From: Sporichthya brevicatena
Lineage (GTDB): Bacteria; Actinomycetota; Actinomycetes; Sporichthyales; Sporichthyaceae
Assembly: GCF_039525035.1 (NCBI RefSeq)
Contig: NZ_BAAAHE010000008.1
Span: 198,625 to 262,624 of the forward strand
Reading direction: 5' to 3'
Length of the DNA stretch: 64,000 nucleotides
Part shown: positions 1 through 64,000 of the stretch, in pieces
How the letters are laid out: each line of letters begins with the position of its first letter
How positions within the stretch are numbered: position 1 is the stretch's first letter
The notes under the pieces: generated by a model
The model's input: only the letters and a program-made list of their open reading frames with translations
Told to the model about the DNA's origin: nothing
Database searches by the model: none
Program-made: the position numbers and the translations under genes

Positions 1-282
1 CTCCGAACTCGACCAGGACGTGAACTCGTGGACCGCGCGCCACCAGCGGTCGCGGCCGTCGCCGGAGTCGGGGACCTCGGAGACCATGCCGATCTCGGCG
101 AGCTTGCGCAGGTGGTAGCTCGTCGTGCCGCTGTTGGTGCCGAGGCGGGCCGCGAGCCCGGTCGCCGTCGCCGGGCCGTGCGAGCGCAGCGCCCCGAGAA
201 TCCGGTTGCGCAGGGGGTGCGCGAGTGCGCGGACGGACTCGGAGTCGAGGCGCTTCTGGGTGGGCGGCGGCACGTCGGTCAT
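1..282 (-). CDS. ArsR-type winged-helix transcriptional regulator (partial)
   Basis: The gene runs off the left edge, so only the first 94 codons are visible. Start ATG is at 282. The protein begins MTDVPPPTQKRLDSESVRAL and continues with an ArsR/HTH_20-type winged helix: the AHPLRNRILGAL helix near residues 20-31 and a recognition helix with GTTSYHLRKLAEIGMV near residues 50-66. Such proteins are cytosolic DNA-binding regulators. It is divergent from cysS, and the 86-base gap holds two copies of a 15-bp inverted repeat that could be its operator. Ligand and targets cannot be read from this fragment; no metal-binding cysteine motif is seen in the visible part. Confidence 0.8.
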   Translation of the reverse strand, partial: MTDVPPPTQKRLDSESVRALAHPLRNRILGALRSHGPATATGLAARLGTNSGTTSYHLRKLAEIGMVSEVPDSGDGRDRWWRAVHEFTSWSSSE

Positions 283-298
283 GACCTCATCGTGGATC

Positions 299-339
299 GC
301 AGAAATTTTCTGCACAAGTCTTCTGCAGAGAAATTCTGC
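299..339. promoter_or_regulatory. Paired inverted repeats between arsR-type gene and cysS
   Basis: Bases 299-313 form a perfect 7+1+7 palindrome, GCAGAAATTTTCTGC. Bases 325-339 carry a similar copy, GCAGAGAAATTCTGC, with 5-bp perfect arms. The two centres are 26 bp apart. The AT-rich character stands out against the surrounding GC-rich DNA. The natural reading is an operator for the divergent ArsR-type regulator, controlling itself and perhaps cysS; this is inference from position and symmetry. Confidence 0.55.
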
Positions 340-368
340 GATTGGCGCCCGCCGTTAGGCTGGGACGT

Positions 369-1760
369 GTGACGCTGCGTTTGTACGACACCGCGACCCG
401 TTCGACCAGGGATTTTGTGCCCGCCGAGCCCGGCCGGGCGTCGATCTATCTGTGTGGGGCGACCGTTCAGGCCCCGCCGCACATCGGGCACATCCGCTCC
501 GGCGTCAACTTCGACATCCTGCGGCGGTGGCTGGAGCACACCGGCTCCACGGTCACGTTCGTCCGGAACGTCACCGACATCGACGACAAGATCCTCCGCA
601 AGGCGGAGGAGCAGGGCGTGCCGTGGTGGCAGGTCGCGCAGACGAACGAGAACGCGTTCGCCTGGGCGTACGACGTGCTCGGCTGCCTGCGTCCGACGGT
701 CGAGCCGCGCGCGACCGGGCACGTGCCGGAGATGATCGTGCTGATGCGCGAGCTCATCGAGCGGGGCGCCGCGTACGCCGCCGGGGGTGACGTCTACTTC
801 TCCGTCGGGTCGTTCGCGGACTACGGCGCCCTGTCGGGGCAGAAGCCGGACGCGATGCAGGCGGCCGGCGACACCGACGTCGAGACCCACAAGCGCGACC
901 CGCGCGACTTCGCGCTGTGGAAGTCGGCGAAGCCGGGGGAGCCGTTCTGGGAGACTCCGTGGGGGCCGGGCCGGCCGGGCTGGCACCTGGAGTGCTCGGC
1001 GATGGCCGGGAAGTACCTCGGGGACCGCTTCGACATCCACGGCGGCGGTCTGGACCTGGTGTTTCCGCACCACGAGAACGAGATCGCGCAGTCGAAGGCC
1101 GCAGGCCAGGAGTTCGCCCGGTACTGGCTGCACAACGGCTGGGTGACGATGTCCGGGGAGAAGATGAGCAAGTCGCTCGGCAACTCCCTGCTGGTCTCGG
1201 AGATCGTGAAGCGGGTGCGGCCGGTCGAGCTGCGGTACTTCCTCGCGGCGCCGCACTACCGCTCGATGGTCGAGTACTCCGAGGAGTCGCTCGCCGAAGC
1301 GGCGACGGCCTACGCGCGCATCGAGACGTTCGTGCGCAACGCGACCGACCTCGTCGGTGACGTGACGCCGGGTCAGGTCCCCCCCGCCTTCGCGGATGCG
1401 ATGAACGACGACCTCGGGACGCCGCTCGCGCTTGCGGCCGTGCACACCGCGGTGCGCGAGGGGAACACTGCCCTCGCGTCCGGGGACAAGGACACCGTGA
1501 CGGCCCGTCTGGCCGAGGCGCGGGCGATGCTCGGGGTGCTCGGGCTGGACCCGGTCGCGTGGGCGGACTCCTCCGGCAGCGACCTGCACGCGGTCGTCGA
1601 CGGCCTCGTCGCGCTGGCGCTGGAACAGCGGGCCGCGGCCCGCGAACGCAAGGACTACGCCGCGGCGGACGCGATCCGTGATCGCCTCCGCGCCGCCGGC
1701 GTGGTCATCGAGGACACCCCCCACGGCCCGCGCTGGACCGTCGGCAATCCGGAGGCCTGA
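369..1760 (+). CDS. cysS: Cysteinyl-tRNA synthetase
   Basis: Class I aminoacyl-tRNA synthetase of 463 residues that charges tRNA-Cys in the cytosol. The HIGH signature ([10 protein letters not shown]) is at about residues 36-45 and KMSKS ([10 protein letters not shown]) at about 263-272. The zinc-site residues are visible as C29, the cysteine in WHLECSAM and the histidines in VFPHHENE. Length matches the family. The start was set at GTG 369 because family members begin with [10 protein letters not shown]; an upstream in-frame TTG at 342 would add nine atypical residues. It overlaps rlmB by one base, an arrangement common in actinobacteria. Confidence 0.96.
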
Positions 1761-2743
1761 TGGCGGGCAACAGCAAGCGACAGGGCGCGGTCCGCAAGGG
1801 CGCGTCGAAGAAGGGCGCGACGGTCGGGTCGGGCGGTCAGGCCCGCCGGGCGCTCGCGCCGAAGGGGCCGACGCCGAAGGCGACCGAGCGCACCGGGCAC
1901 CCGGCCGCGCGCCGCGCTGCCGCGGCGGCGAAGCGGGAGGCCGCGGGGCGGCGTCCGGCGACGGGGCCCTCGCGCACCGGCAAGCCGTCGGGCAAGGCGC
2001 CGAAGGACTCCGGCGAACTCGTCATCGGGCGCAACTCGGTGCTGGAGGCGTTGGAGGCCGGGATCCCGGCGTCGGCGTTGTTCGTGGCCGAGCGCATCGA
2101 CTCCGACGACCGGGTCCGTGAGGCGTTGAAGTACTGCGCGCAGCACGGCATTCCGCTGCTGGAGGCGCCGCGCGCCGAGCTCGACAAGATGACGCAGCGG
2201 GCGCTGCACCAGGGTCTGGTGCTGCAGGTCCCGCCGTACGAGTACGCGCACGCCGACGACCTGCTGGCGCGGGCCGGGCGGCAGGCGCCGCTGGTCGTGG
2301 CGCTCGACGGCGTCACCGACCCGCGGAACCTCGGGGCGGTGCTGCGCTCGGCCGAGGCGTTCGGCGCGCACGGGGTGCTGATCCCGGAGCGGCGCGCCGC
2401 GGGCATGACGGCGGGGGCGTGGAAGACCGCGGCCGGCGCCGCGGCCCGGCTGCCGGTGGCGCGGTGCACGAACCTGACCCGTGCGCTGGTCGCCTACCAG
2501 AAGGCGGGGCTGATGGTCGCCGCGCTCGACGGTGAGGGCGACGTCGCGATCGGTGACCTCGAACTCGCGCCGGAGCCGCTGGTGCTCGTCGTCGGTGCGG
2601 AGGGCAAGGGCGTCTCCCGGCTGGTGTCCGAGGCGGCCGACGTGCGGGTGCGGATCCCGATGCCCGGCGCGACGGAATCGCTGAACGCGGGCGTCGCCGC
2701 AGGCATCGCGTTGTACGAGATCGCGCGGCGGCGTAGTTCCTGA
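1760..2743 (+). CDS. rlmB: 23S rRNA 2'-O-ribose methyltransferase, SpoU/TrmH family
   Basis: The 327-residue protein has a basic, Ala/Lys/Arg-rich N-terminal tail of about 90 residues, then a substrate-binding domain ([10 protein letters not shown]) and a SPOUT methyltransferase domain. SpoU motifs are visible: [16 protein letters not shown] (motif 1), [13 protein letters not shown] (motif 2) and [17 protein letters not shown] (motif 3). Family members methylate the 2'-OH of G2251 in 23S rRNA using SAM. The start ATG overlaps the cysS stop (TGATG), so translation is probably coupled. The cysS-rlmB order supports the RlmB assignment over other TrmH paralogues. Confidence 0.9.
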
Positions 2744-2859
2744 GAGGTCTTCAGTCCAGAGCTCGTGAACTATTTCCCGAGCTCAGCGGCCATTTCTTCG
2801 TGAACCCGTTCGGCCTACCCTGCGTTTACCGGCTAGTCCGCGGGAGCAAGGAGGACGGC

Positions 2860-3294
2860 ATGCGGATCTCCGACGTGTTGCGAAACAAGGGCACCGATGT
2901 CTACACGGTGCGGCCCGACACCCCGGTGCGGGAGTTCCTGTCCGTGATGGTCGAGCGGCGGATCGGTGCGTGCGTCCTCTCCTCCGACGGCGTCACCGTC
3001 GCCGGCATCGTCTCCGAGCGCGACATCGCCCGGGCGCTCCACGACCGCGGGGCCGACATCCTCGCCGCCCCGGTCTCCGAGATCGCGACCAGCGACGTCC
3101 ACACCTGTCACCCCGAGGAGAGCCTCGACGAGCTCACCCGCGTGATGACCGAACGCCGCGTCCGCCACATCCCGGTCCTCGTCGACGGCCGCCTCGCCGG
3201 CCTCGTCAGCATCGGCGACATCGTCAAACACCGGATGGACGAACTCGAGACCGAACGCCAAGCCCTCGTCGACTACATCTCGTCGGCGGGCTGA
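2860..3294 (+). CDS. Tandem CBS-domain protein
   Basis: A 144-residue protein made almost entirely of two CBS motifs (roughly residues 8-62 and 74-132), typified by VAGIVSERDIARAL and LAGLVSIGDIVKHRMDE. Stand-alone CBS pairs bind adenine nucleotides and act as small cytosolic regulators; the partner cannot be told from sequence. ATG 2860 is preceded by a strong Shine-Dalgarno AAGGAGG at 2848-2854. The gene is followed by a good terminator-like hairpin and then tRNA-Thr, so it is likely monocistronic. Confidence 0.88.
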   Translation: MRISDVLRNKGTDVYTVRPDTPVREFLSVMVERRIGACVLSSDGVTVAGIVSERDIARALHDRGADILAAPVSEIATSDVHTCHPEESLDELTRVMTERRVRHIPVLVDGRLAGLVSIGDIVKHRMDELETERQALVDYISSAG

Positions 3295-3308
3295 TCGATC
3301 CGTTCGAG

Positions 3309-3334
3309 GACGTTTCCGCGGAAGCGTCTTTCTT
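3309..3334 (+). terminator. Rho-independent-like terminator after CBS gene
   Basis: GACGTTTC-CGCG-GAAGCGTC forms an 8-bp stem (one G-U pair) with a four-base loop and is followed by TTTCTT. It lies 15 bases after the CBS gene stop and before tRNA-Thr. Confidence 0.55.
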
Positions 3335-3385
3335 GCCTGGGGCCGCTGAGCGTCGCCCCCGGCGCCCAGTAACCTGGGACCTCCC

Positions 3386-3458
3386 GCCGGCGTGGCGCAA
3401 TTGGTAGCGCACTCGACTTGTAATCGAAAGGTTGCCGGTTCAAGTCCGGCCGCCGGCT
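3386..3458 (+). tRNA. tRNA-Thr, anticodon UGU
   Basis: A complete 73-base cloverleaf. Acceptor stem GCCGGCG (3386-3392) pairs with CGCCGGC (3451-3457); the D stem is GCGC/GCGC; the anticodon loop CTTGTAA is at 3417-3423 with anticodon TGT at 3419-3421; the T arm is GCCGG-TTCAAGT-CCGGC; the discriminator is T3458. CCA is not encoded. A TAACCT box at 3370-3375 could be its -10. The 3' 42 bases of this gene are repeated exactly at three other places in the window, which marks it as an integration site. Confidence 0.95.
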
Positions 3459-3515
3459 CTTCTGACCTGCGGCAACGTTCGGCCCTCGCCGTTTTGCGAC
3501 ACCGATTACGTTAAG
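3417..3515 (+). other. attL-like site overlapping tRNA-Thr
   Basis: The segment 3417-3458 (anticodon loop to discriminator) is the 42-bp core shared without mismatch with the copies at 26566, 28382 and 59178; identity continues through CTTCTGA to 3465. About 50 bases past the core is TTACGTTAA (3507-3515), one mismatch from the TGACGTTAA arm repeats of the other copies. The double left-hand arm seen in the other copies is absent here, as expected for an attL in which the tRNA gene itself provides the left half. Confidence 0.7.
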
Positions 3516-3575
3516 GATGCCCACGGCTGTCGAGTGGTTGCGCCCACTCTGGCCGACTGGCGTGTCACTCTCGTC

Positions 3576-3822
3576 GGCGCGGGCGCCGCTGGGCACGAAT
3601 CCGGGTTGCGGATCTGGAGGCGATCTATGCGCATCCGCGGCAGGAGGCGCGGGCGTTGGAGCGGCGTGGAGTGTTGCACCGCCTCGCGCACGGTTTCTAC
3701 TGCGCGGTGCCGCCCGCGCACGATCCGGCGGTGTGGAAGCCGAGCACCGAGGCGGCGGGGCTTGACCCGGGACGGAACCGGCGCTGCTGCAAGAGAGGTC
3801 ACCTTGATCCAGCGAGACACGT
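3576..3822 (+). pseudogene. Remnant of abiEi fused by deletion to a piece of abiEii
   Basis: Bases 3576-3758 are nearly identical to the 5' part of the intact antitoxin gene (from about 26819), but lack its start and carry one extra base near 3598 that breaks the frame. From about 3759 the sequence jumps to a stretch matching the toxin gene: the 19 bases CGGAACCGGCGCTGCTGCA (3773-3791) are identical to bases near 27749. A deletion joining antitoxin to toxin explains this. The downstream reading frame happens to run open into the amidohydrolase gene, but this is not a functional N-terminal domain. Confidence 0.8.
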
Positions 3823-3862
3823 CGGGTCCGGTTCCATCTGTCAACGACGGCGTAGACAATCC

Positions 3863-3903
3863 TCAACGCTTTCGTTGACGGGGCCGTCAGTCGCGTCTAC
3901 GGT
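3863..3903 (+). promoter_or_regulatory. Promoter with TCAAC-N6-GTTGA operator
   Basis: The inverted repeat TCAAC-gctttc-GTTGA is at 3863-3878. Its right arm is part of a -35 box, TTGACG (3875-3880), followed after 17 bases by a -10 box TACGGT (3898-3903). A repressor bound here would cover the -35. The promoter points at the amidohydrolase gene starting at 3953. The same motif recurs at other promoters up to 24.6 kb. Confidence 0.6.
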
Positions 3904-3952
3904 CGATCCTGACGCAGCGTTCGAGCTGTCTGATGACCCCGGGAGTTCTCAC

Positions 3953-5281
3953 GTGTCCTCCACTTTCCCGACCAACGCGGAACTGAATTCCGGCCCCGGT
4001 GAGCGGGCGATCATCATCTCCTCGGACGGTCACGCGACCGCGCCGATGAAGGACTACGCGAAGTACATCCCGGCCGCGTACCAGGAGGACTTCGCCGAGT
4101 TCTGCGTCGAGTTCGAGAAGGTCGGTGCGCGCACCACGGACCCGGCCAGCCTCCGGAACCGGATGGATGAGTACCTGGTCGAGGAGTGGATCGAGACCGT
4201 CATCGAGCCCGGTCGGCTCGAGGGCCAGGGCGACCCGCACAAGCGGATCAAGGAGCTCAACCACGAGGGCATCGCCGGGGAGATCCTGTTCCCGGACTTC
4301 GGCCTGCCGTGGGAGCTGCACCCGCCGCTCAAGGCCGCGCTGATCGGCTACAAGCGCAGCCCGGAGAAGGTCGAGGTCGCGAACAAGGCGCACAACCGCT
4401 GGCTCGCGGACTTCTGCTCCGCCTACCCCGACCGCTTCGGCGGGCTCGCCGTCGTCAGCTTCGCCGACGTCGACGACACGATCGCGGAGATCCGCTGGGC
4501 CAAGGAGAACGGCCTGATCGGCATCGCGCTGCCGAGCCTGGACGAGTCGACGCCGTTCTTCCACTCCCGGCACGACCCGATCTGGGAGGTGCTGCAGGAG
4601 CTGGAGATGCCGATCAACAGCCACACGGCGATCTCCTCGATCAGTACCCACATGGCCACCGGGACGCTGATGGCGGTTCCGCACCCGGCGTGCGCGGTGC
4701 CGATGATGACCGCGCAGGCGTTCTTCTCGACCCAGCAGATCCTCACGCACATGATCTGGGGCGGGGTGTTCGAGCGCTTCCCGGGGCTGAACCTGGTGAT
4801 GACCGAGCAGGGCTCGGGCTGGGTGATCAGCGCCCTGCAGTCGATGGACTACACGTGGGAGAAGTCCTACCTGCGCCGCGACGTCCGCGAGGTCGTGAAG
4901 GAGAAGCCGTCGTTCTACTTCCAGCGCCAGTGCCACATGGGCAGCTCGCTGTTCTCCCGCGCCGAGGCGATCGCACGTCACGAGATCGGCATCGACAAGA
5001 TCCAGATCGGCATGGACTACCCGCACCACGAGGGCACGTGGGGCGCGGGGCCGGGCACGCTCGACTGGCTGCGGTCCACCCTCGGTGCGGCCGGCGCCTC
5101 CCCCGAGGACGCGCGCAAGATGCTCAGCGAGAACGCCGCCAAGCTCTGGGGCTTCGACCTGGACAAGCTCCGGCCGGTCGCCGACGAGATCGGCCTCAAG
5201 ATGGACGCGCTGCTCACCCCGAACGACTACGACTTCTTCCCCCGGGGCGACGTGCACAAGCCGCTCGCGACTGCGTTCTAG
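3953..5281 (+). CDS. Amidohydrolase-2 family metal-dependent hydrolase
   Basis: A 442-residue protein of the amidohydrolase-2 (TIM-barrel) family, whose members hydrolyse or decarboxylate ring-derived acids. Visible family features are the N-terminal IISSDGHATAP strand, the central INSHTAISS segment with a metal-type His, and the C-terminal MDYPHHEGTWG strand with an Asp-x-x-His-His cluster. Start GTG 3953 is chosen because GGGAG (3941-3945) sits 7 bases upstream and the frame before it is an abiE remnant. The substrate is unknown. It resembles the second amidohydrolase of this segment (18218) in fold class only; both lie behind the same operator motif. Confidence 0.82.
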   Translation: MSSTFPTNAELNSGPGERAIIISSDGHATAPMKDYAKYIPAAYQEDFAEFCVEFEKVGARTTDPASLRNRMDEYLVEEWIETVIEPGRLEGQGDPHKRIKELNHEGIAGEILFPDFGLPWELHPPLKAALIGYKRSPEKVEVANKAHNRWLADFCSAYPDRFGGLAVVSFADVDDTIAEIRWAKENGLIGIALPSLDESTPFFHSRHDPIWEVLQELEMPINSHTAISSISTHMATGTLMAVPHPACAVPMMTAQAFFSTQQILTHMIWGGVFERFPGLNLVMTEQGSGWVISALQSMDYTWEKSYLRRDVREVVKEKPSFYFQRQCHMGSSLFSRAEAIARHEIGIDKIQIGMDYPHHEGTWGAGPGTLDWLRSTLGAAGASPEDARKMLSENAAKLWGFDLDKLRPVADEIGLKMDALLTPNDYDFFPRGDVHKPLATAF

Positions 5282-5293
5282 CGCACGGGACTT

Positions 5294-5944
5294 CTAGGCG
5301 GCGGATGCGGGCGGGACGATGCCGGCCAGGAAGAGCTCGGCGAAAGATGCGGCGATCTCCTCCGGCGCGACGGGATACGTCGGGCGGTACCAGCGGTACA
5401 TCCAATTGATCATGCCGAACAACGACATTGCCGCGACGTTGATCGAGATGTCGCCGCGCAGCGCACCCTCTTCCTGGCCCTGACGGAGGATCGCTCGGAC
5501 GAGCGCCTCGTACTGGCGTGTCTCCTCGATGATCTCCACCGCCCAAGCACTGTCCTGACGGGCGATGCGGCCCAGATCCTCGACGTGGACATTCATGTGC
5601 GGGTAGAACTCGGCGAACCCGACCACCATCGAGTAGATCAGAGCCCGGATCTTGTCAGGTGTCGAGTCGTTGCTCCGCTGGATTGCGCGCGCCGCCGCCA
5701 TGTCGTGGGCGAGCGCCTCGCGGACGATCTCCTGCAGCACTTCCTCCTTGCTGCCGAAGTAGTAGTAGATCGAGGCTCGGTCCGTGCTGAGCGCCTCCGC
5801 GACGTCTCGCAAGGTGGCTTCGTAGCCCTTCTCGCGGAAGATGTGCGCTGCCGTACGCAGAATCTCCTGCCTCCGGGCGATGTAGGCAGTGCCGCCTTCC
5901 TCGATGGCCGCCTGTCTCCTGCTTTCGATCCCGCTGTTCGGCAT
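5294..5944 (-). CDS. TetR-family regulator (first of a tandem pair)
   Basis: A 216-residue TetR protein. The N-terminal HTH spans about residues 24-70 (REKGYEATLRDVAEAL, then STDRASIYYYFGSKEEV as recognition helix); the rest is an all-helical ligand domain. It lies 14 bases downstream of a second TetR gene and is clearly related to it along the whole length (for example SLFGMINWMYRWYRPTY against NLFGMINWTHRWYTPDS). It converges with the amidohydrolase gene. The near-identical recognition helices suggest both proteins read the same operator, probably TCAAC-N6-GTTGA. The ligand is probably a CoA ester or substrate of the catabolic genes; this is inference. Confidence 0.88.
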   Translation of the reverse strand: MPNSGIESRRQAAIEEGGTAYIARRQEILRTAAHIFREKGYEATLRDVAEALSTDRASIYYYFGSKEEVLQEIVREALAHDMAAARAIQRSNDSTPDKIRALIYSMVVGFAEFYPHMNVHVEDLGRIARQDSAWAVEIIEETRQYEALVRAILRQGQEEGALRGDISINVAAMSLFGMINWMYRWYRPTYPVAPEEIAASFAELFLAGIVPPASAA

Positions 5945-5958
5945 GCTCGATCCCCGGA

Positions 5959-6630
5959 CTACTTCTTGGTTCCGGAGTCGGCCAGGGCAGGGCCACCATG
6001 GCCTCGGAAGAAGATCTCGGTGATCGACTGGATGACTTCTTCTGGCGTGTACTCGGAGTCGGGCGTGTACCACCGGTGCGTCCAGTTGATCATGCCGAAG
6101 AGATTCAGGCTGGCGAGATGGACCGGGACGTCCGCGCGGAAGGTCCCGTCCGCCTGGCCTTGCGTCAGGATCCGCATGACGATCGACTCGAATCGCCGGG
6201 AGGTGCGCTGCACGTCGTGCGACCACTCGGTGTCCAGACGTGAGATGCGTGCCATGTCCTCGACGTAAACGTACAAGTACGGGTAGTTGCGGTGAAACGA
6301 CTCAATCATCTCGCGGATGAGCATCTCGATCTTTTGAGCCGGGGCCGCCTTGCGTGCGTCGATCCGGCGGGCCGCGAGGAAGTTGTCCTTGACAGCCATG
6401 CGGACGATCTCCTGCATCAGCTCTTCTTTGTTGCTGACGTAGTAGTACAGGGACGCGCGGTCGGTACCGACCCGCTCGGCGACGTCGGTCAGAGTCGCGT
6501 TCTCGAATCCCAGTTCACGAAAGGCGGCCGCGGCGCCCCTGATGATCTCCTCGCGTCGGTCCCGGTAGATCCGGCTCGATGCGTCGCGGGCGGCCTGCCG
6601 CCTCGCCTTGATGCCTCCGCGGTTGTCCAT
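5959..6630 (-). CDS. TetR-family regulator (second of a tandem pair)
   Basis: A 223-residue TetR protein with HTH at about residues 30-78 (RELGFENATLTDVAERV and GTDRASLYYYVSNKEEL). ATG 6630 starts the two-gene tetR operon, which is divergent from an SDR gene at 6887. The 256-base gap between them carries two TCAAC-N6-GTTGA sites, consistent with autoregulation and control of the SDR. Overall organisation resembles KstR2-like actinobacterial catabolic repressors, but the family match is only at the TetR level. Confidence 0.88.
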   Translation of the reverse strand: MDNRGGIKARRQAARDASSRIYRDRREEIIRGAAAAFRELGFENATLTDVAERVGTDRASLYYYVSNKEELMQEIVRMAVKDNFLAARRIDARKAAPAQKIEMLIREMIESFHRNYPYLYVYVEDMARISRLDTEWSHDVQRTSRRFESIVMRILTQGQADGTFRADVPVHLASLNLFGMINWTHRWYTPDSEYTPEEVIQSITEIFFRGHGGPALADSGTKK

Positions 6631-6727
6631 CTACCAGATTTCTTGTGCTCGGTCCGGGTCTGAGTCGCGCCATCATAGGTGCGACCGCGGGTCCCAGAGC
6701 GTGAAGCCGCTCCCGCGCGGCGATTCG

Positions 6728-6833
6728 TCAACAACTTTGTTGATTTTATCTGATCGTCCGTGCCGCCACCAGAGCGGGCGCTGGCTGACGGATCGTCATC
6801 TACCCCTCGGGCCGATGTCAACAGAAGAGTTGA
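6728..6833. promoter_or_regulatory. Two operators between tetR pair and SDR
   Basis: TCAAC-aacttt-GTTGA is at 6728-6743 and TCAAC-agaaga-GTTGA at 6818-6833, centres 90 bp apart. They sit on either side of the divergent intergenic region, so one may serve each direction. No convincing -10 box was found for either gene. Confidence 0.55.
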
Positions 6834-6886
6834 CGAGCTGGCGGGACGGTGGAACCTTGGGCGCAATCGGACGAGGGAGAACTGTC

Positions 6887-7645
6887 GTGGTCAAACTCAG
6901 TGATCAACCGGTCGCCATTGTGACCGGGGGTGGAAGCGGGATGGGCCTGGCCACCGCGTCCGAACTTGCTTCCGACCATCACGTCGTCGTGGTCGGCCGG
7001 CGCAAGGACGTGCTCGAGGACGCGGTGAGCGCGATCGGCGAGCAGGCTTCGGCGTTCCCAGCCGATCTGACGGACGTGGATCAGGTGCAGGCGGTCGCCG
7101 ATCACGTCGTCGAGACCTTTGGTCGCGTTGACGTGCTCGTCAACATGGCTGGCGTCCGGCCGCCAATGCTCTACACCGACGCCGACCTGCGCGAGGCGGT
7201 GGCAGTGTGGCACGAGCAGATGGCGCTGAACGCCACCTCCCAGTTCATGATGGCCTTCGCGGTGGCCCGCCACCTGACGCGCCCCGGGGGCCGCATCGTG
7301 AACGTGAGCTCAGAGGCGGCCGTCTCCGGTGGCAGCCTGCCTGGGATGTCCACGTACGCCGCTGCGAAAGGTGCCGTGCACGGCCTCACCCTTTCGCTTG
7401 CGCGCGAACTCTCACCGGTCGGGATCACGGTGAACTGCGTCGTTCCCGGGTATGTCGAGGCGACGGGGCTGACCGCAGACTTCGGCGAGGCCCAGCGGGA
7501 AGCGCTGGCTGAGCGGATTCCGGTACGCCGCGCCGGCCGGGTTTCGGACATGGCCAGCGCGGTGCGGTACCTGGTCTCCGAGGGAGCAGGCTTCGTCACG
7601 GGCCAGTTCCTGCATCTCAACGGAGGTTCGACCTTCGGCCGGTAG
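6887..7645 (+). CDS. Short-chain dehydrogenase/reductase
   Basis: A 252-residue classical SDR. The NAD(P)-binding motif TGGGSGMG lies at about residues 12-19, NMAGV (the NNAG position) near 85, and the catalytic Ser and YxxxK are visible as SSEAAVSG and TYAAAKGAVHG. It ends with the usual GQFLHLNGGSTF. Start GTG 6887 has GAGGGAGA (6873-6880) at good spacing. Members oxidise hydroxyl groups or reduce keto groups; the substrate is not determined. It is divergent from the tetR pair and likely co-regulated with the LLM-HyuBA operon downstream. Confidence 0.87.
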   Translation: MVKLSDQPVAIVTGGGSGMGLATASELASDHHVVVVGRRKDVLEDAVSAIGEQASAFPADLTDVDQVQAVADHVVETFGRVDVLVNMAGVRPPMLYTDADLREAVAVWHEQMALNATSQFMMAFAVARHLTRPGGRIVNVSSEAAVSGGSLPGMSTYAAAKGAVHGLTLSLARELSPVGITVNCVVPGYVEATGLTADFGEAQREALAERIPVRRAGRVSDMASAVRYLVSEGAGFVTGQFLHLNGGSTFGR

Positions 7646-7710
7646 GCGGACGCTGAGTTGGCGTCAGAAGCGCGGGAGGGATGGCCTGCGTAGGCGCTTG
7701 CCCAGGCCCG

Positions 7711-7791
7711 GCAACACCAGTGTTGATAATTGGCAACACCAGTGTTGACCGGGCTCTCAGGCCGGCCTATGCTCCTCAACATTGGCGTTGA
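7711..7791 (+). promoter_or_regulatory. Promoter with three operators upstream of LLM-HyuBA operon
   Basis: Three inverted repeats are present: GCAAC-accagt-GTTGA at 7711-7726 and again at 7733-7748 (centres 22 bp apart), and TCAAC-attggc-GTTGA at 7776-7791. A near-consensus promoter lies among them: -35 TTGACC (7745-7750), 17-base spacer, -10 TATGCT (7768-7773). The second operator overlaps the -35 and the third covers the predicted start point near 7780, an arrangement suited to tight repression. Confidence 0.68.
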
Positions 7792-7825
7792 CATGGCGCC
7801 GGATTCCTGACGGGAGTTGAAGGCC

Positions 7826-8980
7826 GTGAAGTTTCACCTGGTGCAGCCGGGAACAATCGGGTCGAAGGAGGAGATCCAGCAGGGGATGGCGGGTCAGCGC
7901 AAGGACCTGTACCTGCGCTACCTGGAGGAGATCCGCCAGTACGTCGGCATGGCTGACGATCTCGGCTACGCCAGCTACGGGCACAACGAGCACCACCTGC
8001 AACTCGAGGGCTTCGAGGTCACGAACCACCCGGGAATGTTCAGCCTTTTCATCGGCCAGAACTCGAAGCGGATCAAGGCCGCGACCCTCGGTTACGTGCT
8101 CCCCACGCACAACCCCGTCCGCGTCGCCGAGGAGATCGCCACGCTCGACAACATGTTGCAGGGTCGCTTGATCGTCGGGTTCACGCGTGGGTACCAGGGC
8201 CGCTGGGTCGGTTCATACGCCTCGATCCAGGGCGTCGGGGCGACGACGCCCGAGTTGGCGAAGTCGCGGGACGACATCGACACGATGAACCGCGAGATCT
8301 TCGAGGAATCGGTCAGCGTCGTGAAGAAGGCATGGATGAACTCCACCTTCACCCACAAGGGGAAGTGGTGGCAGTTCCCGCCCGAGGGCGGACTGCCCGG
8401 CCACCCCGCCTACGAGGCGTACGGAGCGGGTGTGGGCCCGGATGGACGGGTCGAGGAGATCGGCATCGCGCCCCGGTGCTACCAGGATCCCCACCCGCCG
8501 ATCTACGGCGCCTTCGCGCACAGCATGCGAACGATCACCATGTGGGCCCGCGAAGGAGGCAAACCGATCGTGCTCGCCAACCAGATGGAGTTCTGCGAGG
8601 CGCTGTGGAACAAGTACATCGAAACCGCGGCCAAGTGCGGACGCGAGGTTTCACGGGCCGACGCCGCCGCGTGGGGCGGCATCCTCATCCTCGCGGACTC
8701 CAAGGAGGAAGAGGAGAGGATCCGTGCAGAGTACGAGTGGCAGTACAACACCTGGTTCAAGCCGTTCGGGCAGGGGCTGGCCAACTACCTGATCGGCACT
8801 CCGGACGACATCTGCCGGCAGATCGAAGCCGCTCAGAAGCGCCTCGGGTTCAACGAGATGTGGATCCAGTGGGGCCAGGGCTATCGCTCGTTCGAGAAGA
8901 ACCAAGAGGATTTGCACCGTTTCGCGACCGAGGTGATCCCGAACTTCGCGGACAAGGATGCCGAAGGTACGTGGGTCTGA
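7826..8980 (+). CDS. LLM-class flavin-dependent oxidoreductase
   Basis: A 384-residue luciferase-like TIM-barrel protein. Typical traits are the N-terminal MKFHLVQPGT strand, SYGHNEHHL (the conserved E-H-H near the flavin site), LGYVLPTHNPVRVAEEIATLD and LIVGFTRGYQ. The family uses reduced FMN (or F420H2) for monooxygenation. Start GTG 7826 is preferred over TTG 7817 because the family begins MKFxL. First gene of an operon with HyuB, HyuA, an enoyl-CoA hydratase homologue and a P450; 98 bases separate it from HyuB. Confidence 0.85.
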   Translation: MKFHLVQPGTIGSKEEIQQGMAGQRKDLYLRYLEEIRQYVGMADDLGYASYGHNEHHLQLEGFEVTNHPGMFSLFIGQNSKRIKAATLGYVLPTHNPVRVAEEIATLDNMLQGRLIVGFTRGYQGRWVGSYASIQGVGATTPELAKSRDDIDTMNREIFEESVSVVKKAWMNSTFTHKGKWWQFPPEGGLPGHPAYEAYGAGVGPDGRVEEIGIAPRCYQDPHPPIYGAFAHSMRTITMWAREGGKPIVLANQMEFCEALWNKYIETAAKCGREVSRADAAAWGGILILADSKEEEERIRAEYEWQYNTWFKPFGQGLANYLIGTPDDICRQIEAAQKRLGFNEMWIQWGQGYRSFEKNQEDLHRFATEVIPNFADKDAEGTWV

Positions 8981-9078
8981 TCGATCCGAGCTTGCGTGGA
9001 GGATGGTGGCCGACGCGCCGCCATCCTCCGCTCACGTCACCCTTCTGGTTCGAACCGATCAGCCTGGGACCGGTGAAC

Positions 9079-11445
9079 ATGCACTCGACGGCCACCCCCG
9101 ACGGGGTCATTCGGCACAACGAGGTCGACCTCGACGCGTTCGACCTGGACGAGTGGAACGGGGTGAAGCTGTCCTACATACCGCGGGCCGACGTCCCCGT
9201 TTCACCCGCTCTCCAGCTCGACCGCGAATTCGATGCAGACCCAGATCCGATCACCTCAGAGGTCATCCGCTGGCGTCTTTGGAATATGAACCTCGAACAC
9301 TCCGAGACGCTTAAGCGAGCGTCCGGCACCCCGATCGTGTGCTTCAACGACGATCTGAATACCTCCCTGCTCACCGAGAACGGGGACACCTTCGTCGGCG
9401 GTCCCACCATCCAGTACTTCATCGGTGCTGCCGACCTGGCCGTGAAGTGGACGCTGCAGTTCCGCAGCGAGAACCCGGGCATTCACGACGGCGACATGTA
9501 CATGATCAACGACCCCTACATCGCGTCCACACACCAGATGGACACCGCTATCTGCGCGCCCATCTTCCACGGCGGCCGCCTGTTCGCGTGGACGTTCAGT
9601 GCCGCCCACCAACGTGACCTTGGCGGCGGGGACATCGGCAGCTTCGGTGTCAATGCCACCGACATTTACGGCGAGCCCGTTCCGTGGCCCGCTGTCGCGC
9701 TGCTCCGCAAGGGCGAGCTTCAGAAGGACATCGTCGAGCTGTTCAGCCGGCAGAGCCGATTCCCCGAGCTGTGCGAGCTGCAGCTCCGTGCCCAGGTTGC
9801 CGGGGCCAATTCGGCGAAGCGGCGCATGCTGGAGCTCCTCGACGAGTACGGGCCCCGCCTGGTCAAGGGCGTGATGCGACGGCTCATCCGCGACACCTCC
9901 CACTCGGTCAGTGAACGGCTGCGGGAGATCCCGGATGGGAGCTGGTCCAACGTCACCTACGTCAACGGCAGCGGCGGGCGCCAGATCCACTGTGTCCAGA
10001 TGAACCTCCGCAAGATCGGTGACCAACTGCTCATCTCGAACGAAGGCACCGATCCACAGGTCCCCGGGGGCGGCAACGGGGCCTACAACTCGTTCCGCTC
10101 GACGGTGCTCGCCGCGGCCAACACGCTGCTCGCCTGGGACCATCTGCTCTGTCCGGCCGGGGTGCTCAACCATCTGCAGTTCGCGCCGGTTCCGGGGACG
10201 ATCACGTGCGCACGCTTCCCGGCCGGTGTGAGCATGCCGTTCACCCCTCTGCTTTCGGTCTCGCAGGCCGGGCAGCTGATCAGCTCGATGCTGCTCGCCG
10301 GCCCGGAGCATATGCGCGCACGAGCGATCGCGACGGGCGCATCCTCCAGCTATCAAGGTTCGACGACGTGGGGTGTCGACCGCGACGGACAACCTTTCTT
10401 CGGCCTCACCGGCGACACCATGGCCGGCGGCTTCGGTGCGGCGGCGGGGGTCGACGGTGCCGACAACGGCGGCACCTACTGGTGGCCACGCGGTAACAGC
10501 GGCAACGTCGAGGAGTGGGAGTCGACCATCCCGTTCCTCTACCTGTACCGCCGGTCGCAGCGCGACAGCGGCGGGCCGGGCGAGTTCCGCGGCGGCAACG
10601 GGATCGAGTACGCCCTGCTGGGGCACAAGGCCCAGACCTTCGGGACCCAGCTTGGCGGCAGTCACCCCGCCGTGAACACGACTCCCGGCCTTGCCGGTGG
10701 ATACCCGGGGCACCAGGGTCGGTGGCTCGGCGCGACCGACACCCCGATCCAGGCTCTGCTCAGCAGCGGCATCCTGCCCGCCGACCGCACGGCGCTCGAT
10801 GCAGCCTGCGGTGGCTTGCGCGACCTCAGCAATGGCGAGCGCTTCGACCCGAACGCTGACGGCGTCCTGGTCGTGCACCGCACCGCGGGTGGCGGCTACG
10901 GGGATCCCCTGCGTCGGGACCCCGAGGCGGTCGCCCGCGACGTCGCCGACCGGGCTCTGTCGGCTGAGGCCGCCCGGCTGGACTACGGGGTGATCCTGGA
11001 CGGCACCGTCGTCGACGGCCCAGCTACAGGCGAGGAGCGGGCGAGACGTCGAGCGCAACGACTGGCAACGGCGGAACCGCCCCGATCGCCGGCCAAGGCA
11101 CCGCTCGGGCGCGAGCTCGAGCGGCAGCCCGTCACCGCCGCCGTCGCGCTGACCCGGTACGCAGAGGGCGCAGTTTGGGTGTGCGAGTACTGCGACCACG
11201 TCCTCGCCGAGGAAGCGGTCGGCTACCGCGGCGGATCGGCGATGTGGCAGTCGACGCCGTCCGACGTCGACGCCGAGCGGTACCCGGACGTCCGCCCCCA
11301 CGTCGACGCCGAGGTGGTGCTGCGGGAGTGGTACTGCCCTGGTTGCGCCGACATCCTGACGATCGACTTCTGCCTGGCCGAGGACCCGCCGGCGGTTGAC
11401 GTGACCCTCGCCGCCGGCGCGGCCCGTTCGAAGGAGAGTGTCTGA
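9079..11445 (+). CDS. Hydantoinase B/oxoprolinase-type subunit with C-terminal zinc-ribbon domain
   Basis: A 788-residue protein. Residues about 45-620 are a HyuB domain (markers MYMINDPYIASTHQMD, VPGGGNGAYNSF, DSGGPGEFRGGNGIEY, TAGGGYGDPL). A C-terminal module (about 690-775) has two paired-cysteine sites, CEYCDHVLAEE and WYCPGCADIL, like the small gamma-type subunit of acetone/acetophenone carboxylases. HyuA/HyuB relatives include ATP-dependent hydantoinases and ketone carboxylases. The fused cysteine-rich domain favours a carboxylase-like complex with the next gene product, but the substrate is unknown. ATG 9079 was chosen; GTG 9073 is possible. The next gene overlaps it by one base. Confidence 0.82.
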   Translation: MHSTATPDGVIRHNEVDLDAFDLDEWNGVKLSYIPRADVPVSPALQLDREFDADPDPITSEVIRWRLWNMNLEHSETLKRASGTPIVCFNDDLNTSLLTENGDTFVGGPTIQYFIGAADLAVKWTLQFRSENPGIHDGDMYMINDPYIASTHQMDTAICAPIFHGGRLFAWTFSAAHQRDLGGGDIGSFGVNATDIYGEPVPWPAVALLRKGELQKDIVELFSRQSRFPELCELQLRAQVAGANSAKRRMLELLDEYGPRLVKGVMRRLIRDTSHSVSERLREIPDGSWSNVTYVNGSGGRQIHCVQMNLRKIGDQLLISNEGTDPQVPGGGNGAYNSFRSTVLAAANTLLAWDHLLCPAGVLNHLQFAPVPGTITCARFPAGVSMPFTPLLSVSQAGQLISSMLLAGPEHMRARAIATGASSSYQGSTTWGVDRDGQPFFGLTGDTMAGGFGAAAGVDGADNGGTYWWPRGNSGNVEEWESTIPFLYLYRRSQRDSGGPGEFRGGNGIEYALLGHKAQTFGTQLGGSHPAVNTTPGLAGGYPGHQGRWLGATDTPIQALLSSGILPADRTALDAACGGLRDLSNGERFDPNADGVLVVHRTAGGGYGDPLRRDPEAVARDVADRALSAEAARLDYGVILDGTVVDGPATGEERARRRAQRLATAEPPRSPAKAPLGRELERQPVTAAVALTRYAEGAVWVCEYCDHVLAEEAVGYRGGSAMWQSTPSDVDAERYPDVRPHVDAEVVLREWYCPGCADILTIDFCLAEDPPAVDVTLAAGAARSKESV

Positions 11446-13550
11446 TGCCCGGCCCGTACGCAGTGGGCGTCGACATCGGTGGCACGTTCACCGACTGTGC
11501 TGTCATCGACCCCACCGGCCGCCTCGAGACCGGGAAGGTTCCGACAACTCCGTCCGACCGCTCCGTCGGCTTCTTCGGCTCGATCGAGGAAGCGGCGCAC
11601 AAGTTCGGGCTGTCGCTCGAAGAGTTGATGAAGTCGACCAGCCGTCTCGTGCACGGGACCACGACGGGAACCAATGCGGTCGTCGCGCGTACTGGCGCGG
11701 TGGTCGGTCTGCTCACCACAGCCGGGCACGAGGACAACGTCCGCATCATGAAGGGCGGCGGGCGCACTGTCGGGCTCTCGCCCGAAGAGGTCATGAACAT
11801 CGGCGCCGGGGGCCGGCCGGCACCGTTGGTCTCGCCCAACCTCGTCGTCGGCGTGACCGAGCGCATCGACTCCGACGGAGACGTCGTCGTCGCTCTCGAC
11901 GAAGCGGAGGCGAAGCAATCCATCGCCTGGCTGTTGGAGCAGGGCGTTGAAGCCATTGCGATCAGCACGCTGTGGTCGACCAAGAACCCGTCGCACGAGC
12001 AGCGCCTGCGCGAACTCGTCGTCGAACAGGCACCCGACATCTTCGTCACCTGCAGCTCCGAGTTGACCGGCCGCCTCGGAGAGTACGAACGCACCATGAC
12101 GTGCGTCATGAACGCCTACATCGGACCGTTGATGGATGCTTACGTCCAGGCCATCGAGAACGGGGCGGCGAGGCTCGGCTATCCGGGCACCGTGCTGTTC
12201 GCGCAGTGCGCAGGCGGCGCGGTCTCGGGCACGCAGGCGCGACGCACGCCGATCGTGACGATCCAATCCGGGCCGGTCGCGGGCGTCATGAACGCGGCGC
12301 TCCTGGCCCGGGAGCTCGGCGAAGAGCTCCTGCTGACCACCGACATGGGCGGCACGACCTACGACGTCAGCATCATCAGTAACGGCGAACCCCTCGCCCG
12401 CGACACCGCACTGTTTGAGCGCTTCGAACTTGCCCTGCCCATCCTCGACGTCGAATCCGTCGGAGCCGGTGGCGGCAGCATCGCGTGGATCGACGGCTCG
12501 GGACGGGTGAACGTCGGGCCGAAGAGCGCGGGCGCGGTCCCCGGTCCGGTCTGCGCGGGCCGCGGCGGCACCGAACCGACCGTCACCGACGCCGACGTGG
12601 TTCTGGGCATCATTGATCCGAATGCCTACCTGCACGGGCGCGTCACGTTGGACCGCGACGCCGCCTACCGAGCGATCGCCGAGCTCGGCGAGAGAATCGG
12701 TCTCGATCCCTACGCGACCGCGGCAGGCATCAACGCGATCGTCGATGCGAAAATGGCCGACATCATCCGCCGGATGAGTGAGTACCGAGGATTCGATCCC
12801 CGCCAGTGCGCGATGGTCGCCTTCGGTGGCGGCGGAGCGGTTCACGGGGGGGCGGTTGCGCGGGCAGCACGCGTGCCCAAGATGATCGTGGCGCTCCCTG
12901 AAGTGGCGTCAGTCTGGTCCGCGGCCGGTGCAGCCAACGCCGACGTCACGCACGTTCTCGTCGAGGCGCGGATGATCGACCTGCCCGGTCCGACGGCTCC
13001 GATCGAATCGGCGTTCGCCGCTCTGGAAGATCGCGTCCGAGCGGAACTCCACGAGGAAGGCTTCGTGGACGCCGATATTGAGCTGCATCGCTCGCTGCGC
13101 ATGAAGCACAAGTTGCAGGTGTACGACGTGGAGGTTCCGGTCACCGAGCTGAAAGGCCCCGACACCGATGCTCTGGCCGAGCTCTTCACCGAAGTCTACG
13201 AGCACCGCTTCGGCGCGAACTCTGGCTACAAGGAGGGCGGGATCCAGATCACCACGTTCCAGGTGCGAGGCGTCGGGCTGACGCCGACTTCTCCGTTCGG
13301 CTCGACCGCCGGCCAGATCGTGGACGAGGTCGGGACCAGGAAGGTGTGGTGGCCAGAGATCGGAGGCTTCCACGACACGCCCGTTCTCAACCTGTCGGGC
13401 TCGGGTGGCGAGCGGTCGGCGAACAGGATGGAAGGCCCGTTCCTCGTCCAGCTCCCCGACACGGTGATCGTGATCCGGCCCGGGCAGTCGGCCTGGTTCG
13501 ACCCGATGGGCAATGTCGTCGTCGAGACGCTACCGGCGGCCAAGGGATGA
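11445..13550 (+). CDS. Hydantoinase A/oxoprolinase-type ATP-binding subunit
   Basis: A 701-residue HyuA protein. It starts with an actin-like ATPase phosphate-1 loop (GVDIGGTFTDCAVID, residues about 8-22), has VHGTTTGTNAVVARTGA, then a second ATPase segment LLTTDMGGTTYDVSII and AFGGGGAVHGGAVAR. It would supply ATP-driven substrate activation to the HyuB partner encoded immediately upstream (TGATG overlap). Family members act in hydantoin, oxoproline or ketone metabolism; in this operon a carboxylation or ring-opening step is the likely role. Confidence 0.85.
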   Translation: MPGPYAVGVDIGGTFTDCAVIDPTGRLETGKVPTTPSDRSVGFFGSIEEAAHKFGLSLEELMKSTSRLVHGTTTGTNAVVARTGAVVGLLTTAGHEDNVRIMKGGGRTVGLSPEEVMNIGAGGRPAPLVSPNLVVGVTERIDSDGDVVVALDEAEAKQSIAWLLEQGVEAIAISTLWSTKNPSHEQRLRELVVEQAPDIFVTCSSELTGRLGEYERTMTCVMNAYIGPLMDAYVQAIENGAARLGYPGTVLFAQCAGGAVSGTQARRTPIVTIQSGPVAGVMNAALLARELGEELLLTTDMGGTTYDVSIISNGEPLARDTALFERFELALPILDVESVGAGGGSIAWIDGSGRVNVGPKSAGAVPGPVCAGRGGTEPTVTDADVVLGIIDPNAYLHGRVTLDRDAAYRAIAELGERIGLDPYATAAGINAIVDAKMADIIRRMSEYRGFDPRQCAMVAFGGGGAVHGGAVARAARVPKMIVALPEVASVWSAAGAANADVTHVLVEARMIDLPGPTAPIESAFAALEDRVRAELHEEGFVDADIELHRSLRMKHKLQVYDVEVPVTELKGPDTDALAELFTEVYEHRFGANSGYKEGGIQITTFQVRGVGLTPTSPFGSTAGQIVDEVGTRKVWWPEIGGFHDTPVLNLSGSGGERSANRMEGPFLVQLPDTVIVIRPGQSAWFDPMGNVVVETLPAAKG

Positions 13551-14284
13551 GCGAAGCGCTTGTCCGCCGCGTCGACAGCGACGGGCTCACGGTCCTGGAG
13601 CTCAACCGACCGGAACGCTTGAACGCTCTGACCTCCGCGCTCTTTCGCGAGCTCGCTGAGCACGTGACCGAGTTGGAGACGTCGACGACGATCGGATGCG
13701 TCGTCCTCCGCGGGGCGAATCGCTGTTTCTCGGCCGGCCACGACCTCGACGACATCGCCTCCGGCGACAGCAAGGAACATCTGCAGTTCGAGGCCCGAGT
13801 CGTCGAGCGGCTCGCCCTATTGCCGCAGCCAGTCATCGCGGCCGTTGAGGGCCACTGCTACACCGGAGCCTTGGAGCTTGCTCTCGTGGCGGATCTCATC
13901 GTGGCGAGCCGAAGCGCGCGGTTCGCGGACACGCACGCCAAGTTCGCGCTGACCCCGTTGTGGGGGATGAGCCAGCGCCTGCCGCGACGCGTCGGGCAGT
14001 CGCGCGCGCTCGAGATGATGTACACGGCGGCCACGTATTCCGGTGAGGAAGCCGCGCGGATCGGGTTGGCGAACTTCGTATTCCCCGAGGACGAGTTCGA
14101 CGCCGCTCTCGACCACCTGATCCGCCGGATACTCGACAACTCCTGGTTCTCGCACGCCGCCAACAAGCGACTCGTGAGAACGGCCGATGAACTTCCCCTG
14201 ACGGCTGGGCTGGCTCACGAGTTCTTCCACAGCGAAGGCGTCGGCCCTGACAACGCAGCCCGGCTGGCTGCCTGGAAGAAGTAG
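13547..14284 (+). CDS. Enoyl-CoA hydratase/isomerase superfamily protein
   Basis: A 245-residue crotonase-fold protein. The oxyanion-hole segments are visible as NRCFSAGHDLDDIASG (about residues 60-75) and AVEGHCYTGALELALVAD (about 97-114). The first catalytic Glu of hydratases is present in GALELA, but the segment that normally carries the second (typically PEIKLGxxP) reads THAKFALTPLWG, without the Glu. It may therefore be an isomerase or hydrolase rather than a hydratase. The start overlaps the HyuA stop by four bases (ATGA), and the P450 gene follows after 9 bases. Confidence 0.83.
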   Translation: MSEALVRRVDSDGLTVLELNRPERLNALTSALFRELAEHVTELETSTTIGCVVLRGANRCFSAGHDLDDIASGDSKEHLQFEARVVERLALLPQPVIAAVEGHCYTGALELALVADLIVASRSARFADTHAKFALTPLWGMSQRLPRRVGQSRALEMMYTAATYSGEEAARIGLANFVFPEDEFDAALDHLIRRILDNSWFSHAANKRLVRTADELPLTAGLAHEFFHSEGVGPDNAARLAAWKK

Positions 14285-14293
14285 GGAGAGCTC

Positions 14294-15619
14294 GTGACCG
14301 ACAGTGCAATCCCGTGCCCGTTCGCCCGCGTCGACAAGCTGGAGGACATCGGCAAGCTGATGCGCTCGCGCACGGCGGTCACTCACAACCCGGACTTCTT
14401 CGCCGCGCGCGCGGCGGACGAGGTGAACGGCGAGATCAACGTCCGCGAGTTCCTCGGTGCCGCGATGATTTACGACGACGGCGAGTCGCACCGGCTCCGC
14501 CGCAAACTGCTCAACCCGCTCGTCCGGGCCGATGCGCTGCACGGTATCCGCGAGGACGTTGTGCTGCCGGAGGCGGATCGACTCCTGGCCCAGCGACTCG
14601 CGAAGACCGACGCGGACGGGGTCTACCGACTGGACCTCATGGAGTTCCTCGAACGCGTTTTCATCCACTTCACCGCGAAGCTGATCGGGCTGATCGGCGT
14701 CGACTCCGACGATCGAATTGCGCTGATGGCGTCCCTCGCCGGGCCACTGGCGGCGGGAACCAGTTCGGCGTACCTCCAGGATCGCGCAGAGGTCAACCGG
14801 CGGGCCTTGAAAGCCAAGGCTCGCTACGTCGAAGAGTTCTTCCGGCCGTCGCTGGCCTGGCACCGGGAACAGGTGGCGAAGATCGAGGCGGGAGAGCTGT
14901 CGCCCGATGACGGGCCGGACAGTTTGCTCCGCCTGGTGGCCGCCGAGGCCGCGCCGGAGTGGAAGGACGAGGACAACGCGATCGTGGAGTCGACGATGCT
15001 CTTTGCGGCCTCCGTCGGCACGAGCACGCAGTCGATCGCGCACACCCTCGACCTGGTCTCGACCTGGTTGGAGGCCAATCCACAGGACCGCGGGCGTCGG
15101 ACCGACCCCACGTTCCTGCTCAACGCGCTGGAGGAGGTCGTCCGCCTGCGGGCCCCGTTCTCGCCTTACACCACCCGCATGGCCATGGAGCCGTACACGC
15201 TCTCCAGCGGCGTCGAATTGCAGCCGGGCCAGGAGTTGCACATCGAGTGGGTCAAGGCGAACCGGGACCGTGCCACCTTCGGTGAGGACGCGGACCGCTT
15301 CAACCCGAACCGCGCGACGCCGGCCGACGGTACCCCGCGGTACGGCGTCGGGTTCGGCCTCGGAACCCACCAGTGCTACGGACTGCGCGTGGTCGTCGGC
15401 AACGACGGCAAGGGCGGGGCGCACGTCGAACTGCTGCGGAAGCTGATGGTCGCGGGAGTTCGTCCCGACCCTGACAACCCGCCCGTCGAGCTCGCGAAGG
15501 ACATGTCGAAGTTCGAGGTCGAGGACATTCCGCGCTACCTCACGTATCCGGTTGTCTTCGACCGGGCGGAAGATTCACTCCACGACCGGGAACTCGTTGA
15601 CCCCGGGCAGGATGAGTGA
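14294..15619 (+). CDS. Cytochrome P450
   Basis: A 441-residue bacterial P450. The heme-ligand loop GFGLGTHQCYG places the axial Cys near residue 361, and the ExxR of the K helix is EEVVRLR. The I-helix reads FAASVGTSTQS: the acidic residue before the conserved Thr is replaced by Gly, which is atypical for oxygen activation. Start GTG 14294 follows GGGAG. Last gene of the LLM-HyuBA operon; its final 45 bases overlap the 3' end of the opposing SDR gene. The redox partner is not in the window. Confidence 0.87.
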   Translation: MTDSAIPCPFARVDKLEDIGKLMRSRTAVTHNPDFFAARAADEVNGEINVREFLGAAMIYDDGESHRLRRKLLNPLVRADALHGIREDVVLPEADRLLAQRLAKTDADGVYRLDLMEFLERVFIHFTAKLIGLIGVDSDDRIALMASLAGPLAAGTSSAYLQDRAEVNRRALKAKARYVEEFFRPSLAWHREQVAKIEAGELSPDDGPDSLLRLVAAEAAPEWKDEDNAIVESTMLFAASVGTSTQSIAHTLDLVSTWLEANPQDRGRRTDPTFLLNALEEVVRLRAPFSPYTTRMAMEPYTLSSGVELQPGQELHIEWVKANRDRATFGEDADRFNPNRATPADGTPRYGVGFGLGTHQCYGLRVVVGNDGKGGAHVELLRKLMVAGVRPDPDNPPVELAKDMSKFEVEDIPRYLTYPVVFDRAEDSLHDRELVDPGQDE

Positions 15620-16360
15620 CCCGGCGTCGACCGGCAGTTCGACGCCGGTGATCTCCGCGGCGTCGTCGGAGGCGAGCCACGAGATCGCTGCACCGATGAC
15701 ACCCGGGTCGAGGGCAGACCGGTTCCGCAGCGCGGCCATGCGCCGGAACCCCTCGTCGGTCGCATGCCCGGAGGTGCTGTTCGCGACCATCGGCGTCGCG
15801 ATGACGCCAGGCAGCACCGCGTTGACGCGGACGTTGTGGTCGGCCAGCTCCAGCGCAGCTGCCTTCACCAGGCCGAGCAGGGCATGCTTCGACGTGGTGT
15901 ACGCCGCCAGCCGTTTGCGGGCTACCCGGGACTGGATGGACCCGATCACGATCACCGAACCCGAGCCGCGTTCGATGAGGCTCGGAGTCGCGGCCTTGAG
16001 GGTCCGCCAGGAACCGGCGACATTCACGTCGAGGATGCTGGTGAAGGTCTCGTCGGTCATCTCCCACAGTGGCGCGGCCGCGATTATCCCGGCATTGGCG
16101 ACCACCGTGTCGATGCGCCCGAACCGCGCCAGCGCCTCGGCGACCACCGCGTCGAGTGAGGATTGGCGACGGACGTCCACCGTCGCCGCGACGCAACGGA
16201 CGCCGTGCGCCTCCACGAGCCGTGCGGTCTCGGTCGGCGGGCCCAGGTCGCCGGCGATGACATTCGCTCCGTCGCGGGCGAACCGCTCAGCGATCGCCTG
16301 CCCGATGCCTTGAGCGGCTCCGGTGATCAGCACGACGCGTCCTTCGTGACGCCGCTCCAT
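15575..16360 (-). CDS. Short-chain dehydrogenase/reductase
   Basis: A 261-residue SDR: LITGAAQGIGQAIAE at about residues 9-23, NAGI near 87, catalytic Ser in IGSIQSR and AAYTTSKHALLGL as YxxxK. Start ATG 16360 gives a normal N-terminus. It is the last of three genes transcribed leftward from 18101 (SMP-30 lactonase, alpha/beta hydrolase, SDR) with a 14-base gap to the hydrolase. Probably oxidises an alcohol freed by the two hydrolases; this is inference from context. Confidence 0.86.
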   Translation of the reverse strand: MERRHEGRVVLITGAAQGIGQAIAERFARDGANVIAGDLGPPTETARLVEAHGVRCVAATVDVRRQSSLDAVVAEALARFGRIDTVVANAGIIAAAPLWEMTDETFTSILDVNVAGSWRTLKAATPSLIERGSGSVIVIGSIQSRVARKRLAAYTTSKHALLGLVKAAALELADHNVRVNAVLPGVIATPMVANSTSGHATDEGFRRMAALRNRSALDPGVIGAAISWLASDDAAEITGVELPVDAGSLILPGVNEFPVVE

Positions 16361-16374
16361 CCGTGAACCTCTCG

Positions 16375-17223
16375 TCAGCCGGCTGCGAAGTGGGTGAGGA
16401 GTCTGTTGTAGAGCACCGGCCGCTCTGCGAAGCACAGGTGCCCCGCTCCGCCCATCACGTAAAGATCCGTGCCAGGCCCGAGTGCGGCTCGCAAATCCAC
16501 ACCGAGTGAGAGTTCCGTCGACGGGTCAGCAGCGCCCCAGATCAGCAGGGTCTCGAGACTGCTGACCGGGTACCAGCGAAGTATCTCGTCCCTCAGTTCG
16601 GCGAGCTCGGCGAAGTACGCGCCCCGCTGCTCCTCGAACGTTGCGCGGCCTTGAAGGGTCTTCGGCTGGCGAAGGATCTCGGTCGCCTCGCCGATCCACT
16701 CCGGGGTCAGGTAGGAAGTGTCGGCCGAGTACCAGTGGAAGTCGGCCTCGGCGGTCTCGGCGAGACCCTGGAAGACCGGAGCGGTGGTGTCGAGTCGCGC
16801 GTCGGCGGAACCGGTGGCGAAGGCCGACGTGTTGGTGAGGACCAGTCGTCGCACGAGCCCCGGCGCGAGCAACGGAAGGTGGGCGGCGACGAAGGCGCCC
16901 CTCGACTGGCCGACCACGGTCGCCTCCCTGACGTTGAGACGTTCGAGGAATGCGACGAGGTGGGCGCTGGTCGCGGACAATCGGTACTGCTCCGGTGTGA
17001 GCGGGTTGTCGGTGTACCCGTGGCCGAGACGGTCGACGGCGATCACGCGATGATGTTCTGCGAGCGCGGCGATGTTGCGTTGCCACACCATCAGGCCCGT
17101 CGAGCCCCACCCGATGTCGCATCCGTGCAACAGGACGATGGGGCAGCCGGACCCCGTGTCGACGTAGGACGTTCCGACACCGGCGACATCGATCCGACGG
17201 CGCTCCAGCATGGAGGGGCTCAT
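16375..17223 (-). CDS. Alpha/beta-fold hydrolase
   Basis: A 282-residue alpha/beta hydrolase. It shows an oxyanion HG segment (IVLLHGCDIGWG), the strand VIAVDRLGHGYTDNP, the nucleophile elbow VGQSRGAF (Ser near residue 110) and a C-terminal GGAGHLCF with the catalytic His. Such enzymes cleave C-C, ester or lactone bonds in ring-degradation pathways. The start ATG overlaps the stop of the SMP-30 gene (4 bases), so the two are translationally coupled. Confidence 0.86.
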   Translation of the reverse strand: MSPSMLERRRIDVAGVGTSYVDTGSGCPIVLLHGCDIGWGSTGLMVWQRNIAALAEHHRVIAVDRLGHGYTDNPLTPEQYRLSATSAHLVAFLERLNVREATVVGQSRGAFVAAHLPLLAPGLVRRLVLTNTSAFATGSADARLDTTAPVFQGLAETAEADFHWYSADTSYLTPEWIGEATEILRQPKTLQGRATFEEQRGAYFAELAELRDEILRWYPVSSLETLLIWGAADPSTELSLGVDLRAALGPGTDLYVMGGAGHLCFAERPVLYNRLLTHFAAG

Positions 17224-18101
17224 CCGGCGAATCGGGTCTCGGGGAGGCCGCGCACCCCGAGACCGTGGATCGCGACGAGGTCGCCCGCCCAGGGCCCTGC
17301 ATCGACCTCGCCGTCCTCACGCGGGAGCAGGTTCTCGGCGGACGACGTCACGTAGAGGATGTCCAGATCCGGGCCGCCGAACATCACACTGGACGTTGTC
17401 TTCATGGGCAGCTCCACGACGCGGTCGACGGCTCCGTCCGGTCGATAACGGATGACCGAGGCTCCGCCGTACATGGCGCTCCAGATGAAGCCCTCGGCAT
17501 CGACGGTCGCGCCGTCGTTCAGCACATACGGGTCGTCGCCGGGGTCGTTCAGCTTGCGGCGGTTGGCGAGCTTGCCCGCCTCGTAGTCGTAGGCGAACAC
17601 TCCGCGGTCGGGTCCCAGGGACTCGGTTAGATAGAAGGTCCGGCCGTCGGGGCTCCAACAGGGCCCGTTGGTGCAGTAGATCCCTTGTTCGATCACCGAC
17701 ACGGTCCTGTCGAGCTCGAGGGTGTACAGGTTGGACCGGGGCTCGCCGTCGAGGGTGAGTGATCCGAAGACGAAGCGCCCGTCGCGATCGACTTTCCCGT
17801 CGTTCAGGCGCACGTTCGGATCGGACGCCTCGACGTCCGACACCAAGGTCAGCGAGCCGGTGTCGAAGTCCAACGCTAAGACACCCTGATCGGTGGCCAG
17901 GACGGCGCCGCCGGCGGCACGGAGGGCCATCGAGCCGATCCTCGTCTGCGTCTCCCAGGCCCGGAACTCCGCCCCACTCGGGCCGCACCGCATGACGGTG
18001 CCACCGAAGGAGTCCAACCAGTAGATGCACTGATCCTCGACGTCCCAGAGCGGCCCCTCGCCCAAGGCCGATTGGACGCCGATGACCCTCTCGATTCGCA
18101 T
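17220..18101 (-). CDS. SMP-30/gluconolactonase-like lactonase
   Basis: A 293-residue six-bladed beta-propeller of the SMP-30/gluconolaconase/LRE family. Family metal ligands are visible: E15 in ALGEGPLWD, Asn in RLNDGKVDRDG, Asn in CTNGPCWSPDG and Asp in LNDGATVDAEG. It is expected to hydrolyse a lactone in the cytosol. First gene of the leftward operon with the alpha/beta hydrolase and SDR; divergent from the amidohydrolase gene at 18218. A TAGGGT box at 18114-18109 lies 13 bases before the start codon, compatible with leaderless transcription. Confidence 0.87.
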   Translation of the reverse strand: MRIERVIGVQSALGEGPLWDVEDQCIYWLDSFGGTVMRCGPSGAEFRAWETQTRIGSMALRAAGGAVLATDQGVLALDFDTGSLTLVSDVEASDPNVRLNDGKVDRDGRFVFGSLTLDGEPRSNLYTLELDRTVSVIEQGIYCTNGPCWSPDGRTFYLTESLGPDRGVFAYDYEAGKLANRRKLNDPGDDPYVLNDGATVDAEGFIWSAMYGGASVIRYRPDGAVDRVVELPMKTTSSVMFGGPDLDILYVTSSAENLLPREDGEVDAGPWAGDLVAIHGLGVRGLPETRFAG

Positions 18102-18134
18102 AGCGCCAACCCTAGGGATCTGGTGCCGAGTAAG

Positions 18135-18211
18135 TCCACACCAGTGTTGACGCGAGAATTCTCGTCAACACTGGTGTGGATCTATCGTCAACATCAGAGT
18201 TGACATAGACT
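18135..18211. promoter_or_regulatory. Divergent control region with large palindrome and three operators
   Basis: Operators are TCCAC-accagt-GTTGA (18135-18150), TCAAC-actggt-GTGGA (18165-18180) and TCAAC-atcaga-GTTGA (18188-18203). The first two are mirror images and, with the CGAGAATTCTCG palindrome between them, form a 46-bp almost perfect inverted repeat (16-bp arms). A TAGACT -10 box at 18206-18211 stands exactly 12 bases before ATG 18218, so the amidohydrolase mRNA is probably leaderless. The region would serve both 18101 (leftward) and 18218 (rightward). Confidence 0.65.
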
Positions 18212-18217
18212 CGGGGC

Positions 18218-19423
18218 ATGTTTACGCCTCGTCAGACGGGTCCGTTCGCCGGCCTGCGGTTGATTGATGCCGACTCCCATGTCACCGAACCGGAAGACTT
18301 GTGGACCTCACGCGCTCCGGCGAAGTTCGCCGACCGTGTCCCGGGGACGCGCGCAGCTTCCGACGGCCAGAGCTACTGGTTCGTCGACGGCCTGCAGCTG
18401 AGCCGCAACAACAGCATCGCGTTCGTGAACAAGGCCGGCGAGAAGGTCCCATACTACGGCTCCGACATGGAGCTGGCCGACGGCAAGATCGGCGCCGCCA
18501 AGGAGGACATCCACCGCGCTGCCGTTGAGGCGAAGCCGCGCGTGGAACTGCTCGACGAGATGGGCATCTACGCGCAGATCGTGTACCCGAACATCATGGG
18601 CTTCGCGGCGCCGGCGATGGTCCAGGGCCTCGATCGCGATCTGTCCTACCTGATCTGCCAGATCTTCAACGACGCCATGCGTGAATGGCAAGCCGAGGGT
18701 TCGGAACGTCTGCTGCCGCAGGCGATGCTTCCGTTCTGGGACATCGAGCAGTCGATCGCCGAAGCTCGGCGCGCCAAGAACATTGGTCTGACCGGTGTGC
18801 TGATGGCGGGAGAGCCCCATCTCGGTGGTCTGCCCGACCTCGCCACCGAGCACTGGTACCCGCTGTATGAGGTGCTCTCGGAGCTGGAGTTGCCGATCAA
18901 CATCCACATCGGCGCTCGCAACTGGAAGGGCGAGCAGGGTGGCGCGGCCTGGCCCTCGCTCCCCGAGCGGGCTGCCAAGCCGGTTCGGTCGATTCAGACC
19001 GAGCTCTCGAACAGCCGCTTCATCTCCAACCTGTGCGCGTCGGACGTCCTGATCCGCTACCCGAAGCTGAACTGGGTCAGCGTCGAGTCGGGCATCGGCT
19101 GGATCCCGTACGTTCTCGAGCGCATCGACTACGAGTACCGGGAGGAGTTCCCCGGCGGCCTCCCCCCTGAGCTTCCGCCGGCCAAGGAGATGTTCCAGAA
19201 GGGAATCTTCGGCACCTTCTGGTTCGAGGACGCCGGCCCCTTGGTCCTGCTCGACCGGATCGGCGCGGACAACGTGCTGTGGGAGACGGATTTCCCGCAC
19301 CCGACGAGCCTCTACCCGAATCCCGTGGAGCGCTCGGAGGAGAAGCTGGCAGTCCTCAGCCCGGACGTGGTGCGCAAGATCGTTCAGGACAACGCCGCCA
19401 AGCTCTACAAGATCGAGGTTTGA
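18218..19423 (+). CDS. Amidohydrolase-2 family protein
   Basis: A 401-residue amidohydrolase-2 protein. The N-terminal metal motif is IDADSHVTEPEDLW (D-x-H-x-x-E-P), the central strand is INIHIGARN and the C-terminal strand is WETDFPHPTSLYPNP with the catalytic Asp. Relatives include ACMSD-type decarboxylases and uncharacterised actinobacterial hydrolases of steroid- and terpene-like ring degradation. First gene of an operon with a thiolase-like protein (one-base gap) and a DUF35 protein. Confidence 0.85.
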   Translation: MFTPRQTGPFAGLRLIDADSHVTEPEDLWTSRAPAKFADRVPGTRAASDGQSYWFVDGLQLSRNNSIAFVNKAGEKVPYYGSDMELADGKIGAAKEDIHRAAVEAKPRVELLDEMGIYAQIVYPNIMGFAAPAMVQGLDRDLSYLICQIFNDAMREWQAEGSERLLPQAMLPFWDIEQSIAEARRAKNIGLTGVLMAGEPHLGGLPDLATEHWYPLYEVLSELELPINIHIGARNWKGEQGGAAWPSLPERAAKPVRSIQTELSNSRFISNLCASDVLIRYPKLNWVSVESGIGWIPYVLERIDYEYREEFPGGLPPELPPAKEMFQKGIFGTFWFEDAGPLVLLDRIGADNVLWETDFPHPTSLYPNPVERSEEKLAVLSPDVVRKIVQDNAAKLYKIEV

Positions 19424-19424
19424 C

Positions 19425-20591
19425 GTGCGCGGCTCGTCGGCGGTCATCGGCATCGGGGAGTCCCCGTACTATCGCGCGGGTCGTTCCCCCTACACCGCGC
19501 GCCACATGGCGGCGATGGCCGTCCGTGCGGCGGTCGAGGACGCGGGCATCAGCCCGGACGAGGTGGACGGGATAGTCACCTTTCACCCCGACCAGCACGA
19601 CTCCGCGCACCTGTGGTCGTGGCTCGGCCTGGGCGAGCTGCGCTGGGCGGCCAAGGCCTGGGGTGGTGGTGGCAACAGCGGCGCCGCCGCCGTCCAGCTC
19701 GCCGACGCCGCCGTCACCGCCGGGTACGCCCGCAATGTCATCGTCTTCCGTGCGTTGAACCAGGGCACCGAGGGCCGCTACGGGCGGTACAACGCAACGG
19801 CCCGACCCGACAACGACCATGCCTTCACCGTTCCCTTCGGGGCGGCGATGCCGGTGGTGAAGAACGCCCTGCTGACACGAAAGTTCCTGCACCAGCACCG
19901 GATCAGCCAGGACGCGCTCGCGGACATCGCGCTGGCGTCGTACGAGCATGCGCAGTACAACCCCCGCGCGATCATGTACGGAAAGCCGCTGACGCGCGAG
20001 GCCTACCACGCGTCGCGGTGGATTGCGGAGCCGCTGCATTTGTACGACTGCTGTCAGGAGAGCGACGGCGCGTGCGCGTTGATCGTCAGTTCCGCTTCGG
20101 CTGCTCGCGTAGGCAGACAGAAGCCTGCCTATCTGCTGGCGGGCGCGACCGGAATGCCGCCGCGCGGAGGCTTGTGGGGTTTCAACGACGATGCATATCC
20201 CTCGGGTCGCTTCGTGCCGGTGGGACGCCAACTCTGGGAGCGGGCCGGGGTCGGACCCGGCGACGTGGACGTTGCGCAGTTCTACGAGAACTTCACGGGC
20301 ACGACGCTGATCGCGATCTCGGACATTGGCTTCGCTCCGCCTGAGGAGCTGGAGAAGTTCGTCTCCGGCGGCCGCCTCCACGTCGGCGGCGGCGGCCTAC
20401 CGATCAACACCAGCGGCGGAAATCTGGCCGAGGCGTACATCCACGGCCTGCAACTGATGGTGGAGGCCGTGCGCCAGATCCGGGGCACGTCCACCCGTCA
20501 GGTCACCGACGCCCGCCTGTCCCTGTTCGCCGCCGGTCCCGGCACCTCGCCGTCTTCCGCCGTCCTGCTGTCTGCCGAGGAGCCGTCATGA
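19425..20591 (+). CDS. Thiolase-like (lipid-transfer/SCP-x type) acyltransferase
   Basis: A 388-residue thiolase-fold protein of the acetyl-CoA acetyltransferase/lipid-transfer group (AVIGIGESPYYRAGRSP start; C-terminal GGGLPINTSGGNLAEAYIHG). The usual HDCF-type His segment reads AQFYENFTGTT. These proteins work as a complex with a DUF35/OB-fold partner, which here is the next gene (4-base overlap). Such pairs catalyse thiolytic or retro-aldol side-chain cleavage of CoA esters. GTG 19425 follows the previous stop by one base. Confidence 0.85.
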   Translation: MRGSSAVIGIGESPYYRAGRSPYTARHMAAMAVRAAVEDAGISPDEVDGIVTFHPDQHDSAHLWSWLGLGELRWAAKAWGGGGNSGAAAVQLADAAVTAGYARNVIVFRALNQGTEGRYGRYNATARPDNDHAFTVPFGAAMPVVKNALLTRKFLHQHRISQDALADIALASYEHAQYNPRAIMYGKPLTREAYHASRWIAEPLHLYDCCQESDGACALIVSSASAARVGRQKPAYLLAGATGMPPRGGLWGFNDDAYPSGRFVPVGRQLWERAGVGPGDVDVAQFYENFTGTTLIAISDIGFAPPEELEKFVSGGRLHVGGGGLPINTSGGNLAEAYIHGLQLMVEAVRQIRGTSTRQVTDARLSLFAAGPGTSPSSAVLLSAEEPS

Positions 20592-21022
20592 GCACCCGCT
20601 ACCTTCCCACGGGGTGGACTCTCCCCGCCATCACCCCGTGGAACCGGCCCTTCTTCACCGCAGCTCAGCTGCTCATCCAGGTCTGCACGAGCTGTGAGGG
20701 GGCGCAACACCCGCCCCTTGACTTCTGTCATCGGTGCCAGGGTCATGACTTGGACTACCGCGCGGCCGCCGGAACCGGAGTGATCGACAACTTCTCCGTG
20801 GTGCACCACGCCGGCAGCGCCATGCTCAAGGACGTGCTGCCGTACAACGTCGTGCTGGTCGAGCTCTCGGACTTCCCAGGTCTCCTCGTGCTCGGCAACG
20901 TCGTGGACGAGGACTGGCACGAGCGGCTCCAGGTCGGCGCGGAGGTACGGGTCGAGTTCGCCGAGGTCACCGACCCGGATACGGGCGAGTTGCTCGCGCT
21001 TCCCCAGTGGCGTTTGAGCTGA
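20588..21022 (+). CDS. DUF35 OB-fold/zinc-ribbon protein, thiolase partner
   Basis: A 144-residue protein with a rubredoxin-like zinc ribbon (CTSC and CHRC, at about residues 36-52) followed by an OB-fold (AAGTGVIDNFSVVHH to EVRVEFAEVTD). The DUF35 family supports thiolases and aldolases acting on acyl-CoA. Its start overlaps the thiolase stop, so the two subunits are likely made in equal amounts. The last 56 bases overlap the 3' end of the opposing acyl-CoA synthetase gene. Confidence 0.86.
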   Translation: MSTRYLPTGWTLPAITPWNRPFFTAAQLLIQVCTSCEGAQHPPLDFCHRCQGHDLDYRAAAGTGVIDNFSVVHHAGSAMLKDVLPYNVVLVELSDFPGLLVLGNVVDEDWHERLQVGAEVRVEFAEVTDPDTGELLALPQWRLS

Positions 21023-22481
21023 GGACCTGGTCGCGTAGTAGCCGCTTGGATACCTTGCCTGTGGGCGTCAGTGGAAGCTGATCGGCCGTCAGGATCCAGA
21101 CGTGTCGTGGCACCTTGTAGCTGGAAACCCTTTCTCGTGCCCAGGCGATGACGTCTTGGGTGAGTCGCTCAGGGTCGTCCGTCGCGCTGACGATGACGGC
21201 GCCGACCTCTTGGTCGCCCGTGGTGGTGTCCACACCGAAGACGAAGGCTTCTTCGACCTCTTGATGCCCGACCAGCAGGGACTCGACCTCGGCGGGGGAG
21301 ATGTTGATGCCCTTCGCCTTGATGAGCTCATAACTGCGGCCGACGAAGTGCAGGCGGTCGTTCTCGTCGAGCCAGGCCAGGTCGCCGGTGCGGAACCAGC
21401 CGTCGGCGTCGAACGCCTCGGCGTTGAGCTCGGCCGCTGTCCGGTCGGGGGCGTCGAGGTATCCAGGCGTGATGATGCCCCGGATCTGCAGGTGGCCGGT
21501 GGTTCCGTGTTCCACGGGACCACCGTCGTTCGCGACCACGCGGACCTCCTGGGTCGGCAGCGCCGTGCCCTGTGTCGTCATGCGGATTTCGGGCGGATCG
21601 CGGTGGTCCGTGATCGTGGAATGGCCGTGGCCCTCGGTCATGCCGTACGCGTTGCAGACCTCGGAGATGCCGAGGACCTCGATGGCGATGCGGAGGTCCT
21701 CCGGTGTGGCGTTGGCGGTGCCGGTCCTCAGGGCGGAGATGTCGCGAGCGGCGAGGTCGGGGTGGGCTGCGAGGGCGCGGGTGATCGGCGCGACACCGTA
21801 GTAGACGGTGCAGCGCTCGCGTTCGATGAACTCCAGGGCCGCTCCTGGCTCGAACCGCTCCTGAAGGCACAGCGTCGCGCCGTGCACGAGGGCGTTCGGC
21901 AGCGCGTTCGAACAGCCGAAGACGAAGAACAAGGGGAGGGCGAACCAGATCCGGTCCGCCTCCCGAACGCCCTGGCGGTCCCCGATCGCTCGCGCGGTCA
22001 GGATCATTCCTGCCTGGGTCAACGGCACCGCTTTCGGTTCCGCCGACGACCCGCTGGTGAACAGGAGCAACGCGATGTCGGTCTCGCCCGTCGGTGCGTG
22101 TCGCAACGCTTGGCATGCCCCGGCGCTTTCATGGGCAGTGGCCGAGAAGTCGTCCTCCTCGGTCAGAACGACCGTCGGCGTCGCGCGCCTGAGGACCGCA
22201 TCGAGCTCGTACTGCTTGTACCACGTGTTGAGCGGAAGCGCGGTGGCTCCGGCGGCGTGGGTCGCGAGGAGACCAACGACCCATCGGACTCCGTTGGGAA
22301 GCTTCAGCCCGACGCGGTCGCCGGGCTCGACACCGCGCGCACGGAGCCGAGCGGCCAGCGTGGCTGCGCGGGCGGCGACCTCGCCGTAGCTCGCTCGGCC
22401 GTCGTCGCCGACGACGAACTCCCGGTCGGGATGAGCGGCCGCAGCCGCGGCGAGCACTCCCGGTGTCGTTAGGTCCGACAT
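20967..22481 (-). CDS. Class I adenylate-forming acyl-CoA synthetase/ligase
   Basis: A 504-residue ANL-superfamily enzyme. Visible motifs are ALLLFTSGSSAEPKAVPL (P-loop, about residues 145-162), NAYGMTEG (A5), WFRTGDLAW (A7) and the C-terminal lysine in TPTGKVSKR. It activates a carboxylic acid with ATP and CoA. It is the last gene of the leftward unit P450 - membrane protein - ligase and sits 1 base after the membrane-protein stop. The chain or ring specificity is not readable. Confidence 0.88.
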   Translation of the reverse strand: MSDLTTPGVLAAAAAAHPDREFVVGDDGRASYGEVAARAATLAARLRARGVEPGDRVGLKLPNGVRWVVGLLATHAAGATALPLNTWYKQYELDAVLRRATPTVVLTEEDDFSATAHESAGACQALRHAPTGETDIALLLFTSGSSAEPKAVPLTQAGMILTARAIGDRQGVREADRIWFALPLFFVFGCSNALPNALVHGATLCLQERFEPGAALEFIERERCTVYYGVAPITRALAAHPDLAARDISALRTGTANATPEDLRIAIEVLGISEVCNAYGMTEGHGHSTITDHRDPPEIRMTTQGTALPTQEVRVVANDGGPVEHGTTGHLQIRGIITPGYLDAPDRTAAELNAEAFDADGWFRTGDLAWLDENDRLHFVGRSYELIKAKGINISPAEVESLLVGHQEVEEAFVFGVDTTTGDQEVGAVIVSATDDPERLTQDVIAWARERVSSYKVPRHVWILTADQLPLTPTGKVSKRLLRDQVLSSNATGEARATRPYPGR

Positions 22482-22482
22482 G

Positions 22483-23304
22483 TTAGGCCGTGCCGGCGAG
22501 ATCGGCGGCCGGCTTTTCGCCGTCAGCCACGGGGAATCCCTTGGCGGGCACGAAACGCGTGGCCAGGTGGATCATCGCGACGCCGGTAGCGATAACGAGC
22601 ATCGTCGCGGCATAGATCCAACCCTGATCCGGGTCGGCGCTGTGCACCAGCGTCCACAGCACACTCGGGATGAAGATGAGGCCGAGGGTCATGCAAATCC
22701 CCGGTAGGAGGAAGGCGGCGAGGATCGCGTCAGGTCCGGCGAGCGAACGACGGATGCGTGCGCCGACGATGCCGATACTGACCACGATGGTGGTGTTGAG
22801 GATGCAGATCCACACCGGGAAGCTGGCGACCTTGAACGCTGCGGGCCCGTAGTACGTGTACAGATCGAGAAGATTGATCATGAAGAGCTCGGAGGCTGCG
22901 AGGTAGGCGGCCACGGGGATGCAGGCCGTGAGGAGCTTGCGGCGTGGCCATCCGCCTTCGGTCAGGCGCCAGAAGAGCAGGCCGAATCCGCCGTAGACGA
23001 CGGTGTAGCTGAAGTATGTCCACGTCGGGAACGGATTCTCGTAGGACGTGTAGAGCGTGTTCTGATCAGGCGCGTAGTACCAGAGGTTCGCGACGACGTC
23101 GGGCAACGGTTCGATCAACGCGCAGAATGTGGAGCCGAGCGCAATCGCGACGGGGACCCACGAGTCGTACTTCATTCGAAGCCGAACGGCCGCCACATAG
23201 ACCGCGATCACGCCGAGGGCGATCGCGATTTCCATGATCGTCTGGTTGGTGGTGTTCGTCGCCTGCTCCGCGATGTCGGACGGCGGCAGGGGAAGGAAGT
23301 TCAC
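22483..23304 (-). CDS. Polytopic membrane protein coupled to a P450 gene, function unknown
   Basis: A 273-residue hydrophobic protein with about seven predicted membrane segments, including IMEIAIALGVIAVYVAAV, FSYTVVYGGFGLLFW, LLTACIPVAAYLAASEL and ILNTTIVVSIGIVG. No family was recognised. The GTG start at 23304 overlaps the P450 stop by four bases; ATG 23319 is an alternative. Tight coupling to a P450 and an acyl-CoA ligase suggests a role in substrate uptake or in membrane association of the oxidation step, but this is only context. Confidence 0.72.
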   Translation of the reverse strand: MNFLPLPPSDIAEQATNTTNQTIMEIAIALGVIAVYVAAVRLRMKYDSWVPVAIALGSTFCALIEPLPDVVANLWYYAPDQNTLYTSYENPFPTWTYFSYTVVYGGFGLLFWRLTEGGWPRRKLLTACIPVAAYLAASELFMINLLDLYTYYGPAAFKVASFPVWICILNTTIVVSIGIVGARIRRSLAGPDAILAAFLLPGICMTLGLIFIPSVLWTLVHSADPDQGWIYAATMLVIATGVAMIHLATRFVPAKGFPVADGEKPAADLAGTA

Positions 23305-24464
23305 GACATGGTGTCCCATCGTGCGAGGAGCTTCTGGTAGCTCCGGCTGGTGCCGAAACGGGCGATGGCGGCGCCCTCGCCGGCCAGTCGGAGGTTGGGC
23401 ATCCGTGCGAGCACCTGCTCCAGCACGACCTTGAGCTCGAGACGGGCAAGAGGGGCGCCGACGCAGCGGTGGATGCCCTGACCGAAGCCGACGTGGCGGT
23501 TGCTGTCGCGACCAAGCATGAACTCTTCGGGGTTCTCGAACTCTGCTGGGTCCCGGTTGGCGCTGCCCCACAGCAACAGCACCTTGGAGCCCGCCGGAAT
23601 CGTGACGTCGTCGACGGTCGCCTCGGCGAGGGTGTTCCGGGCGAGCCCGGGCAGCGGTGCCATCAGACGCACGGCTTCCTCGGCCGCACCCGGAATGAGC
23701 GAAGGGTTTGCCTTGAGTTGCTCAGCGATCGAAGGGTCGCGCGCGAGGTAGTACAGCAGACCGCCGATGCCCCCGACGGTCGTCTCGTGGCCGGCTCCGA
23801 GCAGCAGGAAGGCCATCGAAATCTGTTCCGCAAACGTGAGCGGCACGCCCTCGATCTCGAGGGTCGCGATGTCGGTCATGAGGTCATCGCGGGGGCTCGC
23901 GGCGCGATCCTCGAGTTGCGCAGCGAGGTAGTCGACGAACTCGTTCGTCGCGACCGTGGCGGCCTCGGGGTCCTCGGCCGCAGAGTGCCCGACGATGCGG
24001 CTCATCTGGTCGCGGAAGATGTGCCAGTCGCTGTCCGGCAGGCCCATCAGCAGTGCCATCACGAGCGGCGGTACCGGCTCACAAAGCTCCCGGGCGAGGT
24101 CGGCCTCGCCGCGGTGGACGAAGGTGTCTATGAGTCCGTCCACGATGCCGCGGACCGAGTCCTCAAGCTTCGCCATGCGTCGCGGCGAGAGCCATTGCTG
24201 CAACGGTCGGCGGTAGCGGCTGTGCTCAGGTTCGTCTTGCTCGATGCACACCAACGGAGGCATCGGTTGCTTCGGGATCGTGACGCCACCGGTCGAACTG
24301 AACACCGTGGTGTTCTTGGCGGCCGCACACACGTTTTCGTACGTGCTGAGGAGATAGAACCCGCCGTAGTCATCGATGTGGGCGACCGGACATTGTTCGC
24401 GCAGGGAGGCGTAGTAGGGGCCTGGCTCCTGTGCCACCCCCGGGTCTCGCATCTCGAATCGCAC
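23301..24464 (-). CDS. Cytochrome P450
   Basis: A 387-residue soluble P450 with all canonical elements: I-helix LLLGAGHETTVGG, K-helix EEAVRL and heme loop GFGQGIHRCVGAPLARLE. Length and motifs match actinobacterial hydroxylases of the CYP107/CYP125-like range; a subfamily is not assigned. Start GTG 24464. It heads the leftward operon with the membrane protein and acyl-CoA ligase and is divergent from a di-iron-like gene at 24629, with two TCAAC-type operators between. Confidence 0.9.
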   Translation of the reverse strand: MRFEMRDPGVAQEPGPYYASLREQCPVAHIDDYGGFYLLSTYENVCAAAKNTTVFSSTGGVTIPKQPMPPLVCIEQDEPEHSRYRRPLQQWLSPRRMAKLEDSVRGIVDGLIDTFVHRGEADLARELCEPVPPLVMALLMGLPDSDWHIFRDQMSRIVGHSAAEDPEAATVATNEFVDYLAAQLEDRAASPRDDLMTDIATLEIEGVPLTFAEQISMAFLLLGAGHETTVGGIGGLLYYLARDPSIAEQLKANPSLIPGAAEEAVRLMAPLPGLARNTLAEATVDDVTIPAGSKVLLLWGSANRDPAEFENPEEFMLGRDSNRHVGFGQGIHRCVGAPLARLELKVVLEQVLARMPNLRLAGEGAAIARFGTSRSYQKLLARWDTMS

Positions 24465-24500
24465 GGCTCACCTCGAACTCGGGGGCGCTCGGTTCTGACG

Positions 24501-24577
24501 ACCGTACGGGGCCGCTTGGAAGTCGGTCAACACTCGTGTTGTACTTTTCTGGACTCGTCAACACTCGTGTTGTATTT
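24501..24577. promoter_or_regulatory. Divergent promoters with two operators (P450 / di-iron-like gene)
   Basis: Two identical repeats TCAAC-actcgt-GTTGT lie at 24527-24542 and 24558-24573 (centres 31 bp apart). Leftward, TTGACC (24530-24525) and TACGGT (24506-24501) with an 18-base spacer make a good P450 promoter. Rightward, CTGGAC (24549-24554) and TATTTT (24572-24577) with 17 bases fit the gene at 24629. The operators overlap both. Confidence 0.6.
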
Positions 24578-24628
24578 TCGTGACAGCGGGCTCGAAGCTC
24601 GCCCGTCTGATGACGAGGAGGGGCCGCC

Positions 24629-25459
24629 GTGTCAGACATGGAGCTGAAGGTCCGTAAGGTGACCATCGACTTCAGCGACGCCAAGATCCACTGGAATCCG
24701 ACCGGGCCCGAGTTCAGCCATGTCTTCAACGCCTTCTCGTCGCTGGCGCCGGAACTCGAGCCTTATCTGATAAAGGTCATGCGCGAGGCGAAGACCCGCG
24801 TCCCCGCGACGGAGCACGCCTTGCTGGCCGACATCGACCTGTTCAACATGCAGGAGGCGCGGCACTACCGGATGCACGCGCAGTTCAACAAGTTGCTCTA
24901 TGAAGCCGGCTACGAGCTGACTGAGTCCGAGGCGAAGCTGCGAGCAGACTACGAGCGCTTCCTGACCAAGAAGGGCCCGAAGTTCTGTCTGGCCTACTCG
25001 GAGGGCTTCGAGACCCTCGGGCCGGCGTTGTCGGGGTTCTTCTTCGACCGCTCGCCGCACCTCATGCAGCAGTGGGACGAGCCAACGACGTTCCTCTGGC
25101 TCTGGCACGTCGCCGAGGAGTACGAGCACCGCGCCGTGGTGAATGGGACGTACAAGGTGCTCTACGACGAACACTGGTACCGGCTCTACGGCTTGTGGTA
25201 CTCCCTGATCCACATCTTCACGTACGTCATCAAGAACTCGAACCGCATGATCAAGCACGACCTTCAGACCGGTCGTGTTCGCGGCCGGATACGCAGCCGG
25301 TATCGGCAGGTGACGTCGCTGCTCGGACTGGTGCGCTACGCCGGTCCCCGAATCGCCAAAGTCCACAAGCGGTCTTACGACCCAACGACGTTCCCTCCCA
25401 TGGAAGGCGCGCTGTTCATTCTCGCGCAGGCCTCAACGAAGTACGCCGTCGCCGGCTGA
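24629..25459 (+). CDS. Predicted metal-dependent hydrolase (PF10118-like, helical di-metal protein)
   Basis: A 276-residue protein with helical metal-ligand repeats: FNMQEARHYRMHAQFN and HVAEEYEHRAVVNGTYK (E-x-x-H patterns), plus ATEHALLADIDLF. This fits the family annotated as predicted metal-dependent hydrolase, probably a ferritin-like di-iron site. GTG 24629 has GAGGAGGGG (24612-24620) at 8-base spacing; ATG 24638 is an alternative. It is followed by an SDR gene after 77 bases. The reaction is unknown; in context it may be an oxygenase or hydrolase of the same substrate as the P450. Confidence 0.72.
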   Translation: MSDMELKVRKVTIDFSDAKIHWNPTGPEFSHVFNAFSSLAPELEPYLIKVMREAKTRVPATEHALLADIDLFNMQEARHYRMHAQFNKLLYEAGYELTESEAKLRADYERFLTKKGPKFCLAYSEGFETLGPALSGFFFDRSPHLMQQWDEPTTFLWLWHVAEEYEHRAVVNGTYKVLYDEHWYRLYGLWYSLIHIFTYVIKNSNRMIKHDLQTGRVRGRIRSRYRQVTSLLGLVRYAGPRIAKVHKRSYDPTTFPPMEGALFILAQASTKYAVAG

Positions 25460-25536
25460 GAAACGGGACAAACCGCAGCGGGCCGAATCAGCGCATCGGC
25501 ATGGGCACGCCGCTCACATCGGCAGAAAGGACAGAC

Positions 25537-26376
25537 ATGGGTCTTCTGAACGGTCAGGTCGCGCTGATCACCGGTGGCGCCCGCGGGCAGGGGCGTGCCC
25601 ACGCGATCGCGCTCGCGCGCGAGGGAGCCGACGTGGTGGTGACCGATCTCGCCGCCGATGTCCCGACCATCGACTACCCGCTCGCCACACCCGCCGATCT
25701 GGCCGAGACGGTCGCGCTGGTGGAGAAGGAAGGCCGGCGAGCGCTCGGTCTCCAGGCCGACATGCGCGACACTGCCGGCGTGAAAGGCGTGGTGGACCGA
25801 ACGGTCGCCGATTTCGGGCGGATCGACATCCTCGTCGCCAACCACGGCGTGGTGAACTACGGACCGCTCGACGCCTTCACCGACGAGATGTGGGAGACCG
25901 TCCTTCAGACCAACCTGACGGGCTATTTCAAAGTGATGCGGGAAGTCTTGCCGCACATGAAGGCACAGCGATACGGGCGGATCGTCTGCACGGCGTCATT
26001 TGGCGCGCGCGGTGGCTATCCGAACCTGCCGGCGTACGGCGCGGCGAAGTGGGGCGTCATCGGCCTGGTCAAGGGGACGGCGCTGGAAGTTGCCAACGAC
26101 GGAATCACGATCAACGTGATCTGCCCTGCTGCGGTGGGGACCGACCTGTTCCTGAATCAGCCGACCTTCGACCTGTTCTGCCCGGACATCGCGAACCCGA
26201 CGCGCGAAGACTTCGAGGCCCGGTTGGTCCAGAACAACGCAGGCCTTAACGGCCGTCGGTACCTCGATTCCGAGCACATCAGCCGGGCCGTCCTGTTCCA
26301 CGCCTGCGACCTCGACGGCGTAATGACCGGCCAGGTGACCGACGTCGGCCTCGGCTCGTCAGCGACGCGTTGGTAG
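25537..26376 (+). CDS. Short-chain dehydrogenase/reductase, mycofactocin-coupled-like subfamily
   Basis: A 279-residue SDR. ALITGGARGQGRAHAIAL at about residues 10-27 is typical of the SDR subgroup often linked to mycofactocin; NHGVVNYGP replaces the usual NNAG, and AYGAAKWGVIGL is the YxxxK segment. ATG 25537 has AGAAAGGA upstream. It is the last gene before the second att-like copy. Mycofactocin coupling is inferred from the family style; no mft biosynthesis genes are in the window. Confidence 0.83.
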   Translation: MGLLNGQVALITGGARGQGRAHAIALAREGADVVVTDLAADVPTIDYPLATPADLAETVALVEKEGRRALGLQADMRDTAGVKGVVDRTVADFGRIDILVANHGVVNYGPLDAFTDEMWETVLQTNLTGYFKVMREVLPHMKAQRYGRIVCTASFGARGGYPNLPAYGAAKWGVIGLVKGTALEVANDGITINVICPAAVGTDLFLNQPTFDLFCPDIANPTREDFEARLVQNNAGLNGRRYLDSEHISRAVLFHACDLDGVMTGQVTDVGLGSSATRW

Positions 26377-26451
26377 CAATCGGAGGAGTTGTCCGAGACC
26401 CCAGGTGCGATGAGGCCTTGCATGCACGCAGGGCGCGACGCTGAAACCGCG

Positions 26452-26663
26452 TGACGTTAAGGATGACGTTAAGCAGGATGCGATCGGCGTGGTTCCAGGG
26501 GGTTGGGAGGCTCCAGCCGCGACTCCGGCCAGCTGGTGGGGCGATGTGCGGTGGTCCTCGGTCGCCTTGTAATCGAAAGGTTGCCGGTTCAAGTCCGGCC
26601 GCCGGCTCTTCTGACCTGCGGAAACGTGCAGTCCTCGCCGTTTTGCGACATCGATGACGTTAA
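26452..26663 (+). repeat. att-like copy 2: tRNA-Thr 3' fragment with arm repeats
   Basis: The 42-bp core 26566-26607 is identical to tRNA-Thr 3417-3458; the 5' half of the tRNA is missing, so it is not a gene. Left arms TGACGTTAA occur at 26452-26460 and 26464-26472 (12-bp period), and a right arm at 26655-26663. About 110 bases between left arm and core are shared with copy 3. The interval 26377-26799 contains nothing else recognised. Confidence 0.8.
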
Positions 26664-26750
26664 CAATGCCCACCGCTGTCGAGCGGTTGGGTTCACTCCG
26701 ACCGCCTGGAGTGACCCTCTCGGCGAGGGCGGGTGGCGAACTGCGTTGCA

Positions 26751-26786
26751 CTTTACCCTGCGTAAAGTAGTTCAGAGGTCTACTAT
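26751..26786 (+). promoter_or_regulatory. Autoregulatory promoter of the abiE operon
   Basis: Two overlapping inverted repeats, CTTTAC-cctgc-GTAAAG (26751-26767) and AGTAG-N9-CTACT (26766-26784), cover a TACTAT -10 box (26781-26786). AbiEi antitoxins are known to bind inverted repeats in their own promoter through the N-terminal winged helix; this arrangement fits that model. Confidence 0.6.
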
Positions 26787-26799
26787 TTGCAGAGTGAAC

Positions 26800-27426
26800 A
26801 TGTCTGCCGGGCAGTTGGCGGCGCGGGCGCCGCTGGGCACGATCCGGGTTGCGGATCTGGCTGCGATCTATGCGCATCCGCGGCAGGAGGCGCGGGCGTT
26901 GGAGCGGCGTGGAGTGTTGCACCGCCTCGCCCACGGTTTCTACTGCGCGGTTCCGCCCGAGCATGATCCGGCAGTGTGGAAGCCGAGCACCGAGGCGGCG
27001 GCGGCCGGGATCGCGACCGCGCTGTACGGGGATCGGGTGCCGGTGCTCACCGGCCTCAGTGCCGCCCGGGTCCACCGGGTGCTGCCGCGGGCGATCGCGG
27101 TGGGGTTCGTCGCGGTCCCGGGTTCGCGCCGGCCGTTGCGCTTCGCTGACCGCCCTGGGGTGGTGCGCTTCGTCGAGCGCGACGTCACTCGCCTGGACGC
27201 CGAACTCCTCAGCACCGACCTCGGACTGGCGTTGGCCACGACCGCGGAGCAGACGGTGCTCGATCTCGCGCACGCGGATCCCACCGGCGCCGACGCCGAC
27301 ACCGTCGCGGCGATCGATGCGCTGTGGGCCCGCTGCGAGGCCGAGGTGCTCGAGCAGATCGCCGGCACACAGCGGATGCGCGCCACCCTGGCCCGCGTGC
27401 GCGAACAGGTCGGTGCCCGCCGGTGA
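26800..27426 (+). CDS. abiEi: Type IV toxin-antitoxin system antitoxin, AbiEi family
   Basis: A 208-residue protein with an N-terminal winged-helix (TIRVADLAAIYAHPRQEAR, then RRGVLHRLAHGFYCAVP) and a C-terminal domain (VLTGLSAARVHRVLPRA; TTAEQTVLDLAH), the layout of AbiEi antitoxins. It would repress its own promoter and counter the AbiEii nucleotidyltransferase without direct binding, as known for type IV systems. ATG 26800 is chosen; GTG 26794 is possible. It is the only intact copy; decayed copies are at 3576 and 28549. The toxin gene overlaps its stop by four bases. Confidence 0.85.
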   Translation: MSAGQLAARAPLGTIRVADLAAIYAHPRQEARALERRGVLHRLAHGFYCAVPPEHDPAVWKPSTEAAAAGIATALYGDRVPVLTGLSAARVHRVLPRAIAVGFVAVPGSRRPLRFADRPGVVRFVERDVTRLDAELLSTDLGLALATTAEQTVLDLAHADPTGADADTVAAIDALWARCEAEVLEQIAGTQRMRATLARVREQVGARR

Positions 27427-28223
27427 GCGCTCCGGTCCCGGGGGAATGGGAAGCGATCGCCGCCCAATTCGGTGTGGACCTGGCTCAGGTACGCCGCGAT
27501 CACCTCATCTCCCACGTCCTGGCCGCGCTCTCCCAACACCTGCCCGACGCGGAGATCGTGTTCTTCGGTGGCACCGCGCTGGCCCGCACCTACCTGCTCG
27601 ACGGGCGCCTGAGCGAGGACATCGACCTGATCGCCCGCGGCAATCGAGCCCAGATCTGCGCCCGTATCGAGCGCGCAATGGCGACCGCTCTGCGCCGCAG
27701 TCATGGCCGCCCGACCTGGACGCCGCCGCTGACCCGGACCCGCTACGCGGAACCGGCGCTGCTGCAGGTCGTGGACGGCACCTCGATCCAGGTCCAGGTT
27801 CTTTCCTCGACGGGCTACCCAGACTGGCCCACCGAGATCGTCGAGTTGCACCAGCGCTATTCCGACGCACCACCGGCGCGCCTGCGCGTGCTCACCGTCG
27901 AGGCGTTCGTTGCGGCCAAGATCGTTGCGTGGCTCGACCGGCGCGCGCCCCGTGACCTCTACGACCTGGCCGCCCTCGCCCACCGGAGCCTGATCACCCC
28001 GACCGCCGTGCAGTGCCTGCGCCGCTACGGTGCCGCGTCCAGCCCGCCGTCGCCCCGCGACCTCGGCGGACCACCCACCGAAGCTGCCTGGCAACAAGCC
28101 CTCGCGCACCAGACCCGCCTCGAAACCACCGCCGCGGACGCCCTGGCCGCCCTCGCGAACGCATGGGCTAAAGCCCTATCCCGCACAGAAAATGACGATA
28201 CGTCAGACGCCTCGGACGGTTGA
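27423..28223 (+). CDS. abiEii: Nucleotidyltransferase toxin, AbiEii/AbiGii family
   Basis: A 266-residue DNA polymerase beta-like nucleotidyltransferase. The signature FFGGTALARTYL (GG-T at about residues 49-51) followed by RLSEDIDLI (catalytic Asp pair near 66 and 68) matches AbiEii. AAKIVAWLDRRAPRDLYDL is the family's C-terminal K-x-x-R-x-x-x-D-x-x-D-like motif. AbiEii-type toxins modify tRNA or use nucleotides to stop growth during phage infection or after element loss. GTG 27423 gives the GTGA overlap with abiEi. Confidence 0.87.
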   Translation: MSAPVPGEWEAIAAQFGVDLAQVRRDHLISHVLAALSQHLPDAEIVFFGGTALARTYLLDGRLSEDIDLIARGNRAQICARIERAMATALRRSHGRPTWTPPLTRTRYAEPALLQVVDGTSIQVQVLSSTGYPDWPTEIVELHQRYSDAPPARLRVLTVEAFVAAKIVAWLDRRAPRDLYDLAALAHRSLITPTAVQCLRRYGAASSPPSPRDLGGPPTEAAWQQALAHQTRLETTAADALAALANAWAKALSRTENDDTSDASDG

Positions 28224-28271
28224 TCTGCTCCCCCGACTGGCGCCGGCCGGCCCGGGCATCGGAGGCCACCA

Positions 28272-28479
28272 TGACGTTAAGAATGACGTTAAGCAGGGTG
28301 CGATCGGCGTGGTTCCAGGGGGTTGTGAGGCTCCAGCCGAGGCTCTGGCGCGCTGGGGTGAGGTGCGGTGCTTCTCGGCGCCTTGTAATCGAAAGGTTGC
28401 CGGTTCAAGTCCGGCCGCCGGCTCTTCTGAGCTGCGAAAACGCGCGATCCTCGCCGTTTCGCGACATCGATGACGTTAA
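28272..28479 (+). repeat. att-like copy 3: tRNA-Thr 3' fragment with arm repeats
   Basis: Core 28382-28423 is identical to the tRNA 3' end. Left arms TGACGTTAA are at 28272-28280 and 28284-28292, the right arm at 28471-28479. It is closely similar to copy 2 over more than 200 bp. Together, copies 2 and 3 bracket the abiE pair; recombination between cores would release 1,816 bp. Confidence 0.8.
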
Positions 28480-28548
28480 GGATGCCCAGGCGCTGTCGAG
28501 CGGTTGCGCTCACTCTGACCAACTGGCGTGACGCTCTCGGGGCGACCT

Positions 28549-29004
28549 CGGGCGCCGCTGGGCACGATCCGGGTCGCCTGGCTGCGATCTATGCATCCCC
28601 GGCAGGAGGCTCGGCGCTCAGCGGGCGCGGACTGTTGCACCGCGTCGCGCACGGTTCTACTGCGCGGTCCCGCCCGAGCACGATCCGGGGGTGTGGACGC
28701 CCAGCGCCGAGGCGGCGGCCAGGATCGCGGCCCCGCTGTACGGGACCGGGTGCCGGTGCTCACCGGCCTCAGCGCTGCCCGTGTCCACCGGGTGTGGCCC
28801 GGGCGATCGCGGTGGAATTCGTCGCGGTCCCGGGCTCGCGCCGCCCTCTGCGCTTCGCTGACCGCCCTCGCGAGTGCGCTTCGTCGGACGAGGTCACCCG
28901 CCTTGACGCCGAACTCTCAGCACCGACCTCGGACCTGCGTTGGCCACGACCGCGGAGCAGACCGTGCTCGACCTCGCGCACGCCGCCCCCACCGGCGCTG
29001 ACTA
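28549..29004 (+). pseudogene. Decayed abiEi antitoxin copy
   Basis: The stretch aligns with the intact abiEi from about 26824 to near 27290, with several single-base deletions that break the frame (for example in the segment after the winged helix and around 28700-28760) and no start. No matching toxin gene follows. Bases 29005-29188, up to the SDR 3' end, hold nothing recognised. Confidence 0.8.
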
Positions 29005-29188
29005 CGCCTCGTCCTGGACTGCTGGCTCCTGGTGCCGACCTGAGAAGCACCGCTCCACGCCGCGTGGAGGGGACGAGCAGGAGCGATCGGCCGGAGGGCG
29101 CCGCGTCGGCAGGAGCCCACGGCAGGCACCTAGCCTGGACAAGTCGGCTGGCGCCTCTGGCGCAACAAGAGGACGAGCCCACACCTCG

Positions 29189-30016
29189 TCAGATCCTGTA
29201 GCCCCCGCCGCAGAGGAGAACCTCGCCGCTGACGTAGTCGGACTCCGGCTGGCAGAAGAGGTAGGCGGCCCCAGCTGCTTCGGCGGGGGTGCCTGGGCGT
29301 CCGAGAGGGATAGACAGGCGGGCCTGCTCCAGGAATTCGGGGTTGACGCCGACCTTGAGCTCGCGCCCATCGACTTCCAGCGTCGCGCCACCGGCCGCGA
29401 CCTCGGTCAGGCGGGTCAGGATGAAGCCGAACGCGACGGCGTTCACCGTCACGTTGTACCGACCCCATTCCTTGGCCAGGGTCTTGGTTAGGCCGACCAC
29501 CCCGGCCTTCGCGGCCGCGTAGTTGCTCTGGCCCACGTTTCCGCCCAGGCCCGCGACTGAGGAGATGTTGACGACCTTGCGGCACGGGACCTGCTCACCG
29601 GCCTGCTGGGCCCTCTTGACGGCGCGGGAGATCACCGGCTGCGCGGCGCGCAGGATCTGGAACGGCGCCTTGAGGTGCAGATTCAGGATCGCGTCCCACT
29701 GCTCGTCCGTCATCTTCTGGATCACCGAGTCCCAGGTGTACCCGGCGTTGTTCACGACGATGTCCAGACCGCCGAACGACTCCTCCGCGGTCCGGACGAA
29801 CCGGTCGGCGAACCCGGCCTCGGTCACGCTGCCCACACACGTCGCCGCCTGACCGCCAGATGCCTCGATGGCGGCAACCGTCTCCTTGGCTGGTTCGGCA
29901 TCGAGGTCATTGACGACGACCGACGCACCGTCAGACGCAAGCTTCAGCGCGATCTCCCGGCCGATCCCGCGACCCGAGCCAGAAACGATGGCAACCTTGC
30001 CGGCGAGCTTTCCCAC
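29189..30016 (-). CDS. Short-chain dehydrogenase, 3-hydroxyacyl-CoA dehydrogenase-like
   Basis: A 275-residue SDR: IVSGSGRGIGREIALKL at about residues 10-26, NNAGYTWD near 90, SSVAGLGG and YAAAKAGVVGL for the Ser/Tyr/Lys site, and a C-terminal GEVLLCGGGY. It resembles FabG/HSD17B4-type dehydrogenases. Start GTG 30016. It is the last gene of a leftward beta-oxidation cassette (thiolase, MaoC-N, MaoC, SDR), so oxidation of a 3-hydroxyacyl-CoA is the likely step. Confidence 0.85.
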   Translation of the reverse strand: MGKLAGKVAIVSGSGRGIGREIALKLASDGASVVVNDLDAEPAKETVAAIEASGGQAATCVGSVTEAGFADRFVRTAEESFGGLDIVVNNAGYTWDSVIQKMTDEQWDAILNLHLKAPFQILRAAQPVISRAVKRAQQAGEQVPCRKVVNISSVAGLGGNVGQSNYAAAKAGVVGLTKTLAKEWGRYNVTVNAVAFGFILTRLTEVAAGGATLEVDGRELKVGVNPEFLEQARLSIPLGRPGTPAEAAGAAYLFCQPESDYVSGEVLLCGGGYRI

Positions 30017-30041
30017 GTATCGCTCCTTGGTCCGTTTGCGT

Positions 30042-30452
30042 TCAGGAGACGGCGACGACGGCGTCGCCGGTGAGAGTGACGGTCCCGTCGGCCAGCGTCA
30101 CGGTGAGGTCGATCGTGGCGCGGCGTTCGCCGTCAACCTCGTCGACGGATACCACCGTTCCGGTGCACCGCGGCTGGGCATTGACTGGAGTGATCGTGGC
30201 GAATCGCACGCGGAAGGACCGAAGATTCCGCTGGTCGGTCCACCCCGTGAGCAGACGTCCGAGGACGGCCATCGAGAGCATGCCCTGGGCGAACACGTCG
30301 TCGAGTCCCGCTGAGCGGGCGACGTCAAGATCGAGGTGGATCGGATTGAGGTCGCCGGAACCTCCGGCGAACAGCGCGAGCACCGTCCGGGTCAGGGCCG
30401 GTCCCGACAGCGACGGCAGTGCTGTACCCGGGGGCAGCTCCAGAGCGGTCAT
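30042..30452 (-). CDS. MaoC-like enoyl-CoA hydratase, catalytic subunit
   Basis: A 136-residue hot-dog protein. The hydratase-2 active-site motif is intact: GDLNPIHLDLDVARSAG (about residues 36-52) with the Asp/His pair. It would hydrate a 2-enoyl-CoA. The start overlaps the stop of the upstream MaoC-like gene (ATGA); the two probably form a heterodimer or heterotetramer, as known for ChsH1/ChsH2-type hydratases of sterol side-chain degradation. Confidence 0.85.
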   Translation of the reverse strand: MTALELPPGTALPSLSGPALTRTVLALFAGGSGDLNPIHLDLDVARSAGLDDVFAQGMLSMAVLGRLLTGWTDQRNLRSFRVRFATITPVNAQPRCTGTVVSVDEVDGERRATIDLTVTLADGTVTLTGDAVVAVS

Positions 30453-30910
30453 GGCGCCGATCCGGCTGTCGCGATCTGGCGGACCACGAGTGTCGTGCGC
30501 AGACGCGCCACCACATCCCCGGCTCGGGTGACCTCGGTCTCGCGAACCAAGAACTGTAGGGCGCCGCCCTTCTTCTCGTAGGCGTCGACCAGGGTGCTCC
30601 GGGCCTGCACGAGTTCCCCCGCGAAGACGGGCGCCACGTAGGTGAATTCCTGCTCGCCGTGCAGCAGTGCCCGCAGGTCGACGCCGAGAGCATCGAGCCA
30701 ACCGGTCGGCTCGGCACCCTCCAGCTCGACCCCGAACAAATACGTCGGCGGAACGAGGAGATCGGGGTAACCGGCAGCGCGCGCCGCATCCACGTCGGTG
30801 TACACCGGGTTCGTCTCGCCGATCGAGTGCGCAAACAATCGCAGTCGACCGCGTTCGATGGTCATCGCAATCGGCGGAGTGCTCGCGCCGACGGCGTGGG
30901 CGAAGCTCAT
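30449..30910 (-). CDS. MaoC-like protein lacking the catalytic His (partner subunit)
   Basis: A 153-residue hot-dog protein of the N-terminal MaoC/FAS1-dehydratase type (RLFAHSIGETNPVYTDVDAA). The position of the hydratase His reads Tyr (NPVY), so this is the non-catalytic half typical of split hydratases. It overlaps the thiolase stop (ATGA) and the catalytic MaoC start, forming a tightly coupled thiolase-hydratase unit. Confidence 0.82.
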   Translation of the reverse strand: MSFAHAVGASTPPIAMTIERGRLRLFAHSIGETNPVYTDVDAARAAGYPDLLVPPTYLFGVELEGAEPTGWLDALGVDLRALLHGEQEFTYVAPVFAGELVQARSTLVDAYEKKGGALQFLVRETEVTRAGDVVARLRTTLVVRQIATAGSAP

Positions 30911-32097
30911 CGAGCGGCCCGTTCGTAGAGCGTCACGACGCACGCTCCGCCGAGACCGAGATTGTGCTGAAGCGCGAGGGGGAGATCGCCCTCGACCTGA
31001 CGGGCCCCGGCCTCACCGCGGAGCTGCCACACCAGCTCGGTGCACTGGGCGAGCCCGGTCGCACCGAGTGGGTGCCCCTTGGAGAGCAAGCCGCCCGACG
31101 GGTTCGTGACCACGCGTCCGCCGTAGGTGTTGTCGCCGGCCAGGACGAACTTCTCGGCACCGCCCTCCTCGACGAGACCCAGCGACTCGTAGCTGAGGAC
31201 CTCGTTGGTGCTGAAGCAGTCGTGGAGCTCGACGACGCGCAGGTCCTGGGGGTCGACGCCGGATGCCTCGTAGACCTCGTTCGCCGCCCGCCGGGCCATC
31301 TCGAAGCCGACCAGAGTCATCATCGACGTCCCGTCGTCGAAGGTGCCGGCCACGTCGGTGGTCATGGCCTGCGCACGGATGCGCACGGGTTTGCTGACGC
31401 TGTGACGCGCCGCGAACTCCGCGCTGCAGACCACGGCGGCGGCCGCCCCGCACGTGGGCGGGCAACACTGCAGGCGGGTCAGCGGCCCGTAGATGTGAGG
31501 GGAGTTGAGCACCTCGTCCTCGGTGACGAGGTCGCGGAACACCGCGTAGGGGTTGTTGGCCGCGTGTCGGCGGGCCTTGACGGAGATCTTCGCGAACAGC
31601 GCGGGGTCGACACCGTAGCGTTGGGCGTACTCGGCGCCGGCTCCGCCGAACATCTGCGCGGCGGCGGGGGCATCGGTGCGCTGCTGGAGGCTGCCCATCG
31701 CGGCGTTCAGTCGCCCCATCGCGTCGGGACGGTCGTCGAATACCGCGGTCAAGGCACCGCGCTGCATCTGCTCGAAGCCCAGTGCGATGACGCACTCCGC
31801 CGTCCCTGATGCCACTGCCTGGCGCGCCAGCCAGAGCGCGGAGGAACCGGTCGAGCAGTTGTTGTTCACGTTGACGATCGGAACGCCGGACAGCCCGAGA
31901 CCGTAGAGTGCTGCCTGACCTGACGTGGAGTCACCGTAGACGTAGCCGACGTAGGCCTGCTGGATCTTGCTGTAGTCCAGACCCGAGTCGGTCAGGGCCG
32001 CGCGTGCCGCGGCCTCACCCATCACGTCGTAAGGATCGGATGCGCCCGGCTTCGCGAATGGAATCATGCCGACCCCCGCGACTACGACCTCAGTCAT
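30907..32097 (-). CDS. Acetyl-CoA acetyltransferase/lipid-transfer-type thiolase
   Basis: A 396-residue thiolase. Catalytic residues are in place: nucleophile Cys in NNNCSTGSSALW (near residue 80), VVELHDCFSTNEVL and the C-terminal GGLLSKGHPLGATGLAQ. It carries out thiolytic cleavage of 3-ketoacyl-CoA. ATG 32097 has AAAGGAAG 9 bases upstream. First gene of the leftward cassette ending at 29189; a GTAG-N3-CTAC box at 32194-32204 lies in its upstream region. Confidence 0.86.
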   Translation of the reverse strand: MTEVVVAGVGMIPFAKPGASDPYDVMGEAAARAALTDSGLDYSKIQQAYVGYVYGDSTSGQAALYGLGLSGVPIVNVNNNCSTGSSALWLARQAVASGTAECVIALGFEQMQRGALTAVFDDRPDAMGRLNAAMGSLQQRTDAPAAAQMFGGAGAEYAQRYGVDPALFAKISVKARRHAANNPYAVFRDLVTEDEVLNSPHIYGPLTRLQCCPPTCGAAAAVVCSAEFAARHSVSKPVRIRAQAMTTDVAGTFDDGTSMMTLVGFEMARRAANEVYEASGVDPQDLRVVELHDCFSTNEVLSYESLGLVEEGGAEKFVLAGDNTYGGRVVTNPSGGLLSKGHPLGATGLAQCTELVWQLRGEAGARQVEGDLPLALQHNLGLGGACVVTLYERAAR

Positions 32098-32193
32098 TGC
32101 TGAACTTCCTTTCAGGGGAGCGGGGAGCGACCGCGGTTGGTCCGGCGAGCCGCCGATTCCGACTGTGCATGCGCGCACAGGACCGTGCCCACC

Positions 32194-32304
32194 GTAGGAG
32201 CTACTGGCTTCCGAAGCCGCCGACCGACGCAGAAGGTTCTCGCTGACCGCGTACGGGGTGTAGTAGCCGCTACGGCTGAAGTCGTTCGGCCTGGACGGTC
32301 GACT
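32194..32304. promoter_or_regulatory. Divergent control region with two GTAG-N3-CTAC boxes
   Basis: GTAG-gag-CTAC is at 32194-32204 (toward the thiolase operon) and GTAG-ccg-CTAC at 32263-32273 (toward the dehydrogenase). For the latter, a TCGACT -10-like hexamer lies at 32299-32304, exactly 12 bases before ATG 32311 and 31 bases after the palindrome centre. For the thiolase side the -10 is less clear. Confidence 0.58.
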
Positions 32305-32310
32305 GTCGTC

Positions 32311-33426
32311 ATGAAGACACAGGCCGCCGTCCTCTGGTCCCAGCCCGGTAAGTGGGAAGTCACCGAGATCGACCTGGACCCGCCGCGGGGCGGCGAGGTT
32401 CTGGTGCGACTGGTGGCTACCGGGCTGTGCCACTCGGACGACCACGTGGCGACCGGCGACATGCCTGCTCGCCATCTGCCGATGTGCGGCGGGCACGAGG
32501 GCGCAGGCGTCGTCGAGACGGTCGGGCCCGCGGTCGATGACCTCGCACCGGGCGACCACGTCGTGTTCTCGTTCGTTTCCAGCTGCGGCCGGTGCAAGTG
32601 GTGTGCCACGGGGCGGCAGGCACTGTGCAACGTCGGGCCGCACCTGACGACCAACAACGCCTTCCTCGACGGCACGTTCCGTATGCACACGGGCGACGAG
32701 GACATCGCGCAGTTCGCCTGGCTGGGTGCGTTCGCGCAGCACACCGTCGTGCGCCGGGACAATCTCGTGAAGATCGACCGAGATCTTCCGCTGCGGGAGA
32801 TGTGCCTGCTTGCGTGCGGTGTGCCCACCGGTTGGGGGTCGGCCGTGACCTCGGCAGGGGTTCAGCCCGGTGACGTCACGATCGTGATGGGCCTCGGGGG
32901 CATCGGGATGAACGCCGTGCAGGGCGCGGCCCACGCGGGTGCGTCTCGGGTGATCGCGGTGGATCCCATCGAGTTCAAGCGGGAGGTCGCGCTCGCCCTC
33001 GGCGCCACGGATGTCGCCGCCTCCATCGGGGAGGCCACCGACCTGGCCAAGGAGCTCACCGAGTGGCAGGGCGCGGACAACGCCATCGTCGCGGTCGGGC
33101 TGACACGCTCCGAGCACGTGGGCCAGGCCTTCGCGGCCATCAGTAAGGGCGGGACGGTCGCGGTCACCGGGATCAGCGGTGTCACGGAGCCGCTGCCGCC
33201 GGCGAGCATGTTCGAGCTCTCGATGTACCAGAAGCGCATCCAGGGTGTGCTCTACGGCGGTCTGTCGCCCAACGTGGCCATCCCGCGGCTTACGCGGATG
33301 TACCGGGCCGGACAGCTCAAGCTGTCCGAACTCATCACGCGCACCTACACCCTCGATCAGATCAACGATGCGTACCTCGACATGCACGCGGGCCGGAACA
33401 TCCGAGGCGTGATCACGTTCGAGTAG
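32311..33426 (+). CDS. Zinc-dependent, NDMA-dependent-type alcohol dehydrogenase
   Basis: A 371-residue medium-chain dehydrogenase. Catalytic zinc site: GLCHSDDHV and GHEGAG; structural zinc: CGRCKWC with a later Cys (QALC). The Rossmann motif is MGLGGIGMNAVQGA. The overall pattern matches actinobacterial NDMA-dependent (mycofactocin-linked) alcohol dehydrogenases. Transcription is probably leaderless, with ATG 32311 at +1. Its last 14 bases overlap the opposing esterase gene. Likely substrate: an alcohol released by the esterase. Confidence 0.86.
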   Translation: MKTQAAVLWSQPGKWEVTEIDLDPPRGGEVLVRLVATGLCHSDDHVATGDMPARHLPMCGGHEGAGVVETVGPAVDDLAPGDHVVFSFVSSCGRCKWCATGRQALCNVGPHLTTNNAFLDGTFRMHTGDEDIAQFAWLGAFAQHTVVRRDNLVKIDRDLPLREMCLLACGVPTGWGSAVTSAGVQPGDVTIVMGLGGIGMNAVQGAAHAGASRVIAVDPIEFKREVALALGATDVAASIGEATDLAKELTEWQGADNAIVAVGLTRSEHVGQAFAAISKGGTVAVTGISGVTEPLPPASMFELSMYQKRIQGVLYGGLSPNVAIPRLTRMYRAGQLKLSELITRTYTLDQINDAYLDMHAGRNIRGVITFE

Positions 33427-34330
33427 CCAGCGCCGACAGCGCACGAACCTGCGTTGCGACGGAACGCATCGAAGTCTCGGCCCGGGGAAGCAAAGTGTCG
33501 AACCCGTGGGGCACGTCTGCGAACTGATGCACTGTCACCGATACTCCCTCCGCCGCCAATCGCCGGCCGAGTAGCAATCCCTCGTCTCGCAGCGGATCGA
33601 GGTCGGCGACCACGATCTCGGTCGGCGGGAGGCCGCTCAGCGATGCCGCGAGAGCGGGGGCAGCGTACGTCACCGGGGTTGCGTCGGTGGGTAGGTAGTG
33701 CGCCCACATCCGCATCGTCGAAGCGCCGTTCCACCCAGGGCTGTTCCAGAACTCCCGGATGGACGCACCGGCCAGGTTGCTGTCGGTCACCGGGCAGGCG
33801 AGGAGGAGCAGAGCGAGCTCGGGGCCCTGGTCGTCGCGGGCACGCAACGCGACACCGGCGGCGAGCGCTCCGCCGGCACTCGTGCCCCCCAGAGCCAAGC
33901 GGGATCGGTCCACGGCCAGGTCCGCGGCGCTCGCGTCCAGCCAGGTCAGTGCCGCTGTGCAATCGTCCAGGGCGGCGGGATAACGATGCTCGGGGGCCAG
34001 TCGGTAGTCGGGAGACACGACCACGACGCCGGCCTCCGCGGCCAGGCGCACGCAACGCTCGTGGTCGCTATCGAGGTTGCCGACGACGAAGCCGCCGCCG
34101 TGGCAGTACACGAGACCGGGGGACGCGTGGCCGCGGTCCCGTGGCACGTACAGGCGGATGGGCACCGGCGGGCCGTCGCGGCCGGGCACTGTCAGGTGGC
34201 GGATGTCTAGGTTGGGTCGGCTGGTCAGTTCGCGCGGCGGTCGCCTGGCCAGGAGTGCGCGCAGCGCCGGTACGTCAGCCAGATCCATCGATGGAAGCGA
34301 TTCGAGCAGGGCGGCGAACTCGCGGTCCAC
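33413..34330 (-). CDS. HSL-type (family IV) alpha/beta hydrolase/esterase
   Basis: A 305-residue hormone-sensitive-lipase-like esterase: oxyanion motif YCHGGGFVVGN (about residues 76-86), nucleophile elbow LGGTSAGGALAAG (Ser near 148) and C-terminal DLDPLRDEG and VPHGFD for Asp and His. GTG 34330 starts one base after the ALDH stop. Within this cluster it would cleave esters or lactones made by the Baeyer-Villiger monooxygenase encoded upstream. Confidence 0.86.
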   Translation of the reverse strand: MDREFAALLESLPSMDLADVPALRALLARRPPRELTSRPNLDIRHLTVPGRDGPPVPIRLYVPRDRGHASPGLVYCHGGGFVVGNLDSDHERCVRLAAEAGVVVVSPDYRLAPEHRYPAALDDCTAALTWLDASAADLAVDRSRLALGGTSAGGALAAGVALRARDDQGPELALLLLACPVTDSNLAGASIREFWNSPGWNGASTMRMWAHYLPTDATPVTYAAPALAASLSGLPPTEIVVADLDPLRDEGLLLGRRLAAEGVSVTVHQFADVPHGFDTLLPRAETSMRSVATQVRALSALATRT

Positions 34331-34331
34331 G

Positions 34332-35768
34332 TCAGATCGGCCACGCGAGGTGCCGCACCTCGGTGAACTCCTCCAGCCCCCAGGTCCCGAGCTCGCGGCC
34401 GATGCCGGACTGCTTGAACCCACCGAAGGGACCATCGCTGGTGCTAGCAGCGTTGTTGACCGCGACGCGACCGGACCGGATCTGCCGGGCGGCACGTAGA
34501 GCGTTTTCCGGGCTTCCGTACACCGAGCCGATGAGCCCGTACTGGCTGTCGTTGGCGATCGCGACGCCTTCGTTGAGGTCGCCGGAGTAGCGGATCACCA
34601 CGAGTACTGGGCCGAAGATCTCCTCCCGCGCGACCGGCATGTCGTTGGTGACGTCGACCAGCAGTGTGGGTTCGAGGTAGTGCCCGCCAGCAGGTATGCG
34701 GGACGGAACGCCGCCACCGGTGGCGATCTTCGCACCCGAGGAGACGCCAGACTCGATCCAGCCCTGCACGCGCCTCAGATGTGCGGCGGTGATCAGTGGT
34801 CCCATGGTGGTGGCGTCGTCGTGGGCTGAGCCCACCACGACCTCGTCCATCGCGGCGACGATCCGTCCGACGATGTCGTCGTGGAGCGACTCGGGCAGGA
34901 GCAGCCGAGATTCGAGCGCGCAGATCTGGCCCGAGCCCATCGTCACGCGCAGGGCCCGCGCCGCCACCATGGCAGGGTCGGCATCCGGCAACGCCAGCAG
35001 CGCGGACTTGCCGCCGAGTTCGAGGGCGAGGCGCTTCAGGGTCGGGGCGCCTGCGGCCATGATCAACCTGCCCACCTCGGCAGAGCCGGTGAAGCTCACC
35101 ATGTCGACGCCGGGATGCGAAGAAACCACCTCGCCGACGTCCGCGCCTCCGGTGACGACGTTGAGGACGCCTGGGGGCAGACCGGCCTCCAGCGCGAGCC
35201 GGCCCAGGGCGAGGGCCGCGCCGGGCGCCTCCGGCGACGGCTTGAGCACGACCGTGTTCCCGGTGAGCAGCGCGGGGACGACCTTCCAGATGTTGGAGAG
35301 CTGCGGGCAGTTCCACGGCGTGATGACAGCGACCACCCCGCGCGGTTCCCGCGTCACCAGTTGCTCGGTGGGGACCGCACCGGTCAACTGCGGCAGCCCG
35401 ACGTCGAGGGAGCGGGACCCCTTGGGTAGCAGATCACGGAAGGCGTCCATCGGACGGGAGTAGTGGATCGCGTCGGCCTGCCGGCGGGCCGTGCCCACCT
35501 CGTCCTCGCCGTAGGCGACGAACTCCGCGCGATTCGCCTCCAGCAGCTCCCCGAGGCGATGCAACGCCGCACCGCGTTGGGCTGGGGAGAGTTGCGGCCA
35601 CGGGCCCGAGTCGAAGGCGCGGCGGGCGGCCGAGATCGCCAGCTCGGCGTCGGCCGGGCGGCCCAGCGGCACGGACCGGAGGATCTCGCCGGTCGAGGGG
35701 TCTTCGACCGGGAGCTCTTCCCCCGCCAGTGCGCCGGTGAGCTCGCCGTCGATCAGAAATCTTGTCAC
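34332..35768 (-). CDS. Aldehyde dehydrogenase family protein
   Basis: A 478-residue ALDH. VITPWNCPQLSNIWKV (NAD-binding strand), VSFTGSAEVGRLI, catalytic Glu in LELGGKS and catalytic Cys in GSGQICALESR are all present. It oxidises an aldehyde to the acid using NAD(P). It sits between the solute-binding protein (13-base gap) and the esterase, and would act after the alcohol dehydrogenase. Confidence 0.9.
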   Translation of the reverse strand: MTRFLIDGELTGALAGEELPVEDPSTGEILRSVPLGRPADAELAISAARRAFDSGPWPQLSPAQRGAALHRLGELLEANRAEFVAYGEDEVGTARRQADAIHYSRPMDAFRDLLPKGSRSLDVGLPQLTGAVPTEQLVTREPRGVVAVITPWNCPQLSNIWKVVPALLTGNTVVLKPSPEAPGAALALGRLALEAGLPPGVLNVVTGGADVGEVVSSHPGVDMVSFTGSAEVGRLIMAAGAPTLKRLALELGGKSALLALPDADPAMVAARALRVTMGSGQICALESRLLLPESLHDDIVGRIVAAMDEVVVGSAHDDATTMGPLITAAHLRRVQGWIESGVSSGAKIATGGGVPSRIPAGGHYLEPTLLVDVTNDMPVAREEIFGPVLVVIRYSGDLNEGVAIANDSQYGLIGSVYGSPENALRAARQIRSGRVAVNNAASTSDGPFGGFKQSGIGRELGTWGLEEFTEVRHLAWPI

Positions 35769-35781
35769 GGTCGGGCTCCTG

Positions 35782-37206
35782 TCAGCAGATCGGTTTGCTG
35801 CCCTTGGGCGCGGTGTACCTACCGTTCTCCAGGCCCCAAATGAAGGCGCACGGTTTCACGGAGACGCCCTTGCCCTTGGGATAGGTGAGCGGGACGGTCA
35901 GGCCGCCGAGGGTCTCGTTCTTGACCTTGGACATCCCCTCGAGGAAGTCGGCAGACGTCGGGTTATTCGGAAGGTTCTTGCCGATCACGCCGAGCATCTC
36001 GGCGCTGGCGAAGGCGTACACACCGATCCCGCTGTCGCCGAGGCTGGCTGCGTAGGTGCCGAGGATCCGGCGGTACTTCTCCAGTCCGGGTACCCCGGTC
36101 GCCGCGGGGGACACCGTCCCGCTGGGGAGGACCGCGCCGTTGAGGGCAGCAAGCTTGGGCAGGTCCGCGGTGGCGGCGAGACTGAGCAGCACGAGTTGCG
36201 GGGTGAAGCCCTGCGCGGCGCAGTCCTTGGCGGCGCGCGCTGCTCCCGCGCTCTCCAACAACAGGTAGAGAACCTCGATACCGGCCTGCTTCATACGCAG
36301 GCACTGGCTCGTGTAGCTCGGCGCGACCAGCGAGACCTGATAGGACTCCACGACGTACTTGCCGACCTCGGACTTCCTGACCTGGTCGTTCAGGTAGCCG
36401 CACAGCTGGGCGATCTCCAGGCAGTAGAGGATGCCGATCTTGCTCGCGCCGTCATCGACGAATGTCTGGAGGGCCTTGACGATCTGAGCCGCTGCCGGCG
36501 TCACGACCGTGTGGGCTACCGGGGAGGTGAACCACCCGGGATCCACACCGTCGCCGAGCATGGGGACGCCCTTGGACCGTACGTACTGTTCGACCTGGGG
36601 GAAGCCGAACGGCATGAAGTTTCCGACCATCATGAGCGCCTTGTCGCTCTCGACGAGGCGCTTGGCCAGGGTCAGCGACGTGGAGGGGTCGCCCTGGTCG
36701 TCGGCCACGACCAGCTGCAGCGGGTGCCCGTTGAGGCCTCCGTGCGCGTTGGTGTAGGAGATCCAGGCGCTGAGCACCTTGGGGGCCGAGGAGGACACGG
36801 CGCCGAGCACACCCGAGAACGTGCCGAGCTGGCCGATCTTCACGGGCGACTTGTCGGCCACCGTCGGTGCGGCGGCGGTCTGGGTGCCGGCCGAGCCGCC
36901 CGGCTTGGAGCCGGGAGCCGAGGCGTCGCCCGACGAACCGGTCCCGGACTTGGCCGTGCTGGTCGAGGGTTGAGCCTGCTTCGCCCCGTCGGCCGCGGCC
37001 GGGGCGGTGCCGCCCTGCGCCGGGACGGCCGCGTCACCGACGGTCCCGGGCGCGACCGCTCCCGTCGAATCGGTGACGGCGGTGCTCGCCGGACCCCGTA
37101 GTGCCTCGGCGATCTCGGTGTCGGATGCCCGGCTTCCGCATCCCGACACCATCAATGCGGTGGCGAGCGCGGCGACCCCGACCTTGGCAAGCCGTGAAGT
37201 CTTCAT
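35782..37206 (-). CDS. ABC transporter substrate-binding lipoprotein, Leu/Ile/Val-type
   Basis: A 474-residue type I periplasmic-binding fold. It has a lipoprotein signal (MKTSRLAKVGVAALATALM then lipobox VSGC, Cys at about residue 23), a long low-complexity Ala/Gly/Ser/Thr linker to about residue 115, and a receptor domain starting VKIGQLGTFSGVLG. It would present a small ligand to the LivHM-G-F transporter of this segment. The start is set at ATG 37206, which suits the signal peptide and the promoter geometry; ATG 37215 is an alternative. It lies downstream of the LAL regulator gene. Confidence 0.85.
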   Translation of the reverse strand: MKTSRLAKVGVAALATALMVSGCGSRASDTEIAEALRGPASTAVTDSTGAVAPGTVGDAAVPAQGGTAPAAADGAKQAQPSTSTAKSGTGSSGDASAPGSKPGGSAGTQTAAAPTVADKSPVKIGQLGTFSGVLGAVSSSAPKVLSAWISYTNAHGGLNGHPLQLVVADDQGDPSTSLTLAKRLVESDKALMMVGNFMPFGFPQVEQYVRSKGVPMLGDGVDPGWFTSPVAHTVVTPAAAQIVKALQTFVDDGASKIGILYCLEIAQLCGYLNDQVRKSEVGKYVVESYQVSLVAPSYTSQCLRMKQAGIEVLYLLLESAGAARAAKDCAAQGFTPQLVLLSLAATADLPKLAALNGAVLPSGTVSPAATGVPGLEKYRRILGTYAASLGDSGIGVYAFASAEMLGVIGKNLPNNPTSADFLEGMSKVKNETLGGLTVPLTYPKGKGVSVKPCAFIWGLENGRYTAPKGSKPIC

Positions 37207-37213
37207 GCCACTC

Positions 37214-37255
37214 ATGAAACGCCGTCCGGGCGGCGGCGACGAGCGAGATCGCTAC
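37214..37255 (-). promoter_or_regulatory. Degenerate GTAG box and -10 element before the binding-protein gene
   Basis: On the minus strand the sequence CAGTAG-CGA-TCTC (GTAG at 37255-37252) resembles the GTAG-N3-CTAC boxes with one degraded arm. A TTTCAT hexamer at 37219-37214 lies 31 bases from the centre, the same spacing as at the intact boxes, and 7 bases before ATG 37206. This suggests an internal promoter for the binding protein, ALDH and esterase. Confidence 0.4.
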
Positions 37256-37279
37256 TGTGCGCGGCGCAGGCGGCTACCG

Positions 37280-39913
37280 TCACAGCGCATCGGCCAGCTC
37301 GTCGCGCTTGGAGAGGCCGAGCTTCTCGTACACGTGCAGCAACCGGCTCTCCACGGTCCGCACCGAGACGGACAGCTCCTCGGCGATCTGCTTGTTCGAA
37401 CGGCCTCTGCTGGCCAGCAGCGCTGTCTCACGTTCCGCGGGCGTGAGGCGGGCGCGGGTCTCGATCGATTCTGCCGGCCGGCTGGTGGCCCCCTCGCACT
37501 GCTCGAACAACGTCACGGCCCGCCGTTGCGTCAAGGTCGCCCGGCGGTTGTTGCCGGCCTTGAGCCACAACGTCGCAGCGTCGGCCGCGGCCTCGGCGGC
37601 GAGCAGGTGAGCGCCGATCGCCTCGAAGCGGGCGACGATGCGCTCCAGCTCCTCCGGCTCCCCACCGAGGGCGACCGCGGCGTGGTCGGCCTTGATCGCG
37701 ATGAGGTCGCCCTCCATCTGCGCGGCGAGCGCCGCGAGACGGTCGACCGCCAACTTGGCGTAATCGAGGCGGACGAGCGCGTGCAGGGCGGAGGACGCGC
37801 CGACGCGGTCGTCGCGGTCCTCTCCGGCCTGCGCGGCCTCCAACAGAAGGGCGCGGGCTGCAGGCAGGTCGCCGTCGGCCACAGCGATCCACGCCTTCGC
37901 CTGCAGTAGGTCGGCGGCGAGGATAGCGTCGACGGTGGGCAGTGCGTCGAAACGTTGGAGGGCCTGATTGGCCCCAGCGACGTTGCCGCGCAACGCATGG
38001 GCGTGCACCTCGTAGACGAGGCTGTGCTGTTCACCGACCGGGAGATCGATCTGACGGAACAGCGCGGCCGCCTCCGAGGCGAAACGAGCCGCTGTGCGCG
38101 CCTTGCCCTGCTCCAGGTTGACCCGTGCGAGCGTCCAGGCCATGTACGCCTGGCGCAGCGGTGACCGTTCGTCGAGCGCAATTCGGTATTCAGCCGTGGC
38201 CAGTGCTTCGGCCTCGTCGAAGCGGCCAGCCGTCGCGAGCGCTTCGCTCCGGGTGAAGACATGGACCCATGGGTCCCACTCCAGCGGTGCGGACAGCGCC
38301 CCGTGGGCGGCCGCGCCGATGTCCGCGGCCTCGACCGCACGGTCGACCTGCCCGAGTCGGCCCAGGGCCACCGCGGCCGAGACGGATGCCATGACCAGGG
38401 CCGGGCCTCGAGCACGCTGGAGAACTGACTGTGCGTCAGTTGCGGAGGCCTTGGGGCCCTCGGTCACCAGGGCGAGCCACGATCGTCGCGCGATGACGAT
38501 GTCCCGCAGATCTGGGTCGGTGATCGATTCGGTCGCGTCGTCGGCAATGCGGCGGTGCACCGCCGGCTGGAGATGCATGTAGGCGTTGTCCAAGCGGGTC
38601 AGCGTAACCCGGGAACGCTGATCGTCGTCGGCGGCCTGTCCGGCCAGGACGCCCAGCCGGCTCTCGGCGTCCTCGCCGCGGCCCAGCAGTCCCGCGAGTT
38701 GGGCCACGAGCAACTCGGCCTCGAATCCGGCGCCGGCCTGCGCCGCGAATCTCGCGAGGCGTTCGGCGAGCGGGAAATCGTAGCTGCGACGCGCTGCGAC
38801 GGCTGCGGCGAGCATGAGTTCCGGCGAACTGCCGCCGCCTCCGCTCAGACGCCAGGTAGCCACCCGCAGCGTGTCTTCGCGTCGCCGCGCACCGGTGCCC
38901 TCGACGACGTCGGCGAGGGCCCGCGCCATCTTGGTCAGGCGCAACATCGGCATCCGGCTGCGCAGCACGTCGCCGTAGATCGGGTGCGCCAGTCGGAGCT
39001 GCAGGCGCCGGCCGTCCAGCGTGGAGCAGATCAGCCCGTCGCTCTCCAGTCGCTCGGCCGCCTCGGCGTCCAGCAGGGTGTTCAATTCGAGTGAGCCCAG
39101 GGGCTCGGCGAAGGCGAGGTACTCCAGCACGGTGCGCTCAGCGGGTTGCAGGGCGCGCAGGCCGTTCTCCACGATCTCGATGAGTCGGTCCGAGGGTGCG
39201 GGCTCGCGGGTGAGGCGCCAGATGCCCTCTTCGTTCTGCAGCGCGCCGTCTTCCAGCGCGGCGAGGATCAGCTCTCGCAGGAACAGCGCGTTACCCTCGC
39301 AGCGCACCGCGAAGAACGCGGCGGCCGCGCCGTCGACCGGGCCGGAGAACGCGGCTTCGAGCAGGCGGTGGACGGCGTCGGTCTGGAGCCCCCCGATCTC
39401 GATGCGTTCGAGGAGCCCGTCCTTCCAGAGCGCGACGACAGCGTCGGGCGCTGCTTCGCCGGAGCGAACGATCATCACGACGAAGGCAGCCCGGGTCTCG
39501 ACCACGCGATGGATGAGCGTCGCGGAGGCGTCGTCGAGGAGGTGGGCGTCGTCCACGACGAGCACCAGTCGGCGACCACCGGACTGGCGTACCAGTTCGG
39601 CGGTCAACAGGCCGAGCAGCTGGCTGCGATCCGGCGTGGCTGCGAGCTGGTCGGTCGGGATCAGAAGAGCGGCGAGCGCGCCGAAGGGGACGGTGGAAGC
39701 CGAGCGTGTGGCCGTCGCTCGAGCGGTCGCGGCGCCGGACATCTCGGCGAGCCGAAGGATCTCTGTGGCTAGGCGGGTCTTCCCGGCCCCGACCGGACCG
39801 GCCAGGACCACCCCCGCGGCCGTGTGGTCCGCGAGGAGCTGCTGCAGACGCCGGAGCTCACTGGCCCGTCCGACGAGCGGCCACTCTTCCATCGGGGAGA
39901 CAGTAGCTGTCAC
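37280..39913 (-). CDS. LAL-type LuxR-family transcriptional regulator with AAA ATPase domain
   Basis: An 877-residue large ATP-binding LuxR regulator. Walker A is LAGPVGAGKTRLA (about residues 38-50) and Walker B is RLVLVVDDAHLLDD; a long helical TPR-like middle region follows. The C-terminal LuxR HTH runs LTPAERETALLASRGRSNKQ through SVSVRTVESRLLHVYEKLGL. Such proteins are usually activators gated by a ligand and ATP. The GTG start lies 7 bases after the monooxygenase stop, so it is part of the leftward operon. It is the best candidate to bind the GTAG-N3-CTAC boxes; their position near -43 suits LuxR-type activation. Confidence 0.87.
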   Translation of the reverse strand: MTATVSPMEEWPLVGRASELRRLQQLLADHTAAGVVLAGPVGAGKTRLATEILRLAEMSGAATARATATRSASTVPFGALAALLIPTDQLAATPDRSQLLGLLTAELVRQSGGRRLVLVVDDAHLLDDASATLIHRVVETRAAFVVMIVRSGEAAPDAVVALWKDGLLERIEIGGLQTDAVHRLLEAAFSGPVDGAAAAFFAVRCEGNALFLRELILAALEDGALQNEEGIWRLTREPAPSDRLIEIVENGLRALQPAERTVLEYLAFAEPLGSLELNTLLDAEAAERLESDGLICSTLDGRRLQLRLAHPIYGDVLRSRMPMLRLTKMARALADVVEGTGARRREDTLRVATWRLSGGGGSSPELMLAAAVAARRSYDFPLAERLARFAAQAGAGFEAELLVAQLAGLLGRGEDAESRLGVLAGQAADDDQRSRVTLTRLDNAYMHLQPAVHRRIADDATESITDPDLRDIVIARRSWLALVTEGPKASATDAQSVLQRARGPALVMASVSAAVALGRLGQVDRAVEAADIGAAAHGALSAPLEWDPWVHVFTRSEALATAGRFDEAEALATAEYRIALDERSPLRQAYMAWTLARVNLEQGKARTAARFASEAAALFRQIDLPVGEQHSLVYEVHAHALRGNVAGANQALQRFDALPTVDAILAADLLQAKAWIAVADGDLPAARALLLEAAQAGEDRDDRVGASSALHALVRLDYAKLAVDRLAALAAQMEGDLIAIKADHAAVALGGEPEELERIVARFEAIGAHLLAAEAAADAATLWLKAGNNRRATLTQRRAVTLFEQCEGATSRPAESIETRARLTPAERETALLASRGRSNKQIAEELSVSVRTVESRLLHVYEKLGLSKRDELADAL

Positions 39914-39920
39914 GTCTGGG

Positions 39921-41576
39921 TCACGTCTGGGGAAGAACTGTCGCGCCCCGGTGCCGCGAGATCGAGACGCCCGGATATCCGGCGGCGGCGACTGCGTCGC
40001 ACTTGTCCCGGTACACGTGCGTGCCCCCGACGTAGGGCATCACCACCTGCGGCTTCCCGGGGATATTGGCTCCCCGGTACCAGGAGTTGCCCAGTGAAAG
40101 GAAGGTTCGCTCGCCGATGTCGGTAACGTGTGCGGTCCACTCCTGCGCTGCTGCGGGGTCGGCCTCGACGAGGTCGGCCTCGGCGGACCGGGCGAAGGTG
40201 AGCAGGTCCGAGATCCAGTCGACGTGCTGCTCGATGGCGAGGATGACGTTGGAGAAGACCGACGGGCTTCCCGGGCCGGCGACGATGAAGAAGTTCGGGA
40301 AGCCGTCCACCAGCACGCCCAGGTAGGTGCGTGGCCCTGCGGCCCAGGCCTCCGTGAGTGCTACTCCGTCGCGACCGACAACGCCTAGCCGTAGCAGCGT
40401 CCCGGTCATGGCGTCGTAGCCGGTCGCGACGATGATCACGTCGACGTCGTGGGTCGCGGCCGTCGTGCGGATACCGGTGGCCGTCACCTCGACGATGGGG
40501 TTGGCACGAACGTCGACGATCTCCACGTTAGGCCGATTGAAGCTGGCGAAGTAGTTGATCTCCAGGCACGGGCGCTTGGCACTGATCGGGTGGCCGCGAG
40601 GGAGCAGGACCTCCCGCTTGGCCGGGTCCTGAACCACCTCGCTGATCCGGTCACGCACGAAATCCGCAGCGACCGCGTCAGCTTCAAGAACCGAGGAGAT
40701 GTCGTCGTAAGCCTTGGTGAAGTCGAGCCCGCCCATGGCCCAGTAGCGCCGCAGCACCTCGTCGCGTTGGTCCGGTGTGTCGCCCAGCAGTGGGCGGCCC
40801 TCGGTGGCGAACGCGCGGCCCTGCGGGGCTCGCCGCGCGGCCTCCCGGATCTCGCTGTACCGGGCCTTGGCCGCAGCGAGGTCCTCGGGGGAGAGGGGAC
40901 GGTTATGGGCGGGGAAGGCGAAGGTCGGAGTGCGTTGGAAGACCGTGAGGTGCTCGACCTCGTCCGCGATGGCGGAGATGATCTGGATCCCGGAGGAGCC
41001 CGTGCCGATCACCGCCACGCGCTTGCCGCGCAGGTCCACGCCCTCGTGCGGCCATGCGCCGGGGTGGTAGATCTCGCCTGCGAAGTTTTCGACCCCGGGC
41101 CAGCTCGGGACCTGCGGGGTCGAGAGGCACCCAACCGCAGCGATGCAGAACCGCGCGTTGACCTGGGCGCCGCGGTCGGTGTCGATCATCCAGAGATTGC
41201 GGGCGGCGTCGTACGTGGTGGCGGTGACCCGCGTGGAGAAGGTGATGCCCGACCGCAGGCCGAACCGGTCGGCCACGTGCTCGGCGTAGGCGAGGATCTC
41301 CGGCTGGGCGGCGTACCGCTCGGACCAGTTCCACTCCTGCTGGAGCTCATCGTCGAAGGAGTAGGAGTACTGGATGCTCTCGATGTCGCAGCGTGCGCCC
41401 GGGTAACGGTTCCAGTACCAGGTTCCGCCAACGCCGGCGGCAGCCTCGATCACGTGTGCGTCGAAGCCCAGTTGTCGCAGCTTGTGGAGCATGTAGAGCC
41501 CGCCGAAGCCGGCTCCGACGATCAGAACGTCGCAGGTCGTCGGTAGCGCTGCCCCGGTGTTCGTCGAGGTGGTCAC
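39921..41576 (-). CDS. Baeyer-Villiger-type flavin monooxygenase
   Basis: A 551-residue class B flavoprotein. FAD motif LIVGAGFGGLYML (about residues 17-29), NADPH motif VAVIGTGSSGIQ, and the Baeyer-Villiger fingerprint FAGEIYHPGAWPHE (F-x-G-x-x-x-H-x-x-x-W-P) are all present. It inserts oxygen next to a ketone to form an ester or lactone using NADPH and O2. GTG 41576 overlaps the stop of the TPR gene (GTGA). With the esterase, ADH and ALDH of this cluster it forms a ketone-cleavage route. Confidence 0.92.
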   Translation of the reverse strand: MTTSTNTGAALPTTCDVLIVGAGFGGLYMLHKLRQLGFDAHVIEAAAGVGGTWYWNRYPGARCDIESIQYSYSFDDELQQEWNWSERYAAQPEILAYAEHVADRFGLRSGITFSTRVTATTYDAARNLWMIDTDRGAQVNARFCIAAVGCLSTPQVPSWPGVENFAGEIYHPGAWPHEGVDLRGKRVAVIGTGSSGIQIISAIADEVEHLTVFQRTPTFAFPAHNRPLSPEDLAAAKARYSEIREAARRAPQGRAFATEGRPLLGDTPDQRDEVLRRYWAMGGLDFTKAYDDISSVLEADAVAADFVRDRISEVVQDPAKREVLLPRGHPISAKRPCLEINYFASFNRPNVEIVDVRANPIVEVTATGIRTTAATHDVDVIIVATGYDAMTGTLLRLGVVGRDGVALTEAWAAGPRTYLGVLVDGFPNFFIVAGPGSPSVFSNVILAIEQHVDWISDLLTFARSAEADLVEADPAAAQEWTAHVTDIGERTFLSLGNSWYRGANIPGKPQVVMPYVGGTHVYRDKCDAVAAAGYPGVSISRHRGATVLPQT

Positions 41577-42283
41577 GACGCTCCCGTCAGAATCCGTGAT
41601 GCTTCTCGCCACACGTCCTGCGCCTCGGCGGAACGGCCGTCCGCCTCGTAGAGCACGCCGAGGTCGTGCAGCGCGCTGGCGACCCCCGGGTGGGTGGCGC
41701 CGAGCACCCGTCGTCGAATCTCGATCGCGCGCCGGTAGCGGGCGGCCGCCTCGTCCACCCGCCCCTGCGCACCTAACACCTTGGCGAGGTGGAGCTGACC
41801 GGCAGCGACCTCGGCGGACTCGACGTCGCCCGCCGAGGAGAAGAAGTCCAGCGCCCGCCGCAGCACCGGCTCCGCCTCGTCGTGGCAGCCCTGCGCGATC
41901 AACAGCGATCCCAGCAGGAGACGGTCGAGGGAGGCCTCCTGCCCGTCGTCCTGGCCGGCAGCGGCCCAGGCGTCCAAGGCGCGCTCCGCCGAGCGCTGGC
42001 CCTGGACGAACCAACCCGCGGCGAACGAAAGCTCTGCCAGGTCGTGGTGCAGAGCAGCGGTCTCCGGATGACCGGGACCCCGTTCGTTGGTCAGGATCGC
42101 CAGGGCGCGTTCGAAGTGCTCGCGCGCTTCCGGATGCCGGTGGGCCCGCCGAAGGGCGCGGCCGAGCGCCCACGCGACCTGGGCCGTCTCGGGGTCGTGG
42201 CGGCCGACGGAATGCTCGGCCTCGGCGAGGGAATCGCGCAATTCCCGGACCTCGTCCGGCTCTGGGAGTGGGGGAGTCGGCAT
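41573..42283 (-). CDS. Tetratricopeptide-repeat protein
   Basis: A 236-residue soluble protein built of TPR/Kinesin-light-chain-like repeats, visible as HPETAALHHDLAELSFAAG, EVAAGQLHLAKVLGAQGRVD and HPGVASALHDLGVLYEADGR. No enzymatic motif or signal peptide is seen. It lies 2 bases after the LLM gene and overlaps the monooxygenase start, so expression is coupled. It is probably a scaffold or regulator; it may relate to the TPR-like part of the LAL regulator. Confidence 0.75.
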   Translation of the reverse strand: MPTPPLPEPDEVRELRDSLAEAEHSVGRHDPETAQVAWALGRALRRAHRHPEAREHFERALAILTNERGPGHPETAALHHDLAELSFAAGWFVQGQRSAERALDAWAAAGQDDGQEASLDRLLLGSLLIAQGCHDEAEPVLRRALDFFSSAGDVESAEVAAGQLHLAKVLGAQGRVDEAAARYRRAIEIRRRVLGATHPGVASALHDLGVLYEADGRSAEAQDVWREASRILTGAS

Positions 42284-42285
42284 GG

Positions 42286-43299
42286 TCAGCTTCCGAAGGT
42301 GTCGCAGAGGTTGAGGACGTTCTCCGCGCTCTCCTCCGGCAGCATCGGCGGCGCGTAGGGCGTGTGGAAGATGATGTGCGGGAGCGAGTCCGCGTACTCC
42401 TTGGCCTTCGCCCGGCACTCGTCCGGTGTGCCGGCGATGCTGAACAGATCGACGAGCTTGTCGTCCGTGACGTCTTGCAACGCATCGAAGCCCTTGGCGG
42501 CGACGGCGTCGAGGACGGCCTGCTTCTCCCTTTCCAGCCCGTGATGCTTGATCACTGGATCGCAGGGGGGGAAGCAGGTGTACACGCCGACCTGGATCCG
42601 CGCCCGGCGGATCGCCTCCTTGCGGTCCGGGTGCACGCAGGTGATGACCATCGAGGCGATGTCGACGTCCTCCAGGTTCCGGCCGCCCCGCTCCGCACCG
42701 ATCCTGACGTTGGGGATCACGACGTCGTTCATGTACTCGACGGTCTTGAAGGCCCCGAGGACGCCGTCGGCGATCTCGCCGCCGAGCTGCACCATCTTCG
42801 GCCCGATGCCGGTCAGGTAGATCGGGATCTGCCGGCGTGGGTTCTCGCGGAGCCAGGGCGACGCGGGGAACTCACAACCGTAGAACTCGCCGGGGACCGT
42901 CGCGGGTTCCTTCGTGTACTGGTAGTCCCAGCCGGCTCGGACAGCGGTGACGTACTCGCGCATGCGGGTCACGGGCTTGTCGAAGGTCGTGCCGTGGCAG
43001 GCGGCGGTGAACCCGGACGCCGACCCCAGACCGAGCACCGCGCGGCCGCCCGAGATCTCGTCGATGTCGGCCGCGGAGTTGGCCATGCCGAACGGGGTCC
43101 GGGTCGGGGCAGCGGCGATGCCCGTTGCGAGCCGGATCCGGTCCGTGGCCCGGGCCGCCAGCGCGAGAGCGGTGAAGGGGTTACGGAGCACCTCGTAGAT
43201 GAAGGCCGTGTCGAACCCGGCTGCGTCGGCAGCGCCCGCGAGTGTCGCGATGCTCTCGAAGGAATTGTTGGACAGCGGGAGGGTGACGCTCTGGCGCAT
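42286..43299 (-). CDS. LLM-class (F420-dependent-type) oxidoreductase
   Basis: A 337-residue luciferase-like protein: IRLATGIAAAPTRTPFGMA, GGRAVLGLGSASGF and IPIYLTGIGPKMVQLGGEIADG are the usual barrel strands, close to F420-dependent methylene-H4MPT reductase-like proteins. The cofactor (F420 or FMN) cannot be settled. It is located between an acyl-CoA ligase and the TPR gene in the same operon as the Baeyer-Villiger enzyme. Confidence 0.83.
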   Translation of the reverse strand: MRQSVTLPLSNNSFESIATLAGAADAAGFDTAFIYEVLRNPFTALALAARATDRIRLATGIAAAPTRTPFGMANSAADIDEISGGRAVLGLGSASGFTAACHGTTFDKPVTRMREYVTAVRAGWDYQYTKEPATVPGEFYGCEFPASPWLRENPRRQIPIYLTGIGPKMVQLGGEIADGVLGAFKTVEYMNDVVIPNVRIGAERGGRNLEDVDIASMVITCVHPDRKEAIRRARIQVGVYTCFPPCDPVIKHHGLEREKQAVLDAVAAKGFDALQDVTDDKLVDLFSIAGTPDECRAKAKEYADSLPHIIFHTPYAPPMLPEESAENVLNLCDTFGS

Positions 43300-43320
43300 G
43301 CTCGGTCTCCTTGATGGTGG

Positions 43321-44904
43321 TCAGCCGACCTGGCGGGCCTGGTCGGCCCAGTACGGTGCGCGGAGCTCCCGCTTGAGGACTTTTCCGCTGGGATTGCGGG
43401 GCAGGGCCTCGAGAAAGTCGACGGACCGCGGGGCCTTGTAGGTGGCAAGATGCTCGCGGCACCAGGAGATGACGGCGTCCTCGCTCGCGGTACCGCCGGT
43501 CTCAAGCACGACGCACGCCTTCACGCTCTCGCCCCACCGGGCGTCGGGCACGCCGATCACGGCAGCCTCGGACACCCCGGGCATGCGAGCGAGAATCTCC
43601 TCGATCTCCCGGGGATAGATGTTCTCTCCGCCGGAGACGATGAGGTCCTTCATCCGGTCGGACAGGTAGAGGAACCCCTCCTCGTCGAGGTACCCCGCGT
43701 CGCCGGTGCGTAACCATCCGTCGACCAGCGTCTCGGCGGTGGCGTCGGGCAGGTTCCAGTACCCACGCATCATCTGCGGCCCACGGGCGACCACCTCGCC
43801 GACGACGCCGGCGTCGACCGGTTTCCCATCGGTGTCCACGACGGCCAACTCGGTCCCGACCAGGGCGCGCCCGCAGGAACGGAGCAGGTGCGGTTCGCCG
43901 GCGAGGGCGCGTTCGTGGGCGCGGGCGTCGAGCATCGTCAGAGCGGCGCTGGTCTCAGTCTGCCCGAACGCCTGCTGGAAGCCGCAGTTGAAGATGTCGA
44001 GGGCGGTGCGCAAGGTGTCCTCGGTGATGGGGGAAGCGCCGTAGGAGATGGTCCGCAGGCTCGCGAACCGACGGTGTGTCAGATCCGGTAGACGGATCAT
44101 TGCGTGGATCATCGCCGGAACGAGCGAGAGGTGGGAGACCTGCTCGTCGTCGATGACCCGGACGCACTCCGCAGGCTCGAACTTCGCCATGGTGCGCAGG
44201 GAGGCTCCGGCAGCGATCACCTGGATCATGCTCATCGCGGCCCCGGCGTGGTAGAGCGGCATCACGACGAGCCGATGGTCCGAGGGGAGCACGGGCGCGG
44301 AGGTCCGCATCTGGAGTTGGTTGGCGTTGACCGACGCGTGCGTGACCACTGCCCCTTTCGGGAGCCCGGTGGTGCCACTGGTGTACATCTGCCACAGGTC
44401 CTGGTCCCCGGCGCGCCGGTCGGACGGCCGGGGCCGGGGTGCGACGTCGGCGAGCACGGCCGGCAGCGAGTGCCAGCCCTCGGCCACCTCGTCAGGGTCG
44501 CCGTCGATCACGAGCTTGGTGGTCACGCCCGCAGGGAACGCCTCGCCGAGGCCGTCCAGCAGACCGACGAACTCCTCCTGCGCGATGACGGCGGCGGCGC
44601 CGGAGTCGGTGAGCAGATACGCCCACTCCGACGGATGCAGGCGGAAGTTCAGCGGCACGGGCACGGCCCCGCACTTGAAGGCCCCGTAGTACAGGGCCAC
44701 CCAGTCCGGGCAGTTCCGGGCCAGGATCCCGACCCGGGCGCCGTCGGCGAGCTCGCGGTCCGCGAGAGCAGCCGCCACTCGATTAGCCCAGTCGTCGACC
44801 TCGGCGTAGGTCCAGCTCCGCTCCCCGTCGGTCAGGCAGCGGCGGGCCGGGTCCGCCTGGGCCCAGTGCTCCAGGTAGTCGTGGATGCGGATCGCGGCGC
44901 TCAC
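43321..44904 (-). CDS. Acyl-CoA synthetase (AMP-forming)
   Basis: A 527-residue ANL-family ligase. LWQMYTSGTTGLPKGAVV is the P-loop (about residues 168-185), QAFGQTETSA the A5 motif, WLRTGDAGYLDEEGF the A7 motif and NPSGKVLKRELR carries the catalytic Lys. It activates an acid with CoA, linking the oxidation route to beta-oxidation. GTG 44904 overlaps the upstream stop by four bases. Confidence 0.9.
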   Translation of the reverse strand: MSAAIRIHDYLEHWAQADPARRCLTDGERSWTYAEVDDWANRVAAALADRELADGARVGILARNCPDWVALYYGAFKCGAVPVPLNFRLHPSEWAYLLTDSGAAAVIAQEEFVGLLDGLGEAFPAGVTTKLVIDGDPDEVAEGWHSLPAVLADVAPRPRPSDRRAGDQDLWQMYTSGTTGLPKGAVVTHASVNANQLQMRTSAPVLPSDHRLVVMPLYHAGAAMSMIQVIAAGASLRTMAKFEPAECVRVIDDEQVSHLSLVPAMIHAMIRLPDLTHRRFASLRTISYGASPITEDTLRTALDIFNCGFQQAFGQTETSAALTMLDARAHERALAGEPHLLRSCGRALVGTELAVVDTDGKPVDAGVVGEVVARGPQMMRGYWNLPDATAETLVDGWLRTGDAGYLDEEGFLYLSDRMKDLIVSGGENIYPREIEEILARMPGVSEAAVIGVPDARWGESVKACVVLETGGTASEDAVISWCREHLATYKAPRSVDFLEALPRNPSGKVLKRELRAPYWADQARQVG

Positions 44905-45812
44905 ATGCGGTCCTGGAAGGTCTCGGCGAACGCGTACGACAGCGCCGGCGCTCCGGCACCCTCGCGGTCGACCGTGCCTTGGCGGAAGCGGTAGCCGTCC
45001 GGGATGTCGTCGCGTGCCGGCCAGCGGCCACCGCGAGGCAAGGCGTCCCAGGTCAGCGTCTCGCCGGCGCCGCGGAAGACGATGCGCCGGGCGAACTCCG
45101 GGTCGCCGCCGTCGTTGTCGATGCTCACGTCGATGTCCGAGGTCGCGAACGCCGATCCGTCCGAACGGCTCACGGCCATCCCGGCCAGGCCCTCCCGGCC
45201 CCAGACGAGCAGCCCGCTCTCCACCGTCCCGTCTGCTCCGACGTTCACGAACTCCGTCCACACGATCTGCAGGCGGCGCAGCAAGGGGCTCGTCAAGAGC
45301 TCGGCGCCCTCGCGCAGGTGGACGGTCACCAGGAGCACGGCACCATCGGCGGGGACACCTTGGACCGAGCCGGTCACCCGGTACGGGCGGGTGGTGTAGA
45401 GCAGCGGAAAGGCCGGGTCGTCCATCCGGAGTCGGCACGCGGGACCGACGGCGTCCCCCGAGACGTCGAGCAGGTCGCTCTCCGTCCAACGCAGCGTGCT
45501 TGCCGTAGCCGCGAGGTGGCTGGAGTCGTCCGGAGCGGTCACCATGAGGCCGTCCTGGCCGCTCCGGCGCTCGATCGGGCCTTCGTAGGCGCGCTTCGCA
45601 GCGGGCGACAGTTCGAAGTCCGATCCGGTGGCGGCCTCGGGCAGGTAGATGCTTCGCGTCGCCCCCGGGTGATAGGCACGGCGCGGCATCCAGCCCATGC
45701 TGCCGTCTGTCGCGTCCAGGAAGGTGATGAGCCAATGGACGCCCGGGCCGAGCCCGTGCGCAGGCTCCGCGAGGTGGCGCAGATCGGCATCGAGGACCTC
45801 GACCGAGTACAT
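44901..45812 (-). CDS. Conserved-looking protein of unknown function, first gene of BVMO operon
   Basis: A 303-residue protein that I do not recognise. It is rich in predicted beta strands, has no signal peptide or membrane segment, and shows a two-part layout (about 1-140 and 150-303), loosely reminiscent of lipocalin-like AttH/CrtC proteins. ATG 45812 has AAGGG just upstream; TTG 45854 would be longer. It starts the leftward operon to the acyl-CoA ligase (4-base overlap), LLM, TPR, BVMO and LAL genes. It may bind a hydrophobic substrate, but nothing proves this. Confidence 0.6.
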   Translation of the reverse strand: MYSVEVLDADLRHLAEPAHGLGPGVHWLITFLDATDGSMGWMPRRAYHPGATRSIYLPEAATGSDFELSPAAKRAYEGPIERRSGQDGLMVTAPDDSSHLAATASTLRWTESDLLDVSGDAVGPACRLRMDDPAFPLLYTTRPYRVTGSVQGVPADGAVLLVTVHLREGAELLTSPLLRRLQIVWTEFVNVGADGTVESGLLVWGREGLAGMAVSRSDGSAFATSDIDVSIDNDGGDPEFARRIVFRGAGETLTWDALPRGGRWPARDDIPDGYRFRQGTVDREGAGAPALSYAFAETFQDRM

Positions 45813-45919
45813 GCCCTTGAGCGTGCCGAGGGGTGGAGACCGGGTCAGCAGCAATCCCTACGCACCTCCGGAGCCCGCGACCACACCTGCGCCCTTGCGC
45901 TTCGCGGTGCTGTTCCGCA

Positions 45920-45962
45920 GTAGGGCCTACCGCTGACCGTGACGCATGGCACGACCTCGAAT
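45920..45962 (+). promoter_or_regulatory. GTAG-N3-CTAC box and leaderless-type promoter of an SDR gene
   Basis: The palindrome GTAG-ggc-CTAC (45920-45930) is followed by CGCTGACC and a TCGAAT hexamer at 45957-45962, exactly 12 bases before ATG 45969. The palindrome centre is 44 bases before the ATG. No Shine-Dalgarno is needed if the mRNA starts at the ATG. Confidence 0.58.
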
Positions 45963-45968
45963 GAGGTC

Positions 45969-46715
45969 ATGCGACTGAGCGGGAAGACCGCGGTGATCAC
46001 CGGGGCGGCCGGTGACCTCGGACGTGCGCTGACCCGGCGCTTCGTCGGCGAAGGCGCCGCTGGACTCGTGCTCAGTGACGTCGACCCGGACGCGCTGGCG
46101 GCCGCCGCCCTCGCCGTGCAGGGATCGGGCGCCAAGATCTCTGCGCTCGTCGCGGACGTGACCGACCGGGACGCGGTGAACGCTGTCGTCGAACTGGCCG
46201 TGGCCGAACACGGCGTGCTCGACGTGATGGTCAACAACGCCGGGGTGCTGGGCACCACTGCCCGGCTGCACCGGCAGGCCCCGGAGGAGTGGCGGCGGGT
46301 GCTCGACATCAACTTCTTCGGCACGTTGCACGGCGTCGAGAGCGCGTTACGGGTCATGCGGCGCCAGCGGAACGGCTCGATCGTCAACACCGCATCGGTG
46401 GCCGGCCTGACCTCCTGGGCGTTCGCCGCGCCGTACGGGGTGAGCAAGGCCGCGGTGATCCAGCTGACCAAGCTGGCAGCAGTCGAGTACGCCGAGGAGC
46501 GCGTGCGCGTCAACTGCGTCTGCCCGGGGGTGTTCCCCTCGGCGATCCACGCCGGCAACGGCGCCGACGCGATGACGGCCATGGCCGTCCGCCATCCCCT
46601 CGGCCTGGGCACCGTCGACGACGTCACCGGTGCCTACGTCCACCTCGCCTCGGACGAGAGCGGCTGGACCACCGGTTCGGTACTCACCGTCGATGGCGGA
46701 TGCAGCGCCCTGTGA
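45969..46715 (+). CDS. Short-chain dehydrogenase/reductase
   Basis: A 248-residue SDR: VITGAAGDLGRALTRRF at the N-terminus, NNAGVLGTTA near residue 88, TASVAGLTS and PYGVSKAAVIQL for the catalytic residues, and GSVLTVDGGCSAL at the end. ATG 45969 fits the leaderless promoter; an upstream GTG 45939 would extend into the promoter motif. It is followed by the PEP-synthase-like gene after 41 bases. Confidence 0.85.
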   Translation: MRLSGKTAVITGAAGDLGRALTRRFVGEGAAGLVLSDVDPDALAAAALAVQGSGAKISALVADVTDRDAVNAVVELAVAEHGVLDVMVNNAGVLGTTARLHRQAPEEWRRVLDINFFGTLHGVESALRVMRRQRNGSIVNTASVAGLTSWAFAAPYGVSKAAVIQLTKLAAVEYAEERVRVNCVCPGVFPSAIHAGNGADAMTAMAVRHPLGLGTVDDVTGAYVHLASDESGWTTGSVLTVDGGCSAL

Positions 46716-46756
46716 GCGACATCAATGAAGGTCCGTCAGATAGTGGAGGCTCTGAA

Positions 46757-49600
46757 GTGAGCGCAATTGTTGGGTTTCGTGAGAGCGGCGGCACCGAGCA
46801 CGCCCTGGTCGGAGGCAAGGGGGCGAACCTCGGCCGGCTGGCCGGCGCCGGGTTCCCCGTCCCGCCGGGTTTCACGGTCACGACCGAGGCCTACCGCGCG
46901 TTCCTCGCCGGGCCGCTGGGGGACAAGATCGCCGAGATCGTCGCCGACATCGACGTGACGGACCACGAGGGGGTCGAGCGGGCGACCGCCGACATCCGTC
47001 AGCTGATCTGTGGCACCCCGCTCCCCGAGGTGCTCGAACGCGATCTCGCCGCCGCCATGGCGGAACTCGGCGCGCCATTCGTGGCGGTGCGTTCCTCCGG
47101 GACGGCGGAGGACCTCGCCGATTCCTCCTTCGCCGGTATGCACGACACGTTCCTGGACGTCGTGCCGGCCAATGTCGCAGCGGCCGTCCGTGACTGCTGG
47201 GCCTCGTTGTGGACGCCGCGCGCGGCCGTCTACCGCCAGACCCGCGGGTTCGACCACCTCGAAGCGGCCATGGCCGTGGTCGTCCAGACGATGGTCGAGG
47301 CGGACGTGTCCGGGGTCGGTTTCACCGGCAACCCGTTGACCGCCGACACGACCGAGTCGGTCATCGACGCCAGCTGGGGTCTGGGTGAGGCCGTCGTGTC
47401 CGGCTCGGTGACCCCGGACCACTTCGTCTTCAAGCACCAGCAGGTCTACGCCAACAACCAGTCCGCTTACGCGCTCGTGCCCACCCGCTCGCTCGGGGTG
47501 ACGCTCCGCCTCAAGGAGAAGACGGTCGGCTCGAAGGAGCACAAGATCGTCCGCGACCCCGTTACGGGATCCGGCACCGTCGCTCAGGAGGTGTCCGAGG
47601 AGCAGCGGGCCGACTTCTCGCTCTCCGACGCCGACGCGCTCCGGGTGGCCGAGCTCGGCTACCGCGTCCAGAAGCACTACGACGACCTGCCGCAGGACAT
47701 CGAGTGGGCGATCGCCGACGGCGAGCTGTACCTGCTGCAGTCACGGCCGATCACCGGTGTGAACTTCGCCTGGGACGAGGACGTCGACGCCTGGCAGACC
47801 GTCACCGAGACCGAGGACGCCGTGTGGACCCGCGTCGTGTCCGACGAGGGCTGGACCGGGGCGATCACCCCGCTCATGTACTCGTTCCGCGCCCACATGT
47901 GGAACACCGCCTGGCACTACGGTCTGCCGTTCTACGGCCGGGAGGACCTCCGCTCGCAACGGGCCATCAAGTACCACAAGGGCGAGGCCTACCTCAACGT
48001 CGAACACGAGAAGGCGATCATCCTGGCCGGCCCGAAGCAGGCCCGGGCGATGGTGGTCAACCGGCTCCCGAAACAGGATTGGGACGAGGTCCTCGCCAGC
48101 CCGTGGAGCGCGCTGGAGTACCTCAAGATGGTCGGCAAGTTCGCGATGATGGGCCGCAAGCAGGTTGATGGGCGTAACGTCGGCAACGCCAGCGGGTTCT
48201 TCGGCCACTTCAAGTCCCTGCAGGACTACATCGACAACCGCAACGACGAGGCTCGGGGTCTCACCGAGGAACAGGTTGCCTCGCTCGGTGACGCGGAGCT
48301 CAAGGCCTACGTCGAGCAGCTGACGATCTTCGAGACCGACTACGCCACTTACGCAACCATGCCGGGCTGGTTCATCTATTCGCGCGACGTGATGGCGATG
48401 CTCGCATATTTGGTGGCGACCTGGTACGACGGTGACAACCCCAACGCCTTCCTCGAGCTCGTCACCGGCACCCCGAAGCCCACCGCGGCGCTGCGGGAGA
48501 ACGTGGAGCTGCGTCAGCTCACTCTCGCGCTGCGGAGCGAGCCGGACCTGCTGCGGATGTTCCAGGAGACAGGCCGCGAGAGGTTCTTCGAGCAGGCCTG
48601 GGAGCTGGAGTCCGGCCGTGCCTTCATCGAGCAGTGCCAAATTTTTGTGGACAAGAACGGCCACCGGGGCCATGCGGACCGTGACATCTACTGGCCGCGC
48701 TACGCCGACGATTGGCGCCTGCTCTACGACTCGCTGGCGGTCCATCTCAAGGTCGACGACGACCCGATGGAACACCTCGAGGCGAACAACGTCCGCCGCG
48801 CCGAGGTCGCCGAGGACATCATGGCGAACCTGCGGAAGAAGTCGTTCGGCTTCCTGCGCGTCGAGGTTTTCAAGCTCGCGCTCGACTACAGCCTGCGGTT
48901 CCTGGAGATCCGCGACAACGAGCGCTGGTTCATTGACCAGAGCACCTACTCGCTGCGGCGGGCCTTTCTCGACATGAACCGACGGGTCCGGGAGCGCGGG
49001 CTCCTGGACGCGGACGATGACTTCTGGTTCCTCGCCAAGGAGGAGCTCTACGAGGTCCTCGACGGGACGCACAACCCGAGGCTGATCCGGGCCAAGGTGG
49101 CGGGCCGGCGCGCCAACTGGGAGGCCTTCCTCAACCGTGAGGTGGCGCTGCCGAAGTTCCTGCAGCACGGCGGCGACTTCGAGGCCGGGCAGTTGAACTC
49201 GTTCGAGCTCGGCGACGGGCGGGTCGGGTACCAGGGGATGCCGACGAGCCGCGGTGTCATGGAGGGCACGGCCCGCCTGGTGAAGAAGCTGGGGGAAATC
49301 GGCCGGGTGCATCGCGGCGAGATCGCCATCGTCCACGCCACCGACCCGGGGTGGACCCCGATCTTCGCGCTCGTCAGCGCGATCGTCGCCGAAACCGGAG
49401 GCATGCTCTCGCACTGCTCGTCACTGGCGCGTGAACACGGGCTCCCAGCCGTGCAGCTGGAAGGTGCGTTGTCGCTGATCCCGGACGGCGCCCGGATCCG
49501 GATCGACGGCAACACTGGTCAGATCGAGGTGCTCGATCCGGTGGCGGAGAGCGCCGAGGAGAGCGAAGGCGTCCGAGAACTCGCTGCGGCGCTCAGTTAG
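46757..49600 (+). CDS. PEP synthase/rifampin-phosphotransferase-like dikinase
   Basis: A 947-residue protein. The N-terminal ATP-grasp PPDK-type domain (about 1-320) shows LVGGKGANLGRLAGAG, FVAVRSSGTAEDLADSSFAG and LLQSRPIT. A large central region (about 330-840) has no motif that I recognise. The C-terminal PEP-utilising swivel domain carries the phospho-histidine in ETGGMLSHCSSLAREHG. It would transfer a phosphate from ATP through His to an unknown acceptor, as in rifampin phosphotransferase or phenylphosphate synthase. GTG 46757 has GGAGG (46745-46749) at 7 bases; GTG 46712, overlapping the SDR stop, is an alternative. Confidence 0.83.
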   Translation: MSAIVGFRESGGTEHALVGGKGANLGRLAGAGFPVPPGFTVTTEAYRAFLAGPLGDKIAEIVADIDVTDHEGVERATADIRQLICGTPLPEVLERDLAAAMAELGAPFVAVRSSGTAEDLADSSFAGMHDTFLDVVPANVAAAVRDCWASLWTPRAAVYRQTRGFDHLEAAMAVVVQTMVEADVSGVGFTGNPLTADTTESVIDASWGLGEAVVSGSVTPDHFVFKHQQVYANNQSAYALVPTRSLGVTLRLKEKTVGSKEHKIVRDPVTGSGTVAQEVSEEQRADFSLSDADALRVAELGYRVQKHYDDLPQDIEWAIADGELYLLQSRPITGVNFAWDEDVDAWQTVTETEDAVWTRVVSDEGWTGAITPLMYSFRAHMWNTAWHYGLPFYGREDLRSQRAIKYHKGEAYLNVEHEKAIILAGPKQARAMVVNRLPKQDWDEVLASPWSALEYLKMVGKFAMMGRKQVDGRNVGNASGFFGHFKSLQDYIDNRNDEARGLTEEQVASLGDAELKAYVEQLTIFETDYATYATMPGWFIYSRDVMAMLAYLVATWYDGDNPNAFLELVTGTPKPTAALRENVELRQLTLALRSEPDLLRMFQETGRERFFEQAWELESGRAFIEQCQIFVDKNGHRGHADRDIYWPRYADDWRLLYDSLAVHLKVDDDPMEHLEANNVRRAEVAEDIMANLRKKSFGFLRVEVFKLALDYSLRFLEIRDNERWFIDQSTYSLRRAFLDMNRRVRERGLLDADDDFWFLAKEELYEVLDGTHNPRLIRAKVAGRRANWEAFLNREVALPKFLQHGGDFEAGQLNSFELGDGRVGYQGMPTSRGVMEGTARLVKKLGEIGRVHRGEIAIVHATDPGWTPIFALVSAIVAETGGMLSHCSSLAREHGLPAVQLEGALSLIPDGARIRIDGNTGQIEVLDPVAESAEESEGVRELAAALS

Positions 49601-49605
49601 ACCTC

Positions 49606-49640
49606 CGGCGGGACGGCGCTAGAGCAGCGTCGTCCCGCCG
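49606..49640. terminator. Bidirectional hairpin between convergent genes
   Basis: CGGCGGGACG (49606-49615) pairs perfectly with CGTCCCGCCG (49631-49640) over 10 bp with a 15-base loop. It lies between the stop of the PEP-synthase-like gene (49600) and the end of the opposing SDR gene, whose last codons form the right arm. No clear T-run is seen. Confidence 0.42.
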
Positions 49641-50341
49641 TCGACCAGCAGCATCTGGCCGGTGATGTAGGAAGCCAGCGGCGAGACCAGGAACGTGGCG
49701 GCCTCGCCCATCTCCTCCGGGGTGCCCCACCGTCCGAGCGGGATCCGCTCCAGCGAGGCGGCGTAGGCCCGGGCGTTATCGCGACTGGCGGTAGTCAGCT
49801 TCGTGTCCACCAGACCGGGAGCGAGACCGTTGACACGAATCCCGTCGTGCGCCCACGCCTTGGCCAGCGACTTGACCAGGGTAACCAGAGCGCCCTTGCT
49901 GGCGCCGTAGGCCGGCTGTCCCGGGGTGGCGATGAAACTCGACGTGGAGCCCACGAGCAGCACGGCCGCGTCGGCCGCCCGCGCGAGAGTGCGATGGAAG
50001 GCCGTGCAGCACGACATCGCGCCGATGAGGTTCACCTCGACCACCTGGCGGAAGGTCGCGATGTCGTACTCGGCCCGGCGGTACGCCACCGTGCCCGCGC
50101 TGTAGACGAGGATGTCCAGTACCTCGAGCTGGCCGGCCAATTCCGCCACGGCCGCGTCGTCGACCACGTCGAGGCGGTGACACGTCAGCCCGGTGACCCC
50201 GTCGCCGTAGTCCTCGACATTCCGGGTGCCGGTGATATGGACTTCGGACCCGGCGGCCTCCAGGCGGCGCGCGATGCCCAGGCCGATACCGCTTGTCCCG
50301 CCGACCACCAGCGCGGTCCGACCCTCCAACCGGAAGCTCAC
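49619..50341 (-). CDS. Short-chain dehydrogenase/reductase
   Basis: A 240-residue SDR with VVGGTSGIGLGIARRL at about residues 10-25, YSAGTVAYRR replacing NNAG near 78, VGSTSSF for the Ser and PAYGASKGALVTL for YxxxK. GTG 50341 overlaps the stop of the histidine-phosphatase gene (GTGA), making a two-gene leftward operon. The substrate is unknown. Confidence 0.85.
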   Translation of the reverse strand: MSFRLEGRTALVVGGTSGIGLGIARRLEAAGSEVHITGTRNVEDYGDGVTGLTCHRLDVVDDAAVAELAGQLEVLDILVYSAGTVAYRRAEYDIATFRQVVEVNLIGAMSCCTAFHRTLARAADAAVLLVGSTSSFIATPGQPAYGASKGALVTLVKSLAKAWAHDGIRVNGLAPGLVDTKLTTASRDNARAYAASLERIPLGRWGTPEEMGEAATFLVSPLASYITGQMLLVDGGTTLL

Positions 50342-50958
50342 GCGGGTTCCAGAGCGGTCGTCGCGCGGTCGAGGCCGAGCAGGTGCGGCGTCTCGTTCAG
50401 CGAGAGGATTCCGCGCCGGCCGTCGCGGGCGGCCGCCACCCGGCTGATGCTGGAGTAGGCGGGCGCGAACCACAGCAGCTTCTCCATGCCGATCACGTCG
50501 CCGGTGTACGCATTGATCACGCCTGCGTGGGCGACGACGACGACGCGTCGTGGCCCGGGATGGGCAGCCGCCAGGACGGCGAAAGCCTCCGTGACCCGGG
50601 CCCGGAACGCCGGGACGTCGACGTTGCCGTAGGCCTCGCCGCGCACCATCGCGTCCCAGCGTCCGTCCCGGAGCTTGCGCAGGTGCTCGACCGGGACGTA
50701 CTCGGCGTCGCCGTGATCGAACTCGGTCAGCTCAGGCACGGTGACTGGGTCGAGCCCGAACCGTTCGGCAATCGGCCGCGCAGTCTCGATGGCGCGGCGG
50801 GACGGGCTCTGCACGACGACGGCAACGTTGTCGAGCGCTGCGCACATGGCCAGCGCCGCGGCCTGCGCCTGCCCCAGTGGAGTCAGGCCGGGATCCGCGG
50901 CGCCGGACTCCACACGCATGGCTGCCGGTTCGGCGTGTCGAATGATCACAAATTCCAT
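50338..50958 (-). CDS. Histidine phosphatase (phosphoglycerate-mutase-like) family protein
   Basis: A 206-residue protein with the RHAEP catalytic motif (FVIIRHAEPAAM, His near residue 8), SPSRRAIETA, the acid segment ELTEFDHGDAEY and a second His in VVVVAHAGVINAY. It removes or moves phosphate groups through a phospho-His. It is probably leaderless: TCGAAT at 50970-50965 is 12 bases before ATG 50958. Divergent from the APH-like gene with one shared palindrome exactly midway. Confidence 0.85.
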   Translation of the reverse strand: MEFVIIRHAEPAAMRVESGAADPGLTPLGQAQAAALAMCAALDNVAVVVQSPSRRAIETARPIAERFGLDPVTVPELTEFDHGDAEYVPVEHLRKLRDGRWDAMVRGEAYGNVDVPAFRARVTEAFAVLAAAHPGPRRVVVVAHAGVINAYTGDVIGMEKLLWFAPAYSSISRVAAARDGRRGILSLNETPHLLGLDRATTALEPA

Positions 50959-50964
50959 GCCCGC

Positions 50965-51037
50965 ATTCGAACGGGTTCCGTGCCCTGGGGCAGCAGTAGC
51001 GGCTACCGCTGACCACCGGGGCCGAGCGCGGTGCGAT
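50965..51037. promoter_or_regulatory. Symmetric divergent promoter around one GTAG-N3-CTAC palindrome
   Basis: The palindrome GTAG-cgg-CTAC (50996-51006) is centred at 51001, exactly 43 bases from ATG 51044 on the right and 43 bases from ATG 50958 on the left. The -10-like hexamers TGCGAT (51032-51037) and TCGAAT (50970-50965) each start 12 bases before the start codon. One regulator dimer could control both leaderless transcripts. Confidence 0.65.
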
Positions 51038-51043
51038 GGCTGA

Positions 51044-52060
51044 ATGAACAACTGTCTGGGCGCCACCGACCTGACGAGGACCGCGGCCTTGCTGACCTCC
51101 TGGGCGCAGGCACACTACGGACCGTCCGCCGCCGTGGATCAGGTCGCGCCGATGCCGGGCCACGCGGGCATCAGCTTCGGGTTCGACGTCCGCAGTGACA
51201 GTGCGGAGGAACGGCTCGTGATCCGGGTGGCCCCACCGGGGGTGCGCCGATCCGGTCCGGCCGACGTGCTGCGCCAGGTGCCGGTGCTGCAGGCGGCCGC
51301 GGTTTCTGGCGTGCCGGTCGCGGGGGTGCGGTGGTGGAGCGACGACGAGCGTTGGTTCGGCTCGCCGTACTTCGTGGTCGACCGACTGCCTGGATCCTCG
51401 CTGTCGTGCTGGGAGCCGCTGGAGGAGACCGGCAGCGACGCCGATTCGATCTTCGCCGCCGCGGTGGACGCGCTCGCCGCCATCCACCGGATCGACTGGC
51501 GTCGGCAGTTGTCCGACTGGGCAGAACCGCGTTCGCTGGAGGCCGAGATACGCGCGTGGGAACCCGTGCTCCGCAAAGGCCGCAATGAGGCGTGGATCGC
51601 GTTTGGGCTCGCGCTGCACGAGGAGCTGTTACGTACGCGGCCGCCGGAGCCCGCCCCCGCTGTCGTTCACGGCGACTTCTACTCGAACAACTGGGTGTGC
51701 CAGGACGGGAAGCTGCTCGGAGTCGTGGACTGGGAGATCGCGGGGATCGGCGCGCCGTTGCTGGACGTCGGCTGGCTGATGATGATCTACGACCCCGCGT
51801 GCTGGGGCCCGACCCGGCGGCCGTGGATGACGTGGAGCCCGCCACCTGAGCAGTTGGGCGACGCGTACCGGTCCGCGACGGGCGACCGCAGTCCGGATCT
51901 CGCCTGGTATCAGGGGCTCGCGTGCTGGCGATTTGCGGCGATCACCGCGATGAATCTCCACCTCCACCGCAGCGGTAATCGGCCTGATGAGACGTGGGAG
52001 CTGATCGGAGAGGCCTTCGAACCGATGGTGGCGCGGGGGCTGGAGTTGGCGAGGGCTTGA
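51044..52060 (+). CDS. Aminoglycoside/choline-kinase-like (APH) phosphotransferase
   Basis: A 338-residue kinase-fold protein of the APH family. The catalytic loop is AVVHGDFYSNNWV (about residues 205-217) and the metal-binding segment LLGVVDWEIAGIG. It also has YFVVDRLPGSSL in the N-lobe hinge. Homologues near acyl-CoA and ring-degradation genes phosphorylate small alcohols; a resistance role is not implied. Leaderless start at ATG 51044 is predicted. Confidence 0.84.
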   Translation: MNNCLGATDLTRTAALLTSWAQAHYGPSAAVDQVAPMPGHAGISFGFDVRSDSAEERLVIRVAPPGVRRSGPADVLRQVPVLQAAAVSGVPVAGVRWWSDDERWFGSPYFVVDRLPGSSLSCWEPLEETGSDADSIFAAAVDALAAIHRIDWRRQLSDWAEPRSLEAEIRAWEPVLRKGRNEAWIAFGLALHEELLRTRPPEPAPAVVHGDFYSNNWVCQDGKLLGVVDWEIAGIGAPLLDVGWLMMIYDPACWGPTRRPWMTWSPPPEQLGDAYRSATGDRSPDLAWYQGLACWRFAAITAMNLHLHRSGNRPDETWELIGEAFEPMVARGLELARA

Positions 52061-52099
52061 CCCCAGGACCGCGTCTGCGCCCGGCCGGTAGATGTGACG

Positions 52100-52141
52100 G
52101 TAGGCACTACTACTGTGCGCGCGCGCCGGTGGGAGTGAACT
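52100..52141 (+). promoter_or_regulatory. GTAG-N3-CTAC box before the transporter operon
   Basis: GTAG-gca-CTAC is at 52100-52110. A TGAACT hexamer at 52136-52141 starts 31 bases from the palindrome centre, the same spacing as in the other boxes, giving a predicted start near 52148 and a leader of about 66 bases before GTG 52214. Confidence 0.5.
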
Positions 52142-52213
52142 GGATGCAACATCCGGGCCACCTGGGATTTACCACGGCCTATCGCACGTCCGACCTACCG
52201 CAGGAGAGACGCA

Positions 52214-52603
52214 GTGAGAACTGACATCGTGGGCTGGCTTCGACTGCAGTGGGACCGCGCGGGAGCGTGGGCATGCGTGCTGGCGGGCGTGATCACGTTG
52301 TTTGTCGGATGGCTGGGCGTCAGCGAGACCGCCTACACGGCCAAGCAGCTGCCGTACATCGCGGGCTGTGGCCTCGGTGGCATGTTCCTGCTGGGCCTGG
52401 GCGCCATGCTGTGGCTGTCGGCAGATTTGCGTGACGAATGGCGCAAGCTGGACCGCATCGAGCGGGCGATCCGGGAGAGCGGATCCTCGGTGCTGCCGCC
52501 GCTGGGAAGCGAACCGACCACCGAGCAAACCCGGGTTGAGAACGGCAACGGCGACGCGGCTCACCGCAGCACTCGCCCGACCATGGCGGCCGGTCGATCC
52601 TGA
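52214..52603 (+). CDS. Small membrane protein, first gene of Liv-type operon
   Basis: A 129-residue protein with two predicted membrane helices (WACVLAGVITLFVGWLGV and IAGCGLGGMFLLGLGAMLWL) followed by a charged tail (DEWRKLDRIERAIRE) and a disordered C-terminus. No family recognised. GTG 52214 has AGGAGAGA upstream. Its stop overlaps the next start (TGATG). Topology resembles that of the next protein, suggesting a pair. Confidence 0.68.
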   Translation: MRTDIVGWLRLQWDRAGAWACVLAGVITLFVGWLGVSETAYTAKQLPYIAGCGLGGMFLLGLGAMLWLSADLRDEWRKLDRIERAIRESGSSVLPPLGSEPTTEQTRVENGNGDAAHRSTRPTMAAGRS

Positions 52604-53022
52604 TGGGAATCACATCGCCTTGGACCCGGACGGATGCCATGACGGCCGTGTCGGTCATGGCGATCGGTGGCGTCGTCTGGTTCGTCGGCTGGTGGGAGGT
52701 CTCCGACCGGCCGACGATGGAATCGCAAATCTCTGCGCTGAACGTCGCCGTCCTCGGAATGCTCGTCATCGGCGCCGGACAGGCGCTGTGGTTCCTGCGC
52801 GGCCGCCGCGCGGTTCACGACCGCCGCCGTCGCCTGCTGGGCGCCGACGCCGCGCCGCGCCAGGCCACGATCGCGGTGGCCGAGGAAGACCGGTTCGCCG
52901 GGAGCGAGCGGTTCTACCACCGGCTCGACTGCGCGATGGTGGATGAGCGGAACTGGTCCCCGAGCCCGCGCGCCGCGCACGAGCGCGCCGGCCGAACCCC
53001 GTGTGGGGTGTGTGCCCCGTGA
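52603..53022 (+). CDS. Small membrane protein with C-terminal cysteine segment
   Basis: A 139-residue protein with two predicted helices (VSVMAIGGVVWFVGWWEV and ALNVAVLGMLVIGAGQALWF), the same spacing as in the preceding gene product, then a basic stretch and a C-terminal part with FYHRLDCAMVDE and TPCGVCAP. The His/Cys residues could bind metal. It overlaps the permease gene by four bases (GTGA). No function assigned. Confidence 0.66.
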   Translation: MGITSPWTRTDAMTAVSVMAIGGVVWFVGWWEVSDRPTMESQISALNVAVLGMLVIGAGQALWFLRGRRAVHDRRRRLLGADAAPRQATIAVAEEDRFAGSERFYHRLDCAMVDERNWSPSPRAAHERAGRTPCGVCAP

Positions 53023-55070
53023 CCGCCGTGAAGCAGTCCTTCTCCGACCTGACCGGTCGCCTCGGCTACACCGGTTGCTGGATCGCCGGCGCCGTACTGA
53101 TCGCGATCATCGGCGCACCGATCGCCGAGGCCCGCAACATGTGGCCGTTCGTGCTGACCGGCATCTCCGACGGGGCGATCTACTCCTTCGCCGCCCTCGG
53201 CCTGGTGCTGACGTTCAAGACCTCCGGCATCTTCAACTTCGCCATCGGCGCGCAGGCCGCCGCGTCCGCGTACGTCTTCTACTCCTTCCGCATCGACGCC
53301 GGCCTCTCGTGGCCGCTCGCTTTCCTGCTCTCGCTGGTGCTCGTCGGCCTGCTCGGATCGATCCTCCTCGAGCGGATCGCCTTCTGGCTCGAAGAGGCGC
53401 CGGCGGTGATGAAGGTCGTCGCGACCATCGGTCTGATCGTGTTGCTGCAGTCCGTGCTCACCGGGGCCTACGGAACCGCCACGCTGCAGTTCCCGCCGTA
53501 CCTGTCCCAGGAGCAGGTGACCATCGCCGGCACGCAGGTGCTGATGAGCCAGATCCTCGTCGTCGCCCTCGCGCTGGTGGCCACAATCGGGCTGACCCTG
53601 TTCTTCCGCCGCAACCGGATCGGCCTGGCCATGCAGGCCCTGGTCGACGATCCTGAGCTCCTTGCCTCCGAGGGGACGAGCCCGATCACCGTCCGCCGCT
53701 ACGCGTGGGCGATCGGGTCGTGCTTCGTCTCGATCTCCGGGATGCTGATCGCGCCGGTGCTCGGCATCGACGTCAACCTGATGCTGCTGCTCTACATCAC
53801 CGCGTTCGGAGCGGCGGCCCTCGGCGCCTTCGACAACCTGGCCGTCGCTTTCATCGCCTCCATCGGCATCGGCGTCGTCACCAACGTGCTCGGCAACGAA
53901 CTCGCCGGGGCGAGCAGCACCTGGGTGACCGGCCTGTACACGCAGGTTCCGTTCATCGCGCTGGTCGCGGCCCTGCTCTTCGTGCCCCGCGCCCGGCTGC
54001 TCGAGCGCGGAAGCAAGCGTGTCCGCAAGCTCCCCCCGATCCGCCAGTTCCCGGCGCGGGTCAATGCCGGCGCCGCCGTCGCGACGGCCGCATTGTTCCT
54101 GATGCTGCCTCAGATTGTCGCGGCCTCGGACCTCAACCAATTCACCGTCGGGCTTGGCTTCGCCATCGTCCTGATGTCGCTGGCCCTGCTCCTGTGGTCC
54201 TCCGGTCAGATTTCGCTGTGCCAGATGGCGTTCGCCGCAATCGGTGCGTCGACCTTCGCGCATCTACAACAGGGTGGGTTCCCCTGGCTCCTGTGCCTGC
54301 TTCTCGCGGGTCTGGCTGCAGTGCCGGCCGGGGCAATCGTCGCGATCCCGTCGTTCCGGCTGTCCGGCGTCTACCTCGCGGTCGCTACCTTCGGGTTCGG
54401 TTTGCTTGCCCAAAACCTGCTCTACACGTCGGGTCTGATGTTCGGTCTGGACAACTCCGAGGTCATCGCCCGGCCCGATCTCCCGGGTCTGGAGACGCAG
54501 GGTGACAGGGGCTACTACTACCTCGTCGTCGTCATCGCCGGCCTGCTCGCGGGTTTGGTCCTGATGGTGCGCCGCAGCCGCCTCGGACGCATCCTGCGGG
54601 CACTGGCTGACTCACCGGCAGCCCTCGATGCGCACGCGGTGCGGACCAAGGTCACCCGGATCTCGGTGTTCTGCCTCTCGGCGTTCATCGCGGCCATCGG
54701 GGGCGCTCTGATCGGTGGCGCCACCACGGGGGCCGGCGGCGACGCCGGCGGTCCGTTCGGCTACTTCAACTCCCTTGCCCTCGTCGCGGTCTTGGTGTTC
54801 TGCTCGCGACGCCCGATCCTCGGCCCCGTGCTCGCTGCGTTCCTCTTCTCGGTCGCCAAGATCTACCCGCCGATGGACTCCGGCTTCCTCCTCGACTACC
54901 GCGGGGCCATCTTCGGCGGGCTCGCCCTGGCCGTCGCGCTGTGGCCCGGTGTCCGCCTACCTCAGCTGCGGGAACGCGGGGCCGAGCGCGGCGGGAGTTC
55001 TCCGGTGTCGGCGCGTGGCGAGGAGTTTGCGGAACGATCCGAACGCGCATTGGTGGGGGTGACCCAATGA
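53019..55070 (+). CDS. Fused branched-chain-amino-acid-type ABC permease (LivH-LivM)
   Basis: A 683-residue membrane protein. Residues about 30-320 are a LivH-type permease (ISDGAIYSFAALGLVLTFKT, then FNFAIGAQAA, typical of the family). After a short cytoplasmic linker, residues about 350-655 form a LivM-type permease (GLGFAIVLMSLALLLWSSGQ, SLCQMAFAAIGAS, FRLSGVYLAVATFGFGLLAQ). These are normally two proteins. It is followed directly by two ATPase genes. The substrate need not be an amino acid; catabolic Liv-type systems take up aromatic or alicyclic acids. Confidence 0.88.
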   Translation: MTAVKQSFSDLTGRLGYTGCWIAGAVLIAIIGAPIAEARNMWPFVLTGISDGAIYSFAALGLVLTFKTSGIFNFAIGAQAAASAYVFYSFRIDAGLSWPLAFLLSLVLVGLLGSILLERIAFWLEEAPAVMKVVATIGLIVLLQSVLTGAYGTATLQFPPYLSQEQVTIAGTQVLMSQILVVALALVATIGLTLFFRRNRIGLAMQALVDDPELLASEGTSPITVRRYAWAIGSCFVSISGMLIAPVLGIDVNLMLLLYITAFGAAALGAFDNLAVAFIASIGIGVVTNVLGNELAGASSTWVTGLYTQVPFIALVAALLFVPRARLLERGSKRVRKLPPIRQFPARVNAGAAVATAALFLMLPQIVAASDLNQFTVGLGFAIVLMSLALLLWSSGQISLCQMAFAAIGASTFAHLQQGGFPWLLCLLLAGLAAVPAGAIVAIPSFRLSGVYLAVATFGFGLLAQNLLYTSGLMFGLDNSEVIARPDLPGLETQGDRGYYYLVVVIAGLLAGLVLMVRRSRLGRILRALADSPAALDAHAVRTKVTRISVFCLSAFIAAIGGALIGGATTGAGGDAGGPFGYFNSLALVAVLVFCSRRPILGPVLAAFLFSVAKIYPPMDSGFLLDYRGAIFGGLALAVALWPGVRLPQLRERGAERGGSSPVSARGEEFAERSERALVGVTQ

Positions 55071-55855
55071 GCATGCCCGCCCTCCAGATCGACGACGTCA
55101 CCGTCAAGTTCGGTGGCCTGACCGCGGTCTCGCAGTTGTCCGTGCACGCCGAGCCCGGCGTGATCACGGCCCTGATCGGCCCGAACGGCGCCGGCAAGAC
55201 CACGACGTTCAACGCCTGCACCGGCGTGGTCCGGACCGCCGCCGGCCGAGTCCGCCTCGGTGACCGGAGGTTGGACAAGCTGTCGACGCCGGCGCGGGCC
55301 GCGGCCGGACTCGGCCGGACGTTCCAGCGAATGGAGCTGTTCGACTCGATGTCGGTGGTCGAGAACGTCTCCATGGGGCCCGAGGGTGTGTTGTCCTCGA
55401 AGCGGCCGTGGGGTCAGTTCTGGGCACCCGCCTCCGAGCGCCGCGAGATCGCGGAGCGGACCCGCGAGGCCCTGAGCCGCTGCCAACTGGAAGCGGTGGC
55501 GAACCGGCGGGTGCGGGACCTGTCCACCGGTCAACGGCGGCTGGTCGAGCTGGCCCGGGCCATCGCCAGCCCGTTCCGGTTCCTGCTGCTGGACGAACCT
55601 TCGTCGGGTCTGGACGTGCACGAGACCGAGGAGTTCGGTCGCGTCCTCTGCGAGCACGTGCGCGAGACCGGGATCGGGGTGCTGCTCGTCGAGCACGACA
55701 TGGCGCTGGTCGCTGACGTCAGCTCAACCGTCTACGTCCTCGACTTCGGTCGGCTGATCTGGTCCGGGCCGACGATCGAGGCGATGACCTCGGAGACGGT
55801 CCGCGCCGCCTATCTCGGAGGCGACGTGAGTACGGAGGTCGAGTCGCATGCTTGA
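55067..55855 (+). CDS. Liv-type ABC transporter ATPase (LivG-like)
   Basis: A 262-residue ATPase. Walker A GPNGAGKTT at about residues 41-49, signature LSTGQRRLVELARA (a variant with T-G-Q), Walker B FLLLDEPSSGLD and the H-loop LLVEHDM are present. The start overlaps the permease stop (ATGA). It would power import together with the LivF-like partner. Confidence 0.9.
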   Translation: MSMPALQIDDVTVKFGGLTAVSQLSVHAEPGVITALIGPNGAGKTTTFNACTGVVRTAAGRVRLGDRRLDKLSTPARAAAGLGRTFQRMELFDSMSVVENVSMGPEGVLSSKRPWGQFWAPASERREIAERTREALSRCQLEAVANRRVRDLSTGQRRLVELARAIASPFRFLLLDEPSSGLDVHETEEFGRVLCEHVRETGIGVLLVEHDMALVADVSSTVYVLDFGRLIWSGPTIEAMTSETVRAAYLGGDVSTEVESHA

Positions 55856-56549
55856 GCTGCGCAATGTTTCGGCCGGTTACGAGACCGGCCTGGTGCTGCG
55901 CAACGTCTCCTTGACGGTGCCCAAGGCCTCGGTCGTAGCGCTCCTCGGCGCGAACGGCGCCGGCAAGACGACCCTGCTGCGGGTCGCTTCCGGTCAGCTC
56001 AGTCCCGTGAGCGGGCAGGTCCGCCTCGGCGGAGAGGACATGACCGGCAAGCGCTCGGAGAAGCTGGCCCGCCGCGGGGTGTGCCACGTCCCGGAGGGCC
56101 GCGGCATCTTTCCGTCGTTGACCGTCGCCGACAACATCCGGCTACAAGCTCCGCCCGGCGTCGACCGGCGCAAGGCGCTGAAGCAGGCAATCCAGGCCTT
56201 CCCCCGGCTGGGGGAGCGGCTCGAGCAGCGGGCCGGAACGATGTCCGGTGGCGAGCAGCAGATGCTCGCGCTCGCCCGCGCCTACGTGTGCGAGCCGCAG
56301 GTGGTCCTTCTCGACGAGGTCTCCATGGGCCTGGCCCCGAAGATCGTCGACGAGATCTTCGTGTACCTGCGCCAGCTCGCGAGTACCGGCATCTCGCTGC
56401 TCGTCGTGGAGCAGTACGTCGCGCGGGCGCTCGAACTCGCCGACTACGTGTACATCCTCGACCGGGGTCGGCTGACCTACGTCGGTGAACCGTCTGAGAT
56501 CAGTGAAGAAGCAATCGCGCACTCGTACCTGGGAGGCCTTGCATCATGA
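55848..56549 (+). CDS. Liv-type ABC transporter ATPase (LivF-like)
   Basis: A 233-residue ATPase: Walker A LLGANGAGKTTLL, signature TMSGGEQQMLALARA, Walker B VVLLDEVSMGLAPK and H-loop switch in LLVVEQYV. The LivF-type EVSMGLAP is diagnostic. It overlaps the LivG-like gene by 8 bases and the next gene by 4. Confidence 0.91.
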   Translation: MLELRNVSAGYETGLVLRNVSLTVPKASVVALLGANGAGKTTLLRVASGQLSPVSGQVRLGGEDMTGKRSEKLARRGVCHVPEGRGIFPSLTVADNIRLQAPPGVDRRKALKQAIQAFPRLGERLEQRAGTMSGGEQQMLALARAYVCEPQVVLLDEVSMGLAPKIVDEIFVYLRQLASTGISLLVVEQYVARALELADYVYILDRGRLTYVGEPSEISEEAIAHSYLGGLAS

Positions 56550-57895
56550 GCTCACTCCGTCTGTCCGGGCTCAACCGGACCGTCCGGGCGACCAGCGTGA
56601 CCGCGACCGTGGTGCTGGCCCTCAGCGCGAGCGCCCTCGTCTGGTCCAGCACGGCCAGCGCGGCCGCGCCGGACATCTACGACCTGTCCGCCGAGGCGGT
56701 CGCGCTGCAGTCGACCACCACCGACGCGGCTGTCCCGTTCGGGCTGCCGGCCTCGGCCGGTTCCTACGGCGCGGGTGCTCTGCTCAACAGCAACGGCGAG
56801 AGCTCGGCCAACGCGGGTGCCCCCTACTCGCCCCTGGTGTCCTCGGTGCCGAACACGGGCAACGGCATCGTGCAGGCCACCGCCGGGGCCTCGCTGCCAA
56901 TGGTGCCCACCTTCCCCGGCTACGTGAGCGCGAAGGACCCTGTGGTGCCCAACGCCAAGCAGAACGCCGGCGGCTACGAACTGGTGGCCGACGCGGTGCC
57001 GGGCAAGGCGACCGGCCGGGTCAACATCGGTGGCCAGGCTGCCACCTCGGAGGAGAACAACGCCTTCGCATTCGCGGAAAGTGTGGCCGGTGAGGACGGG
57101 GTCGTCACTCAGGGCACGGCCGGTGTCCACGCGCTGTCCTTCGACGGCATCCTCGACATCCTCAACGTCTCGTCCTTCGCGAGCCTGACCCGCGGCGCCG
57201 ACGGACGCACCACGCCCGTGACCACGACCGACCTCGGCACGATCAGCTTCGCCGGGCTGAAGTCCGGCCTGACCGGCGACGGGTTCAGTGCGCTGGGGTC
57301 CGCTCCGGTTCCGCTCGACACAGCTGGTCTGGCGGCGCTGAACGCCACGCTTGAGCCTGCGGGAGTCACACTCACCTATCTGCCGGAGATCTACACCTAC
57401 ACCGACGGCTCGACGACCACGGGTCCGACGGTCGACGCGAAGAAGGACGTCTCCGGCGTCACGTCCGGCGCGCTGCAGATCCTCTTCTCCAACACCTCCG
57501 AGCGAGGTACGACGACCGAGACCGTCACGATCGGCCGTGTGTCGCTGACTGCCACCAGCAACTCACTGGCGGGGGCCGCGTCGGGTGCGGGCGTGGACAG
57601 CGATGCGGCGGCGGGCGCGGCCGCGGGCAACGCGCTGCCGTCCACCGGGACCGCCCGGACCGCCCCGGTCGACGCGGCGGGGCTGGACGCGGCGGGGTTC
57701 GGGGCGGTCCCAGGCGCTACGGCGCCGACCGCGGCGCAGGCTCCGGCCCAGAGTTTCCTGCCCGCCGCGGTGGGCTCGATCCTCCCTGAGGGCACGACTT
57801 CGTGGGAGAGCTTCTACCTGGTCCTCGCGGTCGCCGCCGCATCGGCGCTCGCCGGTGCGCAGGTGGTGCGACTGCTCTCGGTTCGAGGCCGCTGA
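56546..57895 (+). CDS. Secreted/anchored protein of unknown function in Liv-type operon
   Basis: A 449-residue exported protein: basic N-terminus, hydrophobic core TATVVLALSASALVW and a likely cleavage after STASA (near residue 39); a Gly/Ala/Ser/Thr-rich beta domain; a low-complexity Ala-rich linker (about 345-410); and a C-terminal membrane segment (FYLVLAVAAASALAGAQVV) ending RLLSVRGR. The ATG overlaps the LivF-like stop. It stands where a binding protein might be, but has no periplasmic-binding fold. It resembles the secreted protein starting at 63064 in segment order. Confidence 0.75.
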   Translation: MSSLRLSGLNRTVRATSVTATVVLALSASALVWSSTASAAAPDIYDLSAEAVALQSTTTDAAVPFGLPASAGSYGAGALLNSNGESSANAGAPYSPLVSSVPNTGNGIVQATAGASLPMVPTFPGYVSAKDPVVPNAKQNAGGYELVADAVPGKATGRVNIGGQAATSEENNAFAFAESVAGEDGVVTQGTAGVHALSFDGILDILNVSSFASLTRGADGRTTPVTTTDLGTISFAGLKSGLTGDGFSALGSAPVPLDTAGLAALNATLEPAGVTLTYLPEIYTYTDGSTTTGPTVDAKKDVSGVTSGALQILFSNTSERGTTTETVTIGRVSLTATSNSLAGAASGAGVDSDAAAGAAAGNALPSTGTARTAPVDAAGLDAAGFGAVPGATAPTAAQAPAQSFLPAAVGSILPEGTTSWESFYLVLAVAAASALAGAQVVRLLSVRGR

Positions 57896-58008
57896 GCCGT
57901 CCTGACCGGGAATTCCGGCAGCCGTTGCGATGAGGCGCAAGGAGCGAAGGTCGCTAACACGCACTTCGTCAGCCGGGTGGTCAACCGTCCAGACCGGGAG
58001 TAAGGCTC

Positions 58009-58602
58009 ATGACTGCGGAGGTCGAAGCGCCGCCACAACTCGCGGCGCCGAAGGGACACGTGCCCGGGGAGCCGGGGCTGTGGGTCTTCCTGCTCGGGGA
58101 CATGGTCGTGTTCGGGATCTTCTTCGGCACCATCCTGGTGCTGCGGGGCCAGGAACCGGAGATGTTCGTGGCCTCGGCCGAGACGCTGCACCTGGAGTGG
58201 GGCGTGGCCAACACCATCGTCCTGCTGACCTCGTCGCTGTTCGTCGTCATCGGCCTGCACCTGGCGCGCGTCCGGCACCATCGCGCTCCGATGTTCTTCC
58301 TCGCCGCCGTGGCCTGCGGGCTGGTGTTCGCCGGGGTGAAGGCGATCGAGTACACCTCACTGGTGCGCGACGGCCACACCGCGTCGGTCAACGACTTCTA
58401 CATGTACTACTTCATGTTCACCGGCATCCACCTCGGTCACGTGGTGCTCGGCATGGGCGCGTTGCTGGTCGCTATGCGGATCTCCCGCCCGACGCTCACC
58501 GGTAGCCCCCGCGTGGCGTCGCTCGAGGGTGTGGCCAGCTTCTGGCACCTGGTTGACCTGCTCTGGATCATGCTGTTCGCGACTCTCTACCTGGTGCGCT
58601 GA
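58009..58602 (+). CDS. Cytochrome c oxidase subunit III-like membrane protein (NorE-like)
   Basis: A 197-residue COX3-family protein with about five helices: GLWVFLLGDMVVFGIFFGTI, NTIVLLTSSLFVVIGLHLA, MFFLAAVACGLVFAGVKAIE, FYMYYFMFTGIHLGHVVLG and FWHLVDLLWIMLFATLYLV. Conserved His and Glu (IHLGHV, WHLVDLLW) fit NorE/COX3. No oxidase subunit I or II gene is nearby. The next gene overlaps by one base. Confidence 0.85.
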   Translation: MTAEVEAPPQLAAPKGHVPGEPGLWVFLLGDMVVFGIFFGTILVLRGQEPEMFVASAETLHLEWGVANTIVLLTSSLFVVIGLHLARVRHHRAPMFFLAAVACGLVFAGVKAIEYTSLVRDGHTASVNDFYMYYFMFTGIHLGHVVLGMGALLVAMRISRPTLTGSPRVASLEGVASFWHLVDLLWIMLFATLYLVR

Positions 58603-58931
58603 TGAATGGGCTACCGAGTGCTGACGCACCGATGACCGTTACGGAGTTGCCCGATTCGGCTCTGAAGAGTCGCGCCACCAAAGCATCGGCCGTCGTATGG
58701 GCCGCCCTGGTCGTCTTCACGGTGGCATCCTTCGTGCTTGGTGGCGAGCACCTGATCGAGCCGTCGCCCCTGGCCGCCGCGGTCGTGATCGGGATCGCAG
58801 TAGTCAAAATCCGACTCGTGGGCCTGCACTTCATGGAGCTACGGCACGCCCCGATCGCCCTCCGCCTGGTCTTCGAGGCGTACTGCGTCGGCCTGATTGT
58901 CTCGTTGATGGCGATCTACGTCATGGTTTGA
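58602..58931 (+). CDS. Prokaryotic cytochrome c oxidase subunit IV-like protein (NorF-like)
   Basis: A 109-residue protein with three helices (AVVWAALVVFTVASFVLGG, LAAAVVIGIAVVKIRLVGLH, VFEAYCVGLIVSLMAIYVMV) matching the COX4_pro/NorF pattern, including KIRLVGLHFMELRHAP. It pairs with the COX3-like gene (TGATG overlap). It may assemble with a terminal oxidase or NO reductase encoded elsewhere. It is the last gene before att copy 4. Confidence 0.8.
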   Translation: MNGLPSADAPMTVTELPDSALKSRATKASAVVWAALVVFTVASFVLGGEHLIEPSPLAAAVVIGIAVVKIRLVGLHFMELRHAPIALRLVFEAYCVGLIVSLMAIYVMV

Positions 58932-58947
58932 GCATCAAGCTCCGTGG

Positions 58948-58966
58948 GCCCGGTTCTCGGCCGGGC
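58948..58966 (+). terminator. Weak hairpin after the COX4-like gene
   Basis: GCCCGG (58948-58953) and CCGGGC (58961-58966) form a 6-bp stem with a 7-base loop, 17 bases after the stop codon. No T-run follows. Confidence 0.3.
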
Positions 58967-59063
58967 GCCGGAGAGGCGGACGCGTCCTCGGGCGCCTCCG
59001 GCCACGGTGCGTCGACGGAACACCAAATCGGTGAGCGCCTCGGACGACGGCGCTTTTCGCGCG

Positions 59064-59289
59064 TGACGTTAAGGATGACGTTAAGACTGCGGGGCCCACG
59101 GGGGATCGCGCGGGCGGTGGGGCTCGAACGGATGCTGCCGTACGCTGGCGAGGGCGACTGCGGTACTTGGCGGCCGCCTTGTAATCGAAAGGTTGCCGGT
59201 TCAAGTCCGGCCGCCGGCTCTTCTGACCTGCGGAAACGTGCGGTCCTAGCCGTTTTACGACATCAATGACGTTAAGGCGCGTAACGTCA
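59064..59289 (+). repeat. att-like copy 4: tRNA-Thr 3' fragment with arm repeats
   Basis: Core 59178-59219 is identical to tRNA-Thr 3417-3458. Left arms TGACGTTAA are at 59064-59072 and 59076-59084 (12-bp period, as in copies 2 and 3), the right arm at 59267-59275, and an inverted arm-like TAACGTCA follows near 59282-59289. Homology to copy 2 continues about 120 bases past the core, so this site also has a right arm. No abiE remnant follows. The stretch 58932-59508 holds no gene that I can support. Confidence 0.78.
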
Positions 59290-59508
59290 TCATCGAGTGG
59301 TCCGGTCCACTCCAGCCGCCTGTGCACGACTCTGCTCGCGGGGAGAGGCTCGCCCACGTCGTGTGCGAAACCTGGTCGGTGAGTTACGTGGTAGCCGACG
59401 GGTTGTGGCCGGCGAAGTCGTCGAGCTCGTCTAAGCTCCAGCCGTTCCGCCGGGGTTACCTCTCGGCCCCCAACCCCTAGAACTGCAGGTAAGTAGCCGT
59501 CCGACAGC

Positions 59509-59823
59509 TCACAACCGCAAGCTCGTCTCAGCTGCGTGCGGACGTGGGCTCATGACAAGGCCCTTCTGTCTTTCCGCGGGAACGTAGGTGAATCGCTCCC
59601 AGCGCTCCGAAACGGCGCGCACAAGGCGTCCCGGCTTTAGCGCCAGGATTGGTGACGTCGGGGCAGAGACCAGGAGGCCGCCGATGCCCAGGTCCCGGCC
59701 TTCGTCCTTGACTTGGTTGGCCAGCACTGCGACGGACGACAAGGCGCGGCGGATGCTGTCTCGTGAGCTGTGGTGCCAGTCGTCGGACAAGATTGCCTGC
59801 CAGCTGGTGGTCAGGCGCTCCAC
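59509..59823 (-). CDS. Small hypothetical or remnant reading frame
   Basis: A 104-residue frame starting at GTG 59823 (RLTTSWQAILSDDWHHSSRD near the N-terminus). The frame stays open upstream to about 59975 without an ATG, so this may be the C-terminal end of a gene truncated when the adjacent att element inserted. No family recognised and no Shine-Dalgarno seen. Protein-like composition is the only support. Confidence 0.3.
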   Translation of the reverse strand: MERLTTSWQAILSDDWHHSSRDSIRRALSSVAVLANQVKDEGRDLGIGGLLVSAPTSPILALKPGRLVRAVSERWERFTYVPAERQKGLVMSPRPHAAETSLRL

Positions 59824-60136
59824 ATCCAGCGAACGCCGCCCTCGTCCGGGGGCGGTGAGCAGGAATTCGGCTCCCGCGCTCAGCGCGTGGCTACGAGACA
59901 GCCGGGCTGGAGACGGAACCGGTCGAAGAAGCGGTGCAGTACCTCCTAGCCCGTCCCGAGTACATCGAGCACGTCATCGACGCGCTGCTGGCTGTGTACG
60001 TGTCCATCGAGGCCTACTGGGCATCGGCTTCCGTCAGCAGTACTCAACTTCGGCGAGTGCGGTCGGTGCTGCTCACCTGATCCGTCCTGCGCGCGCACCC
60101 TCCGCAGTGTCAGGTGCACGGATGTTCTCAGGAGGC
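59824..60136. other. Gene-poor stretch between remnant frame and AtuA gene
   Basis: Apart from the open upstream extension of the frame at 59509-59823 on the minus strand (to about 59975), no start, RNA gene, repeat or convincing hairpin was seen in these 313 bases. Confidence 0.4.
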
Positions 60137-61954
60137 TCAGCCGGCGGTGGTCACCAGCGCGGCGGGGACGGTGACCTCCATGGAGAGCAGGTACTGGGAG
60201 AAGGTCTTGCCCTGGGCGTCGAAGCGCAGGGAGTTCGCGCCGCCGCCGCCGAGGCTCTCGTGGAGCAAGAAGTTCAGGGCGAGCAGGTTGGGCAGTTCGA
60301 AACGCTCGACCTCGCCGTAGCAGATGTCCTTGAACTGCTGCTTGACGACCTCGCTGGTGATGTTCGCCTGAATCCAGTGGTAGATCTCGGGGCTGCGGGC
60401 GCGGATGCCGACGTTGCCGGTGTCGCCCTTGTCCCCGGAGCGCCCGATGCACAGCTGCATCAGCGGGACGGTCACGGTCTCCCCCTCTGCCACCGGCTGG
60501 GCGTCGTCGGCCGGGGTGGGCTTGGCGAGCGGGGCCGGTGGGACGCGGACGTCGGTGTAGGCCGCGGCGGCCGAGGACACCGGCTCGGTGACCCCGTCGA
60601 CCGTCACGGTGGCCTTGACCGCGTCGCGGGCGATCAGCGCGGGCCAGTGGGCGACGACCTCGGCCACGCGCGGGCGGCCCTGGTCGGCCGGGACGGTCAT
60701 GCCGGGCAGGGCCTGGAGCATGATGCCGACGACCATCGGGGCGAAGTGCGCCTCGATCTTGGCCTTGTCGCGGTCGCGGACGCCGAACTGGATCAGGACC
60801 TCACTGGGCTCGGTCGCGGTCAGCGAGGGGTGGGAGGCGTCCCAGCCGATGAACTGGGTCGAGGCCTCCTCGTACAGGTCCTGACCGCCCGCGGCGTGCC
60901 AGAACACCTCGGCGACCTTGTTCGCCTTGCGCAGGGTGTCCGGGCCCGAGAGCAGCAACCGGCCCACGGAGCGGTAGCCGTCGGAGTAGGACACCGCGAC
61001 CTTGAGCAACTCGGGCGGCGGGGCGCCGACGATGCCGGAGACGCGGACCCGGTCCGGGCCCTCCTGGGTCAGCTCGATCGAGTCGAAGCGGGCGACGCAG
61101 TCCGGGGACAGGTACGCCGGGCCCCCCATCTCGTACAGCAGCTGCTCGGAGACCGTGTGCACCGAGACCAGGCCACCGGTGCCGGGGTGCTTGGTCACCA
61201 CGAACTCACCGTTGGGGTAGACCTCGACCAGCGGGTAACCCATGTTGCGGTGGTCCGGGACCAGGTGCCAGTCGGTGAAGTTCCCGCCCGTGCACTGGCA
61301 GCCGCACTCGATGATGTGCCCGGCGACCACACCCGCGGCCAGCTTGTCCCAGTCGTCGCCGGCCCAGCCGAAGCGGTGGATCATCGGGGCCATCGCCACC
61401 GAGGTGTCGGTGACCCGGCCCGCGACGATGACGTTCGCGCCCAGCTCCAGCGCGCGCACGATCGCCGGCGCGCCGATGTAGACGTTCGCCGAGGACACCG
61501 CGTCCCGGATGTCCGACAGCGGCCGGCCGGTCTCCATGTTCGTCAGCGCCTGACCCGCGGCCAGCAGGTCGTCCAGGTCGGAGTACAGGTCGTCCCCGGA
61601 CACCACACCCAGCTTGACCTTGTCCCGGACCCCGAGCTCCTCGGCGAGCTTCTCGACCGCCGCCGCGCACGCGTGCGGGTTCACCCCGCCGGCGTTCGCG
61701 ATGATCGTGACGCCCTTGTCCATGCAGGACACCAGCACGTCCCGCAGCTGGGTCAGGAAGTCCCCGGCGTATCCGAGCTCGGGCTTCTTGGCCTTCTGCT
61801 TCTGCAGAATCGCCATCGTCACCTCGGCCAGGTAGTCCATGACCAGGTAGTCGATCGGACCACCCTCCACCTGACGCCGGGCAGCCGTGGGGTCATCCCC
61901 CCAGAACCCGCCACAGTTGGCGATGACGATGTGATCAGGGACAGCAGAGGTCAC
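60137..61954 (-). CDS. AtuA-family (acyclic terpene utilisation, DUF1446) protein
   Basis: A 605-residue protein. The large N-terminal DUF1446/AtuA domain (about 1-450) begins VIANCGGFWGDDPTAARR and contains TIIANAGGVNPHACAAAVE and AGRVTDTSVAMAPMIHRF. The C-terminal AtuA-like ferredoxin-fold domain (about 495-605) has LCIGRSGDKGDTGNVGIRA. In the acyclic terpene pathway AtuA is required with a geranyl-CoA carboxylase, though its exact reaction is not established. GTG 61954 gives a typical N-terminus. It lies outside the third segment; the gene downstream is not a carboxylase. Confidence 0.88.
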   Translation of the reverse strand: MTSAVPDHIVIANCGGFWGDDPTAARRQVEGGPIDYLVMDYLAEVTMAILQKQKAKKPELGYAGDFLTQLRDVLVSCMDKGVTIIANAGGVNPHACAAAVEKLAEELGVRDKVKLGVVSGDDLYSDLDDLLAAGQALTNMETGRPLSDIRDAVSSANVYIGAPAIVRALELGANVIVAGRVTDTSVAMAPMIHRFGWAGDDWDKLAAGVVAGHIIECGCQCTGGNFTDWHLVPDHRNMGYPLVEVYPNGEFVVTKHPGTGGLVSVHTVSEQLLYEMGGPAYLSPDCVARFDSIELTQEGPDRVRVSGIVGAPPPELLKVAVSYSDGYRSVGRLLLSGPDTLRKANKVAEVFWHAAGGQDLYEEASTQFIGWDASHPSLTATEPSEVLIQFGVRDRDKAKIEAHFAPMVVGIMLQALPGMTVPADQGRPRVAEVVAHWPALIARDAVKATVTVDGVTEPVSSAAAAYTDVRVPPAPLAKPTPADDAQPVAEGETVTVPLMQLCIGRSGDKGDTGNVGIRARSPEIYHWIQANITSEVVKQQFKDICYGEVERFELPNLLALNFLLHESLGGGGANSLRFDAQGKTFSQYLLSMEVTVPAALVTTAG

Positions 61955-62018
61955 GTGAGGTACCGATTCTGTGAGGTCAGGCGGCTCTGCCGCGGTGGAG
62001 AAGCGGGTCGGGGAAGTG

Positions 62019-62819
62019 TCACACGGTGGGCCCGACTGTCTCCTGCTGCTGAGCCACCTCGGCCGCCGAAGCGTGTCCATCGGTCGGGGCCGACGAGCGC
62101 AGGTGCAGCGGAGCTGAGGTCGGTGCGGACTCCTCGCGCTCCTGGTGAGAGATCGCCTTTGCCATCAGGGCGGAGGTCACCACGAGCCAGGCGAAGAACG
62201 ACACGAGCGAGAGCCACCAGCTGAACAGACCGTTCCACGCGAGCGGCCCGTCCTTGAAGTACACGTCGAGACTCGCCGGGCAGTAGAGCAGACCGGTCCA
62301 GAAGCAGAAGTACGCGTACCACCGGGGGAACACGGGTTCCGGCCGCTTGTCCATCAGCACCGCCGCACCGACCACCACGTTCTGCACCGTGATGGCGTAG
62401 ATGATGCCGGTGAACGGCAGCCAGCCCATGTCGTTGAGTTGCTGGATCGCTTCGTCCGACCGCTCCGGACGGAACGCCGCGACCTGGAAGTAGTAGAGGG
62501 CGGGGAAGAACGCGACGGGGAGCCCGGCCCCGAGCGCGAGTTGCGCCCAGGACAGCGGGGTGTGCTTGCCTTCGATGCGCTTCATCTGCGTAGCGAGCGC
62601 TGCAACCCACGGGACGTAGAGAACGAGCGCGTACATGCTGATCAACATGCCCGTGCGAATCGCGTTGGCGTTCTCGCGGTAGCGCTCGGCGACCTCGGCC
62701 GCGCTGTTAGCTGGATTCGGGGGAGGGATGTACTGCGCGATGACTCCGAAGCCGAGGAAGAACAGCACCATGAACGCCACGCCGGACCAAATGCACACAC
62801 GCTGACTGCTCGCGCTCAT
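62019..62819 (-). CDS. Polytopic membrane protein, unknown function
   Basis: A 266-residue protein with about six membrane helices (for example VAFMVLFFLGFGVIAQYI, MLISMYALVLYVPWVAALA, LALGAGLPVAFFPALYYF, IYAITVQNVVVGAAVLM, WWLSLVSFFAWLVVTSALM) and a polar C-terminal tail of about 45 residues. No recognised family. It ends 64 bases before the AtuA start and may share its transcript. ATG 62819 has GGGAGCGTCC upstream, a weak ribosome site. Confidence 0.72.
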   Translation of the reverse strand: MSASSQRVCIWSGVAFMVLFFLGFGVIAQYIPPPNPANSAAEVAERYRENANAIRTGMLISMYALVLYVPWVAALATQMKRIEGKHTPLSWAQLALGAGLPVAFFPALYYFQVAAFRPERSDEAIQQLNDMGWLPFTGIIYAITVQNVVVGAAVLMDKRPEPVFPRWYAYFCFWTGLLYCPASLDVYFKDGPLAWNGLFSWWLSLVSFFAWLVVTSALMAKAISHQEREESAPTSAPLHLRSSAPTDGHASAAEVAQQQETVGPTV

Positions 62820-63063
62820 AGGACGCTCCCTCGCCGTGGTCGGTCGTGCCGTTCTAGCACGCGTGACGATTCAAATCCAGCACAGAATCTGATCGAAACT
62901 AGCTTAGAAAAAAGATGGCTGTACCGGTCAAGCCGCGGCAAAGTGGCCGCGGGCAACCATTGACAGTTCTCTAAACGAAGCCAGAATAGGTGACCTGAGG
63001 CACACGCCTGCCCGAGGCGAAGTGCCGGTGGAACTGCCCGGTTGCCGGAAGTACGAGGGAGTC

Positions 63064-64000
63064 ATGGCCAAGTCCTCCACACTGCGCTGGAGCGCGTTGC
63101 CGATCGTCGGCGTGCTCGGTCTGGGCGCGCTTGCTGTCGGCAGCGGAGAAGCCCGAGCCGGCGTCGACGACATCACATTCGATGCGGTGACCTCGGCCTA
63201 CGGGGTCGAGTTCCGGTTGACCAACCCGTCTATCCCCACGGGTATCGCCATTGAAGGTTCCGGCCCGACGACCCAGGCCAAGTTGAACTCGCTCCCGCAG
63301 GGGACATCGTTCGCCTCGTTCCCCTATCCGGGTGAGGTTGGAGCGACCATCAACGGTCCGGTCCGCGCACTCACCGGCCTCCCTGTGCCGGACTACCCGC
63401 TCTACGTTGCGGCGAACAGCAGTAACGAAGCCCCCGAGGTCGGTCACTATCCGGGCGTCGACCTGACGGCCAGGGTTACCGACAACCTCAGCGAGTCCAA
63501 GGCGACCGCTTTCACGGACTCCGCGGGATACGTCGCCCAGTCCTCGGTCAGCCAGGGCAAGGAAGGCGATGTCATCGCGATCTCGAAGGCCACGCAGAAC
63601 GGCCTGCGGATCGGTGGCATCCTCACCCTGTCGAATGTGCTTTCCACTGCGGAGGTGAGGCTCGACGCGTTCGGCAAACTCACGAAGTCGTCCAGCCTGA
63701 CGGTTGGGAAGTTCAACGCGCCTGCGTTGTCCCTCACGCTGCCGGACTCGTTCCAGCCGCCGAACTCCGCCCCGATCCCGAACCCGTTCAAGGGCCAGGT
63801 CCTCACCTCGCCAGACCTCAGCTACAGCGACGGGAACTTCTTCGTCGCGATCCCGGGCACCGGCTCCCAGAAGTACCCGGTCCCGGAATCCGCTGTGGTG
63901 GATGCCTTCAAGGCCCTCGGCATCGACCTGAGCATTCAGCAGGCGGTTGTGACGGATACGGCGATCACCGCCCCGACGTTGGTAATCAAGTCGGTCCTGC
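63064..64000 (+). CDS. Secreted protein of unknown function (partial, runs off right edge)
   Basis: The visible 312 residues begin with an N-terminal signal (MAKSSTLRWS then ALPIVGVLGLGALAVGSG, cleavage near residue 32). The mature part is a Gly/Ser/Thr-rich beta-type domain. Segment order resembles the secreted protein at 56546 (early LNS, PxYPLYV/PTFPGYV, then an Ala-Thr-rich strand and G-I-L-x-L-x-N-V-x-S against GILDILNVSS), suggesting distant paralogues. GAGGGA (63055-63060) precedes ATG 63064. The C-terminus is outside the window. Confidence 0.72.
   Translation, partial: MAKSSTLRWSALPIVGVLGLGALAVGSGEARAGVDDITFDAVTSAYGVEFRLTNPSIPTGIAIEGSGPTTQAKLNSLPQGTSFASFPYPGEVGATINGPVRALTGLPVPDYPLYVAANSSNEAPEVGHYPGVDLTARVTDNLSESKATAFTDSAGYVAQSSVSQGKEGDVIAISKATQNGLRIGGILTLSNVLSTAEVRLDAFGKLTKSSSLTVGKFNAPALSLTLPDSFQPPNSAPIPNPFKGQVLTSPDLSYSDGNFFVAIPGTGSQKYPVPESAVVDAFKALGIDLSIQQAVVTDTAITAPTLVIKSVL

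Follow-up and report, generated by a model that had tools for sequence, protein, structure and literature searches.

The window, a stretch of 64,000 nucleotides (G000:C8:198625-262624, 68% GC), carries a tRNA-Thr(TGT) gene on the forward strand (3386-3459), behind which lies an operator-bearing segment of 23 kb. The 3' end of the tRNA gene (about 58-66 bp, 97% identical) is repeated at 26562, 28379 and 59175, and the first repeat (26562-26629, forward strand) forms the right boundary of the segment. In the congeneric genome G001, a Fic-family gene comes after the same flank, made up of a CBS gene and tRNA-Thr, and the DNA beyond it matches the window from 29184 on; apart from the repeats, no counterpart of window 3.5-29.2 kb was found at this G001 position. 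The location behind a tRNA gene, the direct repeats of its 3' end and the absence from G001 identify the segment as a genomic island, one element of a tandem array of such insertions that G001 shares in part. The scanned island genes, which comprise part of the ORFs, include no integrase.

Gene calls come from a simple script based on codon usage; all of the island transcription units (8/8) have an operator upstream. An amidohydrolase gene (PF04909; 3953-5281, forward strand), 99.3% identical to C7:73928-75256, is followed by two tandem reverse-strand genes for regulators A (5294-5944) and B (5959-6630), which are 46% identical to each other, and by a forward-strand gene for a short-chain dehydrogenase (SDR; 6887-7645). 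The forward operon at 7817-15619 encodes a luciferase-like monooxygenase, a hydantoinase-B-like protein bearing an acetone-carboxylase gamma domain, a hydantoinase-A-like protein, an enoyl-CoA hydratase and a P450. Next to it, a reverse-strand operon (15575-18101) encodes an SMP-30 lactonase, an alpha/beta hydrolase and an SDR, and a forward-strand operon (18218-21022) encodes an amidohydrolase, a thiolase-like protein and a ChsH2-like OB protein. The remaining two operons comprise genes for a P450, a protein without a Pfam match and an AMP-forming CoA ligase (20967-24464, reverse strand, with the ligase at 20967-22481), and for a metal-dependent hydrolase (PF10118) and an SDR that scores just under the mycofactocin-coupled cut-off (24629-26376, forward strand). 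Altogether, the island is a catabolic gene set built around CoA esters. NCBIfam and Pfam profiles name no substrate for it; the resemblance of the hydantoinase-like pair to caprolactamase and acetophenone carboxylase is far below the cut-off.

Operators were defined by mismatch count against TCAAC-N6-GTTGA, rather than by affinity. Twelve intergenic sites, each with at most one change, were found, all within 3.8-24.6 kb of the window. Upstream of the amidohydrolase gene, a one-change site (TCAACGACGGCGTAGA, 3841-3856) lies 22 bp upstream of an exact site (3863-3878), the right arm of which is the -35 box TTGACG (3875-3880) of a predicted promoter with the -10 box TACGGT (3898-3903). Two exact sites, at 6728-6743 and 6818-6833, lie between the regulator pair and the SDR gene and upstream of the SDR gene, respectively. 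The intergenic region before 7817 holds three sites: a one-change site at 7711-7726, a second at 7733-7748 with a right arm that forms the -35 box TTGACC (7745-7750) ahead of the -10 box TATGCT (7768-7773), and an exact site at 7776-7791, downstream of the -10 box. In the divergent region beyond 18101, the left arm of a one-change site (18135-18150) forms a leftward -35 box TGGACT from 18138, separated by 18 nucleotides from the -10 box TAGGGT (18114-18109), with a predicted leaderless start at 18101; it is accompanied by a one-change site at 18165-18180 and an exact site at 18188-18203, which sits immediately 5' of a TAGACT box read off the sequence at 18206. The last two sites, both with one change, are located at 24527-24542, where a leftward -35 box TTGACC from 24530 precedes a -10 box TACGGT at 18 bp, and 31 bp away at 24558-24573. 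The initial annotation had listed eleven of these sites, with correct coordinates and intergenic positions; it overlooked the site at 3841, and none of its sites needs the two changes that it had allowed for some.

Within the 23.1-kb island, 14 sites match with one change or none, and 12 of them fall within the 1.9 kb of intergenic DNA, compared with a mean of 0.3 and a maximum of 2 in Markov-shuffled island sequence; five exact matches were observed versus none after shuffling. The signal is confined to a spacer of 6, since spacers of 0-5 and 7-12 gave at most three matches in the island, with at most one being intergenic. A count matrix built from 29 sites of this genome yielded the consensus TCAACRC-NN-GYGTTGA. 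Outside the island, the window lacks sites within one change of the motif, in line with the earlier report of none in its third segment, and the other window promoters lack the motif.

The overlap of palindrome arm and -35 box, proposed before for the three promoters at 3875, 7745 and leftward from 24530, is right in each case and extends to a fourth, leftward from 18138. It also proved to be general: when TANNNT was scored relative to the arm TTGA over 116 gene-facing site/strand pairs from three related, and hence non-independent, genomes, 39/116 had it at 17 or 18 bp (21 at 17 bp, 18 at 18 bp), and the other offsets gave 0 to 7, mostly 0 to 2 and about 1 each. In other lineages, TANNNT occurred 12 times at these distances (8 at 17 bp, 4 at 18 bp) versus 0.4 per offset; an internal offset of -4 also scored 8, arising inside the palindrome itself. 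The operators at 6728, 6818 and 7776 have no -10 box at 17/18 bp. At C7:73842, 89931, 105888 and 111708 and at G003:6975, a -10 box is found on both sides of the palindrome, and one operator would therefore form two back-to-back -35 boxes. For genes that begin about 33 bp from the site, the start codon coincides with the predicted transcription start. Such a short palindromic operator overlapping its target promoters is characteristic of TetR-controlled regulons, and the comparative evidence, including the generality of the -35 overlap, makes repression through the -35 box, as first suggested, a well-supported reading.

Domain assignments place regulators A and B in the TetR family: the N-terminal helix-turn-helix (PF00440) scores 54.4 and 42.4 bits, respectively (cut-off 24), and the C-terminal TetR_C_24 domain (PF17932) scores 80.9 and 77.6 bits (cut-off 26.4). 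Their recognition helices read STDRASIYYY and GTDRASLYYY. Among DRAS-type TetRs of Antrihabitans, a Rhodococcus MAG and class-level relatives, 34-66% identical to regulator A, the motif lies at most 250 bp upstream of the regulator's own gene in five of eight loci; it recurs at the loci of DRAS-type relatives from other actinobacterial families (Antrihabitans, the Rhodococcus MAG, G299, G315 and G191) and at that of a third TetR of G001. By contrast, it is upstream of tetR in none of five DRAA relatives; across the roughly 70 loci of more distantly related TetRs, one exact match occurred in 1.3 Mb, none upstream of tetR. The difference between DRAS and other loci has a Fisher p of about 1e-5, a value that overstates independence, as L144 and L146, and likewise the DRAA set, are close relatives. 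The DRAS-helix rule is not absolute, because L149 has the motif with a DRAT helix, whereas the DRAS loci L034 and L148 have no match within one change of the motif in the 250 bp preceding tetR. The motif is also absent from L035 (66% identical to regulator A), whose tetR is frame-broken. No palindrome common to the upstream regions of the DRAA-type TetRs was found, so no alternative operator is offered for them. At the island itself, the 6728 operator lies 98 bp upstream of the TetR pair, a position that suggests autoregulation. Given the association across lineages, together with the presence of the paralogues in site-bearing clusters, binding of the palindrome by TetRs of this clade is well supported; the genes at 5294-6630, named earlier as the likely source, may share this role with their two C7 paralogues.

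Pattern searches of the whole genome identified 16 exact sites, of which eight lie on contig C7, one on C47 and two at C8:26.7 kb. At C7:71-126 kb, a 54-kb paralogous cluster contains paralogues of most island genes and about 20 sites (8 exact, about 10 with one change) in 14 intergenic regions; it encodes two TetRs, about 74-75% and 63-64% identical to regulator A. On C47, a pair of sites (11884 and 11907) lies upstream of a branched-chain-type ABC transporter operon. The four TetR paralogues occur only within site-bearing clusters, and the exact sites map to the two TetR-bearing clusters, apart from one locus on C47 and the pair at C8:26.7 kb. This pair was rejected as a regulon member, as the core of its dyad, CAACC-N4-GGTTG, differs and an ArsR-like gene comes next; its two exact matches look like those of another regulator, and the bare TCAAC-N6-GTTGA pattern is slightly too loose to that extent. 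Also rejected were C11:172015 and C38:1287, which fit the core CAACRYNNRYGTTG but show no intergenic match to the full motif even when two changes are allowed.

Conservation of the C7 cluster, sites included, extends to G001 and to G003, which belongs to another genus. Of five genomes of the family, three encode these TetRs and contain 16, 12 and 8 exact sites; G002 and G004, without these TetRs, have two exact matches each, the level expected by chance or from other regulators. Thus, the description of the regulon as segment-specific captures its island nature but fails genome-wide, as both the C7 cluster, with its own two TetRs, and the C47 site lie elsewhere; TetRs sharing one operator probably link the island to the larger C7 cluster. 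The island amidohydrolase DNA is 97.1% identical to its C7 counterpart and 98.9% to that of G001, and the identity begins at 3935, downstream of the -10 box. The island and C7 promoters of this gene differ in sequence and both keep the operator/-35 unit, a pattern that would fit gene exchange between clusters with conservation of the operator code.

We propose, with a probability of about 0.82, that a TetR_C_24 clade represses the island and C7 units through TCAACRC-NN-GYGTTGA, that the repressors are released by acyl-CoA and that the island joined an existing regulon. The tandem island TetRs and the two C7 paralogues would be the repressors that read the operator, each dimer sitting on a palindrome. 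At many promoters the arm TTGA serves as the -35 hexamer and is followed 17 or 18 bp onward by the -10 box, so that bound TetR should exclude sigma factor and RNA polymerase; at palindromes with a -10 box facing each arm, a single dimer could silence two divergent promoters together, and additional operators 18-45 bp away probably strengthen repression. When substrate is available, the TetR_C_24 domain would bind a pathway intermediate, which is most likely an acyl-CoA thioester; the repressor would then come off, and the full catabolic programme, tetR genes included, would be switched on. The ligand is suggested by the relatedness to KstR2 and PfmR and by the CoA enzymes in the regulon. Because the island brings a TetR pair of its own and uses the same operator code, it would have joined an existing regulon comprising the C7 cluster and the C47 transporter. 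The sites, the promoter geometry, the island boundaries and the cross-lineage association of TetR and motif are observed; binding, repression, the acyl-CoA ligand and cross-regulation between the islands are inferred. More tentatively, and at somewhat less than even odds, the mobile island and the resident cluster form one regulon, the palindrome doubles as two divergent -35 boxes and the four repressors may sense different intermediates; if so, divergent and often leaderless promoter pairs are closed by one repressor dimer.

Simple TetR repression by -35 occlusion is the most likely mode of action. It is quite unlikely that the TetRs instead activate, or act both ways, by recruiting RNA polymerase at these operators. 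TetR-type activators such as FasR exist, some TetR proteins activating rather than repressing, and some operators do lie upstream of or beside the -35 box (24558, 7711); however, occlusion is favoured by the arm forming the -35 hexamer at 17/18 bp from the -10 box in a third of the gene-facing cases, and by the operators at 7776 and 18188, which lie at or downstream of the -10 box. A variant of the preferred reading, not exclusive of it, regards the window TetRs as obligate heterodimers, resembling the halves of Mce3R as separate genes. The paralogous tetR genes do stand in tandem, and Mce3R is one fused double-TetR polypeptide with an asymmetric arrangement, which binds a non-palindromic sequence (PMC11667970). 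The operators here are symmetric, both recognition helices are nearly identical and other motif-bearing genomes show a single DRAS TetR in the fetched locus, all of which makes this variant unlikely.

That another dimeric regulator, of the ArsR, GntR or MarR type, binds the motif and leaves the TetRs with a different operator is very unlikely. Because the related dyad CAACC-N4-GGTTG occurs twice upstream of the ArsR-like gene at C8:26.7 kb, similar half-sites may well be used by other proteins, but the C/G core of that variant is nearly absent from the island consensus. Moreover, this TetR clade is the only regulator repeatedly beside the motif in unrelated lineages, and family genomes without the TetR have no site cluster. 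Literature searches on the half-sites with TetR found nothing relevant, and none was found on the ArsR-like dyad. Hardly credible is a motif without a regulator of its own that reflects promoters alone, namely divergently paired TTGAC -35 boxes: an arm does form the -35 box at many sites, yet the palindrome keeps a fixed spacer, is exact over 10-14 bp, is present where neither arm has a -10 box, and is missing from other window promoters and from family genomes without the TetR.

Repression by the TetR_C_24 clade, as proposed, would assign an operator code and a regulon with about 30 sites to a TetR clade without a described operator; among open-licence papers, none describing this operator was found. 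It would tie an acquired island to a resident pathway by regulation and not by position, and the operator could flag candidate catabolic genes in several actinobacterial families. The covariation of recognition helix (DRAS versus DRAA) and operator may offer a direct handle on TetR specificity.

The nearest solved relatives of these TetRs by sequence include KstR2 and PfmR/TTHB023 of Thermus thermophilus, the closest (PDB 3vpr, which we take to be PfmR; E 5e-29). The PfmR consensus is (a/c)Y(g/t)A(A/C)YGryCR(g/t)T(c/a)R(g/t) (PMC7022988). PfmR resembles the system described here in being a TetR with a 16-bp palindrome at lipid/CoA metabolism genes, with some of the sites lying in bidirectional promoters or in pairs; its helix reads GLSKAALYHH, compared to STDRASIYYY here. 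Mce3R of M. tuberculosis likewise combines a doubled TetR with catabolic targets, but identity with it was rejected, as it needs two TetR modules in one polypeptide and the window has two genes, each with its own stop. KstR2, a TetR repressor of cholesterol ring catabolism in mycobacteria and rhodococci, is related in sequence (E about 1e-18); its 14-bp operator AnCAAGnnCTTGnT occurs at three sites controlling 15 genes (PMC3068626). As here, a CoA-dependent catabolic cluster has a short palindrome in its divergent intergenic regions and also upstream of the regulator's own gene. Identity with KstR2 was rejected as well, since the match is distant, the recognition helix differs and the island consensus does not match AnCAAGnnCTTGnT. 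Compared to KstR2, the present system has a 16-bp operator, TCAACRC-NN-GYGTTGA, at about 30 sites and four TetR paralogues, with no steroid pathway shown; the regulon is new, of a known kind.

The 3' end of the tRNA-Thr gene recurs in the window, with copies at 3413, 26562, 28379 and 59175, and comparable repeats occur on a contig of the congeneric genome G001 at 2178228, 2210833 and 2214235. These repeats mark insertions arranged in tandem behind a single tRNA-Thr. An AbiEii-type gene (PF08843) and copies of its preceding gene lie at 3575-3761 and 26819-29002; the preceding gene exists in multiple copies, some truncated, that flank the island on the left and right.

Ahead of an ArsR-like gene are two CAACC-N4-GGTTG palindromes (G000:C8:26676 and 26720, L020), and a resembling pair was found at G001:C1:2000683 and 2000728. 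This pair is probably a conserved operator of its own, distinct from the predicted TetR site TCAAC-N6-GTTGA.

The amidohydrolase (3953-5281) shares 99.3% protein identity with its copy in the paralogous C7 cluster; at the DNA level, the G001 copy is closer (98.9%) than the C7 copy (97.1%). Its promoter sequence is unrelated, yet the predicted operator is kept. The 278-aa product of 22483-23319, which gave no match in Pfam and NCBIfam, has two C7 paralogues (58% and 51%), and the three genes adjoin regulon P450 or SDR genes. A Protofrankia coriariae homologue of regulator A, one of the island's two TetR proteins, is frame-broken (L035:5982-6610, 66% identity), with no operator sites nearby.

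A predicted operator pair at G000:C47:11884 and 11907 (L021, L152) precedes a branched-chain-type ABC transporter operon, which likely belongs to the regulon in trans and hints at how the substrate enters the cell.

Follow-up and report, generated by a model that had tools for sequence, protein, structure and literature searches.

The window analysed here is a stretch of 64,000 nucleotides from Sporichthya brevicatena (G000:C8:198625-262624). It carries an intact tRNA-Thr(TGT) gene that anchors an array of islands, each separated from the next by a repeat of the 3' half of the tRNA gene. One of these units contains only an AbiE toxin-antitoxin (TA) pair and belongs to a tandem series of at least six accreted elements behind the tRNA gene. 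The relevant features, all on the forward strand, are as follows.

3386..3459, +: tRNA-Thr(TGT), intact, anchor of the array (ARAGORN)
3417-3459, +: core copy 1, the 3' half of tRNA-Thr(TGT) (pattern search)
3507-3515, +: right arm-like site TACGTTAAG after core copy 1 (pattern search)
3575..3758, +: abiEi relic at the start of island E1, 96% identical to 26819-27001
3773-3812, +: abiEii fragment after the abiEi relic of E1, 80% identical over 44 bp
26453..26473, +: paired arm sites GACGTTAAG-N3-GACGTTAAG, the left arms of copy 2 and right end of island E1
26566..26608, +: core copy 2, tRNA-Thr 3' half
26656..26664, +: right arm of copy 2, GACGTTAAC, with a final base unlike that of the other copies
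26750..26784, +: two inverted repeats before abiEi, ACTTTACcctgcGTAAAGT and AGTAGttcagaggtCTACT, a putative AbiEi operator
26800..27426, +: abiEi, antitoxin/repressor of 208 aa (PADLOC E=5.8e-74)
27423..28223, +: abiEii, nucleotidyltransferase toxin of 266 aa with a GTG start (PF08843 E=4e-28; PADLOC E=5e-101)
28273..28293, +: paired arm sites, the left arms of copy 3 and right end of the TA unit
28382..28424, +: core copy 3, 1,816 bp past copy 2
28472..28480, +: right arm of copy 3, start of island E3
28549..29002, +: frameshifted abiEi relic at the start of E3, 86% identical to 26824-27294 with 10 gap openings
59065..59276, +: copy 4, comprising left arms, core (59178-59220) and right arm; end of E3 and start of E4

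The genes abiEi and abiEii are the sole genes between copies 2 and 3. Both reading frames are intact and overlap by 4 nt. AbiEii retains the invariant GGT, SEDxD, K and RDxxD positions in a nine-sequence alignment of relatives. AbiEi scores 23.7 bits against Pfam AbiEi_4, slightly under the cut-off of 25. The first inverted repeat, ACTTTAC-N5-GTAAAGT, lies at 26750-26768 upstream of abiEi, and the second one is weaker. The AbiE system of S. agalactiae has likewise been described with a 4-nt overlap of its two genes and with inverted repeats to which AbiEi binds (PMC3985639). The motifs of AbiEii, the winged-HTH antitoxin AbiEi encoded upstream in the same operon and the inverted repeats are those of a type IV TA system of the AbiE class. 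From these sequence features, we infer toxin and antitoxin activity, by which AbiEii would reversibly arrest growth and AbiEi would relieve the arrest with no complex being formed, and predict that the operon is autoregulated.

The boundaries of the unit are defined by the repeats. A 34-bp probe from the tRNA 3' half has five exact matches in the genome, all on C8 and in one orientation, and the reversed control pattern has none. The full 43-bp core CTTGTAATCGAAAGGTTGCCGGTTCAAGTCCGGCCGCCGGCTC is found exactly at window positions 3417, 26566, 28382 and 59178, as well as at C8:311987 beyond the window. Every internal copy in the window is preceded by direct repeats of GACGTTAAG 12 bp apart, at -112/-100 (-108/-96 in copy 3), and is followed by one right arm at +91. 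The spacing of the right arm is constant across copies 1-6. This arm-core-arm geometry is kept, while the flanks drift. Copies 2 and 3, whose cores are 1,816 bp apart, share 52 bp free of mismatches, and the whole repeat of 273 bp is 87.9% identical between them. Copies 1-5 have one and the same 43-bp core, against 75-88% identity for the whole repeat between full copies. By our own arithmetic, 52 straight matches at the identity of approximately 85% seen outside the core have a chance of about 2 in 10,000, so conservation or homogenisation has been stronger in the core than in its flanks. A chance origin of the att-bounded arrangement is excluded. The perfect cores within drifted repeats suggest that recombination is recent or still going on, or that the cores exchange sequence with the tRNA gene. 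ARAGORN also reports a 'tRNA-???' at 59134-59220, which is the partial tRNA of core copy 4 and not a tRNA gene. In a preliminary description of this DNA, a 1.8-kb unit containing only AbiE was placed between two full att sites. This holds for the complete copies 2 and 3. The coordinates given then, 26452-28479, enclose the unit with a small shift, since the two sites span 26453-26664 and 28273-28480.

The TA unit lies between E1 and E3, islands that encode P450s, acyl-CoA ligase-like enzymes, SDRs, hydantoinase/oxoprolinase and thiolase genes. Both islands begin with relics of the window's own abiE at the same position, and abiE therefore seems to have belonged to this element type for a long time. 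Only the cargo-free units have it intact, the copies in E1 and E3 being decayed. A congener (G001) has two further cores behind the same tRNA-Thr gene. The last of them has the left-arm side, lacks the right-arm region and is followed by the chromosome; the right-arm region is thereby shown to be part of the elements. The chromosomal flank to the right of this array matches another contig of the S. brevicatena assembly, C11. Thus, C8 and C11 are neighbours, and the array runs to its end on the reversed C11. This part has a sixth site, whose core is mutated, then another abiEi-abiEii pair and, 1,716 bp past the start of the core, a lone left-arm pair. This AbiE-only unit closes the array and would measure approximately 1,828 bp if its spacing is normal. 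No core-like sequence was found in the following 4.2 kb, where its right core would lie. The window and C11 pairs fall into different PADLOC subfamilies and can hardly be aligned. Other contents are seen in the array of the congener: a 3.4-kb unit encodes a protein of 848 aa with weak Ig-like and propeller matches (L054:3327-5873), and a 32.6-kb island opens with a Fic gene (L052:6468-7694) where S. brevicatena has abiE.

A profile search with PF00589 found no tyrosine recombinase in the examined parts of the array on C8 and C11 or in the array of the congener. A tyrosine integrase next to an NYN-domain gene at another locus (L168:2-727) has a PHROG match only and lies beyond the Pfam model. 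The absence of PF00589 matches therefore does not fully exclude an integrase. The divergent integrase (see below for G1021) was also used as a query and had no match in the examined parts of the array. Likewise, no integrase that would pair with the GACGTTAAG arms turned up in the S. brevicatena contigs, which leave a gap between C8 and C11. Excision of the unit would thus need an integrase acting in trans. In viral contigs, phages and plasmids, neither the att region or its patterns nor the divergent integrase was found. No relatives of AbiEii were found in phages and viral contigs; four Rhodococcus plasmids carry relatives with 46-48% identity. The P-arm pattern, when searched over all genome contigs, gave a single match in an unrelated actinobacterial MAG (L040), which is about the chance level and was set aside. 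An integron gene cassette, which would have an attC site in an array beside an IntI-type integrase, was also rejected as a class for the unit, because its repeat is the 3' half of tRNA-Thr with arm sites and not attC, and no integrase gene was found in the examined parts of the array.

AbiE units of this kind are not confined to this array. Within the class, 32 of 394 genomes have relatives of AbiEii; within the order to which another species, G205, belongs, the number is 28 of 399 under a stricter threshold. When direct repeats of at least 34 bp and at least 80% identity were required, they flanked 10 of 39 related AbiE loci and 4 of 456 control windows, all four controls lying at one place. 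This strict threshold was used because a looser one was uninformative (14/39 loci against 51/228 controls). Three units resemble that of the window. In G115, the unit measures 1,829 bp and is bounded by a 47-bp repeat of tRNA-Thr(CGT). The unit of G205 (1,689 bp) has an imperfect 38-bp repeat of the tRNA-Met 3' half, and that of G147 (1,693 bp) has a 40-bp repeat of the terminator after tRNA-Arg. A search with an integrase profile found none inside these three units. The flanks of the G205 unit, once joined, are contiguous in the sister species G457 and G595. The unit is therefore a precise, lineage-specific insertion, whereas no empty site was found for that of G115. The preliminary description had called for a search for 1-2-kb TA modules flanked by tRNA cores, and these three loci, one of them with empty sites for comparison, show that similar units exist elsewhere. 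TA-only units, recurring at other tRNA genes of unrelated actinobacteria, look like a repeatedly arising kind of stripped-down mobile element.

The AbiE loci of this survey are diverse. In other species of the genus of G205, abiE lies at the same tRNA-Met and the second repeat is absent; none was found either at several mycobacterial-type AbiE loci next to tRNA-Met. At one tRNA-Met locus (G298, L112), transposase-like ORFs, IS3-like by sequence reading, lie immediately upstream of abiEi. One segment bounded by tRNA cores (G1082, L176) holds two different AbiE loci, the second of which is truncated. Some candidates were rejected as att-bounded units. G379 (L106) passed the strict threshold, but its repeats are shared promoter and gene-start sequence with a LexA box. 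Here, abiE is located between two genes with a common LexA-box-like promoter, GAACATATGTTC, one of which is DnaE-like by sequence reading. At L190, L191 and L197, the repeats resemble coding sequence and are possibly duplicated genes, and the repeat of G398 (L182) does not derive from the nearby tRNA.

The flanks of the G115 unit, used as a query in the bacterial family of G115 (f34), revealed 3' halves of tRNA-Thr(CGT) that are repeated in many genomes, mostly 1-9 kb apart. In 13 of 29 such cores, repeats paired at a period of 10-12 bp begin between -118 and -102, compared with 13 of 1,200 random bands. The geometry is that of the S. brevicatena array, with paired arms one helical turn apart, and the arm sequences are different. 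At the loci L162-L181 of f34 genomes, the arrays consist of units of about 1-9 kb, and the paired arm-like repeats at about -110 vary in sequence between units. These units contain genes for secreted-looking proteins, AbiE, a HigA-like HTH gene and integrase fragments.

The paired arms of the G115 AbiE unit, CTAATAACCC, are identical to those of an element in G1021, a genome of the same family. The G1021 arms, CTAATAACCCGCTAATAACCC, lie at -108, and the surrounding left-arm regions are closely similar in the two genomes. Inside the G1021 site are an NYN gene and the divergent tyrosine integrase (PHROG integrase E=9.5e-11; no Pfam match). The G115 unit retains a scar of the C-terminal part of this integrase, in the same orientation, beside its right arms (protein E=4e-7; DNA 77% over 57 bp, E=4e-7). 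From the identical arms and the scar, the history of the G115 unit can be read as a change from arms-integrase-cargo-arms to arms-scar-abiE-arms. The scar is seen in the G115 unit and not in the window unit.

We propose that the window unit is an integrase-less mini-island of the CIME type, which arose from an integrase-bearing element by deletion and may still be mobilised in trans; we give this reading a probability of roughly two in three. Copies 2 and 3, each with its arms and core, have the form of the attL and attR bounds of a site-specific recombinase. Between them are abiEi and abiEii alone, in an array free of PF00589 matches in its examined parts, so genes for recombination or transfer are lacking as in CIMEs. 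An integrase of its own, a relaxase or conjugation genes, as in an IME or ICE, are not present in the unit. The abiE operon would thus be enclosed by the two halves of an attP. In this proposal, an ancestor with both an integrase and abiE would have lost the integrase and its cargo, a step suggested by the scar in G115. The operon would have been retained as it is costly to lose, provides phage defence, or both; addiction, defence and control of excision by AbiEi are candidate routes of retention. A tyrosine integrase specific for tRNA-Thr, supplied by another element, could excise the unit as a 1,816-bp circle or move it.

How far the unit is still alive, and why AbiE is kept, can be read in other ways. 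It may be an immobile fossil, the last, non-recombining remnant of an accreted island whose TA pair survives because its loss arrests growth. The lack of an integrase in the examined parts of the array, the decay of abiE in E1 and E3, the missing right core of the C11 unit and the one changed base in the right arm of copy 2 would all fit such a remnant. The cores of copies 1-5, however, are identical over 43 bp within repeats that are only 75-88% identical as a whole, and the spacing of the arms is constant, and we regard the fossil as rather unlikely. Somewhat more credit, still well short of even odds, is given to the idea that AbiE is kept for phage defence and that the att frame is merely the route by which defence cargo reaches a tRNA hotspot. 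AbiE can confer phage resistance (PMC3985639) and is listed among the defence families in PADLOC, and an AbiEii with no relatives in the phage and viral collections looks like bacterial cargo. Nevertheless, defence is compatible with the other readings, and the sequence does not separate it from stabilisation.

The preliminary description had gone further and regarded the unit as a mobile stabilising module that was inserted between two catabolic islands and guards the array. An att-bounded unit with TA genes only is indeed located between such islands, whereas its insertion as such is not supported: the relics in E1 and E3 and the scar in G115 indicate the reduction of larger elements. A dedicated module would spread as an AbiE-only unit by integrases acting in trans, and its addiction would protect the neighbouring islands. 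Units at different tRNA genes have similar sizes (1,816, approximately 1,828, 1,829, 1,689 and 1,693 bp), two unrelated AbiE pairs occupy the same frame in the window and C11, and the G205 unit was inserted precisely. Moreover, AbiE stabilises an ICE in S. suis (PMC11062541) and plasmids in E. coli (PMC3985639). In the S. suis ICE, AbiE acts together with a second TA system, and the effect was traced to the antitoxins and not the toxins, so plain post-segregational killing is not to be assumed. The guarding role is weak as well as unproven: recombination between copies 2 and 3 drops the TA unit alone, and only deletions that span the unit could be protected against. Since the unit can be lost by itself, and the arms of the different units are linked by geometry alone, we consider a dedicated module improbable. 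The unit would be only apparent if homologous recombination had duplicated the att region, or if the draft assembly of 89 contigs were wrong here, as can happen with repeats of about 270 bp. This is extremely improbable, given that about 12% of sites are different between copies 2 and 3, that the geometry is fixed and that independent equivalents exist in other genomes.

Beyond the reduced mini-island in this window, a broader and clearly speculative picture can be drawn, which we would hold to be doubtful at present. In several actinobacterial families, small cassettes that lack an integrase may be arrayed at tRNA genes, each cassette having the 3' half of the tRNA as its boundary and, at about -110, a pair of arms of its own spaced by one helical turn. 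Such arrays would be fed by integrases in trans, with an integron-like outcome, and AbiE operons would be a favoured, self-retaining cassette that re-forms as TA-only units. Judging from the tRNA-Thr arrays of family f34, accretion arrays with no integrase would seem to be common and too little described. These loci bear on the question of what keeps TA operons on islands: they may serve the island as addiction modules, or be selfish and survive its loss. The TA-only unit, its decayed relatives in the neighbouring islands, the unrelated AbiE pair on C11, the integrase scar in a foreign genome and the empty site together provide a traceable path from an island to a bare TA operon.

CIMEs and the tandem accretion of ICEs, IMEs and CIMEs at one target gene are established (PMC5704250, citing Pavlovic 2004 and Bellanger 2011). 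Like them, the window unit keeps attL and attR, has no integration or transfer genes and shares one tRNA 3' end with related elements arranged in tandem. Compared with the CIMEs described there, the window unit is just 1.8 kb, consists of a TA operon alone, has no functional partner in sight and recurs with unrelated AbiE pairs and at other tRNAs. The preliminary description called TA-only elements of this type rarely described; for AbiE-only units bounded by tRNA repeats, no description was found in a literature search of incomplete coverage. The AbiE systems of PMC3985639 and of ICESsuHN105 (PMC11062541) share with the window unit the abiEi-abiEii operon, the 4-nt overlap, the upstream inverted repeats and the location in an integrated element. 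In ICESsuHN105, however, AbiE is one cargo among those of a full ICE, whereas in the window it is the entire unit. The island arrays at ssrA of Dehalococcoides (PMC3146451) are similar in that catabolic islands follow a single RNA gene one after another, with repeats of the 3' end of that gene as their bounds, and that some units have no integration genes. Those arrays use serine recombinases and a 20-bp repeat, whereas the window has tRNA-Thr, a 43-bp core and the arm geometry typical of tyrosine integrases; also, the examined parts of its array contain no integration module. A TA-bearing element within a composite island at a tRNA gene is also seen with HipAB at tRNA-Trp (PMC8978831), where it stabilises the whole island. 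HipAB is one gene pair of the larger GI21, which is excised by an integrase and an excisionase, while in the window the TA pair is the whole unit and no integrase was found.
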